NCBI RefSeq assembly: GCF_025449215.1
Contig: NZ_CP104900.1
Span: 1,984,001 to 2,048,000, forward strand
Reading direction: 5' to 3'
Source of the DNA: Shewanella seohaensis
Lineage (GTDB): Bacteria; Pseudomonadota; Gammaproteobacteria; Enterobacterales; Shewanellaceae
DNA length: 64,000 nt
The notes beneath the pieces are model-generated. The model saw only the letters and a program-made list of their open reading frames with translations, was not told the origin of the DNA and ran no database searches. Position 1 is the first letter of the stretch, and each line of letters begins with the position of its first letter. The translations under genes were made by a program, and so were the position numbers. Of this stretch, positions 1 through 64,000 are shown piece after piece.

Positions 1-414
1 AAAGATGTCAATGCAGTATTAGGATATATTTATTCAGACGATAGCGGTCATATTGCCCAAGGCGCAATGCACATGACCCATGATGCGGGTGTGCATCATT
101 TTGAAGTTGGCGCTAAGTTAAGCCAGTTATGGGCAGATGATGCGCCAAATGGCAGCACAGTGTCAGTGGGTGGTCGTTATGCCTTGGCGTTAGGGCCAAA
201 CATCTCTTTGCATGCCGCTGCTTACTATGCGCCATCGGTATTGTCTTTCGGTAATGTCGATGGTCAATACGAATTGGATTCAAAGGTACAGTACCGTGTG
301 AATCCTAATATGGCGTTCTATGTCGGTTACCGTAAGATTGCCTTCGAATATGATCACGCCCGTGATTTTACCTTCGAAGATGGCGTTTACATCGGCGGTA
401 AGTTCCGCTTCTAA
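1..414 (+). CDS. YfaZ-family outer membrane protein, C-terminal part
   Basis: The frame is open from base 1 and ends at a TAA at 412-414, so only the last 137 residues are inside the window. The visible part is a run of amphipathic beta strands with alternating aromatic and glycine residues (VGGRYALAL, MAFYVGYRKI). It ends in ...GGKFRF, the C-terminal phenylalanine typical of outer membrane barrels recognised by the BAM machinery. The overall pattern matches the YfaZ family of small porin-like proteins. Start, signal peptide and regulation lie upstream of the window. Substrate is unknown. Confidence 0.75.
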   Translation, partial: KDVNAVLGYIYSDDSGHIAQGAMHMTHDAGVHHFEVGAKLSQLWADDAPNGSTVSVGGRYALALGPNISLHAAAYYAPSVLSFGNVDGQYELDSKVQYRVNPNMAFYVGYRKIAFEYDHARDFTFEDGVYIGGKFRF

Positions 415-425
415 TCTCACCTTTG

Positions 426-486
426 AGTGGCCTTTACAGAGGCCACTTCGATGTCAAAGCCGGCCAAGGTTAACTTCGCCGGCTTT
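426..486 (+). terminator. Two adjacent hairpins after the YfaZ gene
   Basis: A first stem AGTGGCC/GGCCACT (426-432 with 441-447) is followed by a second, AAGCCGGC/GCCGGCTT (from 457 to about 486), which runs into TTTT. The second is a plausible intrinsic terminator for the plus-strand gene and overlaps the end of the convergent transporter gene. Confidence 0.55.
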
Positions 487-1321
487 TCCATTTGGCTTTC
501 AGTTCGCTGTAGCTTGGCAGGATGGAGGAGAAGATCACCAGTCCTATGCCAATACACACCACAATGCTTAAGTGCTCATCCAAAAACCACCAACCAAACA
601 ATGCGGCAAAAATAAGGCCTGTGTATTCCACGGGCGCCATTTGGCTGGCATCGGCACGCCGATAGGCGTGGATGATGAGGTAGGTCATGCCGATATAAAA
701 CAGGCCTAAGGTCAAACCAACTTGGGCGACTGGCAGGCTAAAGTCGGCGCCTTCGTACCAGGTTGCCGGTATCAGAAAAACCATGGCAAAGGCATTAGAC
801 CAAAAGAGTGTTGAAAAGGGATGCTCATGGGTTGAATATGCCTTCAAAATGAGGCTGTTGGTTGCCGAGGTCATAGCACCAAAAAAGGCTAGACCGATAT
901 AGAGGTTAAATTCCGTCGGCTGACTTATCAGCAAAATGCCCGTAAAACCAATAATCCCCGCGACGGTGCGGCGATAACCTATGCGTTCGTTTAAAAAGAA
1001 GGCGGACATCAGCAACAGTAACAATGGGGAGGTATAAATGACCGCAGTCACAGTCGCCAGCGGTAAGTGCAGCACCGCTAGCATAAAGATGGCATTGCCT
1101 AAGCCTATTAACAGTGCTCGGCTCAAGTGCACCTTGTAAAAGGGGCTTAACTTAAGGTTTCCCTGTAGTCGCCAAACAAAGGGTAATACTAAGAGCGTGG
1201 CGAATAATTGGCGATACAGCACCAGTTGAAACACTGGCGCATTCGTTTCAAGCAATTTAACCAATAGGTTACCGCTGGCAATCAACAACTGGGCAGCTAG
1301 AATCATCAATAAGGGTGCCAT
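470..1321 (-). CDS. EamA/DMT-family inner membrane transporter
   Basis: A 283-residue protein of about ten hydrophobic segments, with the two-fold EamA repeat of the drug/metabolite transporter superfamily. Recognisable pieces are the N-terminal helix MAPLLMILAAQLLIASGN, the first-repeat end with SPLLLLLMSAFFLNERIG, and the second-repeat counterpart with APVEYTGLIFAALFGWWFLDEHLS. These two 'E' helices are the hallmark of RhaT/EamA carriers. Length is normal (280-300). It converges with the YfaZ gene and stands alone. The substrate cannot be inferred; metabolite export is the commonest role. Confidence 0.8.
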   Translation of the reverse strand: MAPLLMILAAQLLIASGNLLVKLLETNAPVFQLVLYRQLFATLLVLPFVWRLQGNLKLSPFYKVHLSRALLIGLGNAIFMLAVLHLPLATVTAVIYTSPLLLLLMSAFFLNERIGYRRTVAGIIGFTGILLISQPTEFNLYIGLAFFGAMTSATNSLILKAYSTHEHPFSTLFWSNAFAMVFLIPATWYEGADFSLPVAQVGLTLGLFYIGMTYLIIHAYRRADASQMAPVEYTGLIFAALFGWWFLDEHLSIVVCIGIGLVIFSSILPSYSELKAKWKSRRS

Positions 1322-1518
1322 AGGTATCCAAGTTAACGGCTGAAATGGTGGCTAAGCTTTTACGCACTAAGTGAACGACTAAAATATCATCATAAGGTAC
1401 CCGATTGCCGACTAATTTAGTCTAATCAATTGTAAAAAATAAAATGTAGTCATAAAGTTAACACTCTAAAATGATTTTCTGCCTGGAACTAGACGCTGGT
1501 ATATAAACCAAGATACCT

Positions 1519-3184
1519 ATGAGCAAAACTAACTTACACAATTTCTGGTGCTTTTTGCTGCTTCTTTGGACATTTAGTCCGTTTGCCTTGAGCGCTGAAA
1601 TTGCGTTGGATTCCCCTATTTATTCCACGCCGATAATAAACAACAGCCACCGGCTGATTTTAATCAAGTGACTCAATGGATGAGCCAGCTCGAAGAGGCC
1701 AGTTCGGTGAGCCTTGCGGGGGCGATTATTGGATGGTGTCTCCCGTGATGGTCAACAGTCGCCAAAACCATTGGGTGGTGGATGCCAGTAATTCCATTGT
1801 CGAATCGGTCGATTATTGGTTGCTCGGCAGCGATGGTTCAGTGCAGTTTGCCCAGAGTGGTTACTATGCGCCCTATGAGTTTTTATTCGATTATGGCCGT
1901 AAAGTTAAGCTCAATATGGGGACGGATTATTGGTTAGTGACTCGGCTGAGCAGCCGATATTTCTCATCAGCCCCTGAGCTGGCTATTGAGTCGGAAGAAG
2001 TACACCAACTGACCACGGACCGCATGGCCTTGGCCATAATGATTTGTTTAGGTGGATTGTTTTTTATTGCGCTGTACAATTTGCTGATTTATATCTCTAT
2101 TTTTGATAAAGCCTTTCTATATTACGGCCTGTATGTGTTGACCTATTTTGGTGGTTGGGCCTTGACCTTCCATTTACCGGCGCACCTATTCAACTTTCAT
2201 CAGCTTGAGTTGCATCATCTGTTTTTTATCAGTTTGCCGATATTTAACATTCTGTTCTACAAACACTTCTTACAGCTTCCCAGCTATTCGCCGCGATTAT
2301 GGCGCCTTAGCAAGTACCTGTTAATCGCCTGCATTTTAGCCCTGCCAACCAGTGTGTTGTTATTGTCCTATACCGCGATTATTGCTTCGGTATTAATCAT
2401 GCTGTGGATTGCACTGGCCATTACTTGCGGCAATGTCTGTTTAATGAAAGGTTTTGCGCCTGCCCGTTATTTTATTATGGCTTTTAGCTGTTTATTGCTG
2501 CCAGCGTTAATTATTCTTCCGGGCAATATGGGGATCACCCCCGATTTTATCGAACATGCCGAGTTTGCCACGCTGCTGGGCGGCACAGTGGATGCTCTGT
2601 TGTTATCCCTCGCCTTAGCGAACAAGCTTAAACTGCTATCCGAGGAACGTAAGGCGCATATCGAAGAGTTAGGAATCGCTTGGGAAAAGGCCAGGCTCGA
2701 TGGTTTAACCCGAGTGGGTAATCGCTATGCCTTTGATGAGTTTATGAATTCACAATTGGCTTTTGGCAATAAAGTGGTTCAGCCAATGGCTTTGGTGTTA
2801 CTCAATGTCGACAGCCTTAAAATGGTGAACGATACCTTAGGCCATCAAGAGGGCGACCGTTTACTGCAACGCTTAGTACAGGTTTTGCAGGCGACTAATA
2901 TTGCTCACCTTAAAATTTATCGGATCAGTGGCGATGAGTTTGTGCTGATCCTGCCCGCAAATGGTATGGCAACCTTAACGACCTGCTTGAGGGGGTTAAC
3001 GACGCAATTTGCCGCTGAGGGCTTAAAGGATTGCCAGTTTAGTTTTGGTTTCGCCATTAATACCGATGTGGCCGAGCCCCACGAGTGGCTTCGCAGCGCC
3101 GATAGCAGTTTGTATCAGTCGCGGATGGAAAAGCGCCGTCAGGAATACGCCGATACCCGCGCGGGCGAGATTGTCTCGATTTAG
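1519..3184 (+). CDS. DISM-7TM GGDEF diguanylate cyclase, frame broken twice near the N-terminus
   Basis: The reading begins at 1519 with a signal peptide (MSKTNLHNFWCFLLLLWTFS..., cleavage near ALSA) and then needs all three frames. Frame 1 runs to about 1645, frame 3 covers the segment PPADFNQVTQWMSQLEEASS, and frame 2 runs from the G run at 1718-1722 onward. From there the protein is intact: a DISM extracellular sensing region, seven hydrophobic helices (about residues 120-320), then a GGDEF domain (DGLTRVGNRYAFDEF, NVDSLKMVNDTLGH) with active-site signature SGDEF instead of GGDEF. That variant is found in some active cyclases. Role: c-di-GMP synthesis in response to a periplasmic carbohydrate-like signal, inferred from the family. 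No EAL domain is present. A TTG/ATG restart at 1676 would lose the signal peptide, so the breaks are probably sequence errors. Confidence 0.8.
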
Positions 3185-3255
3185 AGTCTCTATTTAAAAG
3201 AGCCTCCATTTAATCGAGCGCCTCTTTAAATTTGAACACATACAAATAGTTGGAT

Positions 3256-3283
3256 AAAAAGGGGCTGCATAATGCAGCCCCTT
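3256..3283 (-). terminator. Terminator between convergent genes
   Basis: A 12-base stem (AAGGGGCTGCAT with its complement) followed on the minus strand by a T run. It lies between the ends of the GGDEF gene and the convergent oxidoreductase gene and may work in both directions. Confidence 0.75.
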
Positions 3284-3288
3284 GGTAT

Positions 3289-6200
3289 TTAGGCGAAGTC
3301 TTTTTCGCCTTTGATAATGGCCGGATGGCCGCAGATGGCTTTGGCAGTATGCATTCCCGCCATCGTTGCTGCCTCCACACAACTGGCGTTGAGCCCGGTT
3401 TTAATCCAATCTCCCGTCATATACAGATTGTCGATGCCCGTACCATCCGTGGTGATCCGATATTGAGAGCTGCTTTTCACTGACAGAACATAACGCTCAG
3501 AAGGATCCACATTGGCGCGCCAATATTGGCTATCGAATCGCGCCTCGCCTTGGCGCTGCTGTTCATCGTGCAACCATTCCCAAGGGAAGGTATCGCCAAC
3601 CTGCTGCCACAGCTTATGAATTTCCGTATTGAGTTGATTGATGGCGCCAGCCTTGGCTTCGGCGGTTTTGCGCTGTTGAAAACCGATATCCGTACGCGGA
3701 GGATAAGCATCCACTGGCAACGCCGAGCAGAAATAACTGGCATTTTTAGGCTCTAGGCCGCGCCAGTCTTCTTTATCGAGCAATTGGTCCATCGATGCCC
3801 ACGTATCGAAGGGCTCGGTAAAGCCGGATAAGACGGGCTGCTCGCCATCCTCTGAATAATTGGGCCAACCTATACCATTAAGATCTTGATTCATCCACAG
3901 TTGATAGGCTTGGGTCGTGACTGTCTGCACTTTATCGACACAGGTTTTGAGCGCCGGACTCTGCGCAACGACCTCACTCGCTACATGGGGGACCGATCCT
4001 AATGACAGACCAAAAATCACTTTGTCGAAGTCCACGCCTTTTTGCAGACGTTTTTTCGGTAGTGCCTGACCAAATTGCGCCTCGTACAGATTGTCCCAAT
4101 CGCTCCAGAAGTGCTCAAGATTAATATCATGGGCTTTTAGCAATGCGGCTTGATCAGGCTCTAGCTGGTCGTAATTGGGCGTGCTGGGCCAGCAGGCTAA
4201 GCCTTTGACATCCACGAGTGGATTGTAGTCTTTAACCGACGGTGCCAGTGCGACTTGCTCAGTGATTTCAATCGCTTGAATGCTGTTGTCGCGACATTCT
4301 AAATTATCAACCCGATTGAAGAAGTGGAAGTTAACCCCGCGCCGTTTCAGCACTTCATAGTAGGGGGTAAAGACCACATCGCCCATACCCGCCTGCATTT
4401 TCCACATGACTCCGCCTTGATAACACAGGGCGATACGCAGCATGGAGCGAATAATAGTCCCCGCTTCGACATTAGGTTTATCGAAGTTGCCTTTTTCGTA
4501 GGCAAACACCAGATCATAAAAACCGCGTACTGGCGCACTGTCGACCGTGTATTTTTGGCTGGCGCCGTGTTTGGTTAACCATTCGCGGTAATCATAGTCG
4601 TTGATGGCGTCGAAACCCTTTTCAAACACATCATCGGCAAACATCCCTTTTAAGATGGTTAAGCCTAAGTCGACGGCGATATACAGATGGCGTAACTCGT
4701 CGTTAGTGTCTAAATGGTTGCTAAAGCGTTTAACCAACCTTTGGTGCAGGGCATCGACGGCGGATTCGACCAAACCATCGTCACTCTCGCTGTGGACATG
4801 CTCATCGCATTCGCGGCCAATCATTTGATTAAAATGGCATTCGAGCTTGTCACCTAGGGCGTCTAGGGATTCCATCGCATCATCGACCGAATCCTCTAAC
4901 TTATCCTTCAGCCGTTCAAACCAGCTGATATCGAGCCAGTTTTTCGGCGTCGCCATGGCTTTTTCATCGGCTTCCAGCAGGGAGTCCATGTCCTTTAACC
5001 ATTCTTTTATCCAAGCAAAGGCGGCCTTAACTACCTTCCAGAAGGTTAATGTTTCGGTGCCATCTCCAGGGATCCCTGGGAGTGTGGGGAAGGTGATTGG
5101 CCAGCTAACGGAGCGACCATTAATTTCTTCCTGCAGCACAATAAAATTATGGGGTTTAAAGGCATCGAAGAAGGTCGCTAGCGGCGCTTCGGGCGGGCGG
5201 TCTAATTCTTCATAGGCTTTACGCATCAAGGCGCAGGCATTTTGATAAAAACCAAACCAGATATGCAGGCCGTGCTCTTCAATCCGTTGTCCCATAGCGG
5301 CATTACGGCCACTTGCGCCCTTGCCGCCGATTCGCCAGCCTAATTGATAGACATCAATCTCATATTGATTCTGCCAGCCGGGCCTGTCGGTGAGATAACA
5401 GGCAGCGGTCATGGCGGCGACACCTCCGCCGAGAATGGCAATTTTTTGTTTTTTGATTTCAGAGTTATCGACCAGCACTTCGCCAGGCGGTACTTCAAAA
5501 TCAAAGTTCACATGGTAGGGCAGTAATACATGTTGCTCGCCAACCTCGACGCCTAGGGTCTCTTTGAGTGGGAAGCTGGCGTTATCAAAAATGGTGGCGA
5601 CAAAGTCATTTTCCAACAGGGCAACACTGTGTACTTTATTGACCTGTGCGGGCGCCGCCGTAATCGCCTGATAAACTGCTTTTTTGCCTGACGCATCTGG
5701 AAACTGCTTTAAAAACACTTGGTCGATAGCGGGCTTAAACAGCAAGTGAAACAGTTGCTCCTCACCTAGTTTATCCAGCTCTGGAATAAAATCCGTTTGT
5801 TCTTTAAAGAGTTGCCAGGTTTGGGCTATGGCTTCTAACGTGGTGAGCTGCGCCTCGGGCTTGGCATTGCAATTCACTTCAATCAGCGGGTGCATGGCAA
5901 GTTCAGTGTCAGGACTAAAGTGTAAAAAGCTCTTTGTTGTCAAGGAGAGGCGGGTTAATGGCTCACCGACCGCGGGCATAGTGTATTCACACAAATACTT
6001 GGGATAACCGAACAACTCGCGGCCATTGATCAGGGCCATCGCATCATTTACCCAAATGTGCAGCGGCTGAAAATACACATGGCTGATGGATGCGCTGTTG
6101 CTATTGTCTTGGCGACCGACCATGACCCAAGTGATGATGTCGGTTTCTTGGATCCAACCTTTGGCTCTGTCGGTCGGGTCCTCTGAATAGGCTTTCTCGA

Positions 6201-6414
6201 TTTGGGTAAAGGTTGTCAGTACATAGGGCGACAGCACTTTAAAGTACATGGCGCTTCCGGCGACTTGATTGAGCGTTTTATCAATGGAGCGCTGCAGATT
6301 GGCGAGTTTTCCCTTGAGAAAAAAGCCGTACATATCGGCTTTATTCAACACTAAGGGCGAGTGCATCAACATACTGCCAGGGGGATAGATAAAATCGGGG
6401 CGTTGTTTTTCCAT
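3289..6414 (-). CDS. Acetoacetate-decarboxylase-like domain fused to FAD-dependent NAD(P)-binding oxidoreductase
   Basis: A 1041-residue two-part protein. Residues about 1-320 resemble acetoacetate decarboxylase-like proteins (PPGSMLMHSPLVL..., PLHIWVNDAMALINGRELFGYPKYL). From about residue 325 an amine-oxidase/phytoene-desaturase-type flavoprotein begins with a dinucleotide-binding motif (KIAILGGGVAAMTAACYLTD), then the second glycine-rich stretch LGWRIGGKGASGRN and EEHGLHIWFGFY. The C-terminus has the flavin-binding end GIDNLYMTGDWIKTGLNASCVEAATMAGMHTA. The middle carries a charged, likely helical insertion. No transmembrane helix stands out. Substrate unknown; a lipid or polyene is possible by family. 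Isolated, with its own terminator. The fusion reads through in one unbroken frame. Confidence 0.75.
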   Translation of the reverse strand: MEKQRPDFIYPPGSMLMHSPLVLNKADMYGFFLKGKLANLQRSIDKTLNQVAGSAMYFKVLSPYVLTTFTQIEKAYSEDPTDRAKGWIQETDIITWVMVGRQDNSNSASISHVYFQPLHIWVNDAMALINGRELFGYPKYLCEYTMPAVGEPLTRLSLTTKSFLHFSPDTELAMHPLIEVNCNAKPEAQLTTLEAIAQTWQLFKEQTDFIPELDKLGEEQLFHLLFKPAIDQVFLKQFPDASGKKAVYQAITAAPAQVNKVHSVALLENDFVATIFDNASFPLKETLGVEVGEQHVLLPYHVNFDFEVPPGEVLVDNSEIKKQKIAILGGGVAAMTAACYLTDRPGWQNQYEIDVYQLGWRIGGKGASGRNAAMGQRIEEHGLHIWFGFYQNACALMRKAYEELDRPPEAPLATFFDAFKPHNFIVLQEEINGRSVSWPITFPTLPGIPGDGTETLTFWKVVKAAFAWIKEWLKDMDSLLEADEKAMATPKNWLDISWFERLKDKLEDSVDDAMESLDALGDKLECHFNQMIGRECDEHVHSESDDGLVESAVDALHQRLVKRFSNHLDTNDELRHLYIAVDLGLTILKGMFADDVFEKGFDAINDYDYREWLTKHGASQKYTVDSAPVRGFYDLVFAYEKGNFDKPNVEAGTIIRSMLRIALCYQGGVMWKMQAGMGDVVFTPYYEVLKRRGVNFHFFNRVDNLECRDNSIQAIEITEQVALAPSVKDYNPLVDVKGLACWPSTPNYDQLEPDQAALLKAHDINLEHFWSDWDNLYEAQFGQALPKKRLQKGVDFDKVIFGLSLGSVPHVASEVVAQSPALKTCVDKVQTVTTQAYQLWMNQDLNGIGWPNYSEDGEQPVLSGFTEPFDTWASMDQLLDKEDWRGLEPKNASYFCSALPVDAYPPRTDIGFQQRKTAEAKAGAINQLNTEIHKLWQQVGDTFPWEWLHDEQQRQGEARFDSQYWRANVDPSERYVLSVKSSSQYRITTDGTGIDNLYMTGDWIKTGLNASCVEAATMAGMHTAKAICGHPAIIKGEKDFA

Positions 6415-6653
6415 GGGATCATCCTTTAAACCCGTTAAGATGTGTCAGGTGGTTTGGTCAATAAAGGGCGTAAATAAACCCTAAAGAGCATAGGGTAAAT
6501 CAGCTCATTAGCCTATTGATTTTACAATTGAATCAAAACAGAGAAGAGGGGAAACGCTTGGACTAACTAGCAAGTTGGAGGTTATCCAACTTGCTCGGAT
6601 TTGACTGGCTTATTAAAGCGCGAATTTGCTAAGGCAAACGGGTAGTTTATCGG

Positions 6654-6812
6654 TTACTTCGATTTATGCTGATAGAAATCCACCTCTGCATCATCTGAAT
6701 AACGGCGCTTAGTGTCCCTGCGACGTTGTTTTACGCGTTTGTTTTTTTGCTTACCTTTGACGTTATCGCCCCATGGCGCATCATCGTCGTCAAATTCATA
6801 GGAGTGTGACAT
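6654..6812 (-). CDS. Small conserved acidic/basic hypothetical protein (52 aa)
   Basis: A short gene of 52 codons, starting at the ATG whose complement ends at 6812. The product begins MSHSYEFDDDDAPWGD, an acidic head, and continues into a very basic middle (KGKQKNKRVKQRRRDTKRR) and a tail ending DFYQHKSK. This charge layout, with no hydrophobic core, is seen in small uncharacterised gamma-proteobacterial proteins that may bind nucleic acid. That role is only a guess. No strong Shine-Dalgarno is seen. The clean composition supports a real gene, but I do not recognise a named family. Confidence 0.55.
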   Translation of the reverse strand: MSHSYEFDDDDAPWGDNVKGKQKNKRVKQRRRDTKRRYSDDAEVDFYQHKSK

Positions 6813-7099
6813 GGTCAAAATTCCAAAAATACCTGTGCCATTCTCAGCACTCGATCTTTTTACCCAAAGGCGAGATTAAGCTAAAGCGAAATATTTCATC
6901 ACTGATGGTGAAAAGTTTTGTCCAAGAAGGGGGATACGTCTCAATGGAATTGGGTTGGCGATTTTACCCCGCATCCTAGGGGTTATCTTGATGATTATTA
7001 AATGAATAAGATAAAAAGCGCATTGAGATTGTGCGAAGGCAAAAAGAATGGCACTCAGGATATGAGTGCCAAGTTTTGATAAAAAATAAGGAGTTAGTG

Positions 7100-8440
7100 C
7101 TAGTGATTGCGCTGCATGCGCGCCACAAACATTCCATCTGTATTGGCTTCGAAGGGCCACACGGTCAACATTTCTGTTTGTTCGCCAGTAAAGGGGTGGC
7201 GGATCGGCACTAAGCTGAACTCGGGATGTTGTTGTAAAAAGGCGGAAACTACTTGCTCATTTTCAACGGGTGATAATGAGCAAGTGGCATAGACTAAGCT
7301 TCCGCCCAGTTTTACCGCCTTGCTGCTGCGGCTTAAAATATCCAGTTGGAGTGCTGCTTTATCAGTGACGGCATCGAGGCTATCGAGCCAGCGCATATCG
7401 GGATTGCGGCGCCATGTGCCCGTGCAGCTACAGGGGGCGTCGACTAATACCCCATCAAAATGGTTGGCGTCGACCGGCAGTGCATCACTGCGCCAGCGCG
7501 CAATGCTGATACCATCAAACTTTGCTCGTTGGGCACGTTTGCTGAGTTCTTCTAAGGCGTGGGCGCGAATATCCGATGAGACTATGCTGCCCACGAATGG
7601 ATTGTGCTTAGCCGTGGCCGTTTGCATCAGTGATCGCAATTGCAGGGTTTTTCCGCCTGCGCCACTGCAGGTATCCCACCAGTGTTGCCAAGGCTCTGGT
7701 GCGCATATTTGACCTATCACTTGCGAGGCTAAATCCTGGATCTCGATTTTGCCTTCTTTATAGAGTGATATTTCATTGAGATTCATGCTCTTAGTGCCAA
7801 GGTTGATAGCATCTTCAAAATAGAGGCTGACGCTTGCATCTATCTCAAGTGCTTGCAGTTGTTTGACTGCTGTTTGGCTGTTGATTCCCTGCGTGCGTCC
7901 CCAAATTGGTGGGCGGCTAGACATGGCTTCGATGAGATTTGGACGCAGCTCTGGGGCAATTGGGCATACCTGCCAAAACCATTCGGGTAATAAATCTGTG
8001 AGTTCAAAGGACGCTTCTGGAAATTGCTGCCGTACCAGTGCCAATTTATCCGTTAAGCTGCTAACGCTAAGGGACTGAAGTTGTTGATAATCAACCGGCG
8101 ATTGGGCGAGCTCATGCCAGGCACTGGCGATATCCTGCCATGGATGGGCTTCGATTAAGGCACTCGCGCTGAGCATGGCAAAAAATTGTGGCGCCTGTTG
8201 ATGATCGCCTGTGGCTTTAAACCAGCCCCACCAACGGAACAGGCTAAATAAGGATTCGCGGATCACTTTGCGATCCTTAGAACCGTGCTTTTTATGTTCC
8301 CTAAAGTAGTTCGCGAGAACTCGGTCGGCGGGTTGCTTGGTATTTAAAATCTCATCGAACAATAACTTAATGGTATTGGCATAACTTAATCCGCGTTTTT
8401 GCGCGAGGGTTTGCGGTTCGATATTCACTGTAGATGCCAT
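7100..8440 (-). CDS. RsmB/NOP-family RNA cytosine-5 methyltransferase
   Basis: About 446 residues from the ATG at 8440 (product begins MASTVNIEPQTLAQKRG). An in-frame start further upstream at 8539 would add a 33-residue tail of unlikely composition. The N-terminal third is a helical RNA-binding-type region. The C-terminal half is a Rossmann methyltransferase with the SAM loop WDTCSGAGGKTLQL, the motif IV dipeptide context VDAPCSCTGTWRRNPD (catalytic-assist Cys) and motif VI YATCSLSPVENEQV (nucleophile Cys). These are the signatures of the Sun/RsmB/NOP2 class, which makes m5C in rRNA or tRNA. Which RNA is methylated cannot be told. The serine-cysteine of PCSC, where PCSG is usual, is slightly atypical. 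Confidence 0.85.
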   Translation of the reverse strand: MASTVNIEPQTLAQKRGLSYANTIKLLFDEILNTKQPADRVLANYFREHKKHGSKDRKVIRESLFSLFRWWGWFKATGDHQQAPQFFAMLSASALIEAHPWQDIASAWHELAQSPVDYQQLQSLSVSSLTDKLALVRQQFPEASFELTDLLPEWFWQVCPIAPELRPNLIEAMSSRPPIWGRTQGINSQTAVKQLQALEIDASVSLYFEDAINLGTKSMNLNEISLYKEGKIEIQDLASQVIGQICAPEPWQHWWDTCSGAGGKTLQLRSLMQTATAKHNPFVGSIVSSDIRAHALEELSKRAQRAKFDGISIARWRSDALPVDANHFDGVLVDAPCSCTGTWRRNPDMRWLDSLDAVTDKAALQLDILSRSSKAVKLGGSLVYATCSLSPVENEQVVSAFLQQHPEFSLVPIRHPFTGEQTEMLTVWPFEANTDGMFVARMQRNH

Positions 8441-8586
8441 GATTGCTGATGATAAGCCGTTTGGATTGCCCATAAAGTTAGCCTGAAAAGGGGCTCGGCC
8501 GAGTGATGTGCATCCGATGGGATGAATATGGCCAAGCAAATCAATAAGTGGCGCAGAGTGTAGCAGTTTTACGTATCGCTAGCAGT

Positions 8587-8615
8587 AAAAAAGCCCCAAT
8601 GCTGAGTTGGGGCTT
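8587..8615 (-). terminator. Terminator of the YfcG-like gene
   Basis: AGCCCCAA pairs with TTGGGGCT around GCTGAG, followed on the minus strand by six T. It lies about 40 bases past the stop of the glutathione transferase gene. Confidence 0.8.
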
Positions 8616-8651
8616 GATGGGGAAAACGAATGCGCGAGAGGATAGGATGAC

Positions 8652-9320
8652 CTACTTAGTCACCATCTTCTGGATTTGTTTAGCACGCTCTTCGTCACTC
8701 AAGACCGAAGGCGGCGGTGTGACTATGCCTTTTTGGCAAGCGGGTCTTAGGGCTAACTCATCTAACCAACGTTGTAAGTGAGTGAGTCCTTCCATGTTGA
8801 TGCCGCTCCATTCATGGATGCGCACCCAAGGCCAAGTCGCGATATCGGCAATGGTGTACTCATCACCGGCTAGATACTGATGCTTGGCTAACTGGGTGTT
8901 CATTACCTCAAACAAACGTCGACCTTCTTTTTGGTAACGTTCAATAGCCGCAGGGATTTTTTCGGGGAAGTAACGGTAAAACACGTTAGCTTGACCCATC
9001 ATTGGGCCAACACCGCTCATTTGGAACATCAGCCATTGAATGACCTGTGAGCGTTTTTTTGGATCGGCAGGCAAAAACTTACCCGTTTTTTCAGCCAGAT
9101 ACAGAAGAATCGCACCGGACTCGAACACCACAAAGTCATCGTTATCTCGGTCGATAATGGCTGGAATACGGCCATTAGGGTTAATGGCCAGAAACTCAGG
9201 CTGTTTCTGTTCGTTAGTGTTGAAATCTAATTTATGCACTCGATAGTCGAGACCCATTTCTTCGAGCGCGATGGAAATTTTAAAACCGTTCGGGGTCGCG
9301 GCGGTATATAAATCAATCAT
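8652..9320 (-). CDS. Glutathione S-transferase, YfcG/disulfide-bond oxidoreductase type
   Basis: A 222-residue protein with an N-terminal thioredoxin-fold domain ([26 protein letters not shown], then [11 protein letters not shown] and [18 protein letters not shown], which holds the glutathione-contact ES pair). An all-helical C-terminal domain has the conserved [10 protein letters not shown] motif. The TPNG active-site stretch and the long C-terminal tail match the YfcG/Nu-class group, whose E. coli member reduces disulfides with glutathione. Cytosolic. Start ATG 9320 has GGGATAACT just upstream. Another GST lies immediately upstream on the same strand (61-base gap), so the two may be co-transcribed. 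Confidence 0.88.
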
Positions 9321-9381
9321 AGTTATCCCTTAAGTCTTAACTGGTTAGTGCTTAACTTGGCTGCCCAACAGGGCATCGCTG

Positions 9382-10008
9382 TCAGTTTTTCGGGGTAAGC
9401 GACACTATCGCAGGCCGCTGGGCCACTGTCGCAAACCAAGCCTGAATATGGGGCAGAGTGTCATCCACCAGAATATCTAAGTTTTTAATAAAGCTAATAA
9501 AAACGTATGCAGAAATGTCGGCAATCGTAAAGTTATCGCCCGCAACATAACTTGATTTGGCTAATTGTTGGTCTAAGGTCGGTAGGAAGTCAATGACCCG
9601 TTGGCGTGATTCTGCGCCCCAGGCTTCGACACAATTTTCCCTGTCTTTGTAGATACCCGTTAGATTTCTAAAGGCTTGAAAACCTGCTGTAAAACCTTGT
9701 AACTCAATAATACGTTGCCACATTTCCACTTTAGCGCGCTCTAGCGGCGTGTTGCCAAATAAGGAAGTGTCACTCGGATAGATCTCGTCGAGATAACGGC
9801 AAATAGCGACGGATTCACAGATATGGTTGCCATCATCGAGTTCGAGCAGGGGAATGCGGCCGTTGACACTTTTGGCTTTGAATTCAGGGTTAAGGTTTTC
9901 ACCGCCGCGAATGTCCACACTCACACGTGGAATGTCGATGCCTTTTTCTGCGAGGAAAATACTCACGCGTCTTGCGCTTGGCGTTGGTGCTAATTCATAA
10001 AGCTTCAT
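9382..10008 (-). CDS. Glutathione S-transferase family protein
   Basis: 208 residues: an N-terminal thioredoxin-like domain (MKLYELAPTPSARRVSIFLAEKGID, NGRIPLLELDDGNHICESVAICRYLDEIYP, with the glutathione-binding E-S pair) and a C-terminal helical domain with FTIADISAYVFISF. A Shine-Dalgarno GGAAAG precedes ATG 10008. It is transcribed away from a TetR-type regulator and probably forms a two-gene unit with the next GST. Such pairs usually serve electrophile detoxification controlled by the divergent repressor. The substrate is unknown. Confidence 0.85.
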   Translation of the reverse strand: MKLYELAPTPSARRVSIFLAEKGIDIPRVSVDIRGGENLNPEFKAKSVNGRIPLLELDDGNHICESVAICRYLDEIYPSDTSLFGNTPLERAKVEMWQRIIELQGFTAGFQAFRNLTGIYKDRENCVEAWGAESRQRVIDFLPTLDQQLAKSSYVAGDNFTIADISAYVFISFIKNLDILVDDTLPHIQAWFATVAQRPAIVSLTPKN

Positions 10009-10061
10009 GCTCTTTCCTTCTGTTAATCTGTAAGTTTGCCTAAATAGGGCTTTAACGGAAC

Positions 10062-10100
10062 GATCGGTTAGGATAGAATTTACGCCATATCTAAACGGTC
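10062..10100. promoter_or_regulatory. Candidate TetR operator between GST and regulator genes
   Basis: Half-sites GATCGGTTAG (10062-10071) and the inverted CTAAACGGTC (10091-10100) match in 8 of 10 positions as an inverted repeat. They lie in the 155-base divergent region where a local TetR regulator would be expected to bind. Spacing is wider than in many TetR sites. Confidence 0.35.
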
Positions 10101-10163
10101 AGTCAAGAATGTTTTTGCCCTATGATATTCCGTTTAATGCAGGCATCAATGTAGGTTTGGATC

Positions 10164-10775
10164 ATGGCACGCAGTTGTAATTTTGATAGACAAGAAAAGC
10201 TCGTTCAGGCGATGGAGCTGTTTTGGCGAAAGGGATTTGCCGAGACCTCGATTGCTGATCTGGTCGAACACTTAGGGATTAATCGCTTCAGCTTGTATAA
10301 CAGTTTTGGTGATAAGCAGAGTTTGTATCGCGAATCCCTGCGCTTTTATCTCGACCATTATTCCTTTGGCGCGAAGGAGCAAATCCTGCACGCACAGGCA
10401 GGGCTGAGTGAAATCTTGACCTATTTAGCACGATTTGTGGCCTTGCAGCGTGAGCAAGAGTATGGCTGCTTTATGCAGAATGCGGTGATGGAAAAATGCC
10501 TCGACGATGACTGCGTACAGCAGGAGTGCCAGCGCTTATTTGCCCAGTTACAGAGTAATTTCGCCGATGTATTAGGCTACAGCCAGCGACAGGGAGAGTT
10601 GTCTCAATCGGTTCAACCTGAGTCGCTCGCGGCATTTTTAGTGCTTCAATTACAAGGGATTAGAGTGTTAGGCAAGGCGAAGGAATACGCACTGTTGGAT
10701 AACGCATTTGAGGTATTAAGTGAATACCTTAAGAGTCTCGCGTTGACGCCCCTAAAGCCCGTCGATGTGAAATAG
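10164..10775 (+). CDS. TetR/AcrR-family transcriptional regulator
   Basis: 203 residues. The N-terminal helix-turn-helix (residues about 12-60) reads QAMELFWRKGFAETSIADLVEHLGINRFSLYNSFGDKQSLY, a textbook TetR DNA-binding domain. The C-terminal ligand domain contains FVALQREQEYGCFMQNAVME, as in regulators of the YdhM/NemR-like group. It is divergent from the two GST genes, with an inverted repeat between them, so it most likely represses them and itself until an electrophile binds. Inducer unknown. A weak hairpin at 10801-10822 may end the transcript. Confidence 0.88.
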   Translation: MARSCNFDRQEKLVQAMELFWRKGFAETSIADLVEHLGINRFSLYNSFGDKQSLYRESLRFYLDHYSFGAKEQILHAQAGLSEILTYLARFVALQREQEYGCFMQNAVMEKCLDDDCVQQECQRLFAQLQSNFADVLGYSQRQGELSQSVQPESLAAFLVLQLQGIRVLGKAKEYALLDNAFEVLSEYLKSLALTPLKPVDVK

Positions 10776-10800
10776 GATGTAGGCTAAACCGATAAGCATA

Positions 10801-10822
10801 AGACCAAGTCAATGCTTGGTCT
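10801..10822 (+). terminator. Weak hairpin after the TetR gene
   Basis: AGACCAAG pairs with CTTGGTCT around TCAATG. The T tract after it is poor, so termination is only likely. Confidence 0.4.
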
Positions 10823-10837
10823 CGTTAGCCGCAAAAC

Positions 10838-10880
10838 CAATGTAAAAACTAATGCAAAACTAATGTAAAAAGTTATGCAA
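10838..10880. repeat. Short degenerate tandem repeat (AATGTAAAAACT-like)
   Basis: Three to four imperfect copies of an 11-13-base unit of the form AATG(T/C)AAAAACT lie back to back immediately downstream of the DUF2461 gene. AT-rich and noncoding; function unknown. Confidence 0.6.
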
Positions 10881-10883
10881 AAA

Positions 10884-11590
10884 CTAAAAGTCCAATTCGA
10901 GGGCAAAGCACAAGTAGGCCATCAATTGGCTACAGTGGGTGAATTGTTCGGCGCAGTAGCGGGCGGCATCGGCTTGGCAAAGTCGTTCAAAGGGAATTGG
11001 CTTTAGCGCGATAAAGTCCTTACGTTTGAGCTCGTCCAGCATTGGGTGATGTTTATCGAATCCCTTTGGCGGGCGCGTCAAACTATCACCATCCATCACA
11101 AATCCTTGATTGGTTAAGGTGTGCAGCGCCTTTTTATAGCCGTTGGGGTTTTCATCGATACAAGTCCGAATCGCATTCAGTACCTTGGATTCGGGATGCC
11201 AAATACCAGCGGCAATAAAACATCCATCCTCGGCAATATGTAAATACAGCCCTGGTGCATGCACATCTTTACCCTGAAAATGCCGAAACTGGATCCCCAC
11301 ATTGGTCTTGTAGGGTGTCTTATCATTGCTAAAACGGCTATCGCGCTGTGGACGCATTAAGCTGCCGCCAACTTTTTGGCAACCGCCGTTAATCTTGGGG
11401 AAATAGCAAGGATATCAGGCTGAATTTGCTCGATAAAACGCAGTGCGGGGGTTCTGACCTTATTTTCATATTCTTCCTGATGGGCTTTAAACCAGTCGCG
11501 GGAGTTATTGAGCGCCAGCTGCTTAAGAAAATCTAAGCTGGCGGCCGTAAATGCCAACTCGGTTTGGGGTTGTGCGGTTAGCTTAGTCAT
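10884..11590 (-). CDS. DUF2461/TIGR02453-family protein, frame broken once
   Basis: Two overlapping frames together give one DUF2461 protein of about 236 residues. The first part starts at ATG 11590 (MTKLTAQPQTELAFTAASLD, then FLKQLALNNSRDWFKAHQEEYE, the family's NNNRDWF signature). The second starts within MRPQRDSRFSNDKTPYKTNVG and contains LYLHIAEDGCFIAAGIWHPES. The frames join if one C is added near 11372, giving KKVGGSLMRPQRDSRF. Without it the first part stops after KLAAA. DUF2461 proteins are widespread cytosolic proteins of unknown function. The break resembles the other single-base losses in this window. Confidence 0.8.
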
Positions 11591-11742
11591 GTGCATAAAA
11601 CCTTTGAGGTACTTGAGACTGGAATTCCGATCGTTAATCAAAACAGGCTAGTGCGAGTTGAACAAATGCGCGTGGATATTGCAAATTCTTCGAGCATTTC
11701 TCTGTAGTGACTATCAGGTTGCGATTTACATGTAAAGCTAGG

Positions 11743-11757
11743 TGAGAATTATTCTCA
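11743..11757. promoter_or_regulatory. Fur box
   Basis: A perfect inverted repeat, TGAGAAT-T-ATTCTCA, matches the core of the Fur consensus. It sits 64 bases upstream of the TonB-receptor start, consistent with iron-repressed transcription. Confidence 0.8.
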
Positions 11758-11820
11758 TCTTAAACTTTGATGCCTATAATGCCGCCCTATTTTTTACACT
11801 AGGTAACAGGGGATGGGGAG

Positions 11821-14033
11821 ATGGGATATCAACCTAAGAGCAGGATAGCGAAAATAATGATGGGTTGTGCGGGTTTGACGATATTGCCTGCGTTGCCACT
11901 CAATGCCAAGGAGGTATTGGGAGCGCCTAAGGTCGAGCCAATCGAGATATTACAAGTACATGGCCAGCAATATCGCCGAGCGACCACTATGACTAAGCCG
12001 GGCGAGGCGATCATCTCGATGGAGCAAATTGAAGAGATGCAAGCGACCACATTTGCCGAAGTCATCGATGATATGGCCGGTGCCCATGTTGATGGTGGGA
12101 CTCGCAGTGGTGGCGAGCGCATTAACGTATGGGGATTTGGCGAAACCGAAGATTTTAACATTTATGTCGATAACGCCCCCGTGGGATTTGAGCAGTATCG
12201 CTATGGTTCGTTCTTCTTAGATCCCGATTTAATCAAGCGAGTCGAAGTGATTAAAGGGGCCCACGATGTCCGCTCAGGTAACGGCGGTTTTGGTGGCTCC
12301 ATGTATGTAGTCACAAAATCTGCAGATGATTTTTTAAATTACAATCAAAGTGTTGGAGCAAGAGTTAAAACCAGTTACGCCAGCAATAACGACGCCCAAA
12401 GCTACACCGGAACCCTTTATGGCCGAGCGAATCGACAACTTTCAGGCTTGTTGCATATCACTCGTCGTGATGCGGGGGATGTGACGCTCGCTAATGGTGA
12501 TGAATTTGAATACTCAGGTTATGAGCAAAATAATTACCTCGGCAAACTGGATTATGAGCAGGGCGATCATCAATTTATGTTGAGCCTGACCCATTACCTC
12601 GACGAAGGGCGAAAGCCTTGGGCCAATCGCCGTGGTCCTATGCCCGCGATTTCTGACTACAACATCCGTAAATATGGCTCCTATGAGCAGGCGCTCTATG
12701 CCACCACGGCTTATAACACCTATGAAGACAATACTTGGTCGGCGAATTATCGCTATTCACCGAGTAATCCTTTAATTGATACCCAGATTGTGATTTCCCA
12801 TTCGGCGAATGCGCGCCATTGGATCAGGCCGCCAATCGCGTGGGAGAAAATGACTGTCTCCGTCGGTAACTTCGGCCATGAATCTTGGCTGGATTACAAG
12901 CGTGACTACATTGACATCAACAACTTAAGTATTGTTGGGGAGCATGAGATCACCGCAGGGTTGCAGTTCCGCAGCCTCGATAGGGATTCAATGGTCTTTA
13001 ATAAAAGTTATGATAAAAATCCTGAGAAAAACTACGGTTGGTACACGCCTTATTATCAGCCCGAAGGGCGTCAGGATACCTATGCAGTGTATCTACGCGA
13101 TGCGATTAGTGTGACGGATGAGCTCACCATCACTCCTTCACTACGGTATGACTTTATCTATAGCATTGGTCGCCCCAACATTGCCCCCGATTACAACGAT
13201 ATCGAGGCAGGGCACGACTACAGTTCGACTCACCATTCGGGCTTTTCACCGCGATTGGGTATCGACTACCAGTTAACAACTAATACCCGAGTGAATTTCG
13301 ATTACGCCTACAGCTTACAGGCGCCAGTGGTCGATGAAATCTATGCGGTGCAATACGCCAAGGCGAGCATTACCGGCACGAGTCGAGATATCGATGTTGA
13401 GCGTCTGCACGCCTTTAAACTGGGCTTGATGACGCAGCAAAGCCATCTTTTTGCCGCCCAAGATACGCTTTCAACCCAAGTGACCCTCTTTGCTAACTTG
13501 GGGCGAGATGATATTGCCCAGCGCCGCGGGCAAAGTCCGACCCCAATCAAGCGATTCAAAGTGGTTACACCAATCTTGACGGCTATGAGATCTACGGCGC
13601 CGATCTCGAGTCCCAATACCGTTATCAGGATTTATTCAGTGACTTAGCCATTTCTTGGTTACAGGGCGAGCATCGGGGATCGCTCAGAGACAGCCAAGGC
13701 GAGGATGAATACCTTGCTAATATTGCGCCGCTGGATATTCGCCTGCGTGTGGGCATGTACATTACCGATGACATTTCAGTCGCTTGGCAAGGTACTTGGT
13801 ACGATGCGCAGGATAATGTGCCTCAGGGGGATATCTTTAACGCTGAGTCCCCAAGTGAGAATTACTTCTTACAAAATATATATTTAGCCTACGAGCCTCA
13901 AGAAACACTCAAAGGGCTAAGCGTGCGCTTAATGGCAAAAAATCTGACGAACCAGCAAGTGACGCCGTTTCTGTCGGATGGTATCCCCGCGCCGGGGCGA
14001 GATATCAGACTCAGTTTAGCTTATGAATTTTAA
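11821..14033 (+). CDS. TonB-dependent outer membrane receptor (iron/heme type), frame broken once
   Basis: About 737 residues. After a signal peptide (MGYQPKSRIAKIMMGCAGLTILPALPLNAK) comes the plug domain (about 45-150): MEQIEEMQATTFAEVIDDMAGAHVDGGTRSG, INVWGFGETEDFNIYVDNAP, LIKRVEVIKGAHDVRSGNGGFGG. Beta-barrel strands follow (SGFSPRLGIDYQLTTNTRVNFDYAYSLQAPVVDEIYA). The frame slips at the G run near 13528-13530. Adding one G restores QRRGAKSDPNQAIQSG and the rest of the barrel to RLSLAYEF, the canonical C-terminal aromatic. Members bind heme, siderophore or host iron proteins and draw on TonB energy. The perfect Fur box upstream supports iron uptake. The ligand is not determinable. Confidence 0.87.
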
Positions 14034-14166
14034 GGATTAAATGGCAATTCCAAGGATGGACAAACAGATAACTCATATAAAAAATAGGGTTATCTTGCCT
14101 TCCCCCTGCCGTGAAAAGCCAATTTATGGCATAATCCGCGTTTTATTACGCATGTAGACAGAAAAA

Positions 14167-14730
14167 ATGACTGAAAATGAATTGCTAACTCGCTGTGGCG
14201 GCAAATGTGAACTCTGCGCAAGTGACGTCGAACTCTCTATTTATGACTTACCGGCTTCCGATGGTCATGAAAACGAGATCATGATTTGTGAAAATTGCAG
14301 CAGCCAAATCGCAGCGCCGGATACCATGGACATGAACCACTGGCGTTGTCTGAACGACAGCATGTGGAGCCAAGTCCCGGCGGTTCAAGTGATGTCATAT
14401 CGCATGCTGAAACGCCTAAGCAGTGAAAGCTGGGCGCAGGATTTACTGGATATGCTGTATCTGGAAGAGGATTTACGCGCTTGGGGCGATGCCGAAGCGG
14501 CTGCCGCGAGCGATGATACACCACCAACCTTAGACAGCAACGGTGCGGTACTGAACGCTGGCGATACCGTTGTTATCATTAAAGATCTCAACGTTAAAGG
14601 CACCAGCTTTGTGGCAAAACGCGGCACCGCGGTTCGCAATATCTCGTTGACCAATAATCCAGAGCATATCGAAGGCCGTGTGAATGGCACTCGCATCGTG
14701 ATCCTGACCTGCTTTGTGAAAAAGTCGTAA
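14167..14730 (+). CDS. phnA: PhnA/YjdM-family zinc-ribbon protein
   Basis: 187 residues. The N-terminus is a zinc ribbon with paired cysteines (RCGGKCELC, then MICENCSSQI). The C-terminus is the conserved PhnA domain: LDSNGAVLNAGDTVVIIKDLNVKGTSFVAKRGTAVRNISLT, with NPEHIEGRVNGTRIVILTCFVKK. This matches E. coli YjdM (formerly PhnA), whose name came from proximity to the phn operon. Its biochemical role is uncertain and it should not be read as phosphonoacetate hydrolase. Monocistronic, closed by a strong terminator. Confidence 0.9.
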   Translation: MTENELLTRCGGKCELCASDVELSIYDLPASDGHENEIMICENCSSQIAAPDTMDMNHWRCLNDSMWSQVPAVQVMSYRMLKRLSSESWAQDLLDMLYLEEDLRAWGDAEAAAASDDTPPTLDSNGAVLNAGDTVVIIKDLNVKGTSFVAKRGTAVRNISLTNNPEHIEGRVNGTRIVILTCFVKKS

Positions 14731-14761
14731 GTCACTACCACTAAAGCTTGTTTGAACACTG

Positions 14762-14797
14762 AACCGCCCAATTTGTATTAATTGGGCGGTTTTTTTA
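14762..14797 (+). terminator. Strong terminator after phnA
   Basis: Eleven-base stem AACCGCCCAAT/ATTGGGCGGTT with an 8-base loop, followed by a run of T. Confidence 0.9.
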
Positions 14798-14905
14798 TGC
14801 TGAATGCAATCTTATCTGCCCACGAAAAGCCTGCGCATATACAAATCGTTTAATTAGGCGATAAAATGTGTGGCATGTGAAGAATCTTTATATAGAGATA
14901 AAGCT

Positions 14906-15442
14906 ATGGTAAACGACTCGCAATCACCCGACGCAAAGCAACAGTCGACTTCCGCTAAAGATGGATTAGATAACATCCTTGGGCAGTGGCAGGCTCAGGG
15001 GGTGACAGAGGATCTAGTGCCAATGGCGGTGTTAGGGCGCATTGCGCGCCTGACCAAATATATGGAAAACGCCATCGCCTTTTGTCATGGCGAATTTGGC
15101 TTAGGTCAGGGGGAGTTTGATGTGCTCGCGACCCTCAGACGTTCGGGCGAGCCTTATATGCTATCGCCTTCGCAGCTGTATCAGAGCATGATGTTAAGCT
15201 CGGGCGCCATGACCAGTCGCTTAGACCGGCTTGAAAATAAAGGGCTGATTGCCCGTGAGCACAGTAAGGAAGACCGCCGCGCCGTGCATGTGTCGCTCAC
15301 CGCAGAAGGCAAGGCGTTGATTGATGCGGCGCTGCCCAAACATATTCAATGCCAGAGCGCGTTATTGGCAGGGGTGCCGAGCGCTGAGCGCGAAACATTG
15401 CAGCAGATTTTAAAGACGTGGCTTGCTCACTTTGAACGGTAA
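14906..15442 (+). CDS. MarR-family transcriptional regulator
   Basis: 178 residues from ATG 14906 (MVNDSQSPDAKQQST). A GTG further upstream would extend it with no support. The winged helix covers the middle: FGLGQGEFDVLATLRRSGEPYMLSPSQLYQSMMLSSGAMTSRLDRLENKGLIAREHSKEDRRAVHVSLTAEGKALI. The recognition helix and the D-R-R wing are exactly those of MarR proteins. It lies in the same direction and 70 bases ahead of an AstE-like deacylase gene, which it may control. Ligand unknown. Confidence 0.88.
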   Translation: MVNDSQSPDAKQQSTSAKDGLDNILGQWQAQGVTEDLVPMAVLGRIARLTKYMENAIAFCHGEFGLGQGEFDVLATLRRSGEPYMLSPSQLYQSMMLSSGAMTSRLDRLENKGLIAREHSKEDRRAVHVSLTAEGKALIDAALPKHIQCQSALLAGVPSAERETLQQILKTWLAHFER

Positions 15443-15512
15443 TCGACCCAGTTTTTGGGGACGAGAGACAAAGTGTTGTATGGCGTCTTAGGGATAGCAT
15501 CAGGGAGTGACT

Positions 15513-16526
15513 ATGGTAAAAAAACGCGAAGCGTTTGAAATTGAAGGCAAGCGAGTAGTTGCGGGCACGCAAATGGGGATAAAACTTCCCGCCGCTAAAC
15601 TCTATACCGATACCCAACTCGATATTCATGTTGAAGTGTTCCATGGCCTCAAACCTGGCCCGACACTATTAGTCTGCGCCGCCATTCATGGTGATGAGCT
15701 CAATGGCATAGAGATCTGCCGGCGCTTGCTTGGGCGCGTCAATCCTAAGAATTTGGCCGGCACCCTGATTGTGGTGCCCATAGTCAATGTGTTTGGTTTT
15801 ATTCAACAATCCCGTTATCTCCCCGATAGACGCGATCTTAATCGTTGTTTCCCCGGCTCGAGCAAAGGTGCGCTCGCGAGCCGTTTAGCCAACCTTTTTG
15901 CCACCCAATTACTGGTGCATGCAACCCATGTGATTGATTTACATACGGGCGCTATTCATAGGGATAACTTGCCGCAGATCCGCTGCGATACCGGTGATGC
16001 AACCATGTTAGCCATGGCCAATGCCTTCGGCGCGCCACTTATCATGCACTCCAAGGCGCGCAGCGTGTCGATGCGTGGCTATGCGAACCAGCAGGGCATT
16101 CCCTGTATTTTGTATGAGGCGGGCGAGGCGCTGCGCTTTAGTGAGCTTGCAATTAAGTCGGGTCTTAAGGGCGTACTCAATGTGATGCGCAGCCTAGGTA
16201 TGCTCAAAGGGCGAGTCAGTAACAAGGTTGCCAGTGTCAGCGCAATACGCAGTTATTGGGTCCGCAGTGAGTCCGATGGTTTAGTGAATATGAAGCTTAA
16301 ACTCGGGCAGCGGGTCAATAAGGGGTATATCATCGCCCATATTGTGAGTCCGCATGGGGGCGATAGCGTAGCCATTCGCGCGCCCACCGATGGCATTATC
16401 ATAGGGATCAGCAATATACCTGTGACCAACGAAGGTGAGGGCATGTTCCACATTGCGCAGTTCGAGGGGGATGAAATTGAAATCGCCAACGAACAACTCG
16501 ATGAATTTTTAATGGAATACGCCTGA
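15513..16526 (+). CDS. Succinylglutamate desuccinylase/aspartoacylase-family metallohydrolase
   Basis: 338 residues from ATG 15513, chosen because GGGAG lies 5 bases ahead. The zinc-binding signature AAIHGDELNGIEICRRLL (H and E ligands) is near residue 55. The later VIDLHTGA carries the third ligand His, and RCFPGSSKG and ILYEAGEALRF fit the catalytic glutamate region. The C-terminal beta domain (RSESDGLVNMKLKLGQRVNKGYIIAHI) has the lipoyl-like fold seen in this M14 subgroup. The enzyme should deacylate an N-acyl amino acid or a similar amide. It is not the astE of the arginine operon by context. It forms a likely unit with the FAH and Crp-like genes downstream. Confidence 0.87.
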   Translation: MVKKREAFEIEGKRVVAGTQMGIKLPAAKLYTDTQLDIHVEVFHGLKPGPTLLVCAAIHGDELNGIEICRRLLGRVNPKNLAGTLIVVPIVNVFGFIQQSRYLPDRRDLNRCFPGSSKGALASRLANLFATQLLVHATHVIDLHTGAIHRDNLPQIRCDTGDATMLAMANAFGAPLIMHSKARSVSMRGYANQQGIPCILYEAGEALRFSELAIKSGLKGVLNVMRSLGMLKGRVSNKVASVSAIRSYWVRSESDGLVNMKLKLGQRVNKGYIIAHIVSPHGGDSVAIRAPTDGIIIGISNIPVTNEGEGMFHIAQFEGDEIEIANEQLDEFLMEYA

Positions 16527-16574
16527 TATTAACTGTGCCTTAGCTTTACAGCCAATAGCCCAATGAGGAGTCAA

Positions 16575-17201
16575 ATGAAGACTGTTAACGTCGGTGATAA
16601 ACAGATTTGCCCGAGTAAAATTCTTTGTATTGGGCGTAATTATGTCGACCATATCCACGAACTGGGTAATGACATTCCCGAAGACATGGTGGTGTTTTTC
16701 AAGCCCAACTCGGCGATTAGCACAGTACTGCATGCTGAGCATTTAGGCGAAGCGCTGCACTATGAAACTGAGCTGTGTTTTATCTATCAGCAGGGGCGTT
16801 TTAGCCATGTTGGGGTCGGGCTGGATCTCACTAAGCGAGAGCTGCAAAGCAAACTGAAAGCCAAGGGATTACCCTGGGAAAAAGCGAAAGCCTTCGATGG
16901 CGCGGCGCTCTTTAGTCCCTTTGTTGCTATCGATGATGCCAGCGCGGCATTTGAATTTAGCTTAACGATTGACGGGGCGTTAACCCAAGCGGGCCATATT
17001 GAGTTAATGATCTATAATCCGCAGACGATTCTAGAAGAATTACAAAGTTTTACCACCTTAGAAGATGGCGATATTGTGATGACAGGCACCCCAAAAGGGG
17101 TTGGCATCATTCCACCGAATCGGGTATTTAAGGTGGCCTTAGGCCTGAAGGATGCGTCACACCCAACGCCCTTGGTCGAATGTGAATGGCAAAGCCAGTA
17201 A
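16575..17201 (+). CDS. Fumarylacetoacetate hydrolase-family protein
   Basis: 208 residues. The start at 16575 is preferred over 16563 because GAGGAG precedes it. The FAH fold is visible: ILCIGRNYVDHIHELGNDIPEDMVVFFKPNSAIS, the metal-binding glutamates in LHYETELCFIY, and DGDIVMTGTPKGVGIIPPNRVF near the end. Small members act as acylpyruvate hydrolases or oxaloacetate decarboxylases (YcgM/FAHD1 type), so the activity here is probably C-C bond hydrolysis or decarboxylation of a 2-oxo acid. It lies 48 bases after the AstE-like gene and 4 bases before the Crp-like gene. Confidence 0.87.
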   Translation: MKTVNVGDKQICPSKILCIGRNYVDHIHELGNDIPEDMVVFFKPNSAISTVLHAEHLGEALHYETELCFIYQQGRFSHVGVGLDLTKRELQSKLKAKGLPWEKAKAFDGAALFSPFVAIDDASAAFEFSLTIDGALTQAGHIELMIYNPQTILEELQSFTTLEDGDIVMTGTPKGVGIIPPNRVFKVALGLKDASHPTPLVECEWQSQ

Positions 17202-17205
17202 TGCA

Positions 17206-17814
17206 ATGACGGCGCACTCTGCATCGGCTCATCAGGCGGCAACTGAGCAGGCAATCCAACCCCTTTGGCAATATTTGCTCGCCTTAGGGGCCGAGCCTGA
17301 GCACTTAGCGCCGCTACTCACTCAAGCAAGGGCGCTCGTATGTTTGCCTGGTGAGTGCTTGTTACCCCAAGGCGAGCTTCAGCCCTTTGCCTATTTTGTG
17401 GTGGAAGGCATAGTGCGCGCTTGCCACTATACCCAAGAGGGCAGTGAGCGCTGCAAGGAGTTTTACTTCGAAGGTGAGCTTTGTTTCTTATATCGCAGTT
17501 GGTTAAAGCAGGATCTTGCGCCCTATCAGCTAGAAACCGTCAGTGCTTGTAGGCTAGTACAAATGCCACTTGCCGTGTTAAACGAGCCATCGATGCAGCG
17601 AGTACAATTTGCGCTACTCAAACAGCAATTATTGTATAAAGAACAAAAAGAAGCCTTTTTGCTGCTTAACACACCAGAGCAACGTTACTTACATTTACTC
17701 GAGCATTTTCCCCTCTGGGTTGAACGGTTAACCCATGCCCAACTGGCTAATTATATTGGCATTACCGCGATTAGCCTGTCGCGGATCCGTAGACGTTTGC
17801 AAGATTCAGTATAA
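17206..17814 (+). CDS. Crp/Fnr-family transcriptional regulator
   Basis: 202 residues from ATG 17206. Residues about 30-120 form a cyclic-nucleotide-binding-like beta-roll (LPGECLLPQGELQPFAYFVVEGIVRACHYTQEGSERCKEFYFEGELCFLYRSWL). The C-terminal helix-turn-helix is LTHAQLANYIGITAISLSRIRRRLQ. No cysteine cluster of the Fnr type and no clear cAMP-phosphate-binding arginine motif is seen, so the effector is unknown. It starts 4 bases after the FAH-family gene, implying co-transcription and possible self-regulation of the unit. Confidence 0.85.
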   Translation: MTAHSASAHQAATEQAIQPLWQYLLALGAEPEHLAPLLTQARALVCLPGECLLPQGELQPFAYFVVEGIVRACHYTQEGSERCKEFYFEGELCFLYRSWLKQDLAPYQLETVSACRLVQMPLAVLNEPSMQRVQFALLKQQLLYKEQKEAFLLLNTPEQRYLHLLEHFPLWVERLTHAQLANYIGITAISLSRIRRRLQDSV

Positions 17815-17947
17815 ACAGCCATCCAATTAACTTAAGTTAATGCGCTTTTTGGTCATCCCCAGCATGCTCTTCGGCTACCAGTCTGAGTCACAGCGGAATG
17901 TATCGGCTTATGTTATAGGCCGATATCGAACCTTAGAGGAGCCTATC

Positions 17948-18454
17948 TTGAGTGCTTTTACCCTGTCGCAACTTTTGGTGGCGATTGCCATCGTTTTCGA
18001 TTTGATCTCGTTTCAATTTAAGGCGCGTGAGCGCATCGTCGCCTGCTTATTCGTCTCGGGCATCTTAATCTCCATCCATTTTTGTTTATTGGCACAATGG
18101 ACGGCCGCAGGGCTAATGGGGATTGCCAGTGTGCGTTACCTCACCAGCATTTTTACGACGTCTAAAAAGGCCATGTGGGGTTTTAGCGGGGCGGCGGTGC
18201 TAATGAGCGGCTTGACCTACAGCGGGCTTGTGAGCGTGGTAAGTTGTATTGGTACACTGTTTCAAACCCGCGCCGCTTTTTGTCAGACGGATAAAAATCT
18301 GCGCTTATTGATGATAGTCGGCACCAGTTTTTGGTTGTGCCACAATATTTTAGTCGGCTCGCCCGTGGCGGTATTGATGGAGCTGCTGTTTATAGGCAGT
18401 AATCTCGTGGGATATTACCGCCACTATTTTCGAGGACAATTACGCTCATCCTAA
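17948..18454 (+). CDS. YgjV-family inner membrane protein
   Basis: 168 residues from the TTG at 17948, preferred because GAGGAG lies 6 bases ahead. An upstream in-frame ATG at 17840 has no ribosome site and would add an untypical head. Five or six hydrophobic helices (LSQLLVAIAIVFDLISFQF, RIVACLFVSGILISIHFCLL, VVSCIGTLFQTRAAFC, LMELLFIGSNLVGYYRHYF) match the YgjV/IMPA family of small membrane proteins of unknown function. Confidence 0.75.
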   Translation: MSAFTLSQLLVAIAIVFDLISFQFKARERIVACLFVSGILISIHFCLLAQWTAAGLMGIASVRYLTSIFTTSKKAMWGFSGAAVLMSGLTYSGLVSVVSCIGTLFQTRAAFCQTDKNLRLLMIVGTSFWLCHNILVGSPVAVLMELLFIGSNLVGYYRHYFRGQLRSS

Positions 18455-18462
18455 AGGAAGGC

Positions 18463-18711
18463 TTAGATACCTGCCACGGCTTCCATATCTAGCTCGATAT
18501 CGGTACAGCCCTTTGGGCAGAAAATACCAGCGGCTTGGTCGGCTTTAGCCGTCTCCGGCAAGATAACTTTAAGGGTTTGATTGCAGCTTGGACATTGCAC
18601 TGGCTTGCCTTTAAAGACCCGTTTAATCAGGTTTTTCTGTTCATTAAACGAGTTTGCAGTGCTTTGGTTTAACACGGCAAAAGGGCTAGTCGATGCATTG
18701 GTCATAGGCAA
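18463..18711 (-). CDS. Small putative zinc-ribbon protein
   Basis: 82 residues, convergent with the YgjV gene. The centre has a CPSC pair (PVQCPSCNQTLKVILPE) and, 23 residues on, CPKGC (IFCPKGCTDIELDMEA), a likely four-cysteine metal site. The true start may be the third residue (MTNAST...). Not assigned to a named family. Possibly a nucleic-acid or metal-handling accessory protein. Confidence 0.6.
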   Translation of the reverse strand: MPMTNASTSPFAVLNQSTANSFNEQKNLIKRVFKGKPVQCPSCNQTLKVILPETAKADQAAGIFCPKGCTDIELDMEAVAGI

Positions 18712-18871
18712 TCAGATCCTTAAGGATTCAACAGGGGTTAACGATTCACTGTGGGGCTACGCAAGGACTTGCCTATCCACCAGAGTGGGGATTATAGCCT
18801 GAGTTGGTGCTGGATGGAAAAGCGCAAATCGGCTTACTCATCTGAGCGATGAGCAAGCCGAGGGCATCGAT

Positions 18872-20147
18872 TTATGACTTAGGCTTAAACTTATCTTTCT
18901 CCAAGTTCAGTTTTTTCATTCTTAGGTACAGCTTCTTACGTGGGATCCCTAAGTAATTAGCGGCATCTGTTACCCTGCCTGAACACAAATACAGAATGTT
19001 CTCAATCACTTGCTTCTCATAGGCGTCGACGAGTTCATCGAGCGGTGCCTCGGGGGCTTGCACTAATTTAAGGGTTTCTTCGCCGGGGAGTTTGATAATG
19101 CCAACCGCATAGAGCTCGGCGAGGTTTCGCAGCTCGCGGATGTTTCCTGGCCAATGGTGGCGCTTGAGGATCTCTATGTAATTTAAGTCAATTTTAGGGA
19201 TAGGGATGTCAAAGCGCTTACAGCTTTGGCTCAGGAAGTTACGGAACAAGGGAATAATATCGCTCTTACGCTCGGCCAAGGTGGGCAATTGGATCCGAGC
19301 CTGTGAGAAGTAGTAATAGAGTTCGGGCAACAAAGCGCCGGTTTTGACCTCATCGTCGGGATTAGTATCGAAGATACAAATGGTTCTATGGCTTTTGGTG
19401 TTGAGTCTCTCTTGATCCAGCAGGCGAGTGCATAGCCAGCGTTGATGCTCGTGGCTCAGTTGAGTTAATGAACGCAGCACTAAGGTGCCGTTTTGGACTT
19501 TGGCAATGCTGGCCTCTAACTCGGTTAAGCTGGGGGACTCTTTACAGTCATGGATGATTAAGCTGTTGTTTTTATGCTGACTTAAGCTATGAAGCACGGA
19601 AGCGACTAAATGGCGACCCGTGCCGATTTGCCCCTCAATCATCACATCTTTATCGATTCTGGCAATCTGGCTCAGTTGCTGGCGGATCTGGTTGATTTGC
19701 TCGCTGGTGCCAAAGAGGTGCTCCTTAAAGGTGCTCGAAATCGCTTCCCGCTGTTCAATGATCCCTTGGCGGATCTGTTGTGCGCGCTTGAGCAGCTGTA
19801 AAAATTGCGCCGAATCGAGGGGTTTTTCGAGAAAATCGAATGCCCCCGTTTAACCGCCTCGACGGCCAGAGGAATATCACCATGACCAGTGATCATGATG
19901 ACGGGGATTTCGGGATCGATTTTTTCACTTCATTGAGTAAATCCATGCCATTCATCGCCGGCATATAAATGTCTGAGACGACAACCCCATTCCAATGTTC
20001 ATTGAGTAGGGCAAGGGCCTTAGTCGGCGAGTGGGTTCCCTTAGCGCTGTAGCCCGAAAGCTGCAACAAATGACGGTATGCCGTCAGTACATCCTCATCA
20101 TCATCGACGAGTAGCACGCTAAAGGGCGTCGAATTTTCAATCGGCAT
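18872..20147 (-). CDS. pgtA: PgtA-like response regulator with degenerate AAA+ domain, frame broken twice
   Basis: The full product of about 425 residues needs two 1-base corrections: one T in the run 19920-19925 (restores EVKKIDPEIPVIMITGHG) and one C in 19843-19847 (restores KRGAFDFLEKPLDSAQ). The receiver domain (1-120) keeps the acidic pair LLVDDDED, the phosphoacceptor VVSDIYMP and the lysine of LEKP. The AAA+ region has a weakened Walker A (GQIGTGRHLV), no GAFTGA loop and no Walker B acidic pair (NGTLVLRSL). It ends in a Fis-type helix-turn-helix (GRVTDAANYLGIPRKKLYLRMKKL). It therefore probably does not work with sigma-54. Its start overlaps the kinase stop. Likely partner: the pgtB-like kinase; likely target: the pgtP-like gene. 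Confidence 0.85.
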
Positions 20148-22508
20148 TGCGGAACTCCAAAATAATCATAGCGCCGCCATCTAAGTGTGATGCCAGATAA
20201 ATGTCAGCGTTAAAACGTTCGAGAATCGAGCGGCAGATGCTCAATCCTAAGCCTAGACCAACGGCCTTGGTGGTGGTAAAGGGGTGAAAATTTGCGGTAA
20301 AATACTTGGCGCAAATCCCGGGCCATTGTCGTAAATGGCCAGCGTCAGTTTGGCTGCGCTTTGTTCAAGCACAGTCACATAGATATGTTTATCGGTCTGG
20401 CTTGCGGTGGCATCCATGGCATTAATCAGGATGTTGAGCAGCACTTGCTCGACTTGAACCGCATCCACTTGGATAAGATATTCTTTAGTTAACCCATTGT
20501 GAACAATGATGTTTTCGTTGTGCGCGCGGGTTTCGACCAGTACCAGCGCGTTATTCACCAGTTGATTGATATCGATACTGACGCTCTCCACCTGCGTGGG
20601 GGACTTGCGCGCAAAGTTACGGATAGCCGAAATAATTTTTGCCATCCTAAGGTTCATCTTTTCCGTCTTACCGAGCATCTCGGTGAGTAACTCGAGTTGA
20701 TTGGTCTCAAGCGCCAAGCGGCAACTGTATAAATAGGTGCTGACGGCCGACAGCGGCTGGTTTAACTCATGGGCAAGGCTGGTCATGGTTTGGCCGACCG
20801 CCGCCATTTTGGCCGCTTGGATAAGGTCTGCCTGCGCTTGATGTAAATGCGCTTCCGCCAGTTTGCGTTGCTCAATTTCTGCGGTTAACTCTTGGTTTTT
20901 CACCGTGAGGTTTAAGGTTCTGTCCGCCACTAAGCGTTCGAGTTCGCGGGTGTTTAGCTCCTGTTTAGTGATGTCGGTAATCGTCACCATATACTTGGCT
21001 TGGCGAGCGTGTTCGAAAGCCTGTAGGTGAAAATGTAAGTACTGCGGCGCGTTATGTTTCACTAAATTAAGGATGCATTCACTTTGTCCTGTCCGGCTCA
21101 ATTCGCTATCGGCGGCGAATTGCGCCAATAATTGTGGTTGGCAAGCGGCAGGAAACGCCTGCCACAGGGTCAATTGCGGCGAGAGTGTGTTCAGACTCAA
21201 TAATTGCAATGCATGGGGGTTAGCAGATTCGATTTCGCCATTGGGATGACAGGTGATCAAGCTGGCTTGCGCGTTATTGATCAGCGTTAGCGCATTGCTT
21301 TTGACCATGGCCTGCATATCGACACAGAACTGCCGTAAACAGTCTCCCATATGGCCAATTTCATCTTTTCCTTGGGTGGTGATAGGCCAATCTAAATGGC
21401 CGTCGGCTACATTTTTCAGGTCAATTTCGAGGGTATTGAGGCGCTTTAATACCCGTTGGCGGATAAGCACTGTCAGCACTAACACACTGATCACAATAGA
21501 GATGATAGAGATAAGCACAATTATCAATTTGCCATTGATGATCATCGACTTAGTGTTGGTGTTGAGGGAGTTAAACGCTTGGCTCGATTGTTCGAGTGTC
21601 GCAATGTTTTTGAGGTGAAATTGGGTTAACACTTGGGTTAAGGGGTCGGCTAATTGGGATAAGGCCAATTGCGCCTGGGTATCCAATTTAAGTAGTCGGA
21701 TCAATTCACCATTAGAGCTAATCAGGGTGATGAGATTCTTCATGATCTGTCTATGGCTGATTGTCGAAGGGAAGCTAGTGAGTTTCTCCACTAAGGTTTC
21801 GATTTCAGCGATTTTTTGATCCAGATATGAGAAGGCACTAGTTAATTCCCGGGTGTATCTCTGGTCAATAATCTCATTCACTAGGGTAAATAGCTCAGTC
21901 TCCTTGGTCGATAACTCCTGCAGAATAAAGAACTCATTCATTAGGGCATTCGGCGATAGGTTATCGACAGGGTGCGAGAGTAACCGAGTGACGTGCCACT
22001 CGACTTCCTGCATCAAAGGTGTCATCTCATCATTCAAATCCTGATGCAACCAAGTGATACGTTTTTGAAGGTTATCAAGCTCTTGGCTATAGGCTATTTT
22101 TTGCTTTAACAATGTGTCCTGTTGTTCGATTAAACGGGAAAAGTGCTCGAGTGCCAGCCTTTGCTCTGGGAGTAATTGGCGGTCGGGGTTGCTGCTGATA
22201 TAGGCTTGCTTAATCGTGTCGATTTCATTTTTTAAATCGTTCTCAAAATTTTGATAGCCGAGTTCATCATTAATTTTATAACTGTTCGAGATAATGCTTT
22301 GCAGGTTTCCACTAGAGCGTTCGAGCATATAAGCGCCATTTAACGGTGGCAGACTGTGCTCGACAATATGATTGATTTTATTACTCAGTTCTTCCCAAAT
22401 GAGCACTGTCGTAATACCAATAAATAGATTTAAGAACGTCATGCTCGCAAAGGCGAGCATTAATTTGCCGCCTAGGGATGTGGGTATTTTAAAGTAATTC
22501 GTTTTCAT
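20137..22508 (-). CDS. pgtB: PgtB-like sensor histidine kinase, frame broken near the C-terminus
   Basis: About 790 residues when one base is restored in the G run at 20281-20284. That converts IFTPLPPPRPLV-stop into IFTPFTTTKAVGLGLGLSICRSILERFNADI and ends at 20137. Architecture: TM1 near residue 15, a large helical periplasmic sensor, TM2 near 335-350 (LIIVLISIISIVISVLVLTV), HAMP, a PAS-like segment (about 410-520), the H-box SLAHELNQPLSAVSTYLYSC near residue 590, N-box LLNILINAMDA and G-box YDNGPGFAP. It starts inside the stop of the periplasmic component (ATGA) and overlaps the regulator, so the three are translationally coupled. Role by family: senses organophosphate such as phosphoglycerate. 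Confidence 0.85.
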
Positions 22509-23824
22509 CGTTTTTGGGACGCTAGGCTATTCATTAAACTAATGGCTTGGTCTAATTGTGATTCACTTTCTTTACGCCATTGGTACATTATTTGTTCTAT
22601 TTCGGTGGCGTGTTTATATTCATTCGCCTGCCGAATAAATTGATGTTGTAACTGTAATGATTCCGCTTCATTAATTGGCACCGCGCTGGCTAATTGCCGC
22701 GCTTGCTTGATGATATTTTGCTCATCTGGCGAAATATTATTTGTGGCTTCTGCCTGATGGATCAATTTCCAGGCGAGCTGCAGTTTAGGTAATTGATAGG
22801 TAATGACTTGATCAAATAAGGCATTAATAATGGTTGCCCGATTAAATAATAGGTCTTCATTAATCACGGGGTGGGAGCTTTGCGCTAGGCTAGCATCCGT
22901 GAGTGAGTGTTTAGCAATGGCGCTGGAGCTGATCAGGGTTTGACCATTGTTAGAGAGAAAATATTGAATTAGCTTCGTAACATTGGCTTTATTTCGGCCG
23001 CGGGGAGTGACTGAAATATAGGTCGGTAAAATCACCGTATTGGGTAAATAGTTAAAATCGGTGAAGGGAAATTTATTTTTAGCATCAATCGCATAGCTAT
23101 CAATCACCACCCCAGCCCCCACGAGTCCGCGGGAGATAGATTCACTCACCCCAAAGCTTCTGGCCGAGACTGAGGCCAAATTGCCGCCCACTTCACGTAG
23201 TAAGGCCCAGCCCTGTTGCCAACCTTTTTGCTGCAATACCCCTTCGACCATCATGTGTGTGGTGCCCGAATTGTTAGGGGTGCTCATCATGATATGCCCA
23301 GAGAATTGTGCTGCCGCCAGGTCTTTCCAGGTGTGGGGTATGGGTAAGTTGTTTTTCTCCAGGTAGCGCTGGTTATACATGATGGTGATGCCTGAGTAAC
23401 CTAACGCAATGGTTTTATTGCTCTTTGTTAAATCATGCACAGTTAACCAAGCTGGCATCTCGTACTGCTCTGAGGGGGCGACAATCAGTCCCTCATTATC
23501 TAAGTCATGGAAGAAGGTTGGACTGGAGGAAATGATCATATCAACCGGATTGATTGATGATTGCTGTACCCACTTTAGGGCAGGGCCGGTGCGGCGGTAT
23601 ACCACTTGAATGGGAATATCGGGATTTAACTGTTTGAATTCTTCAAACAATGCTCCCATAGGTTCTTCAGAAAATGTGGTTAATACCACTATAGGTTCGG
23701 CCGCTCTGACGGAATGAACAAATACGCTTAAGCAGAGGCTAGCGCACAGCAATAATAGTGACCTTGAGATGTTAATTTTTATTTTCTGTCGTGGATTTTT
23801 TGTCGCCACTTTAATGTCACTCAT
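22505..23824 (-). CDS. pgtC: PgtC-like periplasmic substrate-binding/regulatory protein
   Basis: About 439 residues (ATG 23824; GTG 23833 is an alternative). The signal peptide (ISRSLLLLCASLCLSVFVHSVRA) is followed by an extracellular solute-binding fold: EPIVVLTTFSEEPMGALFEEFKQLNPDIPIQVVYRRTGPALKWVQ, IALGYSGITIMYNQRYLEKNNLPIPHTWKDLAAAQFSGHIMMSTPNNSGTTHMMVEGVLQ. The family includes PgtC of Salmonella, a periplasmic regulator of phosphoglycerate transport rather than an ABC transport component; no permease gene is nearby. The C-terminal 100 residues form a charged helical extension. First gene of the pgtC-B-A-like operon. Confidence 0.82.
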   Translation of the reverse strand: MSDIKVATKNPRQKIKINISRSLLLLCASLCLSVFVHSVRAAEPIVVLTTFSEEPMGALFEEFKQLNPDIPIQVVYRRTGPALKWVQQSSINPVDMIISSSPTFFHDLDNEGLIVAPSEQYEMPAWLTVHDLTKSNKTIALGYSGITIMYNQRYLEKNNLPIPHTWKDLAAAQFSGHIMMSTPNNSGTTHMMVEGVLQQKGWQQGWALLREVGGNLASVSARSFGVSESISRGLVGAGVVIDSYAIDAKNKFPFTDFNYLPNTVILPTYISVTPRGRNKANVTKLIQYFLSNNGQTLISSSAIAKHSLTDASLAQSSHPVINEDLLFNRATIINALFDQVITYQLPKLQLAWKLIHQAEATNNISPDEQNIIKQARQLASAVPINEAESLQLQHQFIRQANEYKHATEIEQIMYQWRKESESQLDQAISLMNSLASQKR

Positions 23825-23896
23825 ACCTTTCACACCTTAATTGGTGACTCAACTCGCATATTTTTTAAATTTTTAAATTCTTACTTTGCGATGGTT

Positions 23897-23912
23897 GAGT
23901 CAAATTTGACTC
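23897..23912. promoter_or_regulatory. Perfect 16-base palindrome in the pgtC/pgtP divergent region
   Basis: GAGTCAAATTTGACTC reads the same on both strands. It lies about 230 bases upstream of the transporter gene and 73 bases upstream of the periplasmic-protein gene. It is the best candidate for binding by the PgtA-like regulator. No -24/-12 sigma-54 promoter is seen in this region of about 320 bases; otherwise I see nothing coding here. Confidence 0.55.
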
Positions 23913-24143
23913 GATTTTTTGGGGTTTGAAATAGCTTAAGTCATCTTTATCGATTTCGCTTTGTACTAACACATAGGAATTAGCTTTCTAAGGACGAGTT
24001 TGTGTCAAAACTAACCCGTTTTTACCAATTTGTTGCAAGTCTGACTGGGTATTAGTGTGTCTGTGAAAATGATGTTACATCGGGTTTTGGTATGTGCATC
24101 GTTATTTTTTGGCTAACTAGACTTCCAACTTTTGGAGCAAGCT

Positions 24144-25487
24144 ATGATAAAAAAATTCTTCCAAACCGGTGCCGACCGACCAATTATGGACGAAACGCCC
24201 GAAAAAATTCGTTCGATTTATAAAAAATACCAGTGGCAAGTTTTTATTGGCTTAGTGTTCGGCTATGCCATGTTTTATGTAGTGCGTATGGCGTTGAGTG
24301 TGGTGAAAAAACCTATGCTCGACTCGGGTATAGTGACCATTGAAGAATTGGGCTTAATGGGCTCTGCATTCTTCTTTACCTATGCCATAGGTAAGTTTTC
24401 CAACGGTTTCTTAGCGGACTATGCCAACATTGGCCGCTTTATGTCTGTGTCGCTCATGCTCTCCTCCATTACCTGTATGGCCATGGGGATGGGCGTTGCC
24501 GGTTTATTCTTCGTGATCCTGTGGGGGATGAACGGCTGGTTTCAATCCGTGGGCTCTGCGCCCTCATGTGTATCGATTTTCCAATGGTATTCGCCCAAAC
24601 AGCGGGGCAGTGTGTACTCCATTTGGGGCGGTTCACGTAACATTGGTGAAGCCATCAGCTGGATTTTAACGGCATCATTAGTCAGTTTCTTCGGTTGGAA
24701 GATAGGTTTTGTCGGCGCGGGTATTGCCGCATTTGCCGCCGCAGCCTGTATGTTAGTCCTGTTAAAAGACCGCCCACGTACCTACGGTTTACCCGATCCA
24801 GCAACGGCATATGGCGAAGAACCCGAATCAGTAAAAGGCCATGATCCAGTCGCTATTCGTAAGGCGCAATTCTTTGTATTAAGACAACCTGTGGTTTGGA
24901 TTATCGCCTTAGCCTGTGCGGCGATGTACTCATCACGTTATGCCATGAGTTCATGGGCCGTGTTGTACCTGCAGTCAGAGAAGCACTATTCCCTGATCGA
25001 CGCGGGTGTGGCTATGTCTTCTTACCCCATCGCGGGATTCTTCGGTGCCATCCTATCTGGGGTGATTTCAGACAAAATCTTCAACGCTAACCGTCACATT
25101 CCGACCTTCTTATACGGTCTAGCCAATATCATAGGTATGAGCTTGTTATTCTGGGGTTCTGATAGCCGCATGATGGATGCCTTCGGCCTAGGTTTAATCG
25201 GCTTCTCTATCGGTGGTCTGGTGGTGTTCCTCGCGGGTTTAACGGCCTGTGACTTAATGCCTAAAAACGCTGTTGGTGCGGTTAAAGGCTTTATCGGACT
25301 GTTCTCTTATCTCGCAGCCTCTATACAAGAGATTGTTTCTTCTAAATTAATCCTGGTTACTGAAGTGGCTGGTGTTAAGCATTATGACTTCGGTAATGCG
25401 CAATATTTCTGGATTGGTACTTCCGTGCTCTCGATTGTGCTGGCCGCTTCGGTATGGCGCGCGAAAAAAGTCACTGTCGTTGATTGA
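24144..25487 (+). CDS. pgtP: Organophosphate:phosphate antiporter-family transporter (PgtP/UhpC type)
   Basis: 447 residues from ATG 24144 with GGAG 6 bases upstream. Twelve hydrophobic segments of the major facilitator superfamily, in the organophosphate:Pi antiporter style: GYAMFYVVRMALSVVKKPMLDSG in helix 1 with the conserved arginine, WGMNGWFQSVGSAPSCVSIFQWYSPKQRGSVYSIWGGSRNIGEA after helix 4, and AGLTACDLMPKNAVGAVKGFIGLFSYLAA in the second half. Substrate range by family is glycerol-3-phosphate, hexose phosphate or phosphoglycerate. The divergent pgtC-B-A-like sensing operon favours phosphoglycerate or phosphoenolpyruvate. UhpC-like receptor function is an alternative. Confidence 0.82.
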   Translation: MIKKFFQTGADRPIMDETPEKIRSIYKKYQWQVFIGLVFGYAMFYVVRMALSVVKKPMLDSGIVTIEELGLMGSAFFFTYAIGKFSNGFLADYANIGRFMSVSLMLSSITCMAMGMGVAGLFFVILWGMNGWFQSVGSAPSCVSIFQWYSPKQRGSVYSIWGGSRNIGEAISWILTASLVSFFGWKIGFVGAGIAAFAAAACMLVLLKDRPRTYGLPDPATAYGEEPESVKGHDPVAIRKAQFFVLRQPVVWIIALACAAMYSSRYAMSSWAVLYLQSEKHYSLIDAGVAMSSYPIAGFFGAILSGVISDKIFNANRHIPTFLYGLANIIGMSLLFWGSDSRMMDAFGLGLIGFSIGGLVVFLAGLTACDLMPKNAVGAVKGFIGLFSYLAASIQEIVSSKLILVTEVAGVKHYDFGNAQYFWIGTSVLSIVLAASVWRAKKVTVVD

Positions 25488-25497
25488 TTAGCCTGAC

Positions 25498-25528
25498 GAG
25501 GTCATGGCTAATCACCATGACCTCTTTA
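25498..25528 (+). terminator. Hairpin after the transporter gene
   Basis: GAGGTCATGG pairs with CCATGACCTC around CTAATCA, followed by TTTAAAA. It may attenuate rather than fully end transcription into the porin gene. Confidence 0.6.
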
Positions 25529-25577
25529 AAAGCGTTTCTTCTCAATCATTAATCTCAAACTAAGTAAGAGAAACACG

Positions 25578-26620
25578 ATGAAAAAAGTCATATTAACCGC
25601 TTCAGTGCTTGCAGTGTCTTCATTACCTGTGATGGCCGATGAGTCTCCTGCAGTCTATGGTCGTCTGGATTTATCCGTGACCCATTCCGAATTAGGTTCA
25701 ACCGTTTATAGCGGTACCAGTGGCGTTGATGTGGGGGAAAGCGGCACCTATCTTGAAAACAATTCTTCCAATATTGGCGTTAAGGGCAAATCGGCACTCA
25801 GTGATGGCATTAATGTCATCTACAAGATGGAGTTTGGCGTTAACAACACCTCTAATCGGGCGAACGATTCCAGCAAGGTATTCTCGGCGAGAAATACTTA
25901 CCTTGGCGTTGAAACGGCCTACGGCACCTTGCTTGTCGGGCGCAATGATACGGTTTTCAAAACCGCCGAAGGCAAAGTCGATATTTTTGGAACGACCAAT
26001 GCGGATATTAATCAATTGGTCTCAGGGCAGACGCGTAGCGCCGATGGTATTTGGTATTACTCGCCTAAGTTATTCGGCCTGATGGATATCAACGCAACTT
26101 ATTTATTACAGGATAACTATGGCGCCGATAATGAGCTGTATGCCCTAAGTACCACGCTTGGGGATAAAGATCTTAAAAAGGCGCCTTATTATGTTGCCGC
26201 CGCCATCAATAAAGGGATCGCCAATATCGATGCCTATCGGTTTGTGACCCAAGTTAAGCTTGGCGACATGAAACTGGGCGGGATTTTTCAACATACCGAA
26301 AGCTTAAAATTTTCCAATATGGAGGGTAACTCCTATTTCATTAACGCCACCTACGACCTCTGGGGCACCACATTAAAGGCCGAGTTTGGCCAAGACAACG
26401 CGGGTTTGGGCGGTTATTTTTCTAAACTCGTTGGCCCAAATGAGCAGATAACAGATGTGGACATTAGCCAATTTACCCTTGGCGCAGAGAAAAAATTGAC
26501 CAAATCGACCCGTGTATACACCCATTACGCTATGTATGAGGGTGAGTATCAAATGTCTGGCATTACCCAAGACATTGGCGACGATAAGGTCTTCACAGTC
26601 GGTGTTCGTTACGTTTTTAA
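25578..26620 (+). CDS. Gram-negative general porin
   Basis: About 347 residues. A signal peptide (MKKVILTASVLAVSSLPVMA) precedes the porin start DESPAVYGRLDLSVTHSE; then come NNSSNIGVKGKSALSDGINVIYKMEFGV and RNTYLGVETAYGTLLVGRNDTVFKTAEGKVDIFG, the loop-3 constriction region of OmpC/OmpF-type trimers. As written the frame runs on to 26648 with a tail KRFNSSRVC. One extra T in the run 26614-26618 would instead end the protein at ...VGVRYVF, the C-terminal Phe that barrels require. I take 26620 as the true end. It lies downstream of the pgtP-like gene and would admit its substrate. Confidence 0.85.
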
Positions 26621-26633
26621 GCGTTTCAACTCA

Positions 26634-26664
26634 AGCCGAGTGTGTTAGCAAATAGGCACTCGGC
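26634..26664 (+). terminator. Hairpin after the porin gene
   Basis: AGCCGAGTG (26634-26642) pairs exactly with CACTCGGCT. Only a weak T tract follows. Its place right after the corrected porin stop supports that stop. Confidence 0.55.
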
Positions 26665-26702
26665 TCACTTTCCAACTTAATGGCGCAGTAGAGGTGATTA
26701 AA

Positions 26703-27311
26703 TTGGCCAATCTATATTTAATTAGTCAGGGAGACGCAGCAGTAGAAGCATTCCAACCGTCAGTACCTTCTCAGGCAACCTTGTCCAGTCTCGGGGAGGT
26801 GCATGTGAATATGCTGGCCCACTCCTTAAGGGACACACGTTTTGAGATGGTGTATGCCTGTTCTTCACCCTTATCGATGGAGACGGCTGAAATCTTAAAC
26901 AGAAATAGAAAGCGCGCTATCTCTGTAATCAAACGATTAGCCCTAGCCGATTTTAAGTCCGACTTTGACATTAACGGCGAATGCTTTGATTTATCCCTGT
27001 GTATTTATACTATGATGGCGCAATCCCGCGGCTTTTGTTCTTCCATCCATGCGCAATTGAAAATAGTCGAAAAACGCCTGTTAGAGATTGTCGAAAATAT
27101 CGGTGCCTTATACAAAGGCAATGTGCTTATTGTGATGGAACCCCTGATGGTGAAGTTATTAACGAACCATTTCTTAAGCGAGCAAAACGTTGAAACTAAG
27201 TGGAATTCCATCCGTCCAGCCAGTTTGAGCATCTTACATTCCGATGCCAAGGGATGCCATTTGATCCTCAATAACGATATCTCCCACTATCAATGCCAAA
27301 GTGTTGCCTAA
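26703..27311 (+). CDS. Degenerate histidine-phosphatase-fold protein
   Basis: About 202 residues. The probable start is TTG 26703, with GAGGTG as ribosome site; GTG 26694 is the alternative. It aligns by eye with the histidine phosphatase that follows it. ANLYLISQGDA stands where active enzymes have LRHG, MVYACSSPLSMETAEILN matches the YSSPLGRAVQTAEI segment, and VLIVMEPLMVKLL replaces the VSHG motif. Both catalytic histidines and the arginine are lost, so a binding or regulatory role, not catalysis, is expected. It sits between the porin and an intact phosphatase, suggesting duplication and divergence inside the organophosphate locus. Confidence 0.6.
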   Translation: MANLYLISQGDAAVEAFQPSVPSQATLSSLGEVHVNMLAHSLRDTRFEMVYACSSPLSMETAEILNRNRKRAISVIKRLALADFKSDFDINGECFDLSLCIYTMMAQSRGFCSSIHAQLKIVEKRLLEIVENIGALYKGNVLIVMEPLMVKLLTNHFLSEQNVETKWNSIRPASLSILHSDAKGCHLILNNDISHYQCQSVA

Positions 27312-27380
27312 GGCATTGGTAACATTCGGCATTGGCAAAATACGCATTGACATCATTTATCTGATTTTTAGGTTATTACA

Positions 27381-27971
27381 TTGACTAGTAAAACGATTTA
27401 TTTATTACGCCATGGGCAAACACAGTTTAATGCAGAGCTACGTTTGCAGGGACATTGCAATTCGCCGCTCACCGAACTCGGTGAGTTACAGGCGAAAACT
27501 GTGGGTTATGTATTGAGTGAGTATGTTCAAGAGCCGCAGGACTGGGCATTTTATGTGAGCCCCTTAGGACGAGCGGTGCAAACCGCCGAAATCATTTGCC
27601 AACAAATCGGCTTTCCCGTTGAACGTCTACAAAAAGATGAGCGTTTAAAGGAGCTTGGTCTCGGGGATTGGGAGCAGCAGCGCGTGCCCCAAATCAAACA
27701 AAACCAGCCTGAGTTAAATGCGCTGGCCGATTGGTATACCTATGCGCCGAATGCGGAGACGTTCGCCAGTATCAGTGAGCGCATTCAAGATTGGTTGCAG
27801 GATCCGACCGTGCCCGAGCGAGTGATCATCGTATCCCATGCCTTGTCTGGCGCAGTGTTCCGCGGGATTTACGCTAATCTGGATTATCAGGCGCTGTGGT
27901 CGCAGGAGATGCCGCAGGACGCCTTTTTTAAGCTTGAAGATGGCAAGGTGACCAAAATTCAGTGCCTATGA
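27381..27971 (+). CDS. Histidine phosphatase (phosphoglycerate-mutase-like) protein
   Basis: 196 residues starting at a TTG at 27381 (MTSKTIYLLRHGQTQFN). It has the RHG phosphohistidine motif (residues 10-12), a downstream arginine in VSPLGRAVQTAEIICQQ, the glutamate region ELGLGDWEQQR and the second catalytic histidine in VIIVSHALSGAVFRG. This is the cofactor-independent branch that includes GpmB- and CobC-like phosphatases. Near an organophosphate uptake locus, dephosphorylation of an imported phosphoester is a reasonable inference. The substrate is not shown by the sequence. Confidence 0.85.
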   Translation: MTSKTIYLLRHGQTQFNAELRLQGHCNSPLTELGELQAKTVGYVLSEYVQEPQDWAFYVSPLGRAVQTAEIICQQIGFPVERLQKDERLKELGLGDWEQQRVPQIKQNQPELNALADWYTYAPNAETFASISERIQDWLQDPTVPERVIIVSHALSGAVFRGIYANLDYQALWSQEMPQDAFFKLEDGKVTKIQCL

Positions 27972-28135
27972 GTGGAGCGGGCAAGATTAGCTGAACTTAA
28001 CCTGACAAATTGCCAAATAGTGTTATTTTTTTACACTTTTCCCGCTCCGCTTTGACTCAGTATCTGTAATACTGCTCCGACATTCACAGAGCTTGAGTTA
28101 GGTAAAAAGCGCGTTTAAAGCGCATTGGGGAGCGG

Positions 28136-28945
28136 ATGAGTATGTTTGTTAAATTAACGATAGCGGCGACTGTCCTTGTGCTCAGTATTCTTGCCGCGGG
28201 CATTTATCGTTTTAACATGACCAATGATGATATCTACATGGTCATGGAAGATGGTCAAGTGCTGCAATACGATGAGGCCATGGCACAGGCCGATGCGAAG
28301 GCAAAAGCCAAAGAGGCGGCATTATCTTCCAGCGAAGATGCCATCGAATCTGTGGTGCCAAGTGAGGTCAAACCGGTGGCGAATGCCTCCGAGGTGATGC
28401 TGAAACTCTTTAGTTTGAATACGGCCAATCCCTTTGAAGTAAAGCTGCCCGATAGCCAACTGCCAGTGGTCTTGACGCACTTTATTAAAATCAAACAAAC
28501 GGAATTTGCGCTGGGGGATTATCAACAAGGTGATGAAAAGGGCAGGGTATTGCTGGATTATATGCGGATTACGCCGCTTAATTTTGACCCAGCATTAGAG
28601 CCTGATACCCAAAGTGATGCGCCATTACAGGACGATCCTAAGCAGCAAACCATGCCCTTTGTGGCACCTTATATCGTCACGAATCAAGGTTCGGGGGTAT
28701 TTTGGTACCTTGGCTTGTTTAGCTTAGATTATGCTCAAAATCGATTAGTGCACTTAGGCAGTGTATTTATTGGCGATCGCATCGAAGTCGATAATATCGA
28801 GCCTGTGTATCCCTTTGAGGCGCCATATAAAGTCGCCATTACCTACCGCGACAGGGCGGCGGGCCAACCTATGGCAGAGGAGCCTAACGTGGCGAACACC
28901 CTTGAAGTCGGTGTAAGTGAGTCGGAAATCAAAGCACTGCATTAG
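28136..28945 (+). CDS. Hypothetical protein with N-terminal membrane anchor
   Basis: 269 residues; ATG 28142 is an alternative start with better spacing from GGAG. The N-terminal segment VKLTIAATVLVLSILAAGIYRF is a single membrane helix or uncleaved signal. An acidic, alanine-rich linker follows (EDGQVLQYDEAMAQADAKAKAKEAALSSSEDA), then a globular domain of mostly beta character (VVLTHFIKIKQTEFALGDYQQGDEKGRVLLDYMRI, VAPYIVTNQGSGVFWYLGLFSLD, FIGDRIEVDNIEPVYPFEAPYKVAITYRDR). Probably periplasmic-facing. I do not recognise the family. Single gene with its own hairpin terminator. Confidence 0.6.
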   Translation: MSMFVKLTIAATVLVLSILAAGIYRFNMTNDDIYMVMEDGQVLQYDEAMAQADAKAKAKEAALSSSEDAIESVVPSEVKPVANASEVMLKLFSLNTANPFEVKLPDSQLPVVLTHFIKIKQTEFALGDYQQGDEKGRVLLDYMRITPLNFDPALEPDTQSDAPLQDDPKQQTMPFVAPYIVTNQGSGVFWYLGLFSLDYAQNRLVHLGSVFIGDRIEVDNIEPVYPFEAPYKVAITYRDRAAGQPMAEEPNVANTLEVGVSESEIKALH

Positions 28946-28977
28946 GTTTATATCTGGGCTTATGCTAAGTTAATTTT

Positions 28978-29003
28978 ACCTCAGCTACGGCTGAGGTATT
29001 TAT
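28978..29003 (+). terminator. Terminator after the anchored hypothetical gene
   Basis: ACCTCAG pairs with CTGAGGT around CTACGG, followed by ATTTATTT. Confidence 0.65.
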
Positions 29004-29069
29004 TTCACCTAGCGGCTGGGAAAGCTTAGGTTTTGGCATAAAGCATAAAATTAAAACAAGGAGCGAGTC

Positions 29070-29486
29070 ATGGAAATGACCAAAGTCACGGGCAAATTTG
29101 ATGTTAAGCTCAATCCCGAGAGTGCCTATGCCACAGGTGTGGGTGGCGTGAACTTGGGCAGAATGACCTTAGATAAAAGCTTTTATGGTGAGCTAGAAGC
29201 CCGCAGCCAAGGTGAAATGCTCAGTGCCATGACGGCAGTAAAAGGCTCGGCAGGTTACGTGGCGATAGAGCAAGTCGTGGGTAAGCTGTGCGGCAGACAG
29301 GGCAGTTTTGTGCTGCAACATTTTGGCATTATGACCGATGGGCAAAACCGTTTACACCTTGAGGTTGTCCCCCATTCTGGCGCGGGTGAACTCGTTGGGT
29401 TATATGGCACTATGGCGATAAGCATCGAAAATGGCCAACATTTTTATGAATTTAGCTTCTGCCTCGAACAGGAAGCCGAAGCCTAA
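29070..29486 (+). CDS. DUF3224-family protein
   Basis: 138 residues with an ideal AAGGAG 6 bases ahead of ATG. The pattern is one compact beta-barrel-like domain: TKVTGKFDVKLNPE, LGRMTLDKSFYGELEARSQGEMLSAMTAVKGSAGYVAIEQVVGKLCGRQGSFVLQHFGIMTDGQNRLHLEVVPHSGAGELVGLYGTM. The central motif of substrate-like loops (KGSAGYVAIE, GSFVLQH, SGAGELVGLYG) identifies DUF3224 (allene-oxide-cyclase-like fold). Biochemical function unknown. Confidence 0.85.
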   Translation: MEMTKVTGKFDVKLNPESAYATGVGGVNLGRMTLDKSFYGELEARSQGEMLSAMTAVKGSAGYVAIEQVVGKLCGRQGSFVLQHFGIMTDGQNRLHLEVVPHSGAGELVGLYGTMAISIENGQHFYEFSFCLEQEAEA

Positions 29487-29517
29487 GGCATGATGAACAT
29501 AACATCGCGCCGATAAA

Positions 29518-29550
29518 ACAAAACCAGCCGAAGCTGGTTTTGTGGTTTTT
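29518..29550 (+). terminator. Terminator after the DUF3224 gene
   Basis: Eleven-base stem ACAAAACCAGC/GCTGGTTTTGT with CGAA loop, followed by GGTTTTT. Confidence 0.8.
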
Positions 29551-29565
29551 GCCCGAGTGACTAAT

Positions 29566-29625
29566 ACCAACAGCTGAGTTACCAACAGCTGAGTTATCAA
29601 GAGCTGAATTAGCAAGGGCTGAATG
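29566..29625. repeat. 15-base tandem repeat, four copies
   Basis: Two identical units ACCAACAGCTGAGTT (29566-29580, 29581-29595) are followed by two diverged ones (ATCAAGAGCTGAATT, AGCAAGGGCTGAATG). Noncoding, between convergent genes. Each unit contains AGCTGA or a near match. A slippage-prone array that could vary among strains. Confidence 0.8.
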
Positions 29626-29634
29626 TCAGGACCA

Positions 29635-30183
29635 TTATGAGGTTTTGACTTTGATTTTATCGACGACCTTTTTCACATCATCGGTATTTTTAGCAATGGT
29701 CAGGGCTAATTGACGCTCGGCATCGCTAGCCACTTCACCCTGTAAGGTCACTACGCCATCGGCAACGTCGACGTTAATTTGGGTGCCCGATACGTCGGTC
29801 GAGAACAACAGACGGGTTTTTACGACCGTTGCGACCTTAGAGTCGGTTAAGGTCTTCACCACCTCATTGGTGCCTTCGTCTTGTTTCATCACGGTTAACT
29901 TGTTATCGACCCCTTTTACCCCATCTAAGCTTTTGATGAGCTCAGCGGCGAGCGCCTTATCGACACTGCTCTCCACTTGACCGGTTAAGGTGACATGGCC
30001 GTTTTTCACGTCGGTCATAATGTCAAAGGAGTTGAGGTTAGTATTGAGCAACAAAGTCGTTTCGGCCTTGCCATCTAGCCAAGCATCTTTGGCATCGTCT
30101 TTCCAATCCTGTGCGGCGGCCACATTTAAACTGATAGAACCGACAAGTAAGGTGGTTAAAGCTAAAGTTGTCGTGTTTTTCAT
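29635..30183 (-). CDS. BON-domain periplasmic protein (OsmY-like)
   Basis: 182 residues. Signal peptide MKNTTTLALTTLLVGSISLNVAAA, then two BON domains. The first (about 40-95) includes KAETTLLLNTNLNSFDIMTDVKNGHVTLTGQVESSVDKALAAELIKSLDGVKGVDNKL. The second (about 110-180) includes VVKTRLLFSTDVSGTQINVDVADGVVTLQGEVASDAERQLALTIAKNTDDVKKVVDKIKV. The glycine-valine-valine-threonine-leucine turn of each is diagnostic. OsmY-type proteins sit in the periplasm, bind membranes and act as chaperones under osmotic or envelope stress. Consistent with stress-type neighbours (DUF2383, DUF1328). Confidence 0.88.
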   Translation of the reverse strand: MKNTTTLALTTLLVGSISLNVAAAQDWKDDAKDAWLDGKAETTLLLNTNLNSFDIMTDVKNGHVTLTGQVESSVDKALAAELIKSLDGVKGVDNKLTVMKQDEGTNEVVKTLTDSKVATVVKTRLLFSTDVSGTQINVDVADGVVTLQGEVASDAERQLALTIAKNTDDVKKVVDKIKVKTS

Positions 30184-30407
30184 AATGATATCCTCCGTTG
30201 TTATCTCGAAGTAACTAAAGCGCGAATCGTGCCAATGTTTTTATATGATTGATTTTAAACTGATTATATTTATTTTTGGCTCGTTTCGGCTGTTAAATCC
30301 AAAAGCAAGCTCGGCGCTTTTTACCGACAAAATGTAAATATTACCGAGGGTGATTAAGCGGTTTGGCTTAAGTGGGATAGGCGTTAAGCTCAAATAGATC
30401 GCAGGCA

Positions 30408-30435
30408 ACAAAAACGCGGCTCAGTTGGCCGCGTT
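30408..30435 (-). terminator. Terminator after the DUF2383-like gene
   Basis: AACGCGGC/GCCGCGTT stem with a T run on the minus strand. Confidence 0.75.
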
Positions 30436-30454
30436 ATTGGCTGGCATTGCTGCC

Positions 30455-30931
30455 TTACAGGGCTTGGCTACGCAGGTGTAGGGTATCTAAATGGATTTGT
30501 AGCCAGGCAATATCCTCGGCCAATTGGCTGATTAACCTTGGGTGATAGGCCTTTTTAATTAACTGTTTGAGGTGATTAAGGCGCTGACGCTCAAGCTCGC
30601 AGAGCACGGCGAGGGCATCGGCGAGTTGTTGTTTAATAAGTAAAGCATCGACATCGGCATAGGGCCGAGTCTGCGACGACGGCACTGAGTGCGGGCCTAT
30701 GTGCGGGCCCATTTGTTGTAATGTTTGGGCGAGCAGTTGCCTAAATCGCGCCAGCATCCCTTGATACGTCTTGATTTGGGCAATAAAAATGCGTTTTAGG
30801 CTGTAGTCATCGACAGTGGTATTGGCCCGAGTATAAAAATCCACGCCAGTTTGGGTCAGCTCGATTAACTCATTAACCAGCTTAATATCGGCGCTCAACT
30901 CGGTCTGATGTTGCGCAACATTAGACGTCAT
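30455..30931 (-). CDS. DUF2383/PA2169-family four-helix protein
   Basis: 158 residues from ATG 30931, chosen for the perfect AGGAGG ribosome site just upstream. All-helical: ELSADIKLVNELIELTQTGVDFYTRANTTVDDYSLKRIFIAQIKTYQGMLARFRQLLAQTL covers the ferritin-like DUF2383 region. A more variable C-terminal helical pair follows (ALLIKQQLADALAVLCELERQRLNHLKQLIKKA). No full set of di-iron ligands is evident. The family is linked to stress and sporulation-like coats, but the function is unknown. Confidence 0.7.
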   Translation of the reverse strand: MTSNVAQHQTELSADIKLVNELIELTQTGVDFYTRANTTVDDYSLKRIFIAQIKTYQGMLARFRQLLAQTLQQMGPHIGPHSVPSSQTRPYADVDALLIKQQLADALAVLCELERQRLNHLKQLIKKAYHPRLISQLAEDIAWLQIHLDTLHLRSQAL

Positions 30932-31184
30932 AAAGACCTCCTGTGGTAGTTTGGGCTGCTCCGCCGACACGGATTGCCCAACATTTTATGGAAATTTCAG
31001 TTTCATTCAGCTTCTATGCATATTTCGTTCACTTTTTAATGATAATTTAATAACTTGATTTAACTGATAATATTTATCCATTGTCGCCAGTGCCTCGCTT
31101 ATTATCGGCAACTCTTACCGTTGAGATTGTTAAAATTTCACGGCTGGCATACAGTGGTGCTTCATTCACAGGGAGTGGCACAAG

Positions 31185-32596
31185 ATGATCCGACCAACGC
31201 TTTTCTATCATCTACAGGACTTCGAGACCGAGCAGGCATTAGTGCAGCTCGAGGGCGCGCAGACCTACAACAAGCTACGCAGTACCGATGATTTATCTTG
31301 GATTAGTCAGCTGGAGGCCAATCGTATCGATGTGGCGATCATTGAGCTGCCCCGTCTAAGCCGTGAGGATTACTTAGCCTTACTCGAGTCCAGCGCCATT
31401 GCGGATGTGGAGTTTATTTTCCTCTCCGATGGCCTACCGAATCCTCACCTCGATAAACTCTTGTCTAAATACGCGGGCTACCATTTCCGTAAGCCCATCG
31501 ACATGTCGTTGCTGTGCGAAACCTTAGCGGATTTTGCCCAGCATCTGGTTGCGAATACTTCGACGCGTATTCGCCCCTTTGCCAGCGAATTAGACCAATA
31601 TGGTCTGCTGGTGGGCTCCTCGTTACCTATGCACCGCTTGTATCGCACTATCCGCCGGGTGTCGGCCGCCGAGAGCAATGTGTTGATTATCGGCGAGAGT
31701 GGCGCGGGTAAAGAGCTGGTCGCCAATACCATTCACTTAGCTAGCCCGCGGGTGAATAAGCCCTATATTGCGATTAACTGCGGCGCCTTGAGCCCAGAAT
31801 TAGTTGATAGTGAACTCTTCGGCCATGTAAAAGGTTCTTTTACCGGCGCGAATCGTGATCATCAAGGGGTATTTGAGCAGGCCGAAGGCGGCACCTTATT
31901 CCTCGATGAAGTCACCGAAATGCCCCTAGAGCATCAAGTTAAGCTGTTAAGAGTGCTGGAAAATAATGAATATCGCCCCGTCGGCAGCCCTAAGGTGCTC
32001 AAGGCCAATGTGCGTATTGTGGCGGCGACAAACCGCGATCCTTTAGTGGCGATTGAGCAAGGACAACTGCGGGAAGATTTGTACTTTCGCTTAGCGCATT
32101 TCCCCATTCAAGTGCCGCCATTGCGGGAGCGTGGGGAAGATATTGTCGGACTTGCGAAGCATTTTCTGGCCTATCGCAATGCGGCGGAAAAACAGAGTAA
32201 AGTGTTCTCGCCCTCAAGTTTAGAGGCGATTGCGGCCCACGCTTGGCCGGGGAATGTGCGCGAGTTAAAGCATGCTATCGAGCGCGCTTATATTCTGGCG
32301 GACCATGAGATTACCCCTGAGCATTTACAGCTTACGCCCAGTTTGGATAAGGAGGCGACTGCAGAGGAAAATGTCGTGATCCCCAAGGTATGCGCCTTGA
32401 GGAGCTGGAAAAAATCGCCATTTACCAAGCGCTTGAAACGAGTCAGGGCAATAAGACCGACACCGCCGAGCAGCTTGGGATCAGCGTTAAAACCCTCTAT
32501 AACAAGCTCAGTAAATATGAGCAGGAGTCAGACGCTCAAACCGTTGTTGCTGATACCCTTAGTGAAGATTCCGCTAGCAATAGCGTCGCCAAGTAG
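31185..32596 (+). CDS. VpsR-like NtrC-type regulator, frame broken near the C-terminus
   Basis: About 471 residues when one C is restored in the run 32381-32384, giving VVIPQGMRLEELEKIAIYQALETSQGNKTDTAEQLGISVKTLYNKLSKYEQ, the Fis-type helix-turn-helix. As written the frame slips into an unrelated arginine-rich tail. The N-terminal 120 residues are receiver-like but without a clear phosphoacceptor set (HLQDFETEQALVQLEG, IIELPRLSREDY, FRKPID). The AAA+ domain is complete: GESGAGKELVA (Walker A), GHVKGSFTGANRD (sigma-54 loop, GSFTGA variant) and GGTLFLDEVTEMP (Walker B). The layout resembles VpsR, a c-di-GMP-responsive matrix regulator, but the target is unknown. Confidence 0.8.
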
Positions 32597-32612
32597 CCAT
32601 CTACCTTTAAAT

Positions 32613-32687
32613 GCCCGAAAATAAGCTAATGCATTGATTCAGCTTTTGATTCAGAGTTGATTCTAAAAGTGTTAGCTTATTTTGGGC
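32613..32687. terminator. Long inverted repeat between convergent genes
   Basis: GCCCGAAAATAAGCTAA (32613-32629) and TTAGCTTATTTTGGGC (32672-32687) pair over 16 bases with one bulge across about 42 bases of loop. It overlaps the end of the phosphatase/kinase gene. Likely a shared terminator or mRNA-stabilising stem. Confidence 0.55.
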
Positions 32688-34366
32688 TCTGATTGCTGTT
32701 CAGCATTTTGCGCTTGATAGGGCACAAACACCTTCAAAGAGGCGGGCAGGATATCGATATTGAGTTGCTCCGGCTCACAAATCTCGCCATCAATCACATA
32801 CTTGCATGGGGGCTGACTGCTGATCTTCACCTTTTTCGCGTGGGCATGTTTCACTTTACCCGTGTTGGCCGAGGGCGCAGAGTCGCTATTGGCGGCCTCT
32901 TTAATCCAGCCGGTAAAAGCCAGTTCAGCCAGACTGATAAGCTGTTCATTCGGCTCATTATTTGAATCTAACCAAGTGATATCCAACAAGCCGTCGGTCA
33001 TATTGGGTTCGCCCTTACCTTGGGCGAGTAAGCTGGTAAAAGGTGCGGCATTGGCAACCACTAGGCTGTGGGTTTGCACTGTCATTGGGGCTTGGTCATC
33101 TAAAGTCAGCTGCAACTCGAGGTTGGTGTCAGTATTCACTGCGCGCCACAAACCATCGAGGTAGGCGAGTTGGCCGAGAGCATTTTTACGCTCGCGGCTC
33201 GCCGACTCAATCATTTGCTGCTCAAACCCAATGCCGACCAGCAGCAACACCAGCCGCTCATTGCAACGCGCCGTGTCTATGGTCTGAGTCTGACCTTGGA
33301 TAATATTATCAAGGGCTTGGGAGACAGCATTGAGCTTACTGCTTAAACCAAAGAGGGCGTGTGACAGGGCATTGGTGGTGCCTAACGGGATAATGCCTAA
33401 GGTGATATCGGTGTCGATAATCTCCGCCGCGACCTCTGTGACTGTGCCATCGCCACCGCAAGCGATGATGATATCGGCGCCCTGAAGCCGTGCTTTTTCG
33501 CTTGGGTTTGGGCGCTAATCTCTGGCGTGGTGAGCGCTAACTGCACTTCAAAATAGCGTTTCAGTTCAGTGCAAATTTGTTCGCCATGGCTCTGCCATTT
33601 TCCCGCGCCAGAGACGGGATTGGCGATAATCCAGGCTCGCTTATGCAGTTTGATTTCCCCTTGAGTGTACATCTGCTCCAGCGCTTTAAGTTGCCAGCGA
33701 TTTAACCTAGCGGTTTTACGAATGCTTTTAATCTGTTGCAGCACCTCCGCAAAACTGAGTTCGGGACGGCGGCATACAAGATAAGCGGCCAGCACCATTA
33801 CGGAGCGCCCGCGGCCGAGCGCACAGTGGATTAATACCCGCTTTTGGGCGCGTACTTGACGGTGTAACCAGTTAATCGCCTGATTTAATTGGGCGCTAGT
33901 TGGCACGCTGTGGTCAAGAATAGGGATATTCAGATAGTCGATATGATCCTCATACAGGGACACATCGAGGCCGTCGAATTCGGCGGTGACATCTAAAATA
34001 GCGGTAATGCCATAACGATTCAGTTTAGGTAAATCGGCAGCGCTTAAGCGGCTACCCAAGTACAGATATTTATCAATGGCTTGCATTGAAGGCACGCTAT
34101 CGCGGCGCCGCGCCCAGAGATTATAGAGTCGGCATCCTAATAAAAATGGAATAAAGCCCCAACGGATATACCAAGGGATGGATCCATCCTGACGTTTTCT
34201 AAAAATACTGGCGAGATTAAACCAATAGGCCGAGCCGACAAGGGCGAGGATAGGCTGCTCCATGCCCAAATAAAGGTGAGAATAGGGAGTGCCCCGTTAC
34301 GGCGAAATAGCCAAATAACAGCGCTCCGAACAGGTAGAAATACTTAATGTGGATCCTACTCAGCAT
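32672..34366 (-). CDS. Dual-specificity phosphatase fused to diacylglycerol/sphingosine-kinase-like domain, frame broken twice
   Basis: About 565 residues. The best start is ATG 34366 behind GGAGGAG, giving a membrane helix (IHIKYFYLFGALLFGYFAVTG). Reading continues only if one G is removed from the C/G run at 34292-34295. A second break needs one more base in the T run 33494-33498, restoring QAKKARLQGADIIIACGGDGTVTEVA. Domains: two membrane helices (1-65), a dual-specificity phosphatase with ILDVTAEF and the active-site loop VLIHCALGRGRSVMV (about 160-175), then a DAGK/LCB5 lipid-kinase domain with IIANPVSGAG and the GGDGT nucleotide loop. The combination suggests phospholipid-linked dephosphorylation and phosphorylation at the inner membrane. 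Substrates unknown. Confidence 0.8.
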
Positions 34367-34519
34367 TGGCATCTCCTCCATTGATAAGCGGCGAGCCTCA
34401 GGAAACCCACTTTATCGTGACCAATAGCTGTCACGATAAAGTGGTTCGGTGGTACTCAATTGAACTGTGGTTCCCCTGATGGGCTCGTATGCGGGACTCA
34501 CTACTTGCCGTCATCCGTT

Positions 34520-34714
34520 CTAGCAGCGGGTATCTTTCGCTTTAACGCCTTCTTTCAGTTCTTCACAGGCATCTTCAATCGCATTGCCGGTATCAGTGAT
34601 GGCTTCATCGATTTTTTCGCCTGCGTCCTCGGCGTGGTTGTCGCTACAGGCTGACAGTCCAAAGGTTAATAATAAGGCTAAAAATGCAGTGGTAATCATG
34701 GTCATAGGTTTCAT
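34520..34714 (-). CDS. Small lipoprotein
   Basis: 64 residues from ATG 34714 behind AAAGGAG. Signal peptide MKPMTMITTAFLALLLTFG with lipobox LSAC, then an acidic, helical mature part (SDNHAEDAGEKIDEAITDTGNAIEDACEELKEGVKAKDTRC) containing two further cysteines. The low-complexity helical body resembles small envelope-stress lipoproteins. It is followed on the same strand, in order upstream, by a DUF1328 membrane protein gene 22 bases away, so they are probably one transcript. Confidence 0.75.
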   Translation of the reverse strand: MKPMTMITTAFLALLLTFGLSACSDNHAEDAGEKIDEAITDTGNAIEDACEELKEGVKAKDTRC

Positions 34715-34736
34715 ATCGATTCTCCTTTTATCCAAT

Positions 34737-34913
34737 TTAAGCGCGTGGTGCCTTGCCCTTAAGGGCGTTGACCAGCAGGGAAATCACAAGTAATACAATA
34801 AATAGGAAGAAAATAATCTTTGCGATCCCCGCTGCGGCGCCAGCGATCCCCGTAAATCCAAACAGTCCGGCGATAATGGCCACAACCAGAAACATTAAGG
34901 TCCAACCTAACAT
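34737..34913 (-). CDS. DUF1328-family small membrane protein
   Basis: 58 residues from ATG 34913 with AAGGAGGTGGCT ahead. Two hydrophobic stretches ([51 protein letters not shown]) with the [14 protein letters not shown] motif define the DUF1328/YtjA family. These are tiny inner membrane proteins often co-expressed with stress genes; function unknown. Confidence 0.85.
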
Positions 34914-35227
34914 AGCCACCTCCTTTGTCTTATTTCGGTTTTTCTGTCTTCTTTCACTCTGCATGTTTACGTCGAGCGAGCTAGTTGCTGGGTGAGTTGA
35001 ATTAGCTAGATTACTTCTTACATCCCGTTATCACTCAATCCCGCAATAAACTCACAAAGGGGATATTGCGAGCTTAATGCCAACTTTGATATTTTTAGCT
35101 AATCTACTGATTTTTAGCGTAATTATTAAATGCTGTATTGGCGGGAGTATTGGCTGATATAAGCGAGATAGGCAATTTTTACCTGCGATTCGGTAAGAGT
35201 TGCAGTGTGATATTTGCGAGAACAGCA
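34914..35227. other. Intergenic stretch, no gene seen
   Basis: An AT-rich region upstream of the small membrane-protein genes. It must hold their promoter, but I could not fix one. No convincing open frame or repeat. Confidence 0.5.
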
Positions 35228-35259
35228 TAAAAAAGCCGATACCTTTTGAGTATCGGCTT
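35228..35259 (-). terminator. Terminator after the XRE regulator
   Basis: AAGCCGATAC pairs with GTATCGGCTT around CTTTTGA, with a T run on the minus strand. Confidence 0.8.
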
Positions 35260-35375
35260 AGATTAAGGTATCGATTGCAAAATTGAGAATACGACTGACA
35301 GTACCTTGCGGAAAGTTCTTAGCTCTTGCATCTGCGCTAACGCCAACAGTCGCAATGCAGCTGTGATGTGTCCTA

Positions 35376-35804
35376 TCAAGTCGCGTTTGAATGATATCTG
35401 TTAGACATTACGATAATAACTGCACAGGAAATACCATAGAGCGCACTAAGACTTCCATAATGAATTCCTGCTTCAGCGGACGTAATATTCCCAGATACAA
35501 AAGACATAGATATTCCAATATAGGCGCTCAAAATCCCCACAGTTGCACCAGCTAGCCCAAACTTACAACCTCGATGACTGGATGCTAAGGTGCTGTCTGC
35601 GGTGCTATTAATATCCAGATTACTAACGTTAATATCAAAAGCTGCCGCTAGCGCTCTTTTGGATTCTAAGGAGCCAGAGCCTTCACTCTCTACTCTCTGA
35701 ATAGTACGAATGCTCAGTCCTGAGATTGTGGCGAGTTGATCTTGGGACCAAGAACGTTCGCTTCGAAGCTTTTTCACTAATTCTTTGTTTATCATTTGTT
35801 CCAT
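35376..35804 (-). CDS. XRE-family regulator with C-terminal membrane segments
   Basis: 142 residues. Residues 5-65 form a helix-turn-helix of the Cro/C1 class (ELVKKLRSERSWSQDQLATISGLSIRTIQRVESEGSGSLESKRALAAAFDI). The rest carries two hydrophobic helices (FGLAGATVGILSAYIGISMSFV and GSLSALYGISCAVIIVMS), so the protein should be anchored in the inner membrane with its DNA-binding part in the cytoplasm. Target unknown. The base composition is slightly more AT-rich than the neighbours, as is the region up to 36.5 kb, which may be acquired. Confidence 0.75.
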   Translation of the reverse strand: MEQMINKELVKKLRSERSWSQDQLATISGLSIRTIQRVESEGSGSLESKRALAAAFDINVSNLDINSTADSTLASSHRGCKFGLAGATVGILSAYIGISMSFVSGNITSAEAGIHYGSLSALYGISCAVIIVMSNRYHSNAT

Positions 35805-35975
35805 TTTCTAGTTCCTAATAATGATTGCAGTAGGCGAATCATCATATAGAACCCATGATTTTAGTTATGACAACCTTACGTCAAAGTTACGACAGTAACC
35901 CGCCAAGCCGTTTTACGCCGCCAACAGCGGGAAAACATGCGGTTTTCTGCGCTAGGCTAAGGTGATACTGTTTGG

Positions 35976-36279
35976 CTAAGTGAAAACCTTATAATCAAAC
36001 TGAAATCCTAATTGATTAATGATGTCTGTGCATTGTGATAGGAACCGCGTTGCTAATGTTGTTGGCTCATACTTGCACATAATATTAATTTTAAACCCTC
36101 TCCCACGTGAATCTGGATAGCTTTCAAATACCTCGCCAGACTCGAGAAAAGCCAAGTAGATATTGAAGGAGCAAGAGATGCTTATCATCCCATTCCAAAT
36201 GATCTGAGATGGTTAGCACGACGACACCTTCATTATCTATTCCAATGGCGTCAATTGAATCTTGATCTTCTATGCTCAT
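35976..36279 (-). pseudogene. DUF6572-like protein, frame broken in the middle
   Basis: The first part, from ATG 36279, reads MSIEDQDSIDAIGID, then NEGVVVLTISDHLEWDDKHLLLLQ. The second, in another frame, reads NIYLAFLESGEVFESYPDSRGRGFKINIMCKYEP and ends FQFDYKVFT. Together they give the shape of a DUF6572 protein of about 100 residues. As far as I recall the family, a few residues between LLLLQ and NIYL are missing. A deletion of about 11 bases between short TCAA repeats near 36163-36166 would explain both the loss and the frame change, unlike the homopolymer breaks elsewhere. So this one may be a true pseudogene. Confidence 0.5.
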
Positions 36280-36866
36280 AGATATTCAACTCTAATGGAT
36301 TGCGGCAAATCTCACCTTCAATAATTTGAAGTGGTAAAGCTCAAGATTATGATTTTAGTGTTTATTTTTAGTTGTGATTCATTTCTATCAGAGCCGGTGC
36401 ATCGGTTCAGTTCTTCGGGTTTTGTATAACGAATTGTTTGTAATGTATTGAATATTAAGGCTCGATAATAAGGATTATTTGAAATAATGTGCAAAACGAT
36501 ACTTTTGAATGATAAAAATCCTTATTAACAAACCATGCTTTATATAAAGTTTTGGGACGATTGCATTTATCAACGTCTCCCACCCAATTTTAAATCTTGC
36601 CTCATGTATTGGATTGATTGTAGATCAGTGTTGCAGGCGAGCATTGTCGCGCTACGTTCTGTGACAAGAGTGGGCCATTGGAAAAATGGATTTTTCCGTT
36701 GAGCCCCCAAGGATGGGTTTACGGCGTGCCACTGAAGTGACAATGCGGAGCGGAAACAGAACTCCAATCGGCTTTTGGCATTATTTATTCGATTGATTGA
36801 AAGCGACAATGCCGAGCGGAACTAAACCCGTAATAGAGCCAAAAATGAAACCCCCAATTTACCCCC
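36280..36866. other. Gene-free AT-rich region with direct repeats
   Basis: No convincing gene. A 17-base direct repeat with one mismatch occurs at 36739-36755 (GACAATGCGGAGCGGAA) and 36805-36821 (GACAATGCCGAGCGGAA), and a related inverted copy lies near 36636-36651. The repeats flank a GATTGATTG stretch that also recurs near 36612. This looks like the remains of an intergenic repeat family or an old insertion next to the pfa cluster. Confidence 0.5.
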
Positions 36867-36900
36867 AAAAAAAGCGGGTTAAGTGTTCACTTAACCCGCT
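36867..36900 (-). terminator. Strong terminator of the pfa gene cluster
   Basis: A 13-base perfect stem (AGCGGGTTAAGTG with its complement, 2-base loop) is followed on the minus strand by seven T. It lies 22 bases after the pfaD stop. Confidence 0.9.
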
Positions 36901-36922
36901 CGATAAGGTTTCCCAAAGCGAA

Positions 36923-38575
36923 TTAGCAGCGTTGCAGTGGTTTCCAGCGTTGTAGGCTGACTGGAATACTTACCCCTTGGGATAACAACAGGTTAATCCG
37001 TGCTTGGTAGGCTGCGCCCTGCATTAAATGTTTTGCCAAATCCACTGCATTGCGCTCGCGATAATCATCTAAATAACTGCCTTTGGCCCAAGCATTAAAG
37101 GCGCCGAGGGCGGGGCCAGCCCAGATTTGGTAATCCATTTCGCGGCCAACTTCACCTGTGTTTGACCAGCGGCTCGAAAGACCCAAATACCAGCGGAAAA
37201 TCAGTGCCATTTTACGTTTTGGATTATCCAGCGCGCGTTCAATTTGCTTAGGATCGCGCTCATTAAAGTGCGCCACAGTGCCTGCCCAAATCTCATCTAA
37301 TGAGGCGCGAAACACTTGCTCTTCCAGCTTTTGTCTTTCCTCTGCTGGAATCGCCTCAATCGAGTCGTAGCGGGTGTAAATTTCGTAGAGTTTATTGGCG
37401 CGCATCGGGAATAGGGTGCCGCGCTTAACCACTTGTAACTTAACGCCCATTTCGAACATATCGGCGGCGGGCGCCATAGTTACATCGGCCATTTCAGTGG
37501 TGGCGAGTAACTTACGGGTATGTTCGCTCGCTCCCGCCTCAACACAGGCTTGGTTGATTGAGCCAGTGACAATAAAGGCTGCGCCCATATTAAAGGTCGC
37601 CAGCGCCGCATCGGGCGTGCCGATCCCACCACCTGCGCCCACACGGATCGGCGTTTTGTACTGGTACTTGGCTTGAATGGTATCTTTTAGCGCCAAAATG
37701 GTCGGTAATAACGTGACCAGAGGGCGATTGTCGGTGTGGCCGCCTGAGTCGGCTTCGGCGGTAATGTCATCGGCCATTGGGACAGATTGCGCCATCAGCA
37801 TTTGATCTTCGCTGATAAGCCCTTCGTTCACTAATTGCTGCAGCATCTTAACGGGGGCGGGCTCCATAAACTTGGTCGCCACCTCGGTACGGCTGATTTT
37901 AGCAATCACTTTGTTGCTAATCACAATCTCGCCGTTGGCATCACGGCTCAGGCCTGCGGCGCGGTAATAAACGATTTGCGGCGTTAAGCCCAAGAAGGCC
38001 GAGGCCTCAACCGTACGCACTTGATGCTTGAGGAAGAGTTCGACACTGCCACGCTCAAGCGCTGGCTCGCTCGGGCTGTGAATGAGGTTAAAGGCGTAGG
38101 GGCCATTGGGCAATGCCGTTTGAATGCGTTTAATCGCGGCTTCAACGCGCGACGGAATTAATCCTGCCGCGCCAAAGGAACACAGAATGCCCGCTTGACC
38201 AAGAGCGATAACTAACTCTTCCGAGGCGATGCCGTTGGCCATGGCGCCCGCGTAGTAGGCGTATTTCACCCCATGCACACGGCGAAAATTACTGTCACCC
38301 AAGCTTTGGATGCCAAGGGCGGGGGCGAAGGCGCTCACAGGATGCAAACCATTGCTTTTGTGTAAGCCATTGCTAGGTTGAGCTTCAGCAAGACCCACCA
38401 CCTCGGCGCTTTGGGCTATGCCTAGGCCTTTTTCGGCATGATTGACTAAGTAACAGGCTTGATTGAGATCTTTAAGTTTTTTGCCAAGGGAATCGATATC
38501 GAAACTGATGGCGGCTTCATCAACCTGCCATGGCCAAGGACTGAGCTTATTATTATCGAGTGTGGTATTCGTCAT
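36923..38575 (-). CDS. pfaD: PUFA synthase enoyl reductase PfaD
   Basis: 550 residues. A TIM-barrel flavoprotein of the 2-nitropropane-dioxygenase type. Visible are VKYAYYAGAMANGIASEELVIALGQAGILCSFGAAG near the start of the barrel, SGGHTDNRPLVTLLPTILALKD with the conserved H of the active site, VGAGGGIGTPDAALATFNMGAAFIVTGSINQACVEAGAS for FMN phosphate binding, and KYYL-like WYLGLSSRWSNTGEVGREMDYQIW. PfaD supplies the trans-acting enoyl reduction step for PfaA-C during each extension round. Full length, unbroken. It is separated from pfaC by 128 bases and is the last gene before the operon terminator. Confidence 0.95.
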   Translation of the reverse strand: MTNTTLDNNKLSPWPWQVDEAAISFDIDSLGKKLKDLNQACYLVNHAEKGLGIAQSAEVVGLAEAQPSNGLHKSNGLHPVSAFAPALGIQSLGDSNFRRVHGVKYAYYAGAMANGIASEELVIALGQAGILCSFGAAGLIPSRVEAAIKRIQTALPNGPYAFNLIHSPSEPALERGSVELFLKHQVRTVEASAFLGLTPQIVYYRAAGLSRDANGEIVISNKVIAKISRTEVATKFMEPAPVKMLQQLVNEGLISEDQMLMAQSVPMADDITAEADSGGHTDNRPLVTLLPTILALKDTIQAKYQYKTPIRVGAGGGIGTPDAALATFNMGAAFIVTGSINQACVEAGASEHTRKLLATTEMADVTMAPAADMFEMGVKLQVVKRGTLFPMRANKLYEIYTRYDSIEAIPAEERQKLEEQVFRASLDEIWAGTVAHFNERDPKQIERALDNPKRKMALIFRWYLGLSSRWSNTGEVGREMDYQIWAGPALGAFNAWAKGSYLDDYRERNAVDLAKHLMQGAAYQARINLLLSQGVSIPVSLQRWKPLQRC

Positions 38576-38703
38576 TTGGGCTATTCACTTTTAGGTGTTT
38601 GGGGCCTGAATTTGTTTGCCGCAGTGGGGTTATTCCCTTGCACTGCGGCTGTTGTGTACTGTTTAAGCTAACTTTGGCTAATGCCGCAAGTTAGGCGCTA
38701 GCG

Positions 38704-41700
38704 CTATGCCTCTTCGATGCAGATTGCGATATCGGTTACCTCATAAATGCGCAGGCCATCCTTACTCAGGTTTGCATCGCCTTTGATGATGCGTTTTCCG
38801 TTTTTATCTTCAATGCTGGTGATATGCACATCCAGCGACATCTGTTTGTTTAATGGATTAATTTGACCGCGATACTTCCATTTAATTTCTGACAGAATTT
38901 GGCCAAATTTCGGATTATTGAAGCCTGCGCCTAGGTCTTGGTCTATGGCATAGGTTTGCAGTAATTCGATAATCGCCTCGACGCCGAGTGAGCCTGGCAT
39001 CACAGGATCCTGATGGAAATGGAACTGGAAGAACCAATCGCTTGGGTCAATAGTGCGCTCGGCGTACAAGTATCCCAGTCCCTTCTTACCGCCAGTTTTT
39101 ACAATTTCGGCCTTGTCGATAAAGTTCAGCTGCCCACCCGCGAGGCGGTAGTGTGGTTTGCCCTGCGGCGCCACGAAACTGCGGCCGTTTTTATCTAACA
39201 GATTGATTTGGCTGTCGGCTTTAATACCGCGTTCAAGGTGCCAGGCTTGGGTGATTTTACCGTTGTCGATACCCAACTGGTTTTTAAGCACATCGGCCTT
39301 AAAGTAACCGAAAACCGCATTACCGCGGTAGAAGGGCTCGCCATCGCAGCTCAGTTCGAAACTAAAGTTTTGAATGATATTGCTGCCAGCAATCACAGTG
39401 GACAGCAGGCGCGAATCATTGACTATGGTTTTACCGCGTAAATCCACTTCGCGCAGTAACTTGCCACTGCCGTCGAGGTTGCGGAAGAATAATTCCTGCC
39501 CCGGGAAGCCTAAGGTAGTGCCCATATAACCTGAGATAAAGCCATTGGGCTGCAATGAGATTTCCATCAGCACAGAGTAAGGCATCACACTCGGATGGCT
39601 GTTTTTAGCGTAATACCACGCGTTGCTGGGCACTTCATACTCGGCAATACAGGAGGATGGCTTTTTCAGTTCGCCACGTTTGCCCTCAATGGCTACTACG
39701 CGGGTGGTGAGTTGCAGATCGCCGCAGGGCGTGCGCGGCGGGATTAAGCCACGGTAAATACTAAAATCGGGGCCGAAGCAGTTTTCAATATCGCCGGTGG
39801 CAAACTCAAACAAATGATAAGGCGTAAACGGCAGGGTGTCGGGCACGCGATTGGCGTACTTAGAGCCTGCTGGCGCAATCGGCGCGCTTACATGCTTAAG
39901 CGGCACAACGCCTTTATTCACGGGAGCTGAAACATCTGGGATTTGCGCCATCAGTGGCGCTTGTTCCGCTTGATTGTAGATATTTGCAGCTTGCGAATCA
40001 TTGCCTTGTGAAGAATGACTCTGCGAAAAACCGCTGTGCGAATAGCGAGTGCAATCCGCTTCTTCTTTAATCATCACCCCGAGGTTTTGGAAATCCACCA
40101 CCACTTTGCCATTGAGCAGGATATCGATATTCGCCTTGGCATAGAGGCGAGGGCTCAAGCCAATTTCGGTGACTTCCATGCGATAGGTGAGCGTGCCAGA
40201 TTGTGGCAATACTTGACCGCGGCAGCGCACTTTTTGCGATGCGTTTTCAAGGGGTTGGAAACGACCGTTAGTCACCCCAAGGTGCATACCAATATGAAGC
40301 ATAAAGAATTGCAGTAACTGACCACACCCTTCGGCCATGAGGGAGCCTGCCATCACTTGGTCGCCCTTGAAATGGCAAGGGAAATACCAATGGTCGGGGG
40401 CTAATTGTTTGTGACCTTCTATCAAGCCTAAGCCCCATGCGCCGCCATGCACGTCGAGCCTGCTGACTTGCTCGATCATCAGGAATTTTTCCGAGGCGAA
40501 GCACAGTGAAGGCTGGAGACCAAACTTTGCTTGATGGGCTGCATGTTCGCCGCCGAAACAGCCACCAATGTCGGCGCTCAGTAGACGGTGGATTTGCCCG
40601 TAGCTAAAGGCCGTTTGCGCGCAGTTAAGTAGCGGCGTGAAGCGTGGCTTATTGCCGTTTCGGGCATATTCATTGGCCAGTGCAATTTGTGCTTGCTCGC
40701 GCAGCTTAATTTCGGCCTCGGTGCGGATCACCCCTTTGCCATCAGCCAGTTCTTTATCGGTAAAGAATCCCGCGCAGCCGCCGTCCATTTTTAGGATCAG
40801 CTTATCGCCCACGAAGCATTCGTAGGAGAAGAAAAACAACAGGGTATCGCCATTACGGGCAAAGTGGTTGATGGAGATATCGTAGCGTAGGGTGTCACCG
40901 CCGCGGGGCAGATCCCCAAGGAAGGTGAGGGTGCAGTCGAGCAAGCGATAGACGCGCTCGCCTTTGTTTTCAAAATCGATACCTAAGTAGCTGATGAGCA
41001 TTAAATCGCACTGACCCGATTCGACCGCCACCGCCCACGGAATTTGGCCATCGACCAAGAAGGGCGCATCCACGGGAATGTCGTACTCTGTGGTCATAGT
41101 GCTCGGCTGATAGCGGTTCATTTGCGCGTTGAGCTTAGTCACCCGCGAGACCAGCAGATAATCCGAGGTTGGCAGGCGCACGCGGCGGGCGTAGCTATCG
41201 ATAATGGCGTAATCGGCGCCAAAGACCTTGGCAATGTCGCCCTCGGCATATTCCACTAGATCTTGATAGTTCCAAATGCAGGGCTTAGCCGCAGGAATGG
41301 GTGGCGTATAGGGTGCGACATTCGCGTGATCTGGTTTTAACTCTCGTTTTAATTCTGGGACTGATACAGCTTGCTGCGCCGCAATGGGAGCGGCATTGGC
41401 GCTGGTGGCAACAGACCCCATTTGTGTCGTCTGGGACAATTGCGCTTTTAACAGCGTATCGGCCAGTTTGAGCCCTTGCTCACGGCTCTGTAAAAAGGCT
41501 AAGTGCGCCTCGCGGGCCAATTGCTGGTTTTGTAACAGTGCCGCGCTATCCTGCGACGCCCTATCCTGCGCCAAGGGCGCCGCCGAATATTGGTGTGGTG
41601 CGTTAGATGACATACCGCTCTCTACTGCTATTGGTGTGGCAAATGGGGTGGCGTTTTCAGCCGTGGTATCAAGTGCAGCGCGCACTGTGGCTACAGTTTG

Positions 41701-44627
41701 TGTCGCCTGTGGTGCGACAGGCTGCAACTGGCGCATTTTGCCTTGGATGGCGGCAAGTGCGGGCAATGGCGTATCCACAATATGTTGATAGATATCGCGG
41801 CCACCGAGCGTGACTGGTTTGATTAAATGTTTTTGCTCACTTAAGGTTAAGTCCTGCTCAAGGCGCAGTTCTAGTTGTTCCGCCTGCGTTACCGTTTGGC
41901 TTAACAGCAGCAGTGAGCTCACTCCTTGGCTTTGGGTAAACACTAATGCCTGTTTATCGGCGTTTTTATCCGAACCCTCAGACCCGTTTTTTAGGCTTAA
42001 CAGGGCACTCAAAAGACTGGCCATACCCGCCGCGGCAAAGTTATGCCCAAGGGTATTGGCGACTCGATTGCATGGCGTCCCCATAAGATTAAGCTGAGTT
42101 AATAGCCGCTCCGCTGGCAGTTGCTCTTCTGGGGCAATACATTGCTCAACCATATGGATGGCAGCGGGCACTGAAGGATTGGCGATAGCCGTTTCGGTTA
42201 TCAGCGAATCAAGCAGCTTGGGCAGCTGATGATGTGTGCCAAATGCTTGAGCACGAATTTGGCCGTAGCCCTTTTGAGAACTGTTACTCGCTTGTTGACT
42301 GTTGCTCGCTTGCTGGTTTGTCAGCACGATAGCGCCCGCACCTTCACCCACCTTCCACTGTGGATTCGAGCTGTCGGCATCGAGATCAACGGCGATTTGA
42401 GCGTTTTTCAATATAACCTGTTCAACACTGCCGCTTAAATCCACGGCGGCAATCACGATGCCATCGAGGGCCTCTTGGGACAGTAGGTTTTGCGCTACAT
42501 CGATACAGCGAGCGACCGATTGCTCGGCGGCTGAAATGGTAAACGCTGGGCCATTAAAGTCCCACAGCGAGGCGATGCGCGACGCCATAATATTGCCAAT
42601 AAAGCTGGTGTATTGATTGAGCTTGGCGGCATCGAGCACGCTGTCCATGGCGATGGCTTCGAGGGCAAGGTATTCATCATTGGAGAGGTGAACGCCTTGC
42701 TGCTTTAAGCTATCTGCAAGTTGGGTGTGCAAATTCACCCGGCCACGGAATTGGTGCAGCTCAAGCTCGGTTTCCATCGCCACTAACACCGCGACCTTGC
42801 TGCCCGCGGTTAACTTGGCATCGCGAATCGCTTCGTCGGCGACTTTGATCAGCAACAATTGCTGGGATATGAGCCTGTCATCCTCATTAGGCGGCACTTT
42901 AAAGCGTAAAAAGTCAAAATCAAACTGCTCAATATAGGCGCCTTTAGGCGCGCGATTTAGGCCAAAATGCTTAAGGATATCGGGGTGTTTATCTAAGCCT
43001 TTCCAGCGGTTAGGTGGCAGCGGGATAAAGGCATCTTTTTGGTTTAATAGCGCTTTATCCAGTGCATTGATCGAGGCCAAAGGCCCAAAGTGCGACGCCA
43101 TACCGATAACGGTTAATGCTTGCTGCTGATAAATAGGTTTGTTGGCTTGCTTCTCGGCGCTGTGAGTTGTTGGTTGATAGGATTCCAACAACAGATGGGC
43201 ATTACAGCCACCAAAACCAAATACAGATACCCCCGCATGGCGACGATCGTTGCTTGTTTTATCGGGCCAAGACTGCAGTTGAGTGGGGATATTATCACCG
43301 CTAAACAATCCCTTAGGTGATGAAATCGGCGTCTTGAGGTTGATACTCGCCGGTAGCTGGCCTGAGCGCATAGCGAAGATCATTTTCATGATCCCAGGCA
43401 TGCCGGCGGCGGTGAGCAAATGCCCAAGGTTGGATTTAGCCGAACCTATCAGCGGCGCTTTAGTGCCGCCGAGTTTATTTTCGAAAAAACGCTCCATCGA
43501 AGTGAGTTCAACCTTATCCCCCAGCGGTGTGCCGGTGGCATGGCATTCAATCACTTCGATATTGCTCGGGTGGGTGTTGGCGGCGGCATAGGCGCGCTCG
43601 AAGGCTTGCACTTGGCCCTTACTGTTGGGGCTTAAGACAAATTGGCCTTTGCCATCGTTGGATAAGCCAATACCACTGACCACGGCATAAATATTATCGC
43701 CATCGCGCTCGGCATCCTCTAAACGCTTAAGCACTAATACGCCAGCGCCTTCGCCCGCGAATAAGCCTTTGCTATTGCTATCAAAAGGCGCCGAAATCCC
43801 ATGGTCTGGATAGGCGTGGAAAATCGAGAATCCCATATTGATAAAGAAGGGATCGGCGCCCGATACGGCGCCCGCGAGCATCATATCTGCCTTGCCCGTG
43901 GTTAAATAATCGCAGGCCAATTTGAGGGCATAGACAGAGCTGGCGCAGGCGGCATCGAGGCTGAGCTGCGCGCCGCCAAGGCCGAGGGCATCACTTAACA
44001 ATTTAGACGCCGTGTGGGCGATGGCGCCATTGGCGGCCTGTTGCGTGCCCGCCATCGACGCATTGGCGAAGGGCGCGAGAGCAAATTCGGGTTGATTAAG
44101 CTTGGTTTTTAATGCCTTTTCAACCGCTTGATGGTAAATCGGTAAAAACAGTTCATTAGAGCTTGCGATCGGGAACGACAGGGTGCCCATTACAATCCCT
44201 GTGCGCTCAAGTAATGGTGCCGTTAAATCCACGCCCGCATCCAGCAGGGCTTTTTACTGCAATCTAATGCCCATAAAAAGCTTTCATCGAGTCCGTCAAA
44301 GGCCGTCGGCGGCAACTGATAACCCTGTGGGTCAAAACGAAAGTTGCGGATATAGCCGCCCTTGTCGCAATAAAAACGGTCGGCTTGGCCTTGAACGCCT
44401 TGGTAATCTGCTGGATTGGCATTGAGTTTGGCCGCATCGATTTGGCTGCGGGAATCTTTTTTATCCAGCAGATTTTGCCAAAACTGCTCCGGTGTGTCGG
44501 CATCGGGATACTGAACGGCAAGGCCGACGATGGCAATCTTTGGCATCGCCTTTGAGCTTTGGCGCTGGTCGTTTGGCACAGCGGCGCTGTCTTGCAGAGT
44601 CGGGTGAGTATGCATTTGAGAACTCAA
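38704..44627 (-). CDS. pfaC: PUFA synthase subunit PfaC (KS-CLF-DH-DH), frame broken once
   Basis: About 1974 residues from TTG 44627, which overlaps the pfaB stop as TTGA and has AGGAG 7 bases ahead. The frame is interrupted at the T run 44251-44255; one added base restores DCSKKALLDAGVDLTAPLLERTG. Order: ketosynthase (1-460, active-site stretch LDAACASSVYALKLA near 224), a chain-length-factor-like ketosynthase (about 480-880) in which the catalytic Cys is replaced (SAAEQSVARC), a linker rich in A and Q, then two FabA-like dehydratases with HFKGDQVMAGSLMAEGCGQL (near 1417) and HFHQDPVMPGSLGVEAIIEL (near 1870). These create and isomerise the cis double bonds of the product. Confidence 0.93.
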
Positions 44628-47032
44628 AGGGGTTCTCCTTCTTGGAATACGTTTGAATAATGGCCTAATGCGCTGGCTGAATGTGGTGCTATCGTTTTCG
44701 CTGCAGTCTTATCTGCAATCTTATCTGCAACAGGAGTGGCTGACTGAGCTGCCGATTGCGGCATAAGCGGCGCAAGGGAGAGTGGCACTCTATGGCTGAT
44801 AAGTTGAGCTAAGCACTTGAGTAAACTGGTGATCGTATCGCTGCCCTTGGCATTGCATGCCATGGCTAATATCGGTTGTTCCTGTGTTTGAACGCCATCG
44901 GCGCCCAACTCTAGTTGGCGGCCGATTTTATCGATAAGTGTGCTGGTTTGACGATCGGCGCCCACCTCGACAAATAAGCGCGCACCTTGTTGATACGCGG
45001 TGTTAATCAGCGCGGTAAAATTCAGCGGCGCACAAAAGGTGTCGGCAATAGTCTTGGCAATGCTTTGGCTATCGATACTGACGGCGCTTTGCTGCGCTGC
45101 GCTAATAAAACGCACCTGAGTCTCGCAGGCATTCGCCTTTAAGCCCAAGGAATAAAACCTTTGGATAGCGTTGTGCTGTGACTGCGAGGGCGGGGTATGC
45201 ATGGCGGTGACTTTATTGCTGGCAATACCACGCTTATTCAGCCTTTTAAGGAGTTGTAAGCAGCTTGCTTCGCAGCCCGCGAGAATACAGGTATCGCCCT
45301 GTTCGATGGCTAGATAAACCCGTGGAAAATCATTCAGCAGGGCATTAATTTCGGCGCGAGAGGCTCGCACTAAAAAGCTATTCCATACTAGCGGTGCATC
45401 TTCATTCAACTGCCAATCGCGGCGCACCGCAAGCAGTGGGCCTGAAATCTCCTGATTGAAGATGGCGCTGTTTTGAGTCGCGTGAATCAGGGCATGTGGC
45501 GTTTGCCAGATATCTAAACTTGCCCACATGGCCGCTTCACCCATGGAATAGCCCAGAGCGAGTTGCGGTCGGATATTAAAGACTCGAGTCAACAGCCGAC
45601 TAAATAGGTAACTGGCGCCAACACCGCTAATCGCAAGCTGGCTTAAGCTCATCTCTGCCGCGTCTTTTTCTGCGCTTTTCGTATTATTTGTGCCTTGGTA
45701 AATCACCTCGGCCTGCAGCATGGCGGCTAAATCTCCTTCGCGTTCAAGCTCGCGATAAAGTTCAGGGAAATAGCCGTGTAAGTCGCTGAACATATTCGGG
45801 TAAACCGTGCCGACGCCGGGGTAGACAAAGGTTAAGCCCGTATCGCCGAGGGGTGTTGGCGTAAAATAACTGCCCGCTGGGGTCTTAAAGGCTAGATTGG
45901 CCAATGGCGTTGACGCTGGCGTTTGGGCTGGAGCTGGCGCAGGAGTCTGTTGCGTCTTTTCAATATAAGCGCGCATCGCCTTGGCTTCTTGCATTAGCTC
46001 TTCAACTGAGCCAGCTATCAGCACTAAGGCTAATTTATCCTTTGCTTGATAGCGCTCAAACCAATCATTGCCTTGGCTGCTGAGCCAGTTCGTATCAGGT
46101 AGGCACGCCGATAAATCTAATGAATCAATCAGTTGTGATAACTGTACCGTTAAAGACTCAAGCGTGTTGCCACTGATGGGAATAAACAGCCTGTTGGCAT
46201 TGAGTAATGGCTGAGCGATAAGTCGAGTGCCTTGGGTCAAGATAAGGCTCTGGGCTGTCTGATCTTGAGGGGCTTTATCCAAGAGATTACCCAAGAGATT
46301 TAGGCTTAACACTCTTGCCTGATGGGGCTTGGTAAACCAATAGCCGTTCTGCGCGTTTTTTACGGGCTTTTCAGCGCGCTGTTCAGCGTATTGTTCAGCA
46401 AGTTGCGCTGCATCAGTCGCCTCAAGCATTGGTTCAATGCCTTTGAGGCTGCGATGACTTAACGCCTCAACCGCTTGAGATAATACATTCAACTGACTGG
46501 CAAGATTGCCTGCCTGCGCGTAGCCATTAACCGCTTGAGCACAATCGCGTTTTGCCAAGCTAAAAGCGCTGCTTAAGCAGCGCTCGACGGTATTTGTATT
46601 GATAGCATTTGTTTCTTCGACTGTTTCAGCTTGGATTTGCGCTAATGCTGAAATATAAGCCTCGGCATGCAGGTGTAACTGCGCTGCCATCAGCCCATCG
46701 AGCAGATACAGGCTGCGGACTTGCTGCTGATATTCAAAGCGAATTTCAACAAGTTGTTTTTGCGCAATATGGGCGAGTTGTTCAGTGATCAAGGCGACCA
46801 GTGTAGGCTCATCAGCTGGCTCATTAATCAGTGGCTTATCTTCAACATTGAGCTGAATTCGACAAGCCATCAACTGCTGCAGCTTACTTACATCGGTTGG
46901 TGCATGGTTAAGCACACTCTGCATCCACCCATCACCAATCCATACGGCTATTCGCAGTGGCTTGGCATTGGGATGCGGACTGTTTAATGCCGCATTGCTT
47001 AATGCGGCATGCGCGCTTGGGTCGAGTGTCAC
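44624..47032 (-). CDS. pfaB: PUFA synthase acyltransferase PfaB
   Basis: 802 residues from GTG 47032, overlapping the pfaA stop as GTGA. The C-terminal half is an acyltransferase domain: FVYPGVGTVYPNMFSDLHGYFPELYRELE, the nucleophile elbow LALGYSMGEAAMWASLDIW near residue 496, VRRDWQLNEDAPLVWNSFLVRAS and ARLFVEVGADRQTSTLIDKIG. The N-terminal half is a diverged ketosynthase-like/linker region of low conservation. PfaB is known to influence which PUFA (EPA or DHA) is made. This one is in the EPA-type Shewanella arrangement. Reads in a single frame. Confidence 0.94.
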   Translation of the reverse strand: MTLDPSAHAALSNAALNSPHPNAKPLRIAVWIGDGWMQSVLNHAPTDVSKLQQLMACRIQLNVEDKPLINEPADEPTLVALITEQLAHIAQKQLVEIRFEYQQQVRSLYLLDGLMAAQLHLHAEAYISALAQIQAETVEETNAINTNTVERCLSSAFSLAKRDCAQAVNGYAQAGNLASQLNVLSQAVEALSHRSLKGIEPMLEATDAAQLAEQYAEQRAEKPVKNAQNGYWFTKPHQARVLSLNLLGNLLDKAPQDQTAQSLILTQGTRLIAQPLLNANRLFIPISGNTLESLTVQLSQLIDSLDLSACLPDTNWLSSQGNDWFERYQAKDKLALVLIAGSVEELMQEAKAMRAYIEKTQQTPAPAPAQTPASTPLANLAFKTPAGSYFTPTPLGDTGLTFVYPGVGTVYPNMFSDLHGYFPELYRELEREGDLAAMLQAEVIYQGTNNTKSAEKDAAEMSLSQLAISGVGASYLFSRLLTRVFNIRPQLALGYSMGEAAMWASLDIWQTPHALIHATQNSAIFNQEISGPLLAVRRDWQLNEDAPLVWNSFLVRASRAEINALLNDFPRVYLAIEQGDTCILAGCEASCLQLLKRLNKRGIASNKVTAMHTPPSQSQHNAIQRFYSLGLKANACETQVRFISAAQQSAVSIDSQSIAKTIADTFCAPLNFTALINTAYQQGARLFVEVGADRQTSTLIDKIGRQLELGADGVQTQEQPILAMACNAKGSDTITSLLKCLAQLISHRVPLSLAPLMPQSAAQSATPVADKIADKTAAKTIAPHSASALGHYSNVFQEGEPL

Positions 47033-50000
47033 TTAACACTTACCTCGGCCGAGCTTTGGGCGACTGCCTGCTCTTGCGTTTGTTGCTGAGGTTTATTGGC
47101 CAAAAACGCTTGGTTGAGCGTCTTACTGACAGTAACCTTGGCCCGTTTCATCTCGCAGCTTAATCGGCCATCTTGATGATAAAGCGCAATATTGGCTTCA
47201 AGTGAACGGGACGAATGCTTGAGCACATCCAGCACTAATACCGCCTTCTCGCCAAAATCTAAGGGCGAATAGGACACAAACTCGCCAATGGCACTGGGTA
47301 AGCTTGCCGCTTGATATTTAAGGCGCGCCCACACGAGCATGGCCTGCAATAACAGATCTTCGGCAAAGGGTTGTGTGCCTTTATCCTCAAGATTTGGCGC
47401 AAACTCGCCGCAGTCATCTAATGCCACCGTTGGCAGTGCTACCTTAGCGATAAGCTGCTGATCATCAAAGGCGAGCACTTCGCTTATGCCTTGCAGTCTT
47501 GGGCCATGGAACAGTGTGCCATCGCTGTAGAGCGACTCACGGTTCGCGATAGCGGGTTGCTGTGCCATCTCCTGCATCAGAGAATGTAACTCACCAACCT
47601 CGAAACGCTGTTCGTCTGGCATATCATCCGTCTGCGCCACTAACACTGCCTGATACTGCGGGCGACCTTCAAAGCTTATCAGCGCGGTTAAGGCCTCAGT
47701 CGATTGCTGTGTAGCGTCGGCAAGCGGCGTGAGCATTAGTTCGAGCTCAATCGGCGCATCGCGGGCAAGTAGCGCCTCATCGAAGATAATTCCCTTGAGT
47801 AGTCGATAATCGCTGACACTCACCGCCTTACCTAAATGGGCCTTGGCGGCCTCACGCATCCAATCGATGGCGCATACCGTTGGCAACACCGCATGACCGT
47901 TGATGCAATGATCCTCAATAAAGCTCATGCGTTTAGGGTCGAGGCTGCGCATGACGCGAATACTTTGCGGCACCGTTTGGGCCATAGGCTGCGGATCTAA
48001 CGCCGTGGTTAGATCCGCTTCAGGCTTTTTGCTGATGCAGCTTCAACAGTATTGGCGGTATTGCCCTGCATATCGGTTCCGACCAACAGCTGCGCTCCCG
48101 TATCACTTAATAATTGGTTGGCAAATAACTCGGCACCGGCTTTGAGTGGAATGACATAGACCCCACGGTCGATAAACATCTTTTTCAGCGCAGGATTGAC
48201 CATGCCGCCATCCCAAGGACCCCAGTCAAAGCTCATCACCTTGGCGTGAGGCAATTGCTGCGCGAGTTGCAGCGCGGCCTTATTGAGAATGTCGTTAGAC
48301 ATGGCGTAGTCGCTCTGGCCGGTATTGCCGTAAAAACCCGCCGCCGAAGAGAACATGGCGATGAGCGTTAACTGGCTAAGATCCAGTGCCGACAGCAGAT
48401 TGTTAAGTCCGGTCACCTTAGTGCCATAAACGCGTTCAAGTTCACTTAAAGTTTTGTCTTGAATATGTTTGTCGGCAAGTACGCCCGCGCCGTGGATAAT
48501 CCCCGTGATGGGCGATAGGGCGTTGATAGGCGCAATCGTGCTGGCAATGGCGGTAGGCTCGTTAACATCCAGGCTTAAGTATTCGGCGCTGGCGCCCACG
48601 GCTTCAAAGGCCTGTAAGGCATGGCTGATTTCAAGGCTGCTTTGTACTGGCCAAACTAAGGCATCCACTTGTTTTGGTGTGGGTTTATCACCCATACTTT
48701 GCAGATGTGCAATGGCAGCGGCTTTCAGCTCGTTGCGATTTTTACCCTGAGCCCAAGCGGGGATCCCCTGATGGGCGCTGCGTCCCGCGAGGATAAAATG
48801 GGCCTTGCAGCGTTTCGCTAAACTTAAGGCGCACTCGAAGGTAACGCCCTTAGCGCCGCCTGTGACGAGGATTTTGTCCGCTGACGAGAGAGACGCGCCA
48901 CTGCGGCGAAGCACGGCATTGCCCGCGACTAAGGTGGTGCGCTCAAGCTCGCTATCAATACCGACTTCGACTGGCGCATCTTGGAGATAGTATTCCTGCA
49001 CTACCGCATTAGCGACCGTCTTAGCGTCCAAGTTTGGCGCGATATCCAGCGCGCGGCAGACCACTCCCGGCCACTCGTGATTTAAGGTTTTAGTGAGCCC
49101 AGAGAGCGCCGCTTGGTTGAGTTCACTTAGGCTAATAACAGCGCCAGCCGACTCGTCCATGCCTATATAGCCAAAGCCGCCGTCGATACGGCTGACGGTG
49201 ACAAAGCGGCAGTGGTCGCGCTCAGTTAACAGCGGTTGTAAGTGTTTGGCGAACAAGAAGGCTTGCTCGACCGAGGCTTTGGCGTCGTCTGCCAGCACTA
49301 AGCCAGCACCTTTATCCACATCGGACTTATGTTGTGGCTGCAGATGAATAAAACCAGCGATTTGGCCAAGCGCTTCAATCTGATTGATGACCTCACAAAT
49401 GCTTTCATCATCAATCGCCTCCAGCGTGAAGCTGGCAATATGGCTATCGAGTGGTGATGCGCTGGTTACAACCGTTTTCGGTGAGCGTACAACCGCGACC
49501 TTAACGCCTTGGGCGTGAAGCTTTTCGGCAATCACCCCCGCGTTGTGGCCATCGTCGCCGATAACGACGTAACTGTTTGCCGTCAGTTGAACATCGCTAG
49601 TTGCTATGATGCGCGCTAACTCAGCCGCCGCTGGCAACTTTTAGCATCACCTCACTATGGGGCGGCAGGTCGATGGTTTCCTCGACGGTTTCTGCAGTTG
49701 CCTCTTGAATCTCTTGAATTGTCGCAGCATGGTTTTGCTGTGGCGCCTCACTTGATGCTTGCGAACCCGCATAGAGGGCGACAATTTCACCCAAGGTGCG
49801 ACACTCGGCTAAATCTTCAGGGCTGAGTTCTGGCAGGTTTGGCAGTTGATCTTGTACTGTGCCTAAAATTTCCACGCGCTTGATGGAATCGATACCAAGG
49901 TCGGCTTCCATATCCATACTCAGTTCCAGCATTTCCACGGGATAGCCTGTCTTGACGGCCACGACCGCCATCATAGTGCGTTCAATCTCGCCATTAGAAA

Positions 50001-53000
50001 CCGCTGCACTTGCTGCTACTGCACTTGCGAGTGCTGCATTTTGTGTCGCATGGCTAACTGAGGCTGCAGCTGTTACAGGAGCCGCTTGGCAAAAGAGCGC
50101 GACAATTTCCCCAAGGGTGCGACACTCGGCGAGATCTTCTGGGCTCAGTTCTGGCAGGTTCGGTAACTCGTCCTGCACTGTGCCTAGAATTTCCACGCGC
50201 TTGATGGAATCGATACCAAGGTCGGCTTCCATATCCATGCTCAGTTCCAGCATTTCCACGGGATAACCAGTCTTGTCTGCCACGACCGCCATCATAGTGC
50301 GTTCAATTTCATCATTAGAAACCGCCGCGCTGGTGGCTACTGCACTTGCGACTACTGCATTTTGTGTCGCATGGCTCACTGTGGCAGCAGCTGTTACAGG
50401 AGCCGCTTGGCTAAAGAGCGCGACAATTTCCCCTAGAGTGCGGCACTCGGCTAAATCCTCAGGGCTCAGTTCTGGCAGGTTCGGTAATTCGTCCTGTACT
50501 GTACCTAGAATTTCTACGCGCTTGATAGAATCGATACCAAGGTCGGCTTCCATATCCATGCTAAGTTCCAGCATTTCCACGGGATAGCCAGTCTTGTCGG
50601 CCACGACCGCCATCATAGTGCGTTCAATTTCATCATTAGAAACCGCTGCGTTTGTGGCTACTGCACTTGCGAGTACTGCATTTTGTGTCGCATGGCTAAC
50701 TGAGGCAGTAGCTGTTACAGGAGTCGCTTGGCTAAACAGCGCCACAATTTCCCCTAGGGTGCGGCACTCGGCTAAATCCTCAGGGCTGAGTTCTGGCAGG
50801 TTCGGTAATTCGTCCTGCACTGTGCCTAGAATTTCCACGCGCTTGATGGAATCGATACCAAGGTCAGCTTCCATATCCATACTGAGTTCCAGCATTTCCA
50901 CGGGATAGCCTGTCTTGTCGGCCACGACCGCCATCATAGTGCGCTCAATTTCATCATTAGAAACCACCGCACTTGCTGCTACTGCACTTGCGAGTACTGC
51001 ATTTTGTGTCGCCTGGCTAACTGTGGCTGCAGCTGTTACAGGAGTCGCTTGGCTAAATAGCGCCACAATTTCCCCAAGAGTGCGACACTCGGCTAAATCC
51101 TCAGGGCTCAGTTCTGGCAGGTTGGGTAATTCGTCCTGTACTGTGCCTAGAATTTCCACGCGCTTAATAGAATCGATACCAAGGTCGGCTTCCATATCCA
51201 TACTGAGTTCCAGCATTTCCACGGGATAACCCGTTTTATCGGCAACCACTGCCAGCATGGCGGTCTCAATTTGTTGCACGACTGACTTATCGGAAAGCGC
51301 GCGAGTTGCTGTCGCCACAGTTTGCATTTGTGGTTGTGCGACTTGTGGTTGTGTTACTTGGGGTTGCTGAGCTTGGGGTTGCTGAGCTTGGGGTTGCTGA
51401 ACTTGGGGCTCACTCGCAGGCGCAACAGTCGCTTTTGGCTCTGTAACTAACGCTTGAACCACGGACGACTGAGCTGGAGCGACAGGTTGTGCCGCTGTAA
51501 CTGCCACTGGTGCAACCGTCACAGGTGCCGCTTGAGTGGGGGCTTGAACCTGAGGCGCAGGCATTTGGCCGAGTAGGGCTAAAGCAGCTTGGCTGCTGCT
51601 GGTCTGCAATTGCATAAATTCAGCATGGCTCTTTAGGGTTTGTGCCTGATGCTGGTGGAACAGCTCCATAGAGCGTTGCAGGCTCTCCGGAATGGCAATG
51701 CCAAGGCTTGCCATTTTGGCTTGCTCAGCCATCAGGGCACTGACGGTATCGCCGTATTGCTGCGGTATCGCTAAAAATTGTTGATGTAATTGCGCTGCCT
51801 GGGTTTGGGCTGCAAAAAAGGCGCTCAGGGCATCTTGATTCGCCTGTCCAGTGGTAACGCTGGTTGGCTGCGCAGACGTTTGTTGTTGAATATTATTGCT
51901 ATTTTGTGCCACTGACTTTTCCACTTCGACAACCTTTTCTAGAAATTTTTCGACAATCACTGGTTTTTCAACGACTTTCTCAACGAGGCGATCCACATAC
52001 TGCACTTGGCTGGTAATTTTGCCCGATTGCAGTGAATCGACCATTTTGTTGCGGGTCGCTGGGCTGATGTAGTTAGTCGCATTGAGCTTGATATTCATCG
52101 CCGAAGGCATTGCAGGTGCAATCAATTCGGCTTGATAAGGGTCAATCTCACCCAGTTTTACCCCAGCGACCGCCAGTTGCACCGCAGCGCTGCGCAGTTG
52201 GCTATCGGAGTCGGCTTTAGGATTCGGGTTAATGCTGATAAGGCAAAGCTCGTTTAACTGCGCGGCGAGAGTATTTTCTGTCAACTTCTGCAGAATGTTT
52301 TTCGGGCCGAACTCGACAAACACCCGTGCGCCAGCGGCATACATGGCCTCTAGCTGCTCGCTAAAGTGCACCGATTGCAGCATATGATCTTTAAAGGCCG
52401 CTTTGATGGCATTGGCATCGGAGGGATGTAGCTTGCCTGTGCCATTGGCATATAGGGCAATCTTTGGCGCGTTGAACTGAGCCTTATCGATGGCTTCGCT
52501 AAAGGGCTTTTGCGCATGGGCAACCAATGGCGTGTGGAAGGCGCCAGAAACGGGCAGGGCTATCGCCTTAAAGCCTAACTCGCCAATGGCCTTAGCGGCC
52601 TGTTGTGTCGCTGTGGTAGCGCCTGCAATCACCAGCTGAGTCGGTGAGTTGTAGTTGGCAATCTTGACGTCGTCAAACTGCGCCAGGCAATCGTTGACTG
52701 CCTCAATATCTTGTTTTTGCTTAAGAATAACAGCATACATGACGCCAGCATCACGACTGGAGTCGGCATCCTGAGGTGACTGCGCCATTGCATGACCACG
52801 CTCAAAGGCCAGCTTGATGTAGTCATCCATTGAGATAACGCCTGCGGCGCACAGGGCCGAAAGCTCACCAAAGCTATGACCTGCGAGCATATCTGGGGCG
52901 AAACCCGCTTGAGTCAACAGGGTGTACTGCGCCATAGAGATCGCGCCGATGGCGCTTTGGGCATAAAGGGTATTGGTTAATGCACTTTCCTGCGCTTTTC

Positions 53001-54981
53001 TCGATTCGTCATCGAAGGCGGGGATCGGGTACAGCACGCTTGAAAGCGAAGCCTCACCACGGTCGCTAAACACTTTATCGCTGGTGTGGATATGGCGACG
53101 AAGCTCGGGGAAGTTGTTGGCAATTTCCAGTCCCATATTCAGGTATTGCGAGCCTTGGCCTGCAAATAGCGCGGCGATCTTGGTTTGCTCATTGACTAAG
53201 GCCTTGGCGCGGTAGCTGATCCCAGAAGGTAACTGCCAGCTCTCGGCGCTATTGGATTCTAGCTGTGCTATCGCTTGGGTTAACAGAGTCTGTAACTGGG
53301 CATAGTCCTTGGCAATAAAGCCAAGACGGGCCGATTTTGGCTCTAGTTCACGCAGGGCATAGGCTTTTGCAAAGGCAACAAAATGCGCCTGAGAAAGCTC
53401 TGCTTTGGCCGCAGTTGCTTGCTGCAGCGCGGTTTTTAACTCGCCCAGCAGCGCGGTTTTGTCGGCGGCGGCAAACAACCAGCTTTGCGCTACGCTGCGC
53501 TGGCGATAGGCGTCATCGCGCGCGTGTTCGGGGTGATATTCTTCGAGCACTAAATGGAAGTTAGTGCCCCCAAAACCGAAGGAGCTGATCCCTGCGCGGC
53601 GCGGTGTATCGTCACTGCGTTGGATCCAAGGGCGCGCCTCGGTATTGAGATAAAAGGGCGAGCGGGCAATGTTTAATTTAGGGTTGGGCTGACTGACGTT
53701 AATCGTTGGCGGCAAGACTTTATGGTGCAGCGCCAATGCTGCTTTAATCACACCCGCCGTGCCCGCGGTGGATTTAGTATGACCCACCTGAGATTTGACT
53801 GAGCCTAGGGCGATATGCTGTAACTGATCATTATCCTTCGAGAATACTGAGGTTAAGCCATTAAATTCGGCCACATCGCCTGCTGCTGTGCCTGTGCCGT
53901 GGGCTTCAATCAAGCCAACGGTGTGCGGCGCAAAGCCTGCGTCATCATAGGCGCGCTCTAATGCTTTGGCTTGGCCTTCGGGGCGCGGTGCATAAATGCT
54001 CTTAAATTTACCGTCCGATGATGCGCCTACGCCTTTGATTACCGCATAGATACGGTCGCCATCGCGCTCGGCATCGTCGAGGCGTTTTAAGGCGACCATG
54101 CCAATCCCTTCGCCAATCATCATGCCCTTAGAGTCGATATCGAAGGGTTGAATCTGTTCGTTGGTGGTAAAGGCTGGCGTTTTTGAGAAACTCATATACA
54201 TGTAGGGCGAGTTGTCGGTACAGACACCGCCGGTAATCATCATGTCGCTGCGACCCTCGGTCAGTTCGGTCAGCGCCATACGCATGGCGGCAAGCGAACC
54301 TGCGCAGGCAGCATCGACGACGCAGTTCATCCCGCCTAAATCGAAACGGTTGGCGATGCGTCCGGCAATCACGTTGCCAAGGGAGCCAGGGAAAGAGTTT
54401 TCTTCCCAGTGGACATATTGATCTTGGAATTTTTTGATCAGCAGCTCGCTATCTTCATCACTCAGCCCACTGCTTTTAAATACTTTTTTCAGCACTGGGT
54501 ATTGCAGGCGCGCATTGAGGCTATGGCTTAACTTTTGGCCTCCGCCAATCCCGAGGGTGATGCCGATGCGGTCACGGTCGTAGTCGTCTGGCAGATTGGC
54601 ATCTTGCAGGACTTCCTTGGCGACGACCAGTGAGAGTAACTGCGAGCTGTCGGTGAGTTCCAAAATATTGGGTGGCAGACCAAACTCCATCGGATTGAAG
54701 TCGACCTCTGGCATAAAACCACCGCGTTTGCAGTAGCTCTTATCGGCCTTGGACTTATCCGCATCGTAATAGTCATCAATCGACCAGTGGGATTCGGGCA
54801 CGTCGGTGATTGCATCAATTTTGTCGCAAATTAAATCCCAAAATTTATTCAAATAGCGGGAGTTAGCAAAGATACTCGCCATGCCAACGATGGCAATCGG
54901 CATATCTTTTAAGCGTTTATTCAGTCTCTTATCGGCTTTTTCATCGGTTGATAATTGAGGCTGTGATGGGGTATGGCTCAT
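47029..54981 (-). CDS. pfaA: PUFA synthase subunit PfaA (KS-MAT-5xACP-KR-DH), frame broken twice
   Basis: About 2650 residues. Ketosynthase 27-470 (active Cys in VVDAACAGSLAAM, HGTGTAAGD, KSQVGHTKSTAG); malonyl transferase with FAGQGSQYLNMG and AGHSFGELSALCAAG near 700; a Q/P-rich linker; five acyl carrier domains (1237-1745), each with LGIDSIKRVEILG (serine is the phosphopantetheine site); a ketoreductase with ILVTGGAKGVTFECALSLA near 2034 and SSAAGFYGNTGQSDYAMSN; and a C-terminal dehydratase fold with DHCINGHAVLPTV. Breaks: one extra T in 49639-49642 (otherwise stops after LKVASGG) and one missing T in 48026-48030 (restores AKKPEADLTTALDPQPMAQT). Starts inside the pfaR stop (ATGA). Confidence 0.95.
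49770..51260 (-). repeat. Five 321-base tandem repeats encoding ACP domains
   Basis: The units repeat every 321 bases (107 residues) and are nearly identical in both the carrier domain and the linker (ATQNAVLASAVA...). The copy nearest the ketoreductase is the most diverged (VAVKTGYPV instead of VADKTGYPV, QDQLPN instead of QDELPN, a G for D in SNGEIER). Near identity at the DNA level indicates recent homogenisation and a potential for copy-number change. Confidence 0.95.
51336..51412 (-). repeat. 15-base tandem repeat encoding Q/P-rich linker
   Basis: Repeats of CTTGGGGTTGCTGAG (plus-strand view) encode the PQAQQ units of the linker just ahead of the first ACP of PfaA. Slippage here would change linker length in frame. 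Confidence 0.75.
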
Positions 54982-55847
54982 AACGAGTCTCCACTGGCAA
55001 AGCGTTTGGCCGTTGCCTTATTAAGGGATTTAGCGATGGCTTTTGGGGTTTGTACGCCAGGAAAGCGGGCTAAAAAAGTGTGGTAGTTGCGTACCAGTAA
55101 TTTACGCAGATGAAACGGCCCATCCTTCAGCACATAGGCGATGTAGCGATTGGCCGCTTGGGTGTTACTGTCTTGATAAATATCGATATAAATCCAATCC
55201 GCCTTGCTATCTATGCCAAGGAGTACCGATTTAGGCTCGGCCTCGGTCAATTGCGGCGGCAGGGTGAGAGACACCACTTGTACTACGGTATCGCCATCTG
55301 TGCTTGGCAGGGCAAGCGCCTTGGCCAAGGTTTCGGAGTTGACCGTGTAGGTCTGAACATCGCTGCCTTGGCTGATAGGCAATTGATTAAAATACTGTTT
55401 AGGCACAAGCTCTTGATCAAACTCATCGAGGCGCGAAACCCCATAACGCTTAAGGCAGCGGGCCAACCCCGAGCGGGACACATTGGGGTTGATAAAGGTT
55501 TGAGTGGCCTTGAGCAGTCTGTCTAACGGCAGTTTGAGCTGATATCTCAGTCCCACCACAACGTATTCTTCCATCGGAGTCAGGGTGGTATTGAGGTGAT
55601 GCGGCGTATTCGGGCTGTCGTTCACTGACTCGCGCTTGCGCCATTTACGCACCGTGGCTTCGGTAATATTTAAAATTTTGGCGAGCTGACTCACACTCAA
55701 TTCAGATTGCTGAATAAAGTGTCGCATCTCCGGCGTGGTCGTGGCATTGCGGTGCCTTGCCGTTTTGGGGGCGGACTTGTGCTCCGGGCTTGGCTTATCA
55801 GCCTGAGCATGATCCGCGGCTTGAGTACCCACTTTTCGAGAACTCAT
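54978..55847 (-). CDS. pfaR: Transcriptional regulator PfaR (transposase-like HTH)
   Basis: 289 residues. The middle carries a helix-turn-helix (MRHFIQQSELSVSQLAKILNITEATVRKWRKRESVNDSPN, about 42-82). A second helical domain follows (LTPMEEYVVVGLRYQLKLPLDRLLKATQTFINPNVSRSGLARCLKRYGVSRL), the winged pair used by IS481-type transposases, but the transposase catalytic D-D-E core is not evident. The rest is a beta-rich domain (SVLLGIDSKADWIYIDIYQD). By position and homology this is the activator of pfa expression. Its stop overlaps the pfaA start, so regulator and synthase are co-translated. The resemblance to transposases suggests domestication. Confidence 0.9.
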   Translation of the reverse strand: MSSRKVGTQAADHAQADKPSPEHKSAPKTARHRNATTTPEMRHFIQQSELSVSQLAKILNITEATVRKWRKRESVNDSPNTPHHLNTTLTPMEEYVVVGLRYQLKLPLDRLLKATQTFINPNVSRSGLARCLKRYGVSRLDEFDQELVPKQYFNQLPISQGSDVQTYTVNSETLAKALALPSTDGDTVVQVVSLTLPPQLTEAEPKSVLLGIDSKADWIYIDIYQDSNTQAANRYIAYVLKDGPFHLRKLLVRNYHTFLARFPGVQTPKAIAKSLNKATAKRFASGDSL

Positions 55848-56225
55848 GTTATTAGTGCTGTCCCATCTTTATTATTTTCATCCAACATAATCTATCGGGA
55901 CTGCTTAAACTTGCCTGCCAAAGCGGAGTGTAGACTCATGCTTAATCTAGGCTTAAAACCCGTGAGCTATGTGTTTTGTTACGCACAATGGTGATGCAGA
56001 TTACCTGAGGTTTCGGCTCGATACAATCATATGGGACTTGAAATGATTTTTTAATGTTCAAATGACTCTGTTCAAAGGAGCCCAACTCCTGTTTAGTACT
56101 GGGTTTATGTTTAAATAATCATTTAAATTCATAAAATTAGAAAAAATTAAGATACTGTTCGTCAGGCGAGTAGAACTGAGTAGAATAGGGCAGCCGTTAA
56201 ACTTAAGTGTTGTTGGGATAAGTTA
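55848..56225. promoter_or_regulatory. Divergent pfaR/pfaE control region
   Basis: 378 bases with no gene, AT-rich toward pfaE. It must hold promoters for pfaR-A-B-C-(D) and pfaE. I see a small inverted element GGAG-CCCAA-CTCC near 56078-56090 and a stretch of A/T tracts at 56100-56150, but no consensus site I can name. Confidence 0.5.
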
Positions 56226-57221
56226 ATGAATATTGAGCTTTTTTTATACCATTAACCGAAATGAATACGGCCAGTACGAATGCGTGTATGGCGCTCTTGA
56301 GTGAGGATGAGCGCGCCAAAGTGGCACGTTACCGGGCGCCCAAGGCGCAAATGAACGGCTTATTGGTGCGAGCGGCGCTGCGCTGCGTCTTGTCTCAAGG
56401 ACTGCAATCTTGCGGTGGAACCTCACCTTGCTCCTCCCAACGACAGATTGCCCCCAAGATTGGTGTTTTGAGTATGGGGCAAAGGGCAAACCCAGTCTTA
56501 ACCATGAGCAGTTTCTGAGTACTGGCATTGAGTTTAACTTGAGCCACAGTGGCGACTGGTTATTGATTGCCTTAGCGCAAGATGATGACAAGGGAGAAAA
56601 CGCTAACACAGCGCAACCCCGTTTAGGCTTGGGTGTAGATATCGAGCGTGCCCGCGCCAGTACTCATATTTACCCGATCCTTAATCATTATTTTTCCGCG
56701 ATTGAAACCGAAGGCTTATTAGCCCTTGAGGGCGAGGATGCGCAGCGGCAGCGCTTTTTTGATCTTTGGGCACTCAAGGAATCCTACATCAAGGCAACGG
56801 GTTTGGGCCTAGCGCAGTCGCTGAAATCTTTTGGTTTTGACTTAGCCCCAAACAGTTTGCTGGCGGTTGATGGTGGCGCGCTGCAAGCTGTCGACTCCCT
56901 AACTGGGTTGAGCTTAAGCTACAAGAGATCTTTGCTTCACCAAGCCAAGCTAAGCCCTGTTCTTATCTTCAACTCCCAACGCGTATTCCACTATATTCCA
57001 ATATTAAGCTGCGGATTGAACCTGAAACTGCACAGGATGCCACAAGCTCCCATGTACATCATTGGCGGAGTTATTTTGGCCGACTTAATGAGGAATATCG
57101 TTTTGGACTCAGCTTGGTTGATGGTGACAGCTTAGTGCAGGATGACAGGTTGGCGAAGGTGACTATTTCGATGCAGCTGACCAGTATCACTGCATTACTG
57201 GCGGCATGCTCTGCCATCTAG
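56226..57221 (+). CDS. pfaE: Phosphopantetheinyl transferase PfaE, frame broken three times
   Basis: About 332 residues reconstructed. Start ATG 56226: one more T in the run 56239-56245 gives MNIELFFIPLTEMNTASTNACMALLSEDERAKVARYRAPKAQ, the normal N-terminus of this class. A second missing base lies between about 56395 and 56420, and a third between about 56930 and 57000; the last restores ...HHWRSYFGRLNEEYRFGLSLVDGDS. Between them are the catalytic motifs: IEFNLSHSGDWLLIAL, LGVDIERAR (metal-binding acidic pair) and FDLWALKESYIKATGLGL. PfaE converts the apo-ACPs of PfaA to the holo form. Divergent from pfaR. Confidence 0.88.
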
Positions 57222-57234
57222 TGCGGCCTTCGCA

Positions 57235-57261
57235 CGAAGGCTTAGGTCGCCTTCGTTCTTG
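57235..57261 (+). terminator. Hairpin after pfaE
   Basis: CGAAGGC (57235-57241) pairs with GCCTTCG (57249-57255), followed by TTCTT. It sits 13 bases past the reconstructed pfaE stop, not the earlier frame's stop, which supports the reconstruction. Confidence 0.5.
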
Positions 57262-57451
57262 AATAACTGCTTTACGCAAACCTTTCAAAGCACTTTCAAT
57301 GAGTACTTGGAATTAAATCTTTGAATTACTGCTTTTAATTCAGTTTCTTGTCCCTTCACTGACTTTGTTATTCCTCCGTTCATATTTCATTTTGGATTAA
57401 ACCTAGCTCGCTATAGTCACGCCAGAGAACTCACTGACAAGGTTGTTAATC

Positions 57452-57973
57452 ATGAAATTCAAATGCCTTTTATCGACCACCACTTTGCTACTGCTCGGTG
57501 GCTGTGGCTACTTTGGTGGCGATGAAAAACAGCAATTAGAGCAGGCATGGCTTGCTCAAGATCCCCAACTACAACAAGTGGTTGAGCAAATCCGCAGCCG
57601 CGGGCTCGATGTGGTCGCCCAAAGTGCGGCGGCGGGCACTGTGTCTGCCTGTGTGGCCGAAAAACTTAGCCAAGATCCCCTCGGTAAATTAGTGAGTGTC
57701 GAAGGTGCCCTAGTAGAGTCGGCAAAGGTGGCCGAATTACTCGGCGATTTACAGCAGGTGATGGAACAAGAGGTCAGTTTTGATCAAGTCGCAAGCCTGT
57801 TACAAAAGGGCGCGGATGCGGCGGCCTATGCCAAAAGTTTGGTTGAACAGCAGGGCGTCGAGCAAGCCATGCAAAGCCTTAAGCAAATGGCACTCGCCAG
57901 TGAACAATTTGCTCAGCAGGATTTAGGCGCGCATTTCCAGCAATTATTGCTCGAGTGCAAATCTGCTCATTAA
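57452..57973 (+). CDS. Hypothetical lipoprotein
   Basis: 173 residues from ATG 57452. N-terminal signal MKFKCLLSTTTLLLLGGC with lipobox LGGC, then an all-helical glutamine-rich body (LEQAWLAQDPQLQQVVEQIRSRGLDVVAQSAAAGTVSACVAEKLSQDPLGKLVSVEGALVESAKVAELLGDLQQVMEQEVSFDQVASLLQKG) with two further cysteines. Outer-membrane or inner-membrane lipoprotein of unknown function. I do not recognise a domain. A spo0M-like gene begins 61 bases after it. Confidence 0.65.
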   Translation: MKFKCLLSTTTLLLLGGCGYFGGDEKQQLEQAWLAQDPQLQQVVEQIRSRGLDVVAQSAAAGTVSACVAEKLSQDPLGKLVSVEGALVESAKVAELLGDLQQVMEQEVSFDQVASLLQKGADAAAYAKSLVEQQGVEQAMQSLKQMALASEQFAQQDLGAHFQQLLLECKSAH

Positions 57974-58034
57974 TTGAATAACCGCTGTATTAAGGCTGCT
58001 TATCCGGTCAGCCTTAGCAACATAAGGAAATACC

Positions 58035-58775
58035 ATGTTTAAAAAATTGCTGGCCTCTGTCGGTATCGGTGGTGCGACGGTCGATACCCAATTAATTGAT
58101 AATCGACTGCTGCCAGGACAAATCTTTAATGCCACTATCGTCGTTAAAGGCGGTAATGTGCCGCAGCAGATCTCTGGCCTCGACTTAGCCCTAATGACTA
58201 AGGTGAAAGTGAGTAGCGATAACGGCGACTATTTTAAGAACCATCGTTTGGCGAGCTGGCGCTTAACTCAGTCTTTTGAAATTCAAGCGGGTGAAATTCG
58301 CGAGATCCCGTTTTCAGGTAAATTGCACCCCGAAACCCCTTTTACTCAGCTCCCAGTGCGCAATAATCAATCCCAGGTATGGTTACAAACGGGAGTGGAC
58401 ATAGATACCGCGCTCGACCCTAGCGATATCGATGCGCTGGTCATTATGCCAACGGCGATTGCCGAGCATGTGTTAAAGGCGATGGATGCCCTTGGTTTTG
58501 TGTTGGTGAAAGCCGATGTGGAGCAAGGTTTCCTCAATACGCGTGCCTTTCGTTCCACTTCGGGTTGTTACCAAGAGCTAGAGTTTAAGCCACGCAATAT
58601 GGGCTTTAATCGTTTGCGTGAGATTGAGGTTTCTCTGGTGTGCGATGCCGAGCAAACCCATGTATTGCTTGAGCTTGACCGCGCATTCCGTGGCGATGGT
58701 TACTTGTATTTCAGCCTGCCAAACAATGCCACGTTGAGCCAAGTGCAAGAGATTTTTAGGGCGAATTTGGGCTAA
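58035..58775 (+). CDS. Spo0M-family (sporulation-control/arrestin-like) protein
   Basis: 246 residues with AAGGAAAT ahead of ATG. N-terminal arrestin-type beta sandwich: MFKKLLASVGIGGATVDTQLIDNRLLPGQIFNATIVVKGGNVPQQISGLDLALMTKVKVSSDNGDYFKNHRLASWRL, then GEIREIPFSGKLHPETPFTQLPVRNNQSQVWLQTGVDIDTALDPSDIDALVIMPT. The C-terminus is a second beta domain (SGCYQELEFKPRNMGFNRLREIEVSLVC, VLLELDRAFRGDGYLYFSL). Matches Spo0M, a widespread protein unrelated to sporulation in gamma-proteobacteria; role unknown. Confidence 0.88.
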   Translation: MFKKLLASVGIGGATVDTQLIDNRLLPGQIFNATIVVKGGNVPQQISGLDLALMTKVKVSSDNGDYFKNHRLASWRLTQSFEIQAGEIREIPFSGKLHPETPFTQLPVRNNQSQVWLQTGVDIDTALDPSDIDALVIMPTAIAEHVLKAMDALGFVLVKADVEQGFLNTRAFRSTSGCYQELEFKPRNMGFNRLREIEVSLVCDAEQTHVLLELDRAFRGDGYLYFSLPNNATLSQVQEIFRANLG

Positions 58776-58828
58776 GTGCAGGTACAGTTTAAGTTGTGAG
58801 CTTGGTTGAATAGCTTACAACAGACAAT

Positions 58829-58857
58829 AAAAAAGCCCTGATTACTCAGGGCTTTTT
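58829..58857. terminator. Bidirectional terminator between spo0M-like and queF
   Basis: AAAAAGCCCTGA/TCAGGGCTTTTT with TTAC loop; A and T tracts on both sides serve the two convergent genes. Confidence 0.9.
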
Positions 58858-58869
58858 GCTGCAAGTTGA

Positions 58870-59730
58870 TTACTGTCTTGCTAAGCGGTGGCTCTCGCCT
58901 GGGTGCTCAAAATCACTGCGGTAAGGGTTAATGTCTAGGCCGCCGCGACGGGTATAGCGGGCATAAACGGTTAACTTAGTGCAGTGGCAGTAATGTTTTA
59001 AATCGACAAAAATCCGCTCGACACACTGCTCGTGGAACTCGTTATGCTGGCGGAACGAAATCAAATAGCGCAGTAATTTTTCGCGATCGATTTTAGGCCC
59101 TTGATAACGGATCATCACACTGCCCCAGTCCGGCTGAGAGGTGATTAAGCAGTTTGATTTCAACAGATTAGAATTGAGTGTCTCGGCAACAATCTGTTTG
59201 TCATCTGTGCTGTTTTCAAGATAATCCGGGTTAAAGTCATAGTCGCTGACTTCGATATCCAGATCGTCAATGCAAGTGCCAGGCAGCTCGACGACGCGTT
59301 GAATACCAAAACTCTTAGGCTCAATAATCTTCACTGTAACTTGGCCTTGGGCGCATTCACTCAGATCCTGCACTAAGGTTTTTTGCACCGCTTCGATATT
59401 GTCGAACTTGGTTTGGTTAAAACTGTTTAAATACAGTTTGAAGGATTTTGACTCGATCAGATTTTGGCTTTCATGGCTTAGCTGAATGTCGGCAATAGCC
59501 ACCATAGGTTTGCCCTTGGCGTTTAGCCATGACAACTCATAGGCCGTCCAGATATCGGCTCCGTGGAAAGGCAAACTTTCCGCCGTGAGGTTGATAGCGT
59601 TACGGTTAAGTGAGCGAGGAACCCCTTGCAGCAGCGACGCATCATACTCGGCTTGGTAATCCGTGGCTTTACCTAAGGTTAGGCCGGCAAGCTCTTTTGC
59701 ATCACTATAGGGATCGTGATTGTGTGTCAT
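58870..59730 (-). CDS. queF: 7-cyano-7-deazaguanine (preQ0) reductase QueF
   Basis: 286 residues. Start ATG 59730 ([26 protein letters not shown]) is chosen for GGAA 8 bases ahead and family length; a longer frame upstream overlaps syd and is unlikely. The long two-lobed type: [38 protein letters not shown] in the first half, and the catalytic [23 protein letters not shown] with nucleophile Cys. [20 protein letters not shown] and [17 protein letters not shown] follow in the second. It reduces preQ0 to preQ1 with NADPH in queuosine biosynthesis for tRNA. Confidence 0.95.
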
Positions 59731-59789
59731 CAATACTGTTTCCATGTCAAAATAGGCGCACATTATACCCGAAATTGGATTGTGCTTAA

Positions 59790-60440
59790 GTGTCTTGTCT
59801 GCCTGCTCTCGATAAATTTTTGCAAAACTATCATCAGTCTTACCTATCAACTTTAGGCGAATTACCGCGATATTACCCGCAGGGCGAGCCATCTTTGTGT
59901 ATTCAAGGTGAGTTTGATGAATCATCCGATGAGGCGGTGTCTTGGCTCCCCGTTAAGCGTGAACAGCTAGGTAGTTTTGCGAATGTTGAACATGCGCTTG
60001 AGCTAACATTGTGGCCGGATATCAATCACTTTTATGGGGAATATTTTGCAGCGCCCGTGTTGTTTGATTCACCATGGGGCACGGGCGAATTGTTGCAGGT
60101 ATGGAATGAGGCGGATTTTGATGCCCTGCAACAAAATATCATCGGCCACTTAATGATGAAGCAAAAGCTCAAGCAACCGGCAACTTGGTTTATTGGTTTG
60201 CTGGATGAGGGCGATAAGATGCTAACCGTTGATAATGCCGATGGTAGTGTGTGGGTTGAAATCCCTGGCGAGCTACCTTCTGCCCAATTGGCGCCGAGTG
60301 TAGCTGAATTTATTGAGGCCTTATCGCCACGTATCGCGCCGCCTGTGAAACATGAAGAATTGCCTATGCCGGCGCTCGAACATCCGGGTATTTTTGCCAG
60401 CTTTAAACGTATGTGGCACAACCTGATAGGTAAGCGTTAA
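59790..60440 (+). CDS. syd: SecY-interacting protein Syd
   Basis: 216 residues from GTG 59790. Matches Syd across its length: [150 protein letters not shown]. Syd binds SecY at the inner membrane and can act on improperly assembled translocons. Divergent from queF, an arrangement also seen in E. coli, where csrB lies next to syd. Confidence 0.93.
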
Positions 60441-60542
60441 GCGCGGGGAAATGTTGCAAAGGTCTCTTGAAAAAGCCTCTTGCAAACCTGTTTCGCAAAC
60501 TCGGCTATTTTGCCTGCAGAGTTTGCGCTTCAGTACGGGATG

Positions 60543-61316
60543 TTATTGATGGTCCCAAGACAAATTAGACACTATGCGGCAAGGTTCGCAGCGAAAGTGG
60601 AACATATCTAATAGTGGCTCGTCGAGTTTCCAGTCGTGACTGCCACAGCGTGGGCAGGGGCGAGCTAACTCGGATTGCAGATCCTGTCCCCCGACGCGAT
60701 ACAAATAATAGTAAGTGGGGATTTTGGTCAGGTATTCGATTCGGCCGCGTAAATCCCAACCCCTCCTAAATAAATCACTGTTAGGGCTGGATAATTCTTC
60801 TAGCGCAGCAAATTCTGCCTTAGTGGCAGCCGCCATTTGTAACTCATCACAGGCTTGCCACTCGGTTTGCCAGCGGATAACCCGTTTATGATCGCCATTA
60901 AAGGTGGCGGGGATTTGGTACAGCGGAATGGGCAATAGGTTATCGCCACTTCGCAGGGGCGAGCACATATGCACATAGCTAGTGTAGAGCAGCTGCCAGC
61001 TGGGTGGCTCAGTATTACTCACCTCAGAATTAATATCCTGACCGATGAATTTTTCGCGTGGCGCCAGTAGCTTAGCCTCGGTTAATTCCGCCAGCGCTTT
61101 TTTCACCCAAGGGCTGTGATAGCGATGATTCAAACTGTTTTTTTCTGGCGTGAGTAGGCGTACTCGAAATTCGCCCTCATTAAAGGCCACGGCAAATTCG
61201 CGGCCAAGGATTTGGCCATTAGCGCGGTAAGCTTCGAGTAATTGATTGATGGCACGTTCTGCCGCACTGATGGTGGTATCGGCAAAGCATTCAAAGCGCA
61301 ATTCGGTGACAAACAT
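60543..61316 (-). CDS. DUF2310-family Zn-ribbon protein
   Basis: 257 residues. A long N-terminal region (MFVTELRFECFADTTISAAERAINQLLEAYRANGQILGREFAVAFNEGEFRVRLLTPEKNSL...) leads to a C-terminal zinc ribbon with CPRCGSHDWKLDEPLLDMFHFRCEPCR, four cysteines in two CxxC pairs. The pattern is that of DUF2310, predicted nucleic-acid-binding proteins. Its ATG shares one base with the stop of the upstream gene (TAATG), so the two are co-translated. Function unknown. Confidence 0.82.
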   Translation of the reverse strand: MFVTELRFECFADTTISAAERAINQLLEAYRANGQILGREFAVAFNEGEFRVRLLTPEKNSLNHRYHSPWVKKALAELTEAKLLAPREKFIGQDINSEVSNTEPPSWQLLYTSYVHMCSPLRSGDNLLPIPLYQIPATFNGDHKRVIRWQTEWQACDELQMAAATKAEFAALEELSSPNSDLFRRGWDLRGRIEYLTKIPTYYYLYRVGGQDLQSELARPCPRCGSHDWKLDEPLLDMFHFRCEPCRIVSNLSWDHQ

Positions 61317-61699
61317 TAAGCGGATTTTCCTTGGGATTCGAGTTGAGTGACACGTTGTTTCAGCTCGATAAGTTCATTTTTGAGTTGCATGATCTCGTTG
61401 TTTTTTAACGCGAGAGCTTGCTCAATGCCCTGTTGTAACTGGGCTAACTGTTGCGCCAGTGTGGCGACTGTGAGTGGCGAAGCTTCGGCGGTATGAGTCT
61501 CTTCAACCACGGGCTGTGATTGGGCCGCTAAACGCTCACGCTCGGCTTTGGGTATCGATTTAAACTGCTGTAATCCTTGGATTAACAGCGGCATGGGGAT
61601 TTTGTTACCGACGCGGCTTTTTATCAAGGCAAGGCTTGGGGTTTTACCGCTGGCTTCGAGTGCGCACGCTGCTGCTAACACTTGGTCAATCGGACTCAT
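61316..61699 (-). CDS. Coiled-coil hypothetical protein
   Basis: 127 residues. The first 60 form a compact helical region that could bind DNA (MSPIDQVLAAACALEASGKTPSLALIKSRVGNKIPMPLLIQGLQQFKSIPKAERE). After a variable linker comes a strong heptad-repeat coiled coil (LAQQLAQLQQGIEQALALKNNEIMQLKNELIELKQRVTQLESQ). The winged-helix-like front plus coiled coil recalls KfrA-type DNA-binding proteins, but this is not certain. Coupled to the DUF2310 gene by a one-base overlap. Confidence 0.7.
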   Translation of the reverse strand: MSPIDQVLAAACALEASGKTPSLALIKSRVGNKIPMPLLIQGLQQFKSIPKAERERLAAQSQPVVEETHTAEASPLTVATLAQQLAQLQQGIEQALALKNNEIMQLKNELIELKQRVTQLESQGKSA

Positions 61700-61846
61700 A
61701 ATAAGTGAAATTCCTTAATCTATATCGTGTTTTTCACTAACTTACTGTGATGTGGTTATTTTAGTTCTTATAAATCAATGTATTGCCGTTTGGCATTGAT
61801 TTTGCTTTTTAAGCATTTTTATAACAAGTACACAGGAAGTCATAAT

Positions 61847-62245
61847 ATGAACGCAAATATTAATCGCAAACTCATCGCGGTCACGTTTTTAGGGTTAGCA
61901 AGCTTAGGTCTTAGCGGTTGTGTGGTCAATGTCGGTGACAGTGAATCTAAGTGGGATAGCAACGAATCTTGGGAAAAAACACAGGACAAAAACCGCAATA
62001 ATCTGACTAAGCTCAGCCTTGGTATGAGCAAAGACCAAGTGATGACCCTGATGGGCGCCTCGGACTTTAGCGAATCTTATCTGCAGCAGAAAGACGGCCA
62101 AGCCGATAAAGAAGTGTTGGTACTCTTTTATCGCACCCAGCATACCCACAGTGACGGTAAAACCACTAAGGATGAATGCACGCCAATCGTCTTAAGTAAT
62201 AGTGTGTTAGTCGGTTGGGGCGACACCGCCTACAGCAAAATTTAA
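61847..62245 (+). CDS. DUF3192-family lipoprotein
   Basis: 132 residues from ATG 61847 behind AGGAAG; an upstream in-frame start at 61778 lacks a ribosome site. Signal MNANINRKLIAVTFLGLASLG with lipobox LSGC. The mature part, KNRNNLTKLSLGMSKDQVMTLMGASDFSESY, resembles SmpA/OmlA-type 'LGMSKDQVMTLMG' turns. It ends DECTPIVLSNSVLVGWGDTAYSKI. This is DUF3192, a gamma-proteobacterial envelope lipoprotein of unknown role. Confidence 0.88.
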   Translation: MNANINRKLIAVTFLGLASLGLSGCVVNVGDSESKWDSNESWEKTQDKNRNNLTKLSLGMSKDQVMTLMGASDFSESYLQQKDGQADKEVLVLFYRTQHTHSDGKTTKDECTPIVLSNSVLVGWGDTAYSKI

Positions 62246-62282
62246 CGACTCAACGCAACTCGCCATGAAGTGATTCAGTGTT

Positions 62283-62306
62283 AGCCCTAAGCCATTAGGG
62301 CTTTCT
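62283..62306 (+). terminator. Terminator after the DUF3192 gene
   Basis: AGCCCTAA/TTAGGGCT with GCCA loop, followed by TTCTT. It overlaps the last codons of the convergent DUF2789 gene. Confidence 0.75.
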
Positions 62307-62528
62307 TAACTGCACATCGAGCTGCTCGATAAGTTCGGTCCACTGGGCATCGGCCTCTAATGCTTCGGTCAGAAAATTCTTTTGCGCCTGCGTCCAAAAT
62401 GGCGCTTCGGTTAAGTGTGTCTCTGGGGGAAGTTGATGGGCTGCAATAAACTGCCCTATGGCTTGAGCTTGATTGGCTAATCCCAACTGTTCAAATAGAT
62501 GACTCAAATCGACTGGCGTTGTATCCAT
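62295..62528 (-). CDS. DUF2789-family protein
   Basis: 77 residues. The whole protein matches the family: DTTPVDLSHLFEQLGLANQAQAIGQFIAAHQLPPETHLTEAPFWTQAQKNFLTEALEADAQWTELIEQLDVQLR. The LFxQLGLxN start and the APFWTxxQxxFL centre are diagnostic. Small helical cytosolic protein of unknown function. Its 3' end lies in the hairpin of the neighbouring gene. Confidence 0.88.
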   Translation of the reverse strand: MDTTPVDLSHLFEQLGLANQAQAIGQFIAAHQLPPETHLTEAPFWTQAQKNFLTEALEADAQWTELIEQLDVQLRKP

Positions 62529-62672
62529 GCTCGCATCCTCTCTGTGTGCCTTTATTTAGGGTATGCAACTCACTGAAAAATGCAATCTATGATTAAAATT
62601 TGCACTTTTTAGTTTCCTTGATACAGTGATAATTACTCCTAAGAGTGTGATCTAAATCAAGGAATTCTAATA

Positions 62673-63311
62673 ATGGACAATAATACCTTGGATGAGTGCC
62701 GTGCAGTTTATCTCACCGCCGAAGATTTACGCCTCGCCGCTTCGATTCTCTACAACGCCTATCATGACGACCCTTTCTTTGTGGATGCTTTATCCACTTC
62801 AGACAAATTCGCCTACGAACAAAAATTACGTGCCGCAATCCGTGAAGAGTTGAATGCGCTCTGGCAGGAAAAGCAAGCCTTAATCGGGCTGTTTGATCAA
62901 ACACGCTTAGTCGGTGTTGCCTGTGTGGTCACTCAGGAAGTACCCCTCGGGGAGGGCCGCTATTGGCACTGGCGACTCAAGATGTTGCTTGGTACGGGTT
63001 GGCAATCGACTCAGGCGATGATGAAGAAAGAATCGAGCATCGTCGAGCTGCTACCGAGCGAACACTGCGGGATCCTACAATTTATTGCCCTTGCGCCCAA
63101 TGAGCAGGGAAAGGGATTAGGCCATCAACTCGTGCAAGCCGTAGTAAGTTGGTGCGATGAGCAGCCCGAACTTGAGGGGATTGGGGTCTTTACTACTCAA
63201 GAAGCCCATAGCCAGTTATTTATGCAACATGATTTTGTCTCCTTCGGAGAATTGAGCATAGGCAATGTGGCCGGACAATTACTTTTTTACACGGGCCTAC
63301 AAGATGAATGA
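62673..63311 (+). CDS. GNAT-family N-acetyltransferase
   Basis: 212 residues. The acetyl-CoA-binding motif A is clear: HCGILQFIALAPNEQGKGLGHQLVQAVVSWCDEQPE (Q/RxxGxG/A as QGKGLG). Motif B-like GVFTTQEAHSQLFMQHDFVSFGE follows. The N-terminal part is helical. Substrate unknown. Its stop overlaps the start of the next gene, so the two are co-transcribed. Confidence 0.85.
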   Translation: MDNNTLDECRAVYLTAEDLRLAASILYNAYHDDPFFVDALSTSDKFAYEQKLRAAIREELNALWQEKQALIGLFDQTRLVGVACVVTQEVPLGEGRYWHWRLKMLLGTGWQSTQAMMKKESSIVELLPSEHCGILQFIALAPNEQGKGLGHQLVQAVVSWCDEQPELEGIGVFTTQEAHSQLFMQHDFVSFGELSIGNVAGQLLFYTGLQDE

Positions 63312-63609
63312 ACCTTACCGCTCCTTCGCTGAGTTTTACCCTTTTTACCTCTCACAGCACCAAGACTTAAGCTGCAGGCGATTGCACTTTATTGGCAGTT
63401 TTTTGGTACTCCTGTTATTCGTCGCTGCGCTGGTTTTCGCAAATGGTTGGCTTTTACTGTTTATCCCCCTAGTGGGATATGGTTTTGCTTGGGTGGGACA
63501 CTTTGTGTTTGAGCATAATCGCCCCGCGACATTCCAATATCCCTTGTACAGTTTGATGGGTGATTGGGTGATGTTTGCACAAATTCTCACTGGTAAGTTG
63601 AAGTGCTAA
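63304..63609 (+). CDS. Mpo1-like/DUF962 membrane protein
   Basis: 101 residues from ATG 63304, overlapping the acetyltransferase stop. It begins MNEPYRSFAEFYPFYLSQHQDLSCRRLHFIGSFLVLLLFVAALVFANGWLLLFIPLVGYGFAWVGHFVFEHNRPATFQYPLYSLMGDWVMF. The HxxxxCRRLHFIG motif and GHFVFEHNRPATF are the DUF962 signatures. The yeast member Mpo1 is a 2-hydroxy fatty acid dioxygenase using these histidines, so a lipid-modifying role is possible. Confidence 0.88.
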   Translation: MNEPYRSFAEFYPFYLSQHQDLSCRRLHFIGSFLVLLLFVAALVFANGWLLLFIPLVGYGFAWVGHFVFEHNRPATFQYPLYSLMGDWVMFAQILTGKLKC

Positions 63610-63640
63610 ATGTCCCTGACCAGTGAGAAGCTGACACCCG

Positions 63641-63658
63641 TGTGAGAGATCGCTTACA
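63641..63658. promoter_or_regulatory. UvrY/GacA-type upstream box
   Basis: TGTGAGAGATCGCTTACA matches the GacA/UvrY consensus TGTAAG-N6-CTTACA with one mismatch. It lies about 190 bases before the putative csrB start, the usual distance for this activator site. Confidence 0.7.
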
Positions 63659-63828
63659 AAGCCTGTAGGATAAAATGTTTTCTTACTGACTGTTTTGTAA
63701 TCACAGCTTTTAAAGTGTATTTAAAATCATTGTGTTATGTTTTAATAAAGCTTGATTGTATGAAAAGTGCGCTAGTGCGTGTTCTTTAACCGAAACAAAA
63801 ATAGCGAGAACCACGTAGAATTAACTCA

Positions 63829-64000
63829 TCGCCAAAGCAAATGGACAGCAGGGATTGCAATACAGGCGAGAGGGACGCAAGAAGCGACGAATTCAGGTTC
63901 TTGGATTTGAACCACTGACAGTAGGAAAACGGTCATCTGCCTAGGATAGGCTAAGGAAAAGCAAGGCTGCTTTCTCATGGATGATAGAGGACGTTGTATC
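63829..64000 (+). ncRNA. csrB: CsrB-family regulatory RNA (partial; runs off the window)
   Basis: From about 63829 the strand carries nine GGA motifs in 170 bases and no open frame. Several sit in hairpin loops: GCCTA-GGA-TAGGC (63939-63951), GGTTC-TTGGATTT-GAACC (63896-63913), GCA-GGGAT-TGC and GCG-AGAGGGA-CGC. That is the hallmark of CsrA-sequestering RNAs. A candidate -10 TAGAAT lies at 63816-63821 and a UvrY-like box upstream. The nearby syd gene agrees with the csrB location in enterics. The 3' end and terminator are beyond the window, and the exact 5' end is estimated. Confidence 0.75.

What the first reader, a model, noticed from the sequence alone, without database searches (positions are those of the whole stretch)
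1519..57221. About a dozen genes broken by 1-base homopolymer changes: assembly error signature
Intact protein frames are interrupted at or near 1645 and 1718 (GGDEF), 11372 (DUF2461), 13528 (TonB receptor), 19843 and 19920 (PgtA), 20281 (PgtB), 26614 (porin end), 32381 (VpsR-like), 33494 and 34292 (phosphatase/kinase), 44251 (pfaC), 48026 and 49639 (pfaA), and 56239 plus two more in pfaE. Most sit in runs of 3 to 7 identical bases. All but two (34292, 49639) need a base added. Sequence on both sides is well-conserved protein, which decay would not preserve. Automatic annotation would wrongly call these pseudogenes or split genes.
Basis: partly seen in the sequence, partly recalled or inferred. 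Interest (0 to 1): 0.75.

Follow-up and report, generated by a model that had tools for sequence, protein, structure and literature searches.

The report
Long-read assembly errors, not pseudogenes
The broken genes in this Shewanella stretch are almost certainly sequencing and assembly mistakes in runs of identical bases, because the two overlapping ends of the same unfinished chromosome disagree with each other in just this way; it is an ordinary artefact that could mislead gene annotation.

Summary
Observation and interpretation both hold up. The window lies in a single 4,751,888-base contig of a Shewanella-like genome. Each gene is a single unbroken ORF in at least one close relative. The relatives split none of each other's ORFs of 150 aa or more there (0 of 40 each way).

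The decisive evidence is internal. The contig was not trimmed to a circle, so its ends hold the same 28 kb assembled twice. In the 16.4 kb where both copies are clean they differ at 9 places, all single bases in runs of identical bases, with no substitution. Of 16 relative's ORFs placed there, 4 are broken in one copy and intact in the other, and 1 is broken in both. The break type is genome-wide: 36 of 194 sampled ORFs, 39 of 42 breaks net one base short.

Substitutions show no excess on this lineage. This is uncorrected long-read homopolymer error, a known artefact. The window has no second copy, so single sites could still be real.

The parts
1519..3184 (+). 7TMR-DISM/GGDEF protein gene, frame broken near 1613-1617 and 1718-1721; one 555-aa ORF in both relatives
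   Evidence: Pfam PF07695 and PF00990
10884..11641 (-). DUF2461 protein gene, frame broken near 11373; single ORF of 252 aa (G015) and 237 aa (G051)
   Evidence: Pfam PF09365
11767..14030 (+). TonB-dependent receptor gene, frame broken near 13527; single 757-aa ORF in G015, no counterpart in the G051 stretch
   Evidence: Pfam PF07715 and PF00593
18872..20147 (-).
   Evidence: receiver domain matched only at positions 1-70 of 111
20140..22508 (-).
25578..26648 (+). Porin gene that runs past the relative's stop because of a frame break near 26613; 347-aa ORF in G051, 356 aa here
   Evidence: Pfam PF13609
31185..32624 (+).
32672..34434 (-). Dual-specificity phosphatase joined to a YegS-like kinase part, four frame breaks near 33494, 34248, 34285 and 34401; single ORF of 578 aa (G015) and 588 aa (G051)
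   Evidence: Pfam PF00782 and PF19279
38704..44627 (-). pfaC, frame broken near 44250; single ORF of 1973 aa (G015) and 1985 aa (G051)
47029..54981 (-). pfaA, frame broken near 48026 and 49639 (the latter a two-base shortfall); single ORF of 2628 aa (G015) and 2657 aa (G051)
56225..57221 (+). pfaE (4'-phosphopantetheinyl transferase superfamily), frame broken near 56239, 56451 and 56899; single ORF of 332 aa (G015) and 329 aa (G051); outer limits approximate
   Evidence: Pfam PF01648

Best explanation
The frame breaks are consensus errors of an unpolished long-read assembly. The base caller or consensus step under-counts runs of identical bases, more often the longer the run, so single bases (once two) are lost at roughly 0.2-0.3 per kb all over the chromosome. 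In the living cell the genes are most likely intact. Shown: the two copies of the same 28 kb at the contig ends disagree in this way; the breaks are genome-wide and nearly all in one direction; relatives have the genes intact. Inferred: the window's own 19 places have the same cause, and the platform is nanopore or older PacBio.
For: (a) Terminal replicate: contig bases 3-28394 align to 4723438-4751887; the tips are noisy (355 mismatches and 433 gap openings in all). In the clean core of 16,408 columns there are 9 differences, all single-base, all in runs of 2-8 identical bases, 0 substitutions. (b) Of 16 G015 ORFs placed on that core, 3 are broken only in the start copy, 1 only in the end copy, 1 in both, 1 in the end copy next to its noisy tip, 10 in neither. 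(c) At the 7 of 9 differences that could be aligned to G015, the longer copy has fewer gaps against G015 at 6 (at one of these it is still one base short). (d) 20 sampled stretches: 36 of 194 G015 ORFs of 150 aa or more are split in this genome, 42 breaks in 241 kb, 39 of 42 net one base short. (e) GGDEF: 68 matches make 61 domains, 7 of them split, all 7 in the same phase, against 1 of 60 in G015. (f) Window rate: 11 breaks in 46.0 kb against 8.0 expected from the sample, P = 0.19, so the window is not special. (g) Window-only run changes are all contractions and rise with run length. (h) Substitutions on the window branch 1,008 against 1,032 on G051's; in the 7 broken genes comparable in all three genomes 344 of 474 are at third codon positions against 336 of 438 on G051's branch, Fisher P = 0.17.
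Against: The window has no second copy, so none of its 19 places is directly re-read. One core gene is broken in both copies: a shared error or a real break. At 1 of 7 core differences the shorter copy matches G015. GGDEF contrast alone is weak (two-sided Fisher P = 0.061). In the sample, 9 of 202 own ORFs are split in G015, not resolved one by one. Pooled dN/dS against G051 is higher in broken genes (0.123) than in intact ones (0.074), although residues out of frame at the breaks inflate it. In the tRNA synthetase family the five open frames with matches show no split. Two genes carry more breaks than an even spread predicts (pfaE 3, P = 0.005; phosphatase/kinase 4, P = 0.003, uncorrected), although overall spacing fits uniform (KS P = 0.78).
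Confidence: 0.96

Rival explanations
1. The breaks are real: the strain is a mismatch-repair mutator or is undergoing gene decay, and has accumulated run contractions.
For: Mutators do gain run-length indels (recalled); one core gene is broken in both terminal copies; pfaE has three breaks; pooled dN/dS is somewhat higher in broken genes.
Against: The two copies of one locus disagree. The frames holding the MutS and MutL domains are open for 888 and 665 codons. No substitution excess on this branch (1,008 against 1,032). Third-position share is kept in the broken genes. Window-only run changes are all contractions. Broken sample genes include PriA, Rep, FadB and FadJ together.
Confidence: 0.02
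2. Mixed case: most breaks are errors, but one or a few of the 19 are true frameshifts of this strain.
For: Real bacterial genomes hold some pseudogenes (recalled); of five core genes broken away from the tip, one is broken in both copies; G015 itself has one split GGDEF domain.
Against: G015 against G051 over the same region shows 0 of 40 ORFs of 150 aa or more split in either direction, so true breaks are rare here; pfaE, the likeliest candidate, evolves on this branch like on the others (20 private changes, 6/5/9 by codon position, against 6/4/10 in G036).
Confidence: 0.12
3. The run lengths vary within the cell population (phase variation), and the two contig ends caught different variants.
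For: Two assembled copies differ at runs of identical bases.
Against: Differences occur even at runs of 2-4, breaks fall in many kinds of genes, and 39 of 42 sampled breaks are net one base short, not both ways.
Confidence: 0.01
4. The frames are joined in the cell by programmed frameshifting or transcriptional slippage.
For: Breaks sit in runs of identical bases, some of them A or T runs.
Against: Relatives carry the same genes without a shift; the breaks hit unrelated genes genome-wide and differ between two copies of the same DNA.
Confidence: 0.005

Closest known systems
Gene-fragmenting indel errors of long-read bacterial assemblies (PMC12007338, Kastor; passages seen)
   Same: Mostly false deletions tied to runs of identical bases, many apparent pseudogenes. 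The paper gives 34.23 indels per 100 kb for one older-chemistry assembly, most indels being false deletions; here 42 frame breaks in 241 kb of sampled ORFs, about 17 per 100 kb.
   Different: Platform and reads are unknown here; the evidence is relatives plus the contig's own terminal overlap.
Nanopore systematic homopolymer errors (PMC8011154, Homopolish; passages seen)
   Same: Mainly indels in homopolymers that shift reading frames and inflate pseudogene counts.
   Different: That work polishes with relatives; here nothing was corrected, and a nanopore origin is not shown.
Untrimmed overlapping ends of a circular chromosome contig (recalled; one search is a search listing only)
   Same: Contig start and end repeat the same ~28 kb, with noisy tips.
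   Different: Nothing unusual beyond having been left in the assembly.

Membership tests
Uncorrected long-read homopolymer consensus error | Two reconstructions of the same DNA disagree at run lengths | tested here: met
   9 single-base run differences and 0 substitutions in 16,408 columns of the terminal overlap; no second copy exists for the window itself
Uncorrected long-read homopolymer consensus error | Predominantly shortfalls, rising with run length | tested here: met
   9 shorter, 0 longer of 7,067 runs; 0 of 5,265 at length 2 up to 4 of 27 at length 6; 39 of 42 sampled breaks net one base short, 3 of the other phase
Uncorrected long-read homopolymer consensus error | Genome-wide, not confined to a locus or gene class | tested here: met
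   36 of 194 sampled ORFs split, breaks in 18 of 20 stretches; 7 of 61 GGDEF domains
Uncorrected long-read homopolymer consensus error | Accurate reads restore the frame | not testable with these tools
   no reads available
True pseudogenes / mutator genome | Relaxed selection or excess substitution on the lineage | tested here: not met
   1,008 against 1,032 branch substitutions; third-position share 344 of 474 against 336 of 438; against this, pooled dN/dS 0.123 in broken and 0.074 in intact genes, inflated at the breaks
True pseudogenes / mutator genome | Mismatch repair genes broken | tested here: not met
   frames with the MutS and MutL domains open for 888 and 665 codons; other repair genes not examined
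Programmed frameshift genes | Shift site conserved among relatives | tested here: not met
   relatives have single unshifted ORFs; pfaE also in G036 and G057

The most novel reading that the evidence does not exclude
The run-length differences are real molecular heterogeneity: a strain with open MutS and MutL frames that nevertheless tolerates widespread one-base contractions in its cell population, with frames rescued by slippage. The evidence does not strictly exclude this because no reads were seen.
Probability: 0.01. Interest if true: 0.7.

Novelty: not a real feature. Interest (0 to 1): 0.15.

Why it matters
By its description the genome search tool holds one genome per species, so this assembly may represent its species. 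By extrapolation its annotation would show some 700-800 broken frames that are mostly false (42 per 241 kb of ORFs, scaled to about 4.1-4.7 Mb; inference). Claims from it about lost EPA synthesis (pfaA, pfaC, pfaE), lost regulators or pseudogene content would be wrong. The method is reusable: an untrimmed contig overlap gives a free estimate of consensus error without reads.

Tried and rejected
Rejected: real decay, mutator, phase variation, programmed shift (see rivals). pfaE looked like a candidate for true decay (33 window-branch against 9 G051-branch substitutions in the three-way comparison), but with five sequences its private changes (20) match G036's (20) in number and codon position.

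A first comparison of my hand count (19) with the automated sample rate gave P = 0.006 for an excess in the window. That compares unlike counts; the like-for-like test gives P = 0.19.

The reverse comparison in the window (own ORFs of 150 aa or more split in relatives) gives 3 of 42 (G051) and 4 of 36 (G015); all these ORFs belong to genes already on the list, so I take them as the same breaks seen from the other side. For the 20-stretch sample the reverse figure is 9 of 202 and was not resolved.

Inferring the platform from the noisy tips (148 transitions to 152 transversions in the start tip, 39 to 16 in the end tip) was not decisive. Naming the species failed: one search found no relative; one search returned 33 Shewanella loci (best segments 85-89% in S. 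sp. ANA-3, S. sp. PS-2, S. decolorationis, S. xiamenensis) and says that very near records may be left out. Of the 36 broken sample ORFs, 30 were scanned for names, 6 were not.

Full report
What was checked. The window is bases 1984001-2048000 of a single contig of 4,751,888 bases. Two close relatives with the region in the opposite orientation were used: G015 (main aligned blocks 91-93% identical DNA) and G051 (93-96%). The G015 stretch lacks window 18.7-28.1 kb and the G051 stretch lacks the TonB receptor. Searches did not name the strain; the 33 named loci are all Shewanella.

The breaks. ORFs of the relatives were placed on the window by tblastn and the DNA compared. Eleven genes carry 19 breaks: GGDEF protein (2), DUF2461 (1), TonB receptor (1), PgtA (2), PgtB (1), porin (1), VpsR-like regulator (1), phosphatase/kinase (4), pfaC (1), pfaA (2), pfaE (3). 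Each gene is a single ORF in at least one relative. All 19 are shortfalls; 18 are of one base and one (near 49639) of two.

Is it more than chance? Of 7,067 runs comparable in all three genomes the window alone is shorter at 9 and longer at 0, G015 alone shorter at 3, G051 alone longer at 1; with one relative only, the window is shorter at 10 and longer at 3. The frequency rises from 0 of 5,265 runs of two to 4 of 27 runs of six. By one method, 8 of 34 (G015) and 9 of 40 (G051) relatives' ORFs of 150 aa or more are split in the window, while G015 and G051 split 0 of 40 of each other's (0 of 46 and 1 of 47 with a 90-aa cut-off).

The internal replicate. The GGDEF search showed one locus twice, split at the contig start and whole at the contig end. 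The contig ends overlap by about 28.4 kb. Differences are dense in the first ~10 kb and the last ~2 kb, as expected of thinly covered tips (inference). I set the clean core, after seeing that profile, at start coordinates 9,900-26,300: 16,408 columns, 8 places where the start copy is short, 1 where the end copy is short, no substitution. Of 16 G015 ORFs placed on it, three are broken only in the start copy, one only in the end copy, one of 498 aa in both, one of 1073 aa in the end copy next to its noisy tip, ten in neither. Two copies of the same chromosomal segment cannot both be right, so at least the discordant breaks are errors in one copy; at 6 of 7 alignable differences G015 sides with the longer copy, at 1 with the shorter.

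Genome-wide extent. Seven of 61 GGDEF domains are split, all in the same phase (two loci are counted twice because of the overlap); G015 has 1 of 60; the contrast alone has P = 0.061. In 20 paired stretches (292 kb aligned), 36 of 194 G015 ORFs are split in this genome with 42 breaks, 39 of them net one base short; the reverse is 9 of 202. Two of the 20 stretches show no break. The window's rate is not unusual (11 found, 8.0 expected, P = 0.19).

Is there real decay? The window's lineage has no excess of substitutions (1,008 against 1,032 on G051's side in 50,098 columns). In the seven broken genes that all three genomes share, 344 of 474 window-branch substitutions are at third positions against 336 of 438 for G051. 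Pooled dN/dS against G051 is 0.123 in broken and 0.074 in intact genes; the pieces near each break are partly out of frame and inflate the first figure. The MutS and MutL frames are open. pfaE has three breaks in about 1 kb but its private substitutions look like those of the other branches. Among 30 of the 36 broken sample genes that were scanned, models above their curated cut-off include Rep, PriA, FadB, FadJ and CreD; a strain lacking all of them at once is hard to credit (inference). Against this, the five open frames of the tRNA synthetase family show no split, so no strictly essential gene was shown broken.

Known context. PMC12007338 (passages) gives 34.23 indels per 100 kb for one older-chemistry long-read assembly, most indels being false deletions; PMC8011154 (passages) describes homopolymer indels that survive polishing and shift frames. 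The platform of this assembly is not known here.

Verdict. It matters for users of this genome, not for biology.

Noticed in passing
own contig bases 1-28394 and 4723438-4751887: Chromosome contig is untrimmed: ~28.4 kb is present at both ends, with error-rich tips (first ~10 kb, last ~2 kb). Its contamination estimate (2.47 against 1 for G015 and G051) may be inflated by this; that link is an inference.
   Followed up: yes
own contig near 19227-19236 (L009): A 498-aa ORF of G015 is broken in both terminal copies; either a shared systematic error or a true frameshift.
   Followed up: partly
window 49773-51272: pfaA holds a tandem array: four 104-aa ORFs on the opposite strand are spaced by 321 bases and the stretch aligns to the relatives in several registers; likely repeated acyl carrier protein domains, known for PfaA (recalled).
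   Followed up: no
window 18723-28127: A ~9.4 kb block with the PgtA/PgtB-like genes and the porin is present in G051 and absent from the syntenic stretch of G015.
   Followed up: partly
window near 28127: A further run is shorter than in G051, just upstream of or inside the first codons of the gene at 28136-28945; not counted among the 19 because the start codon is uncertain.
   Followed up: no
G015 C1 578272-578714: The relative G015 has one split GGDEF domain of its own; the own-genome GGDEF at 8869-9321, at about the matching place, is open.
   Followed up: no
between window 14804 and 14852: G015 carries an extra stretch of about 1.3 kb here with a 398-aa ORF that has no match in the window.
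   Followed up: no
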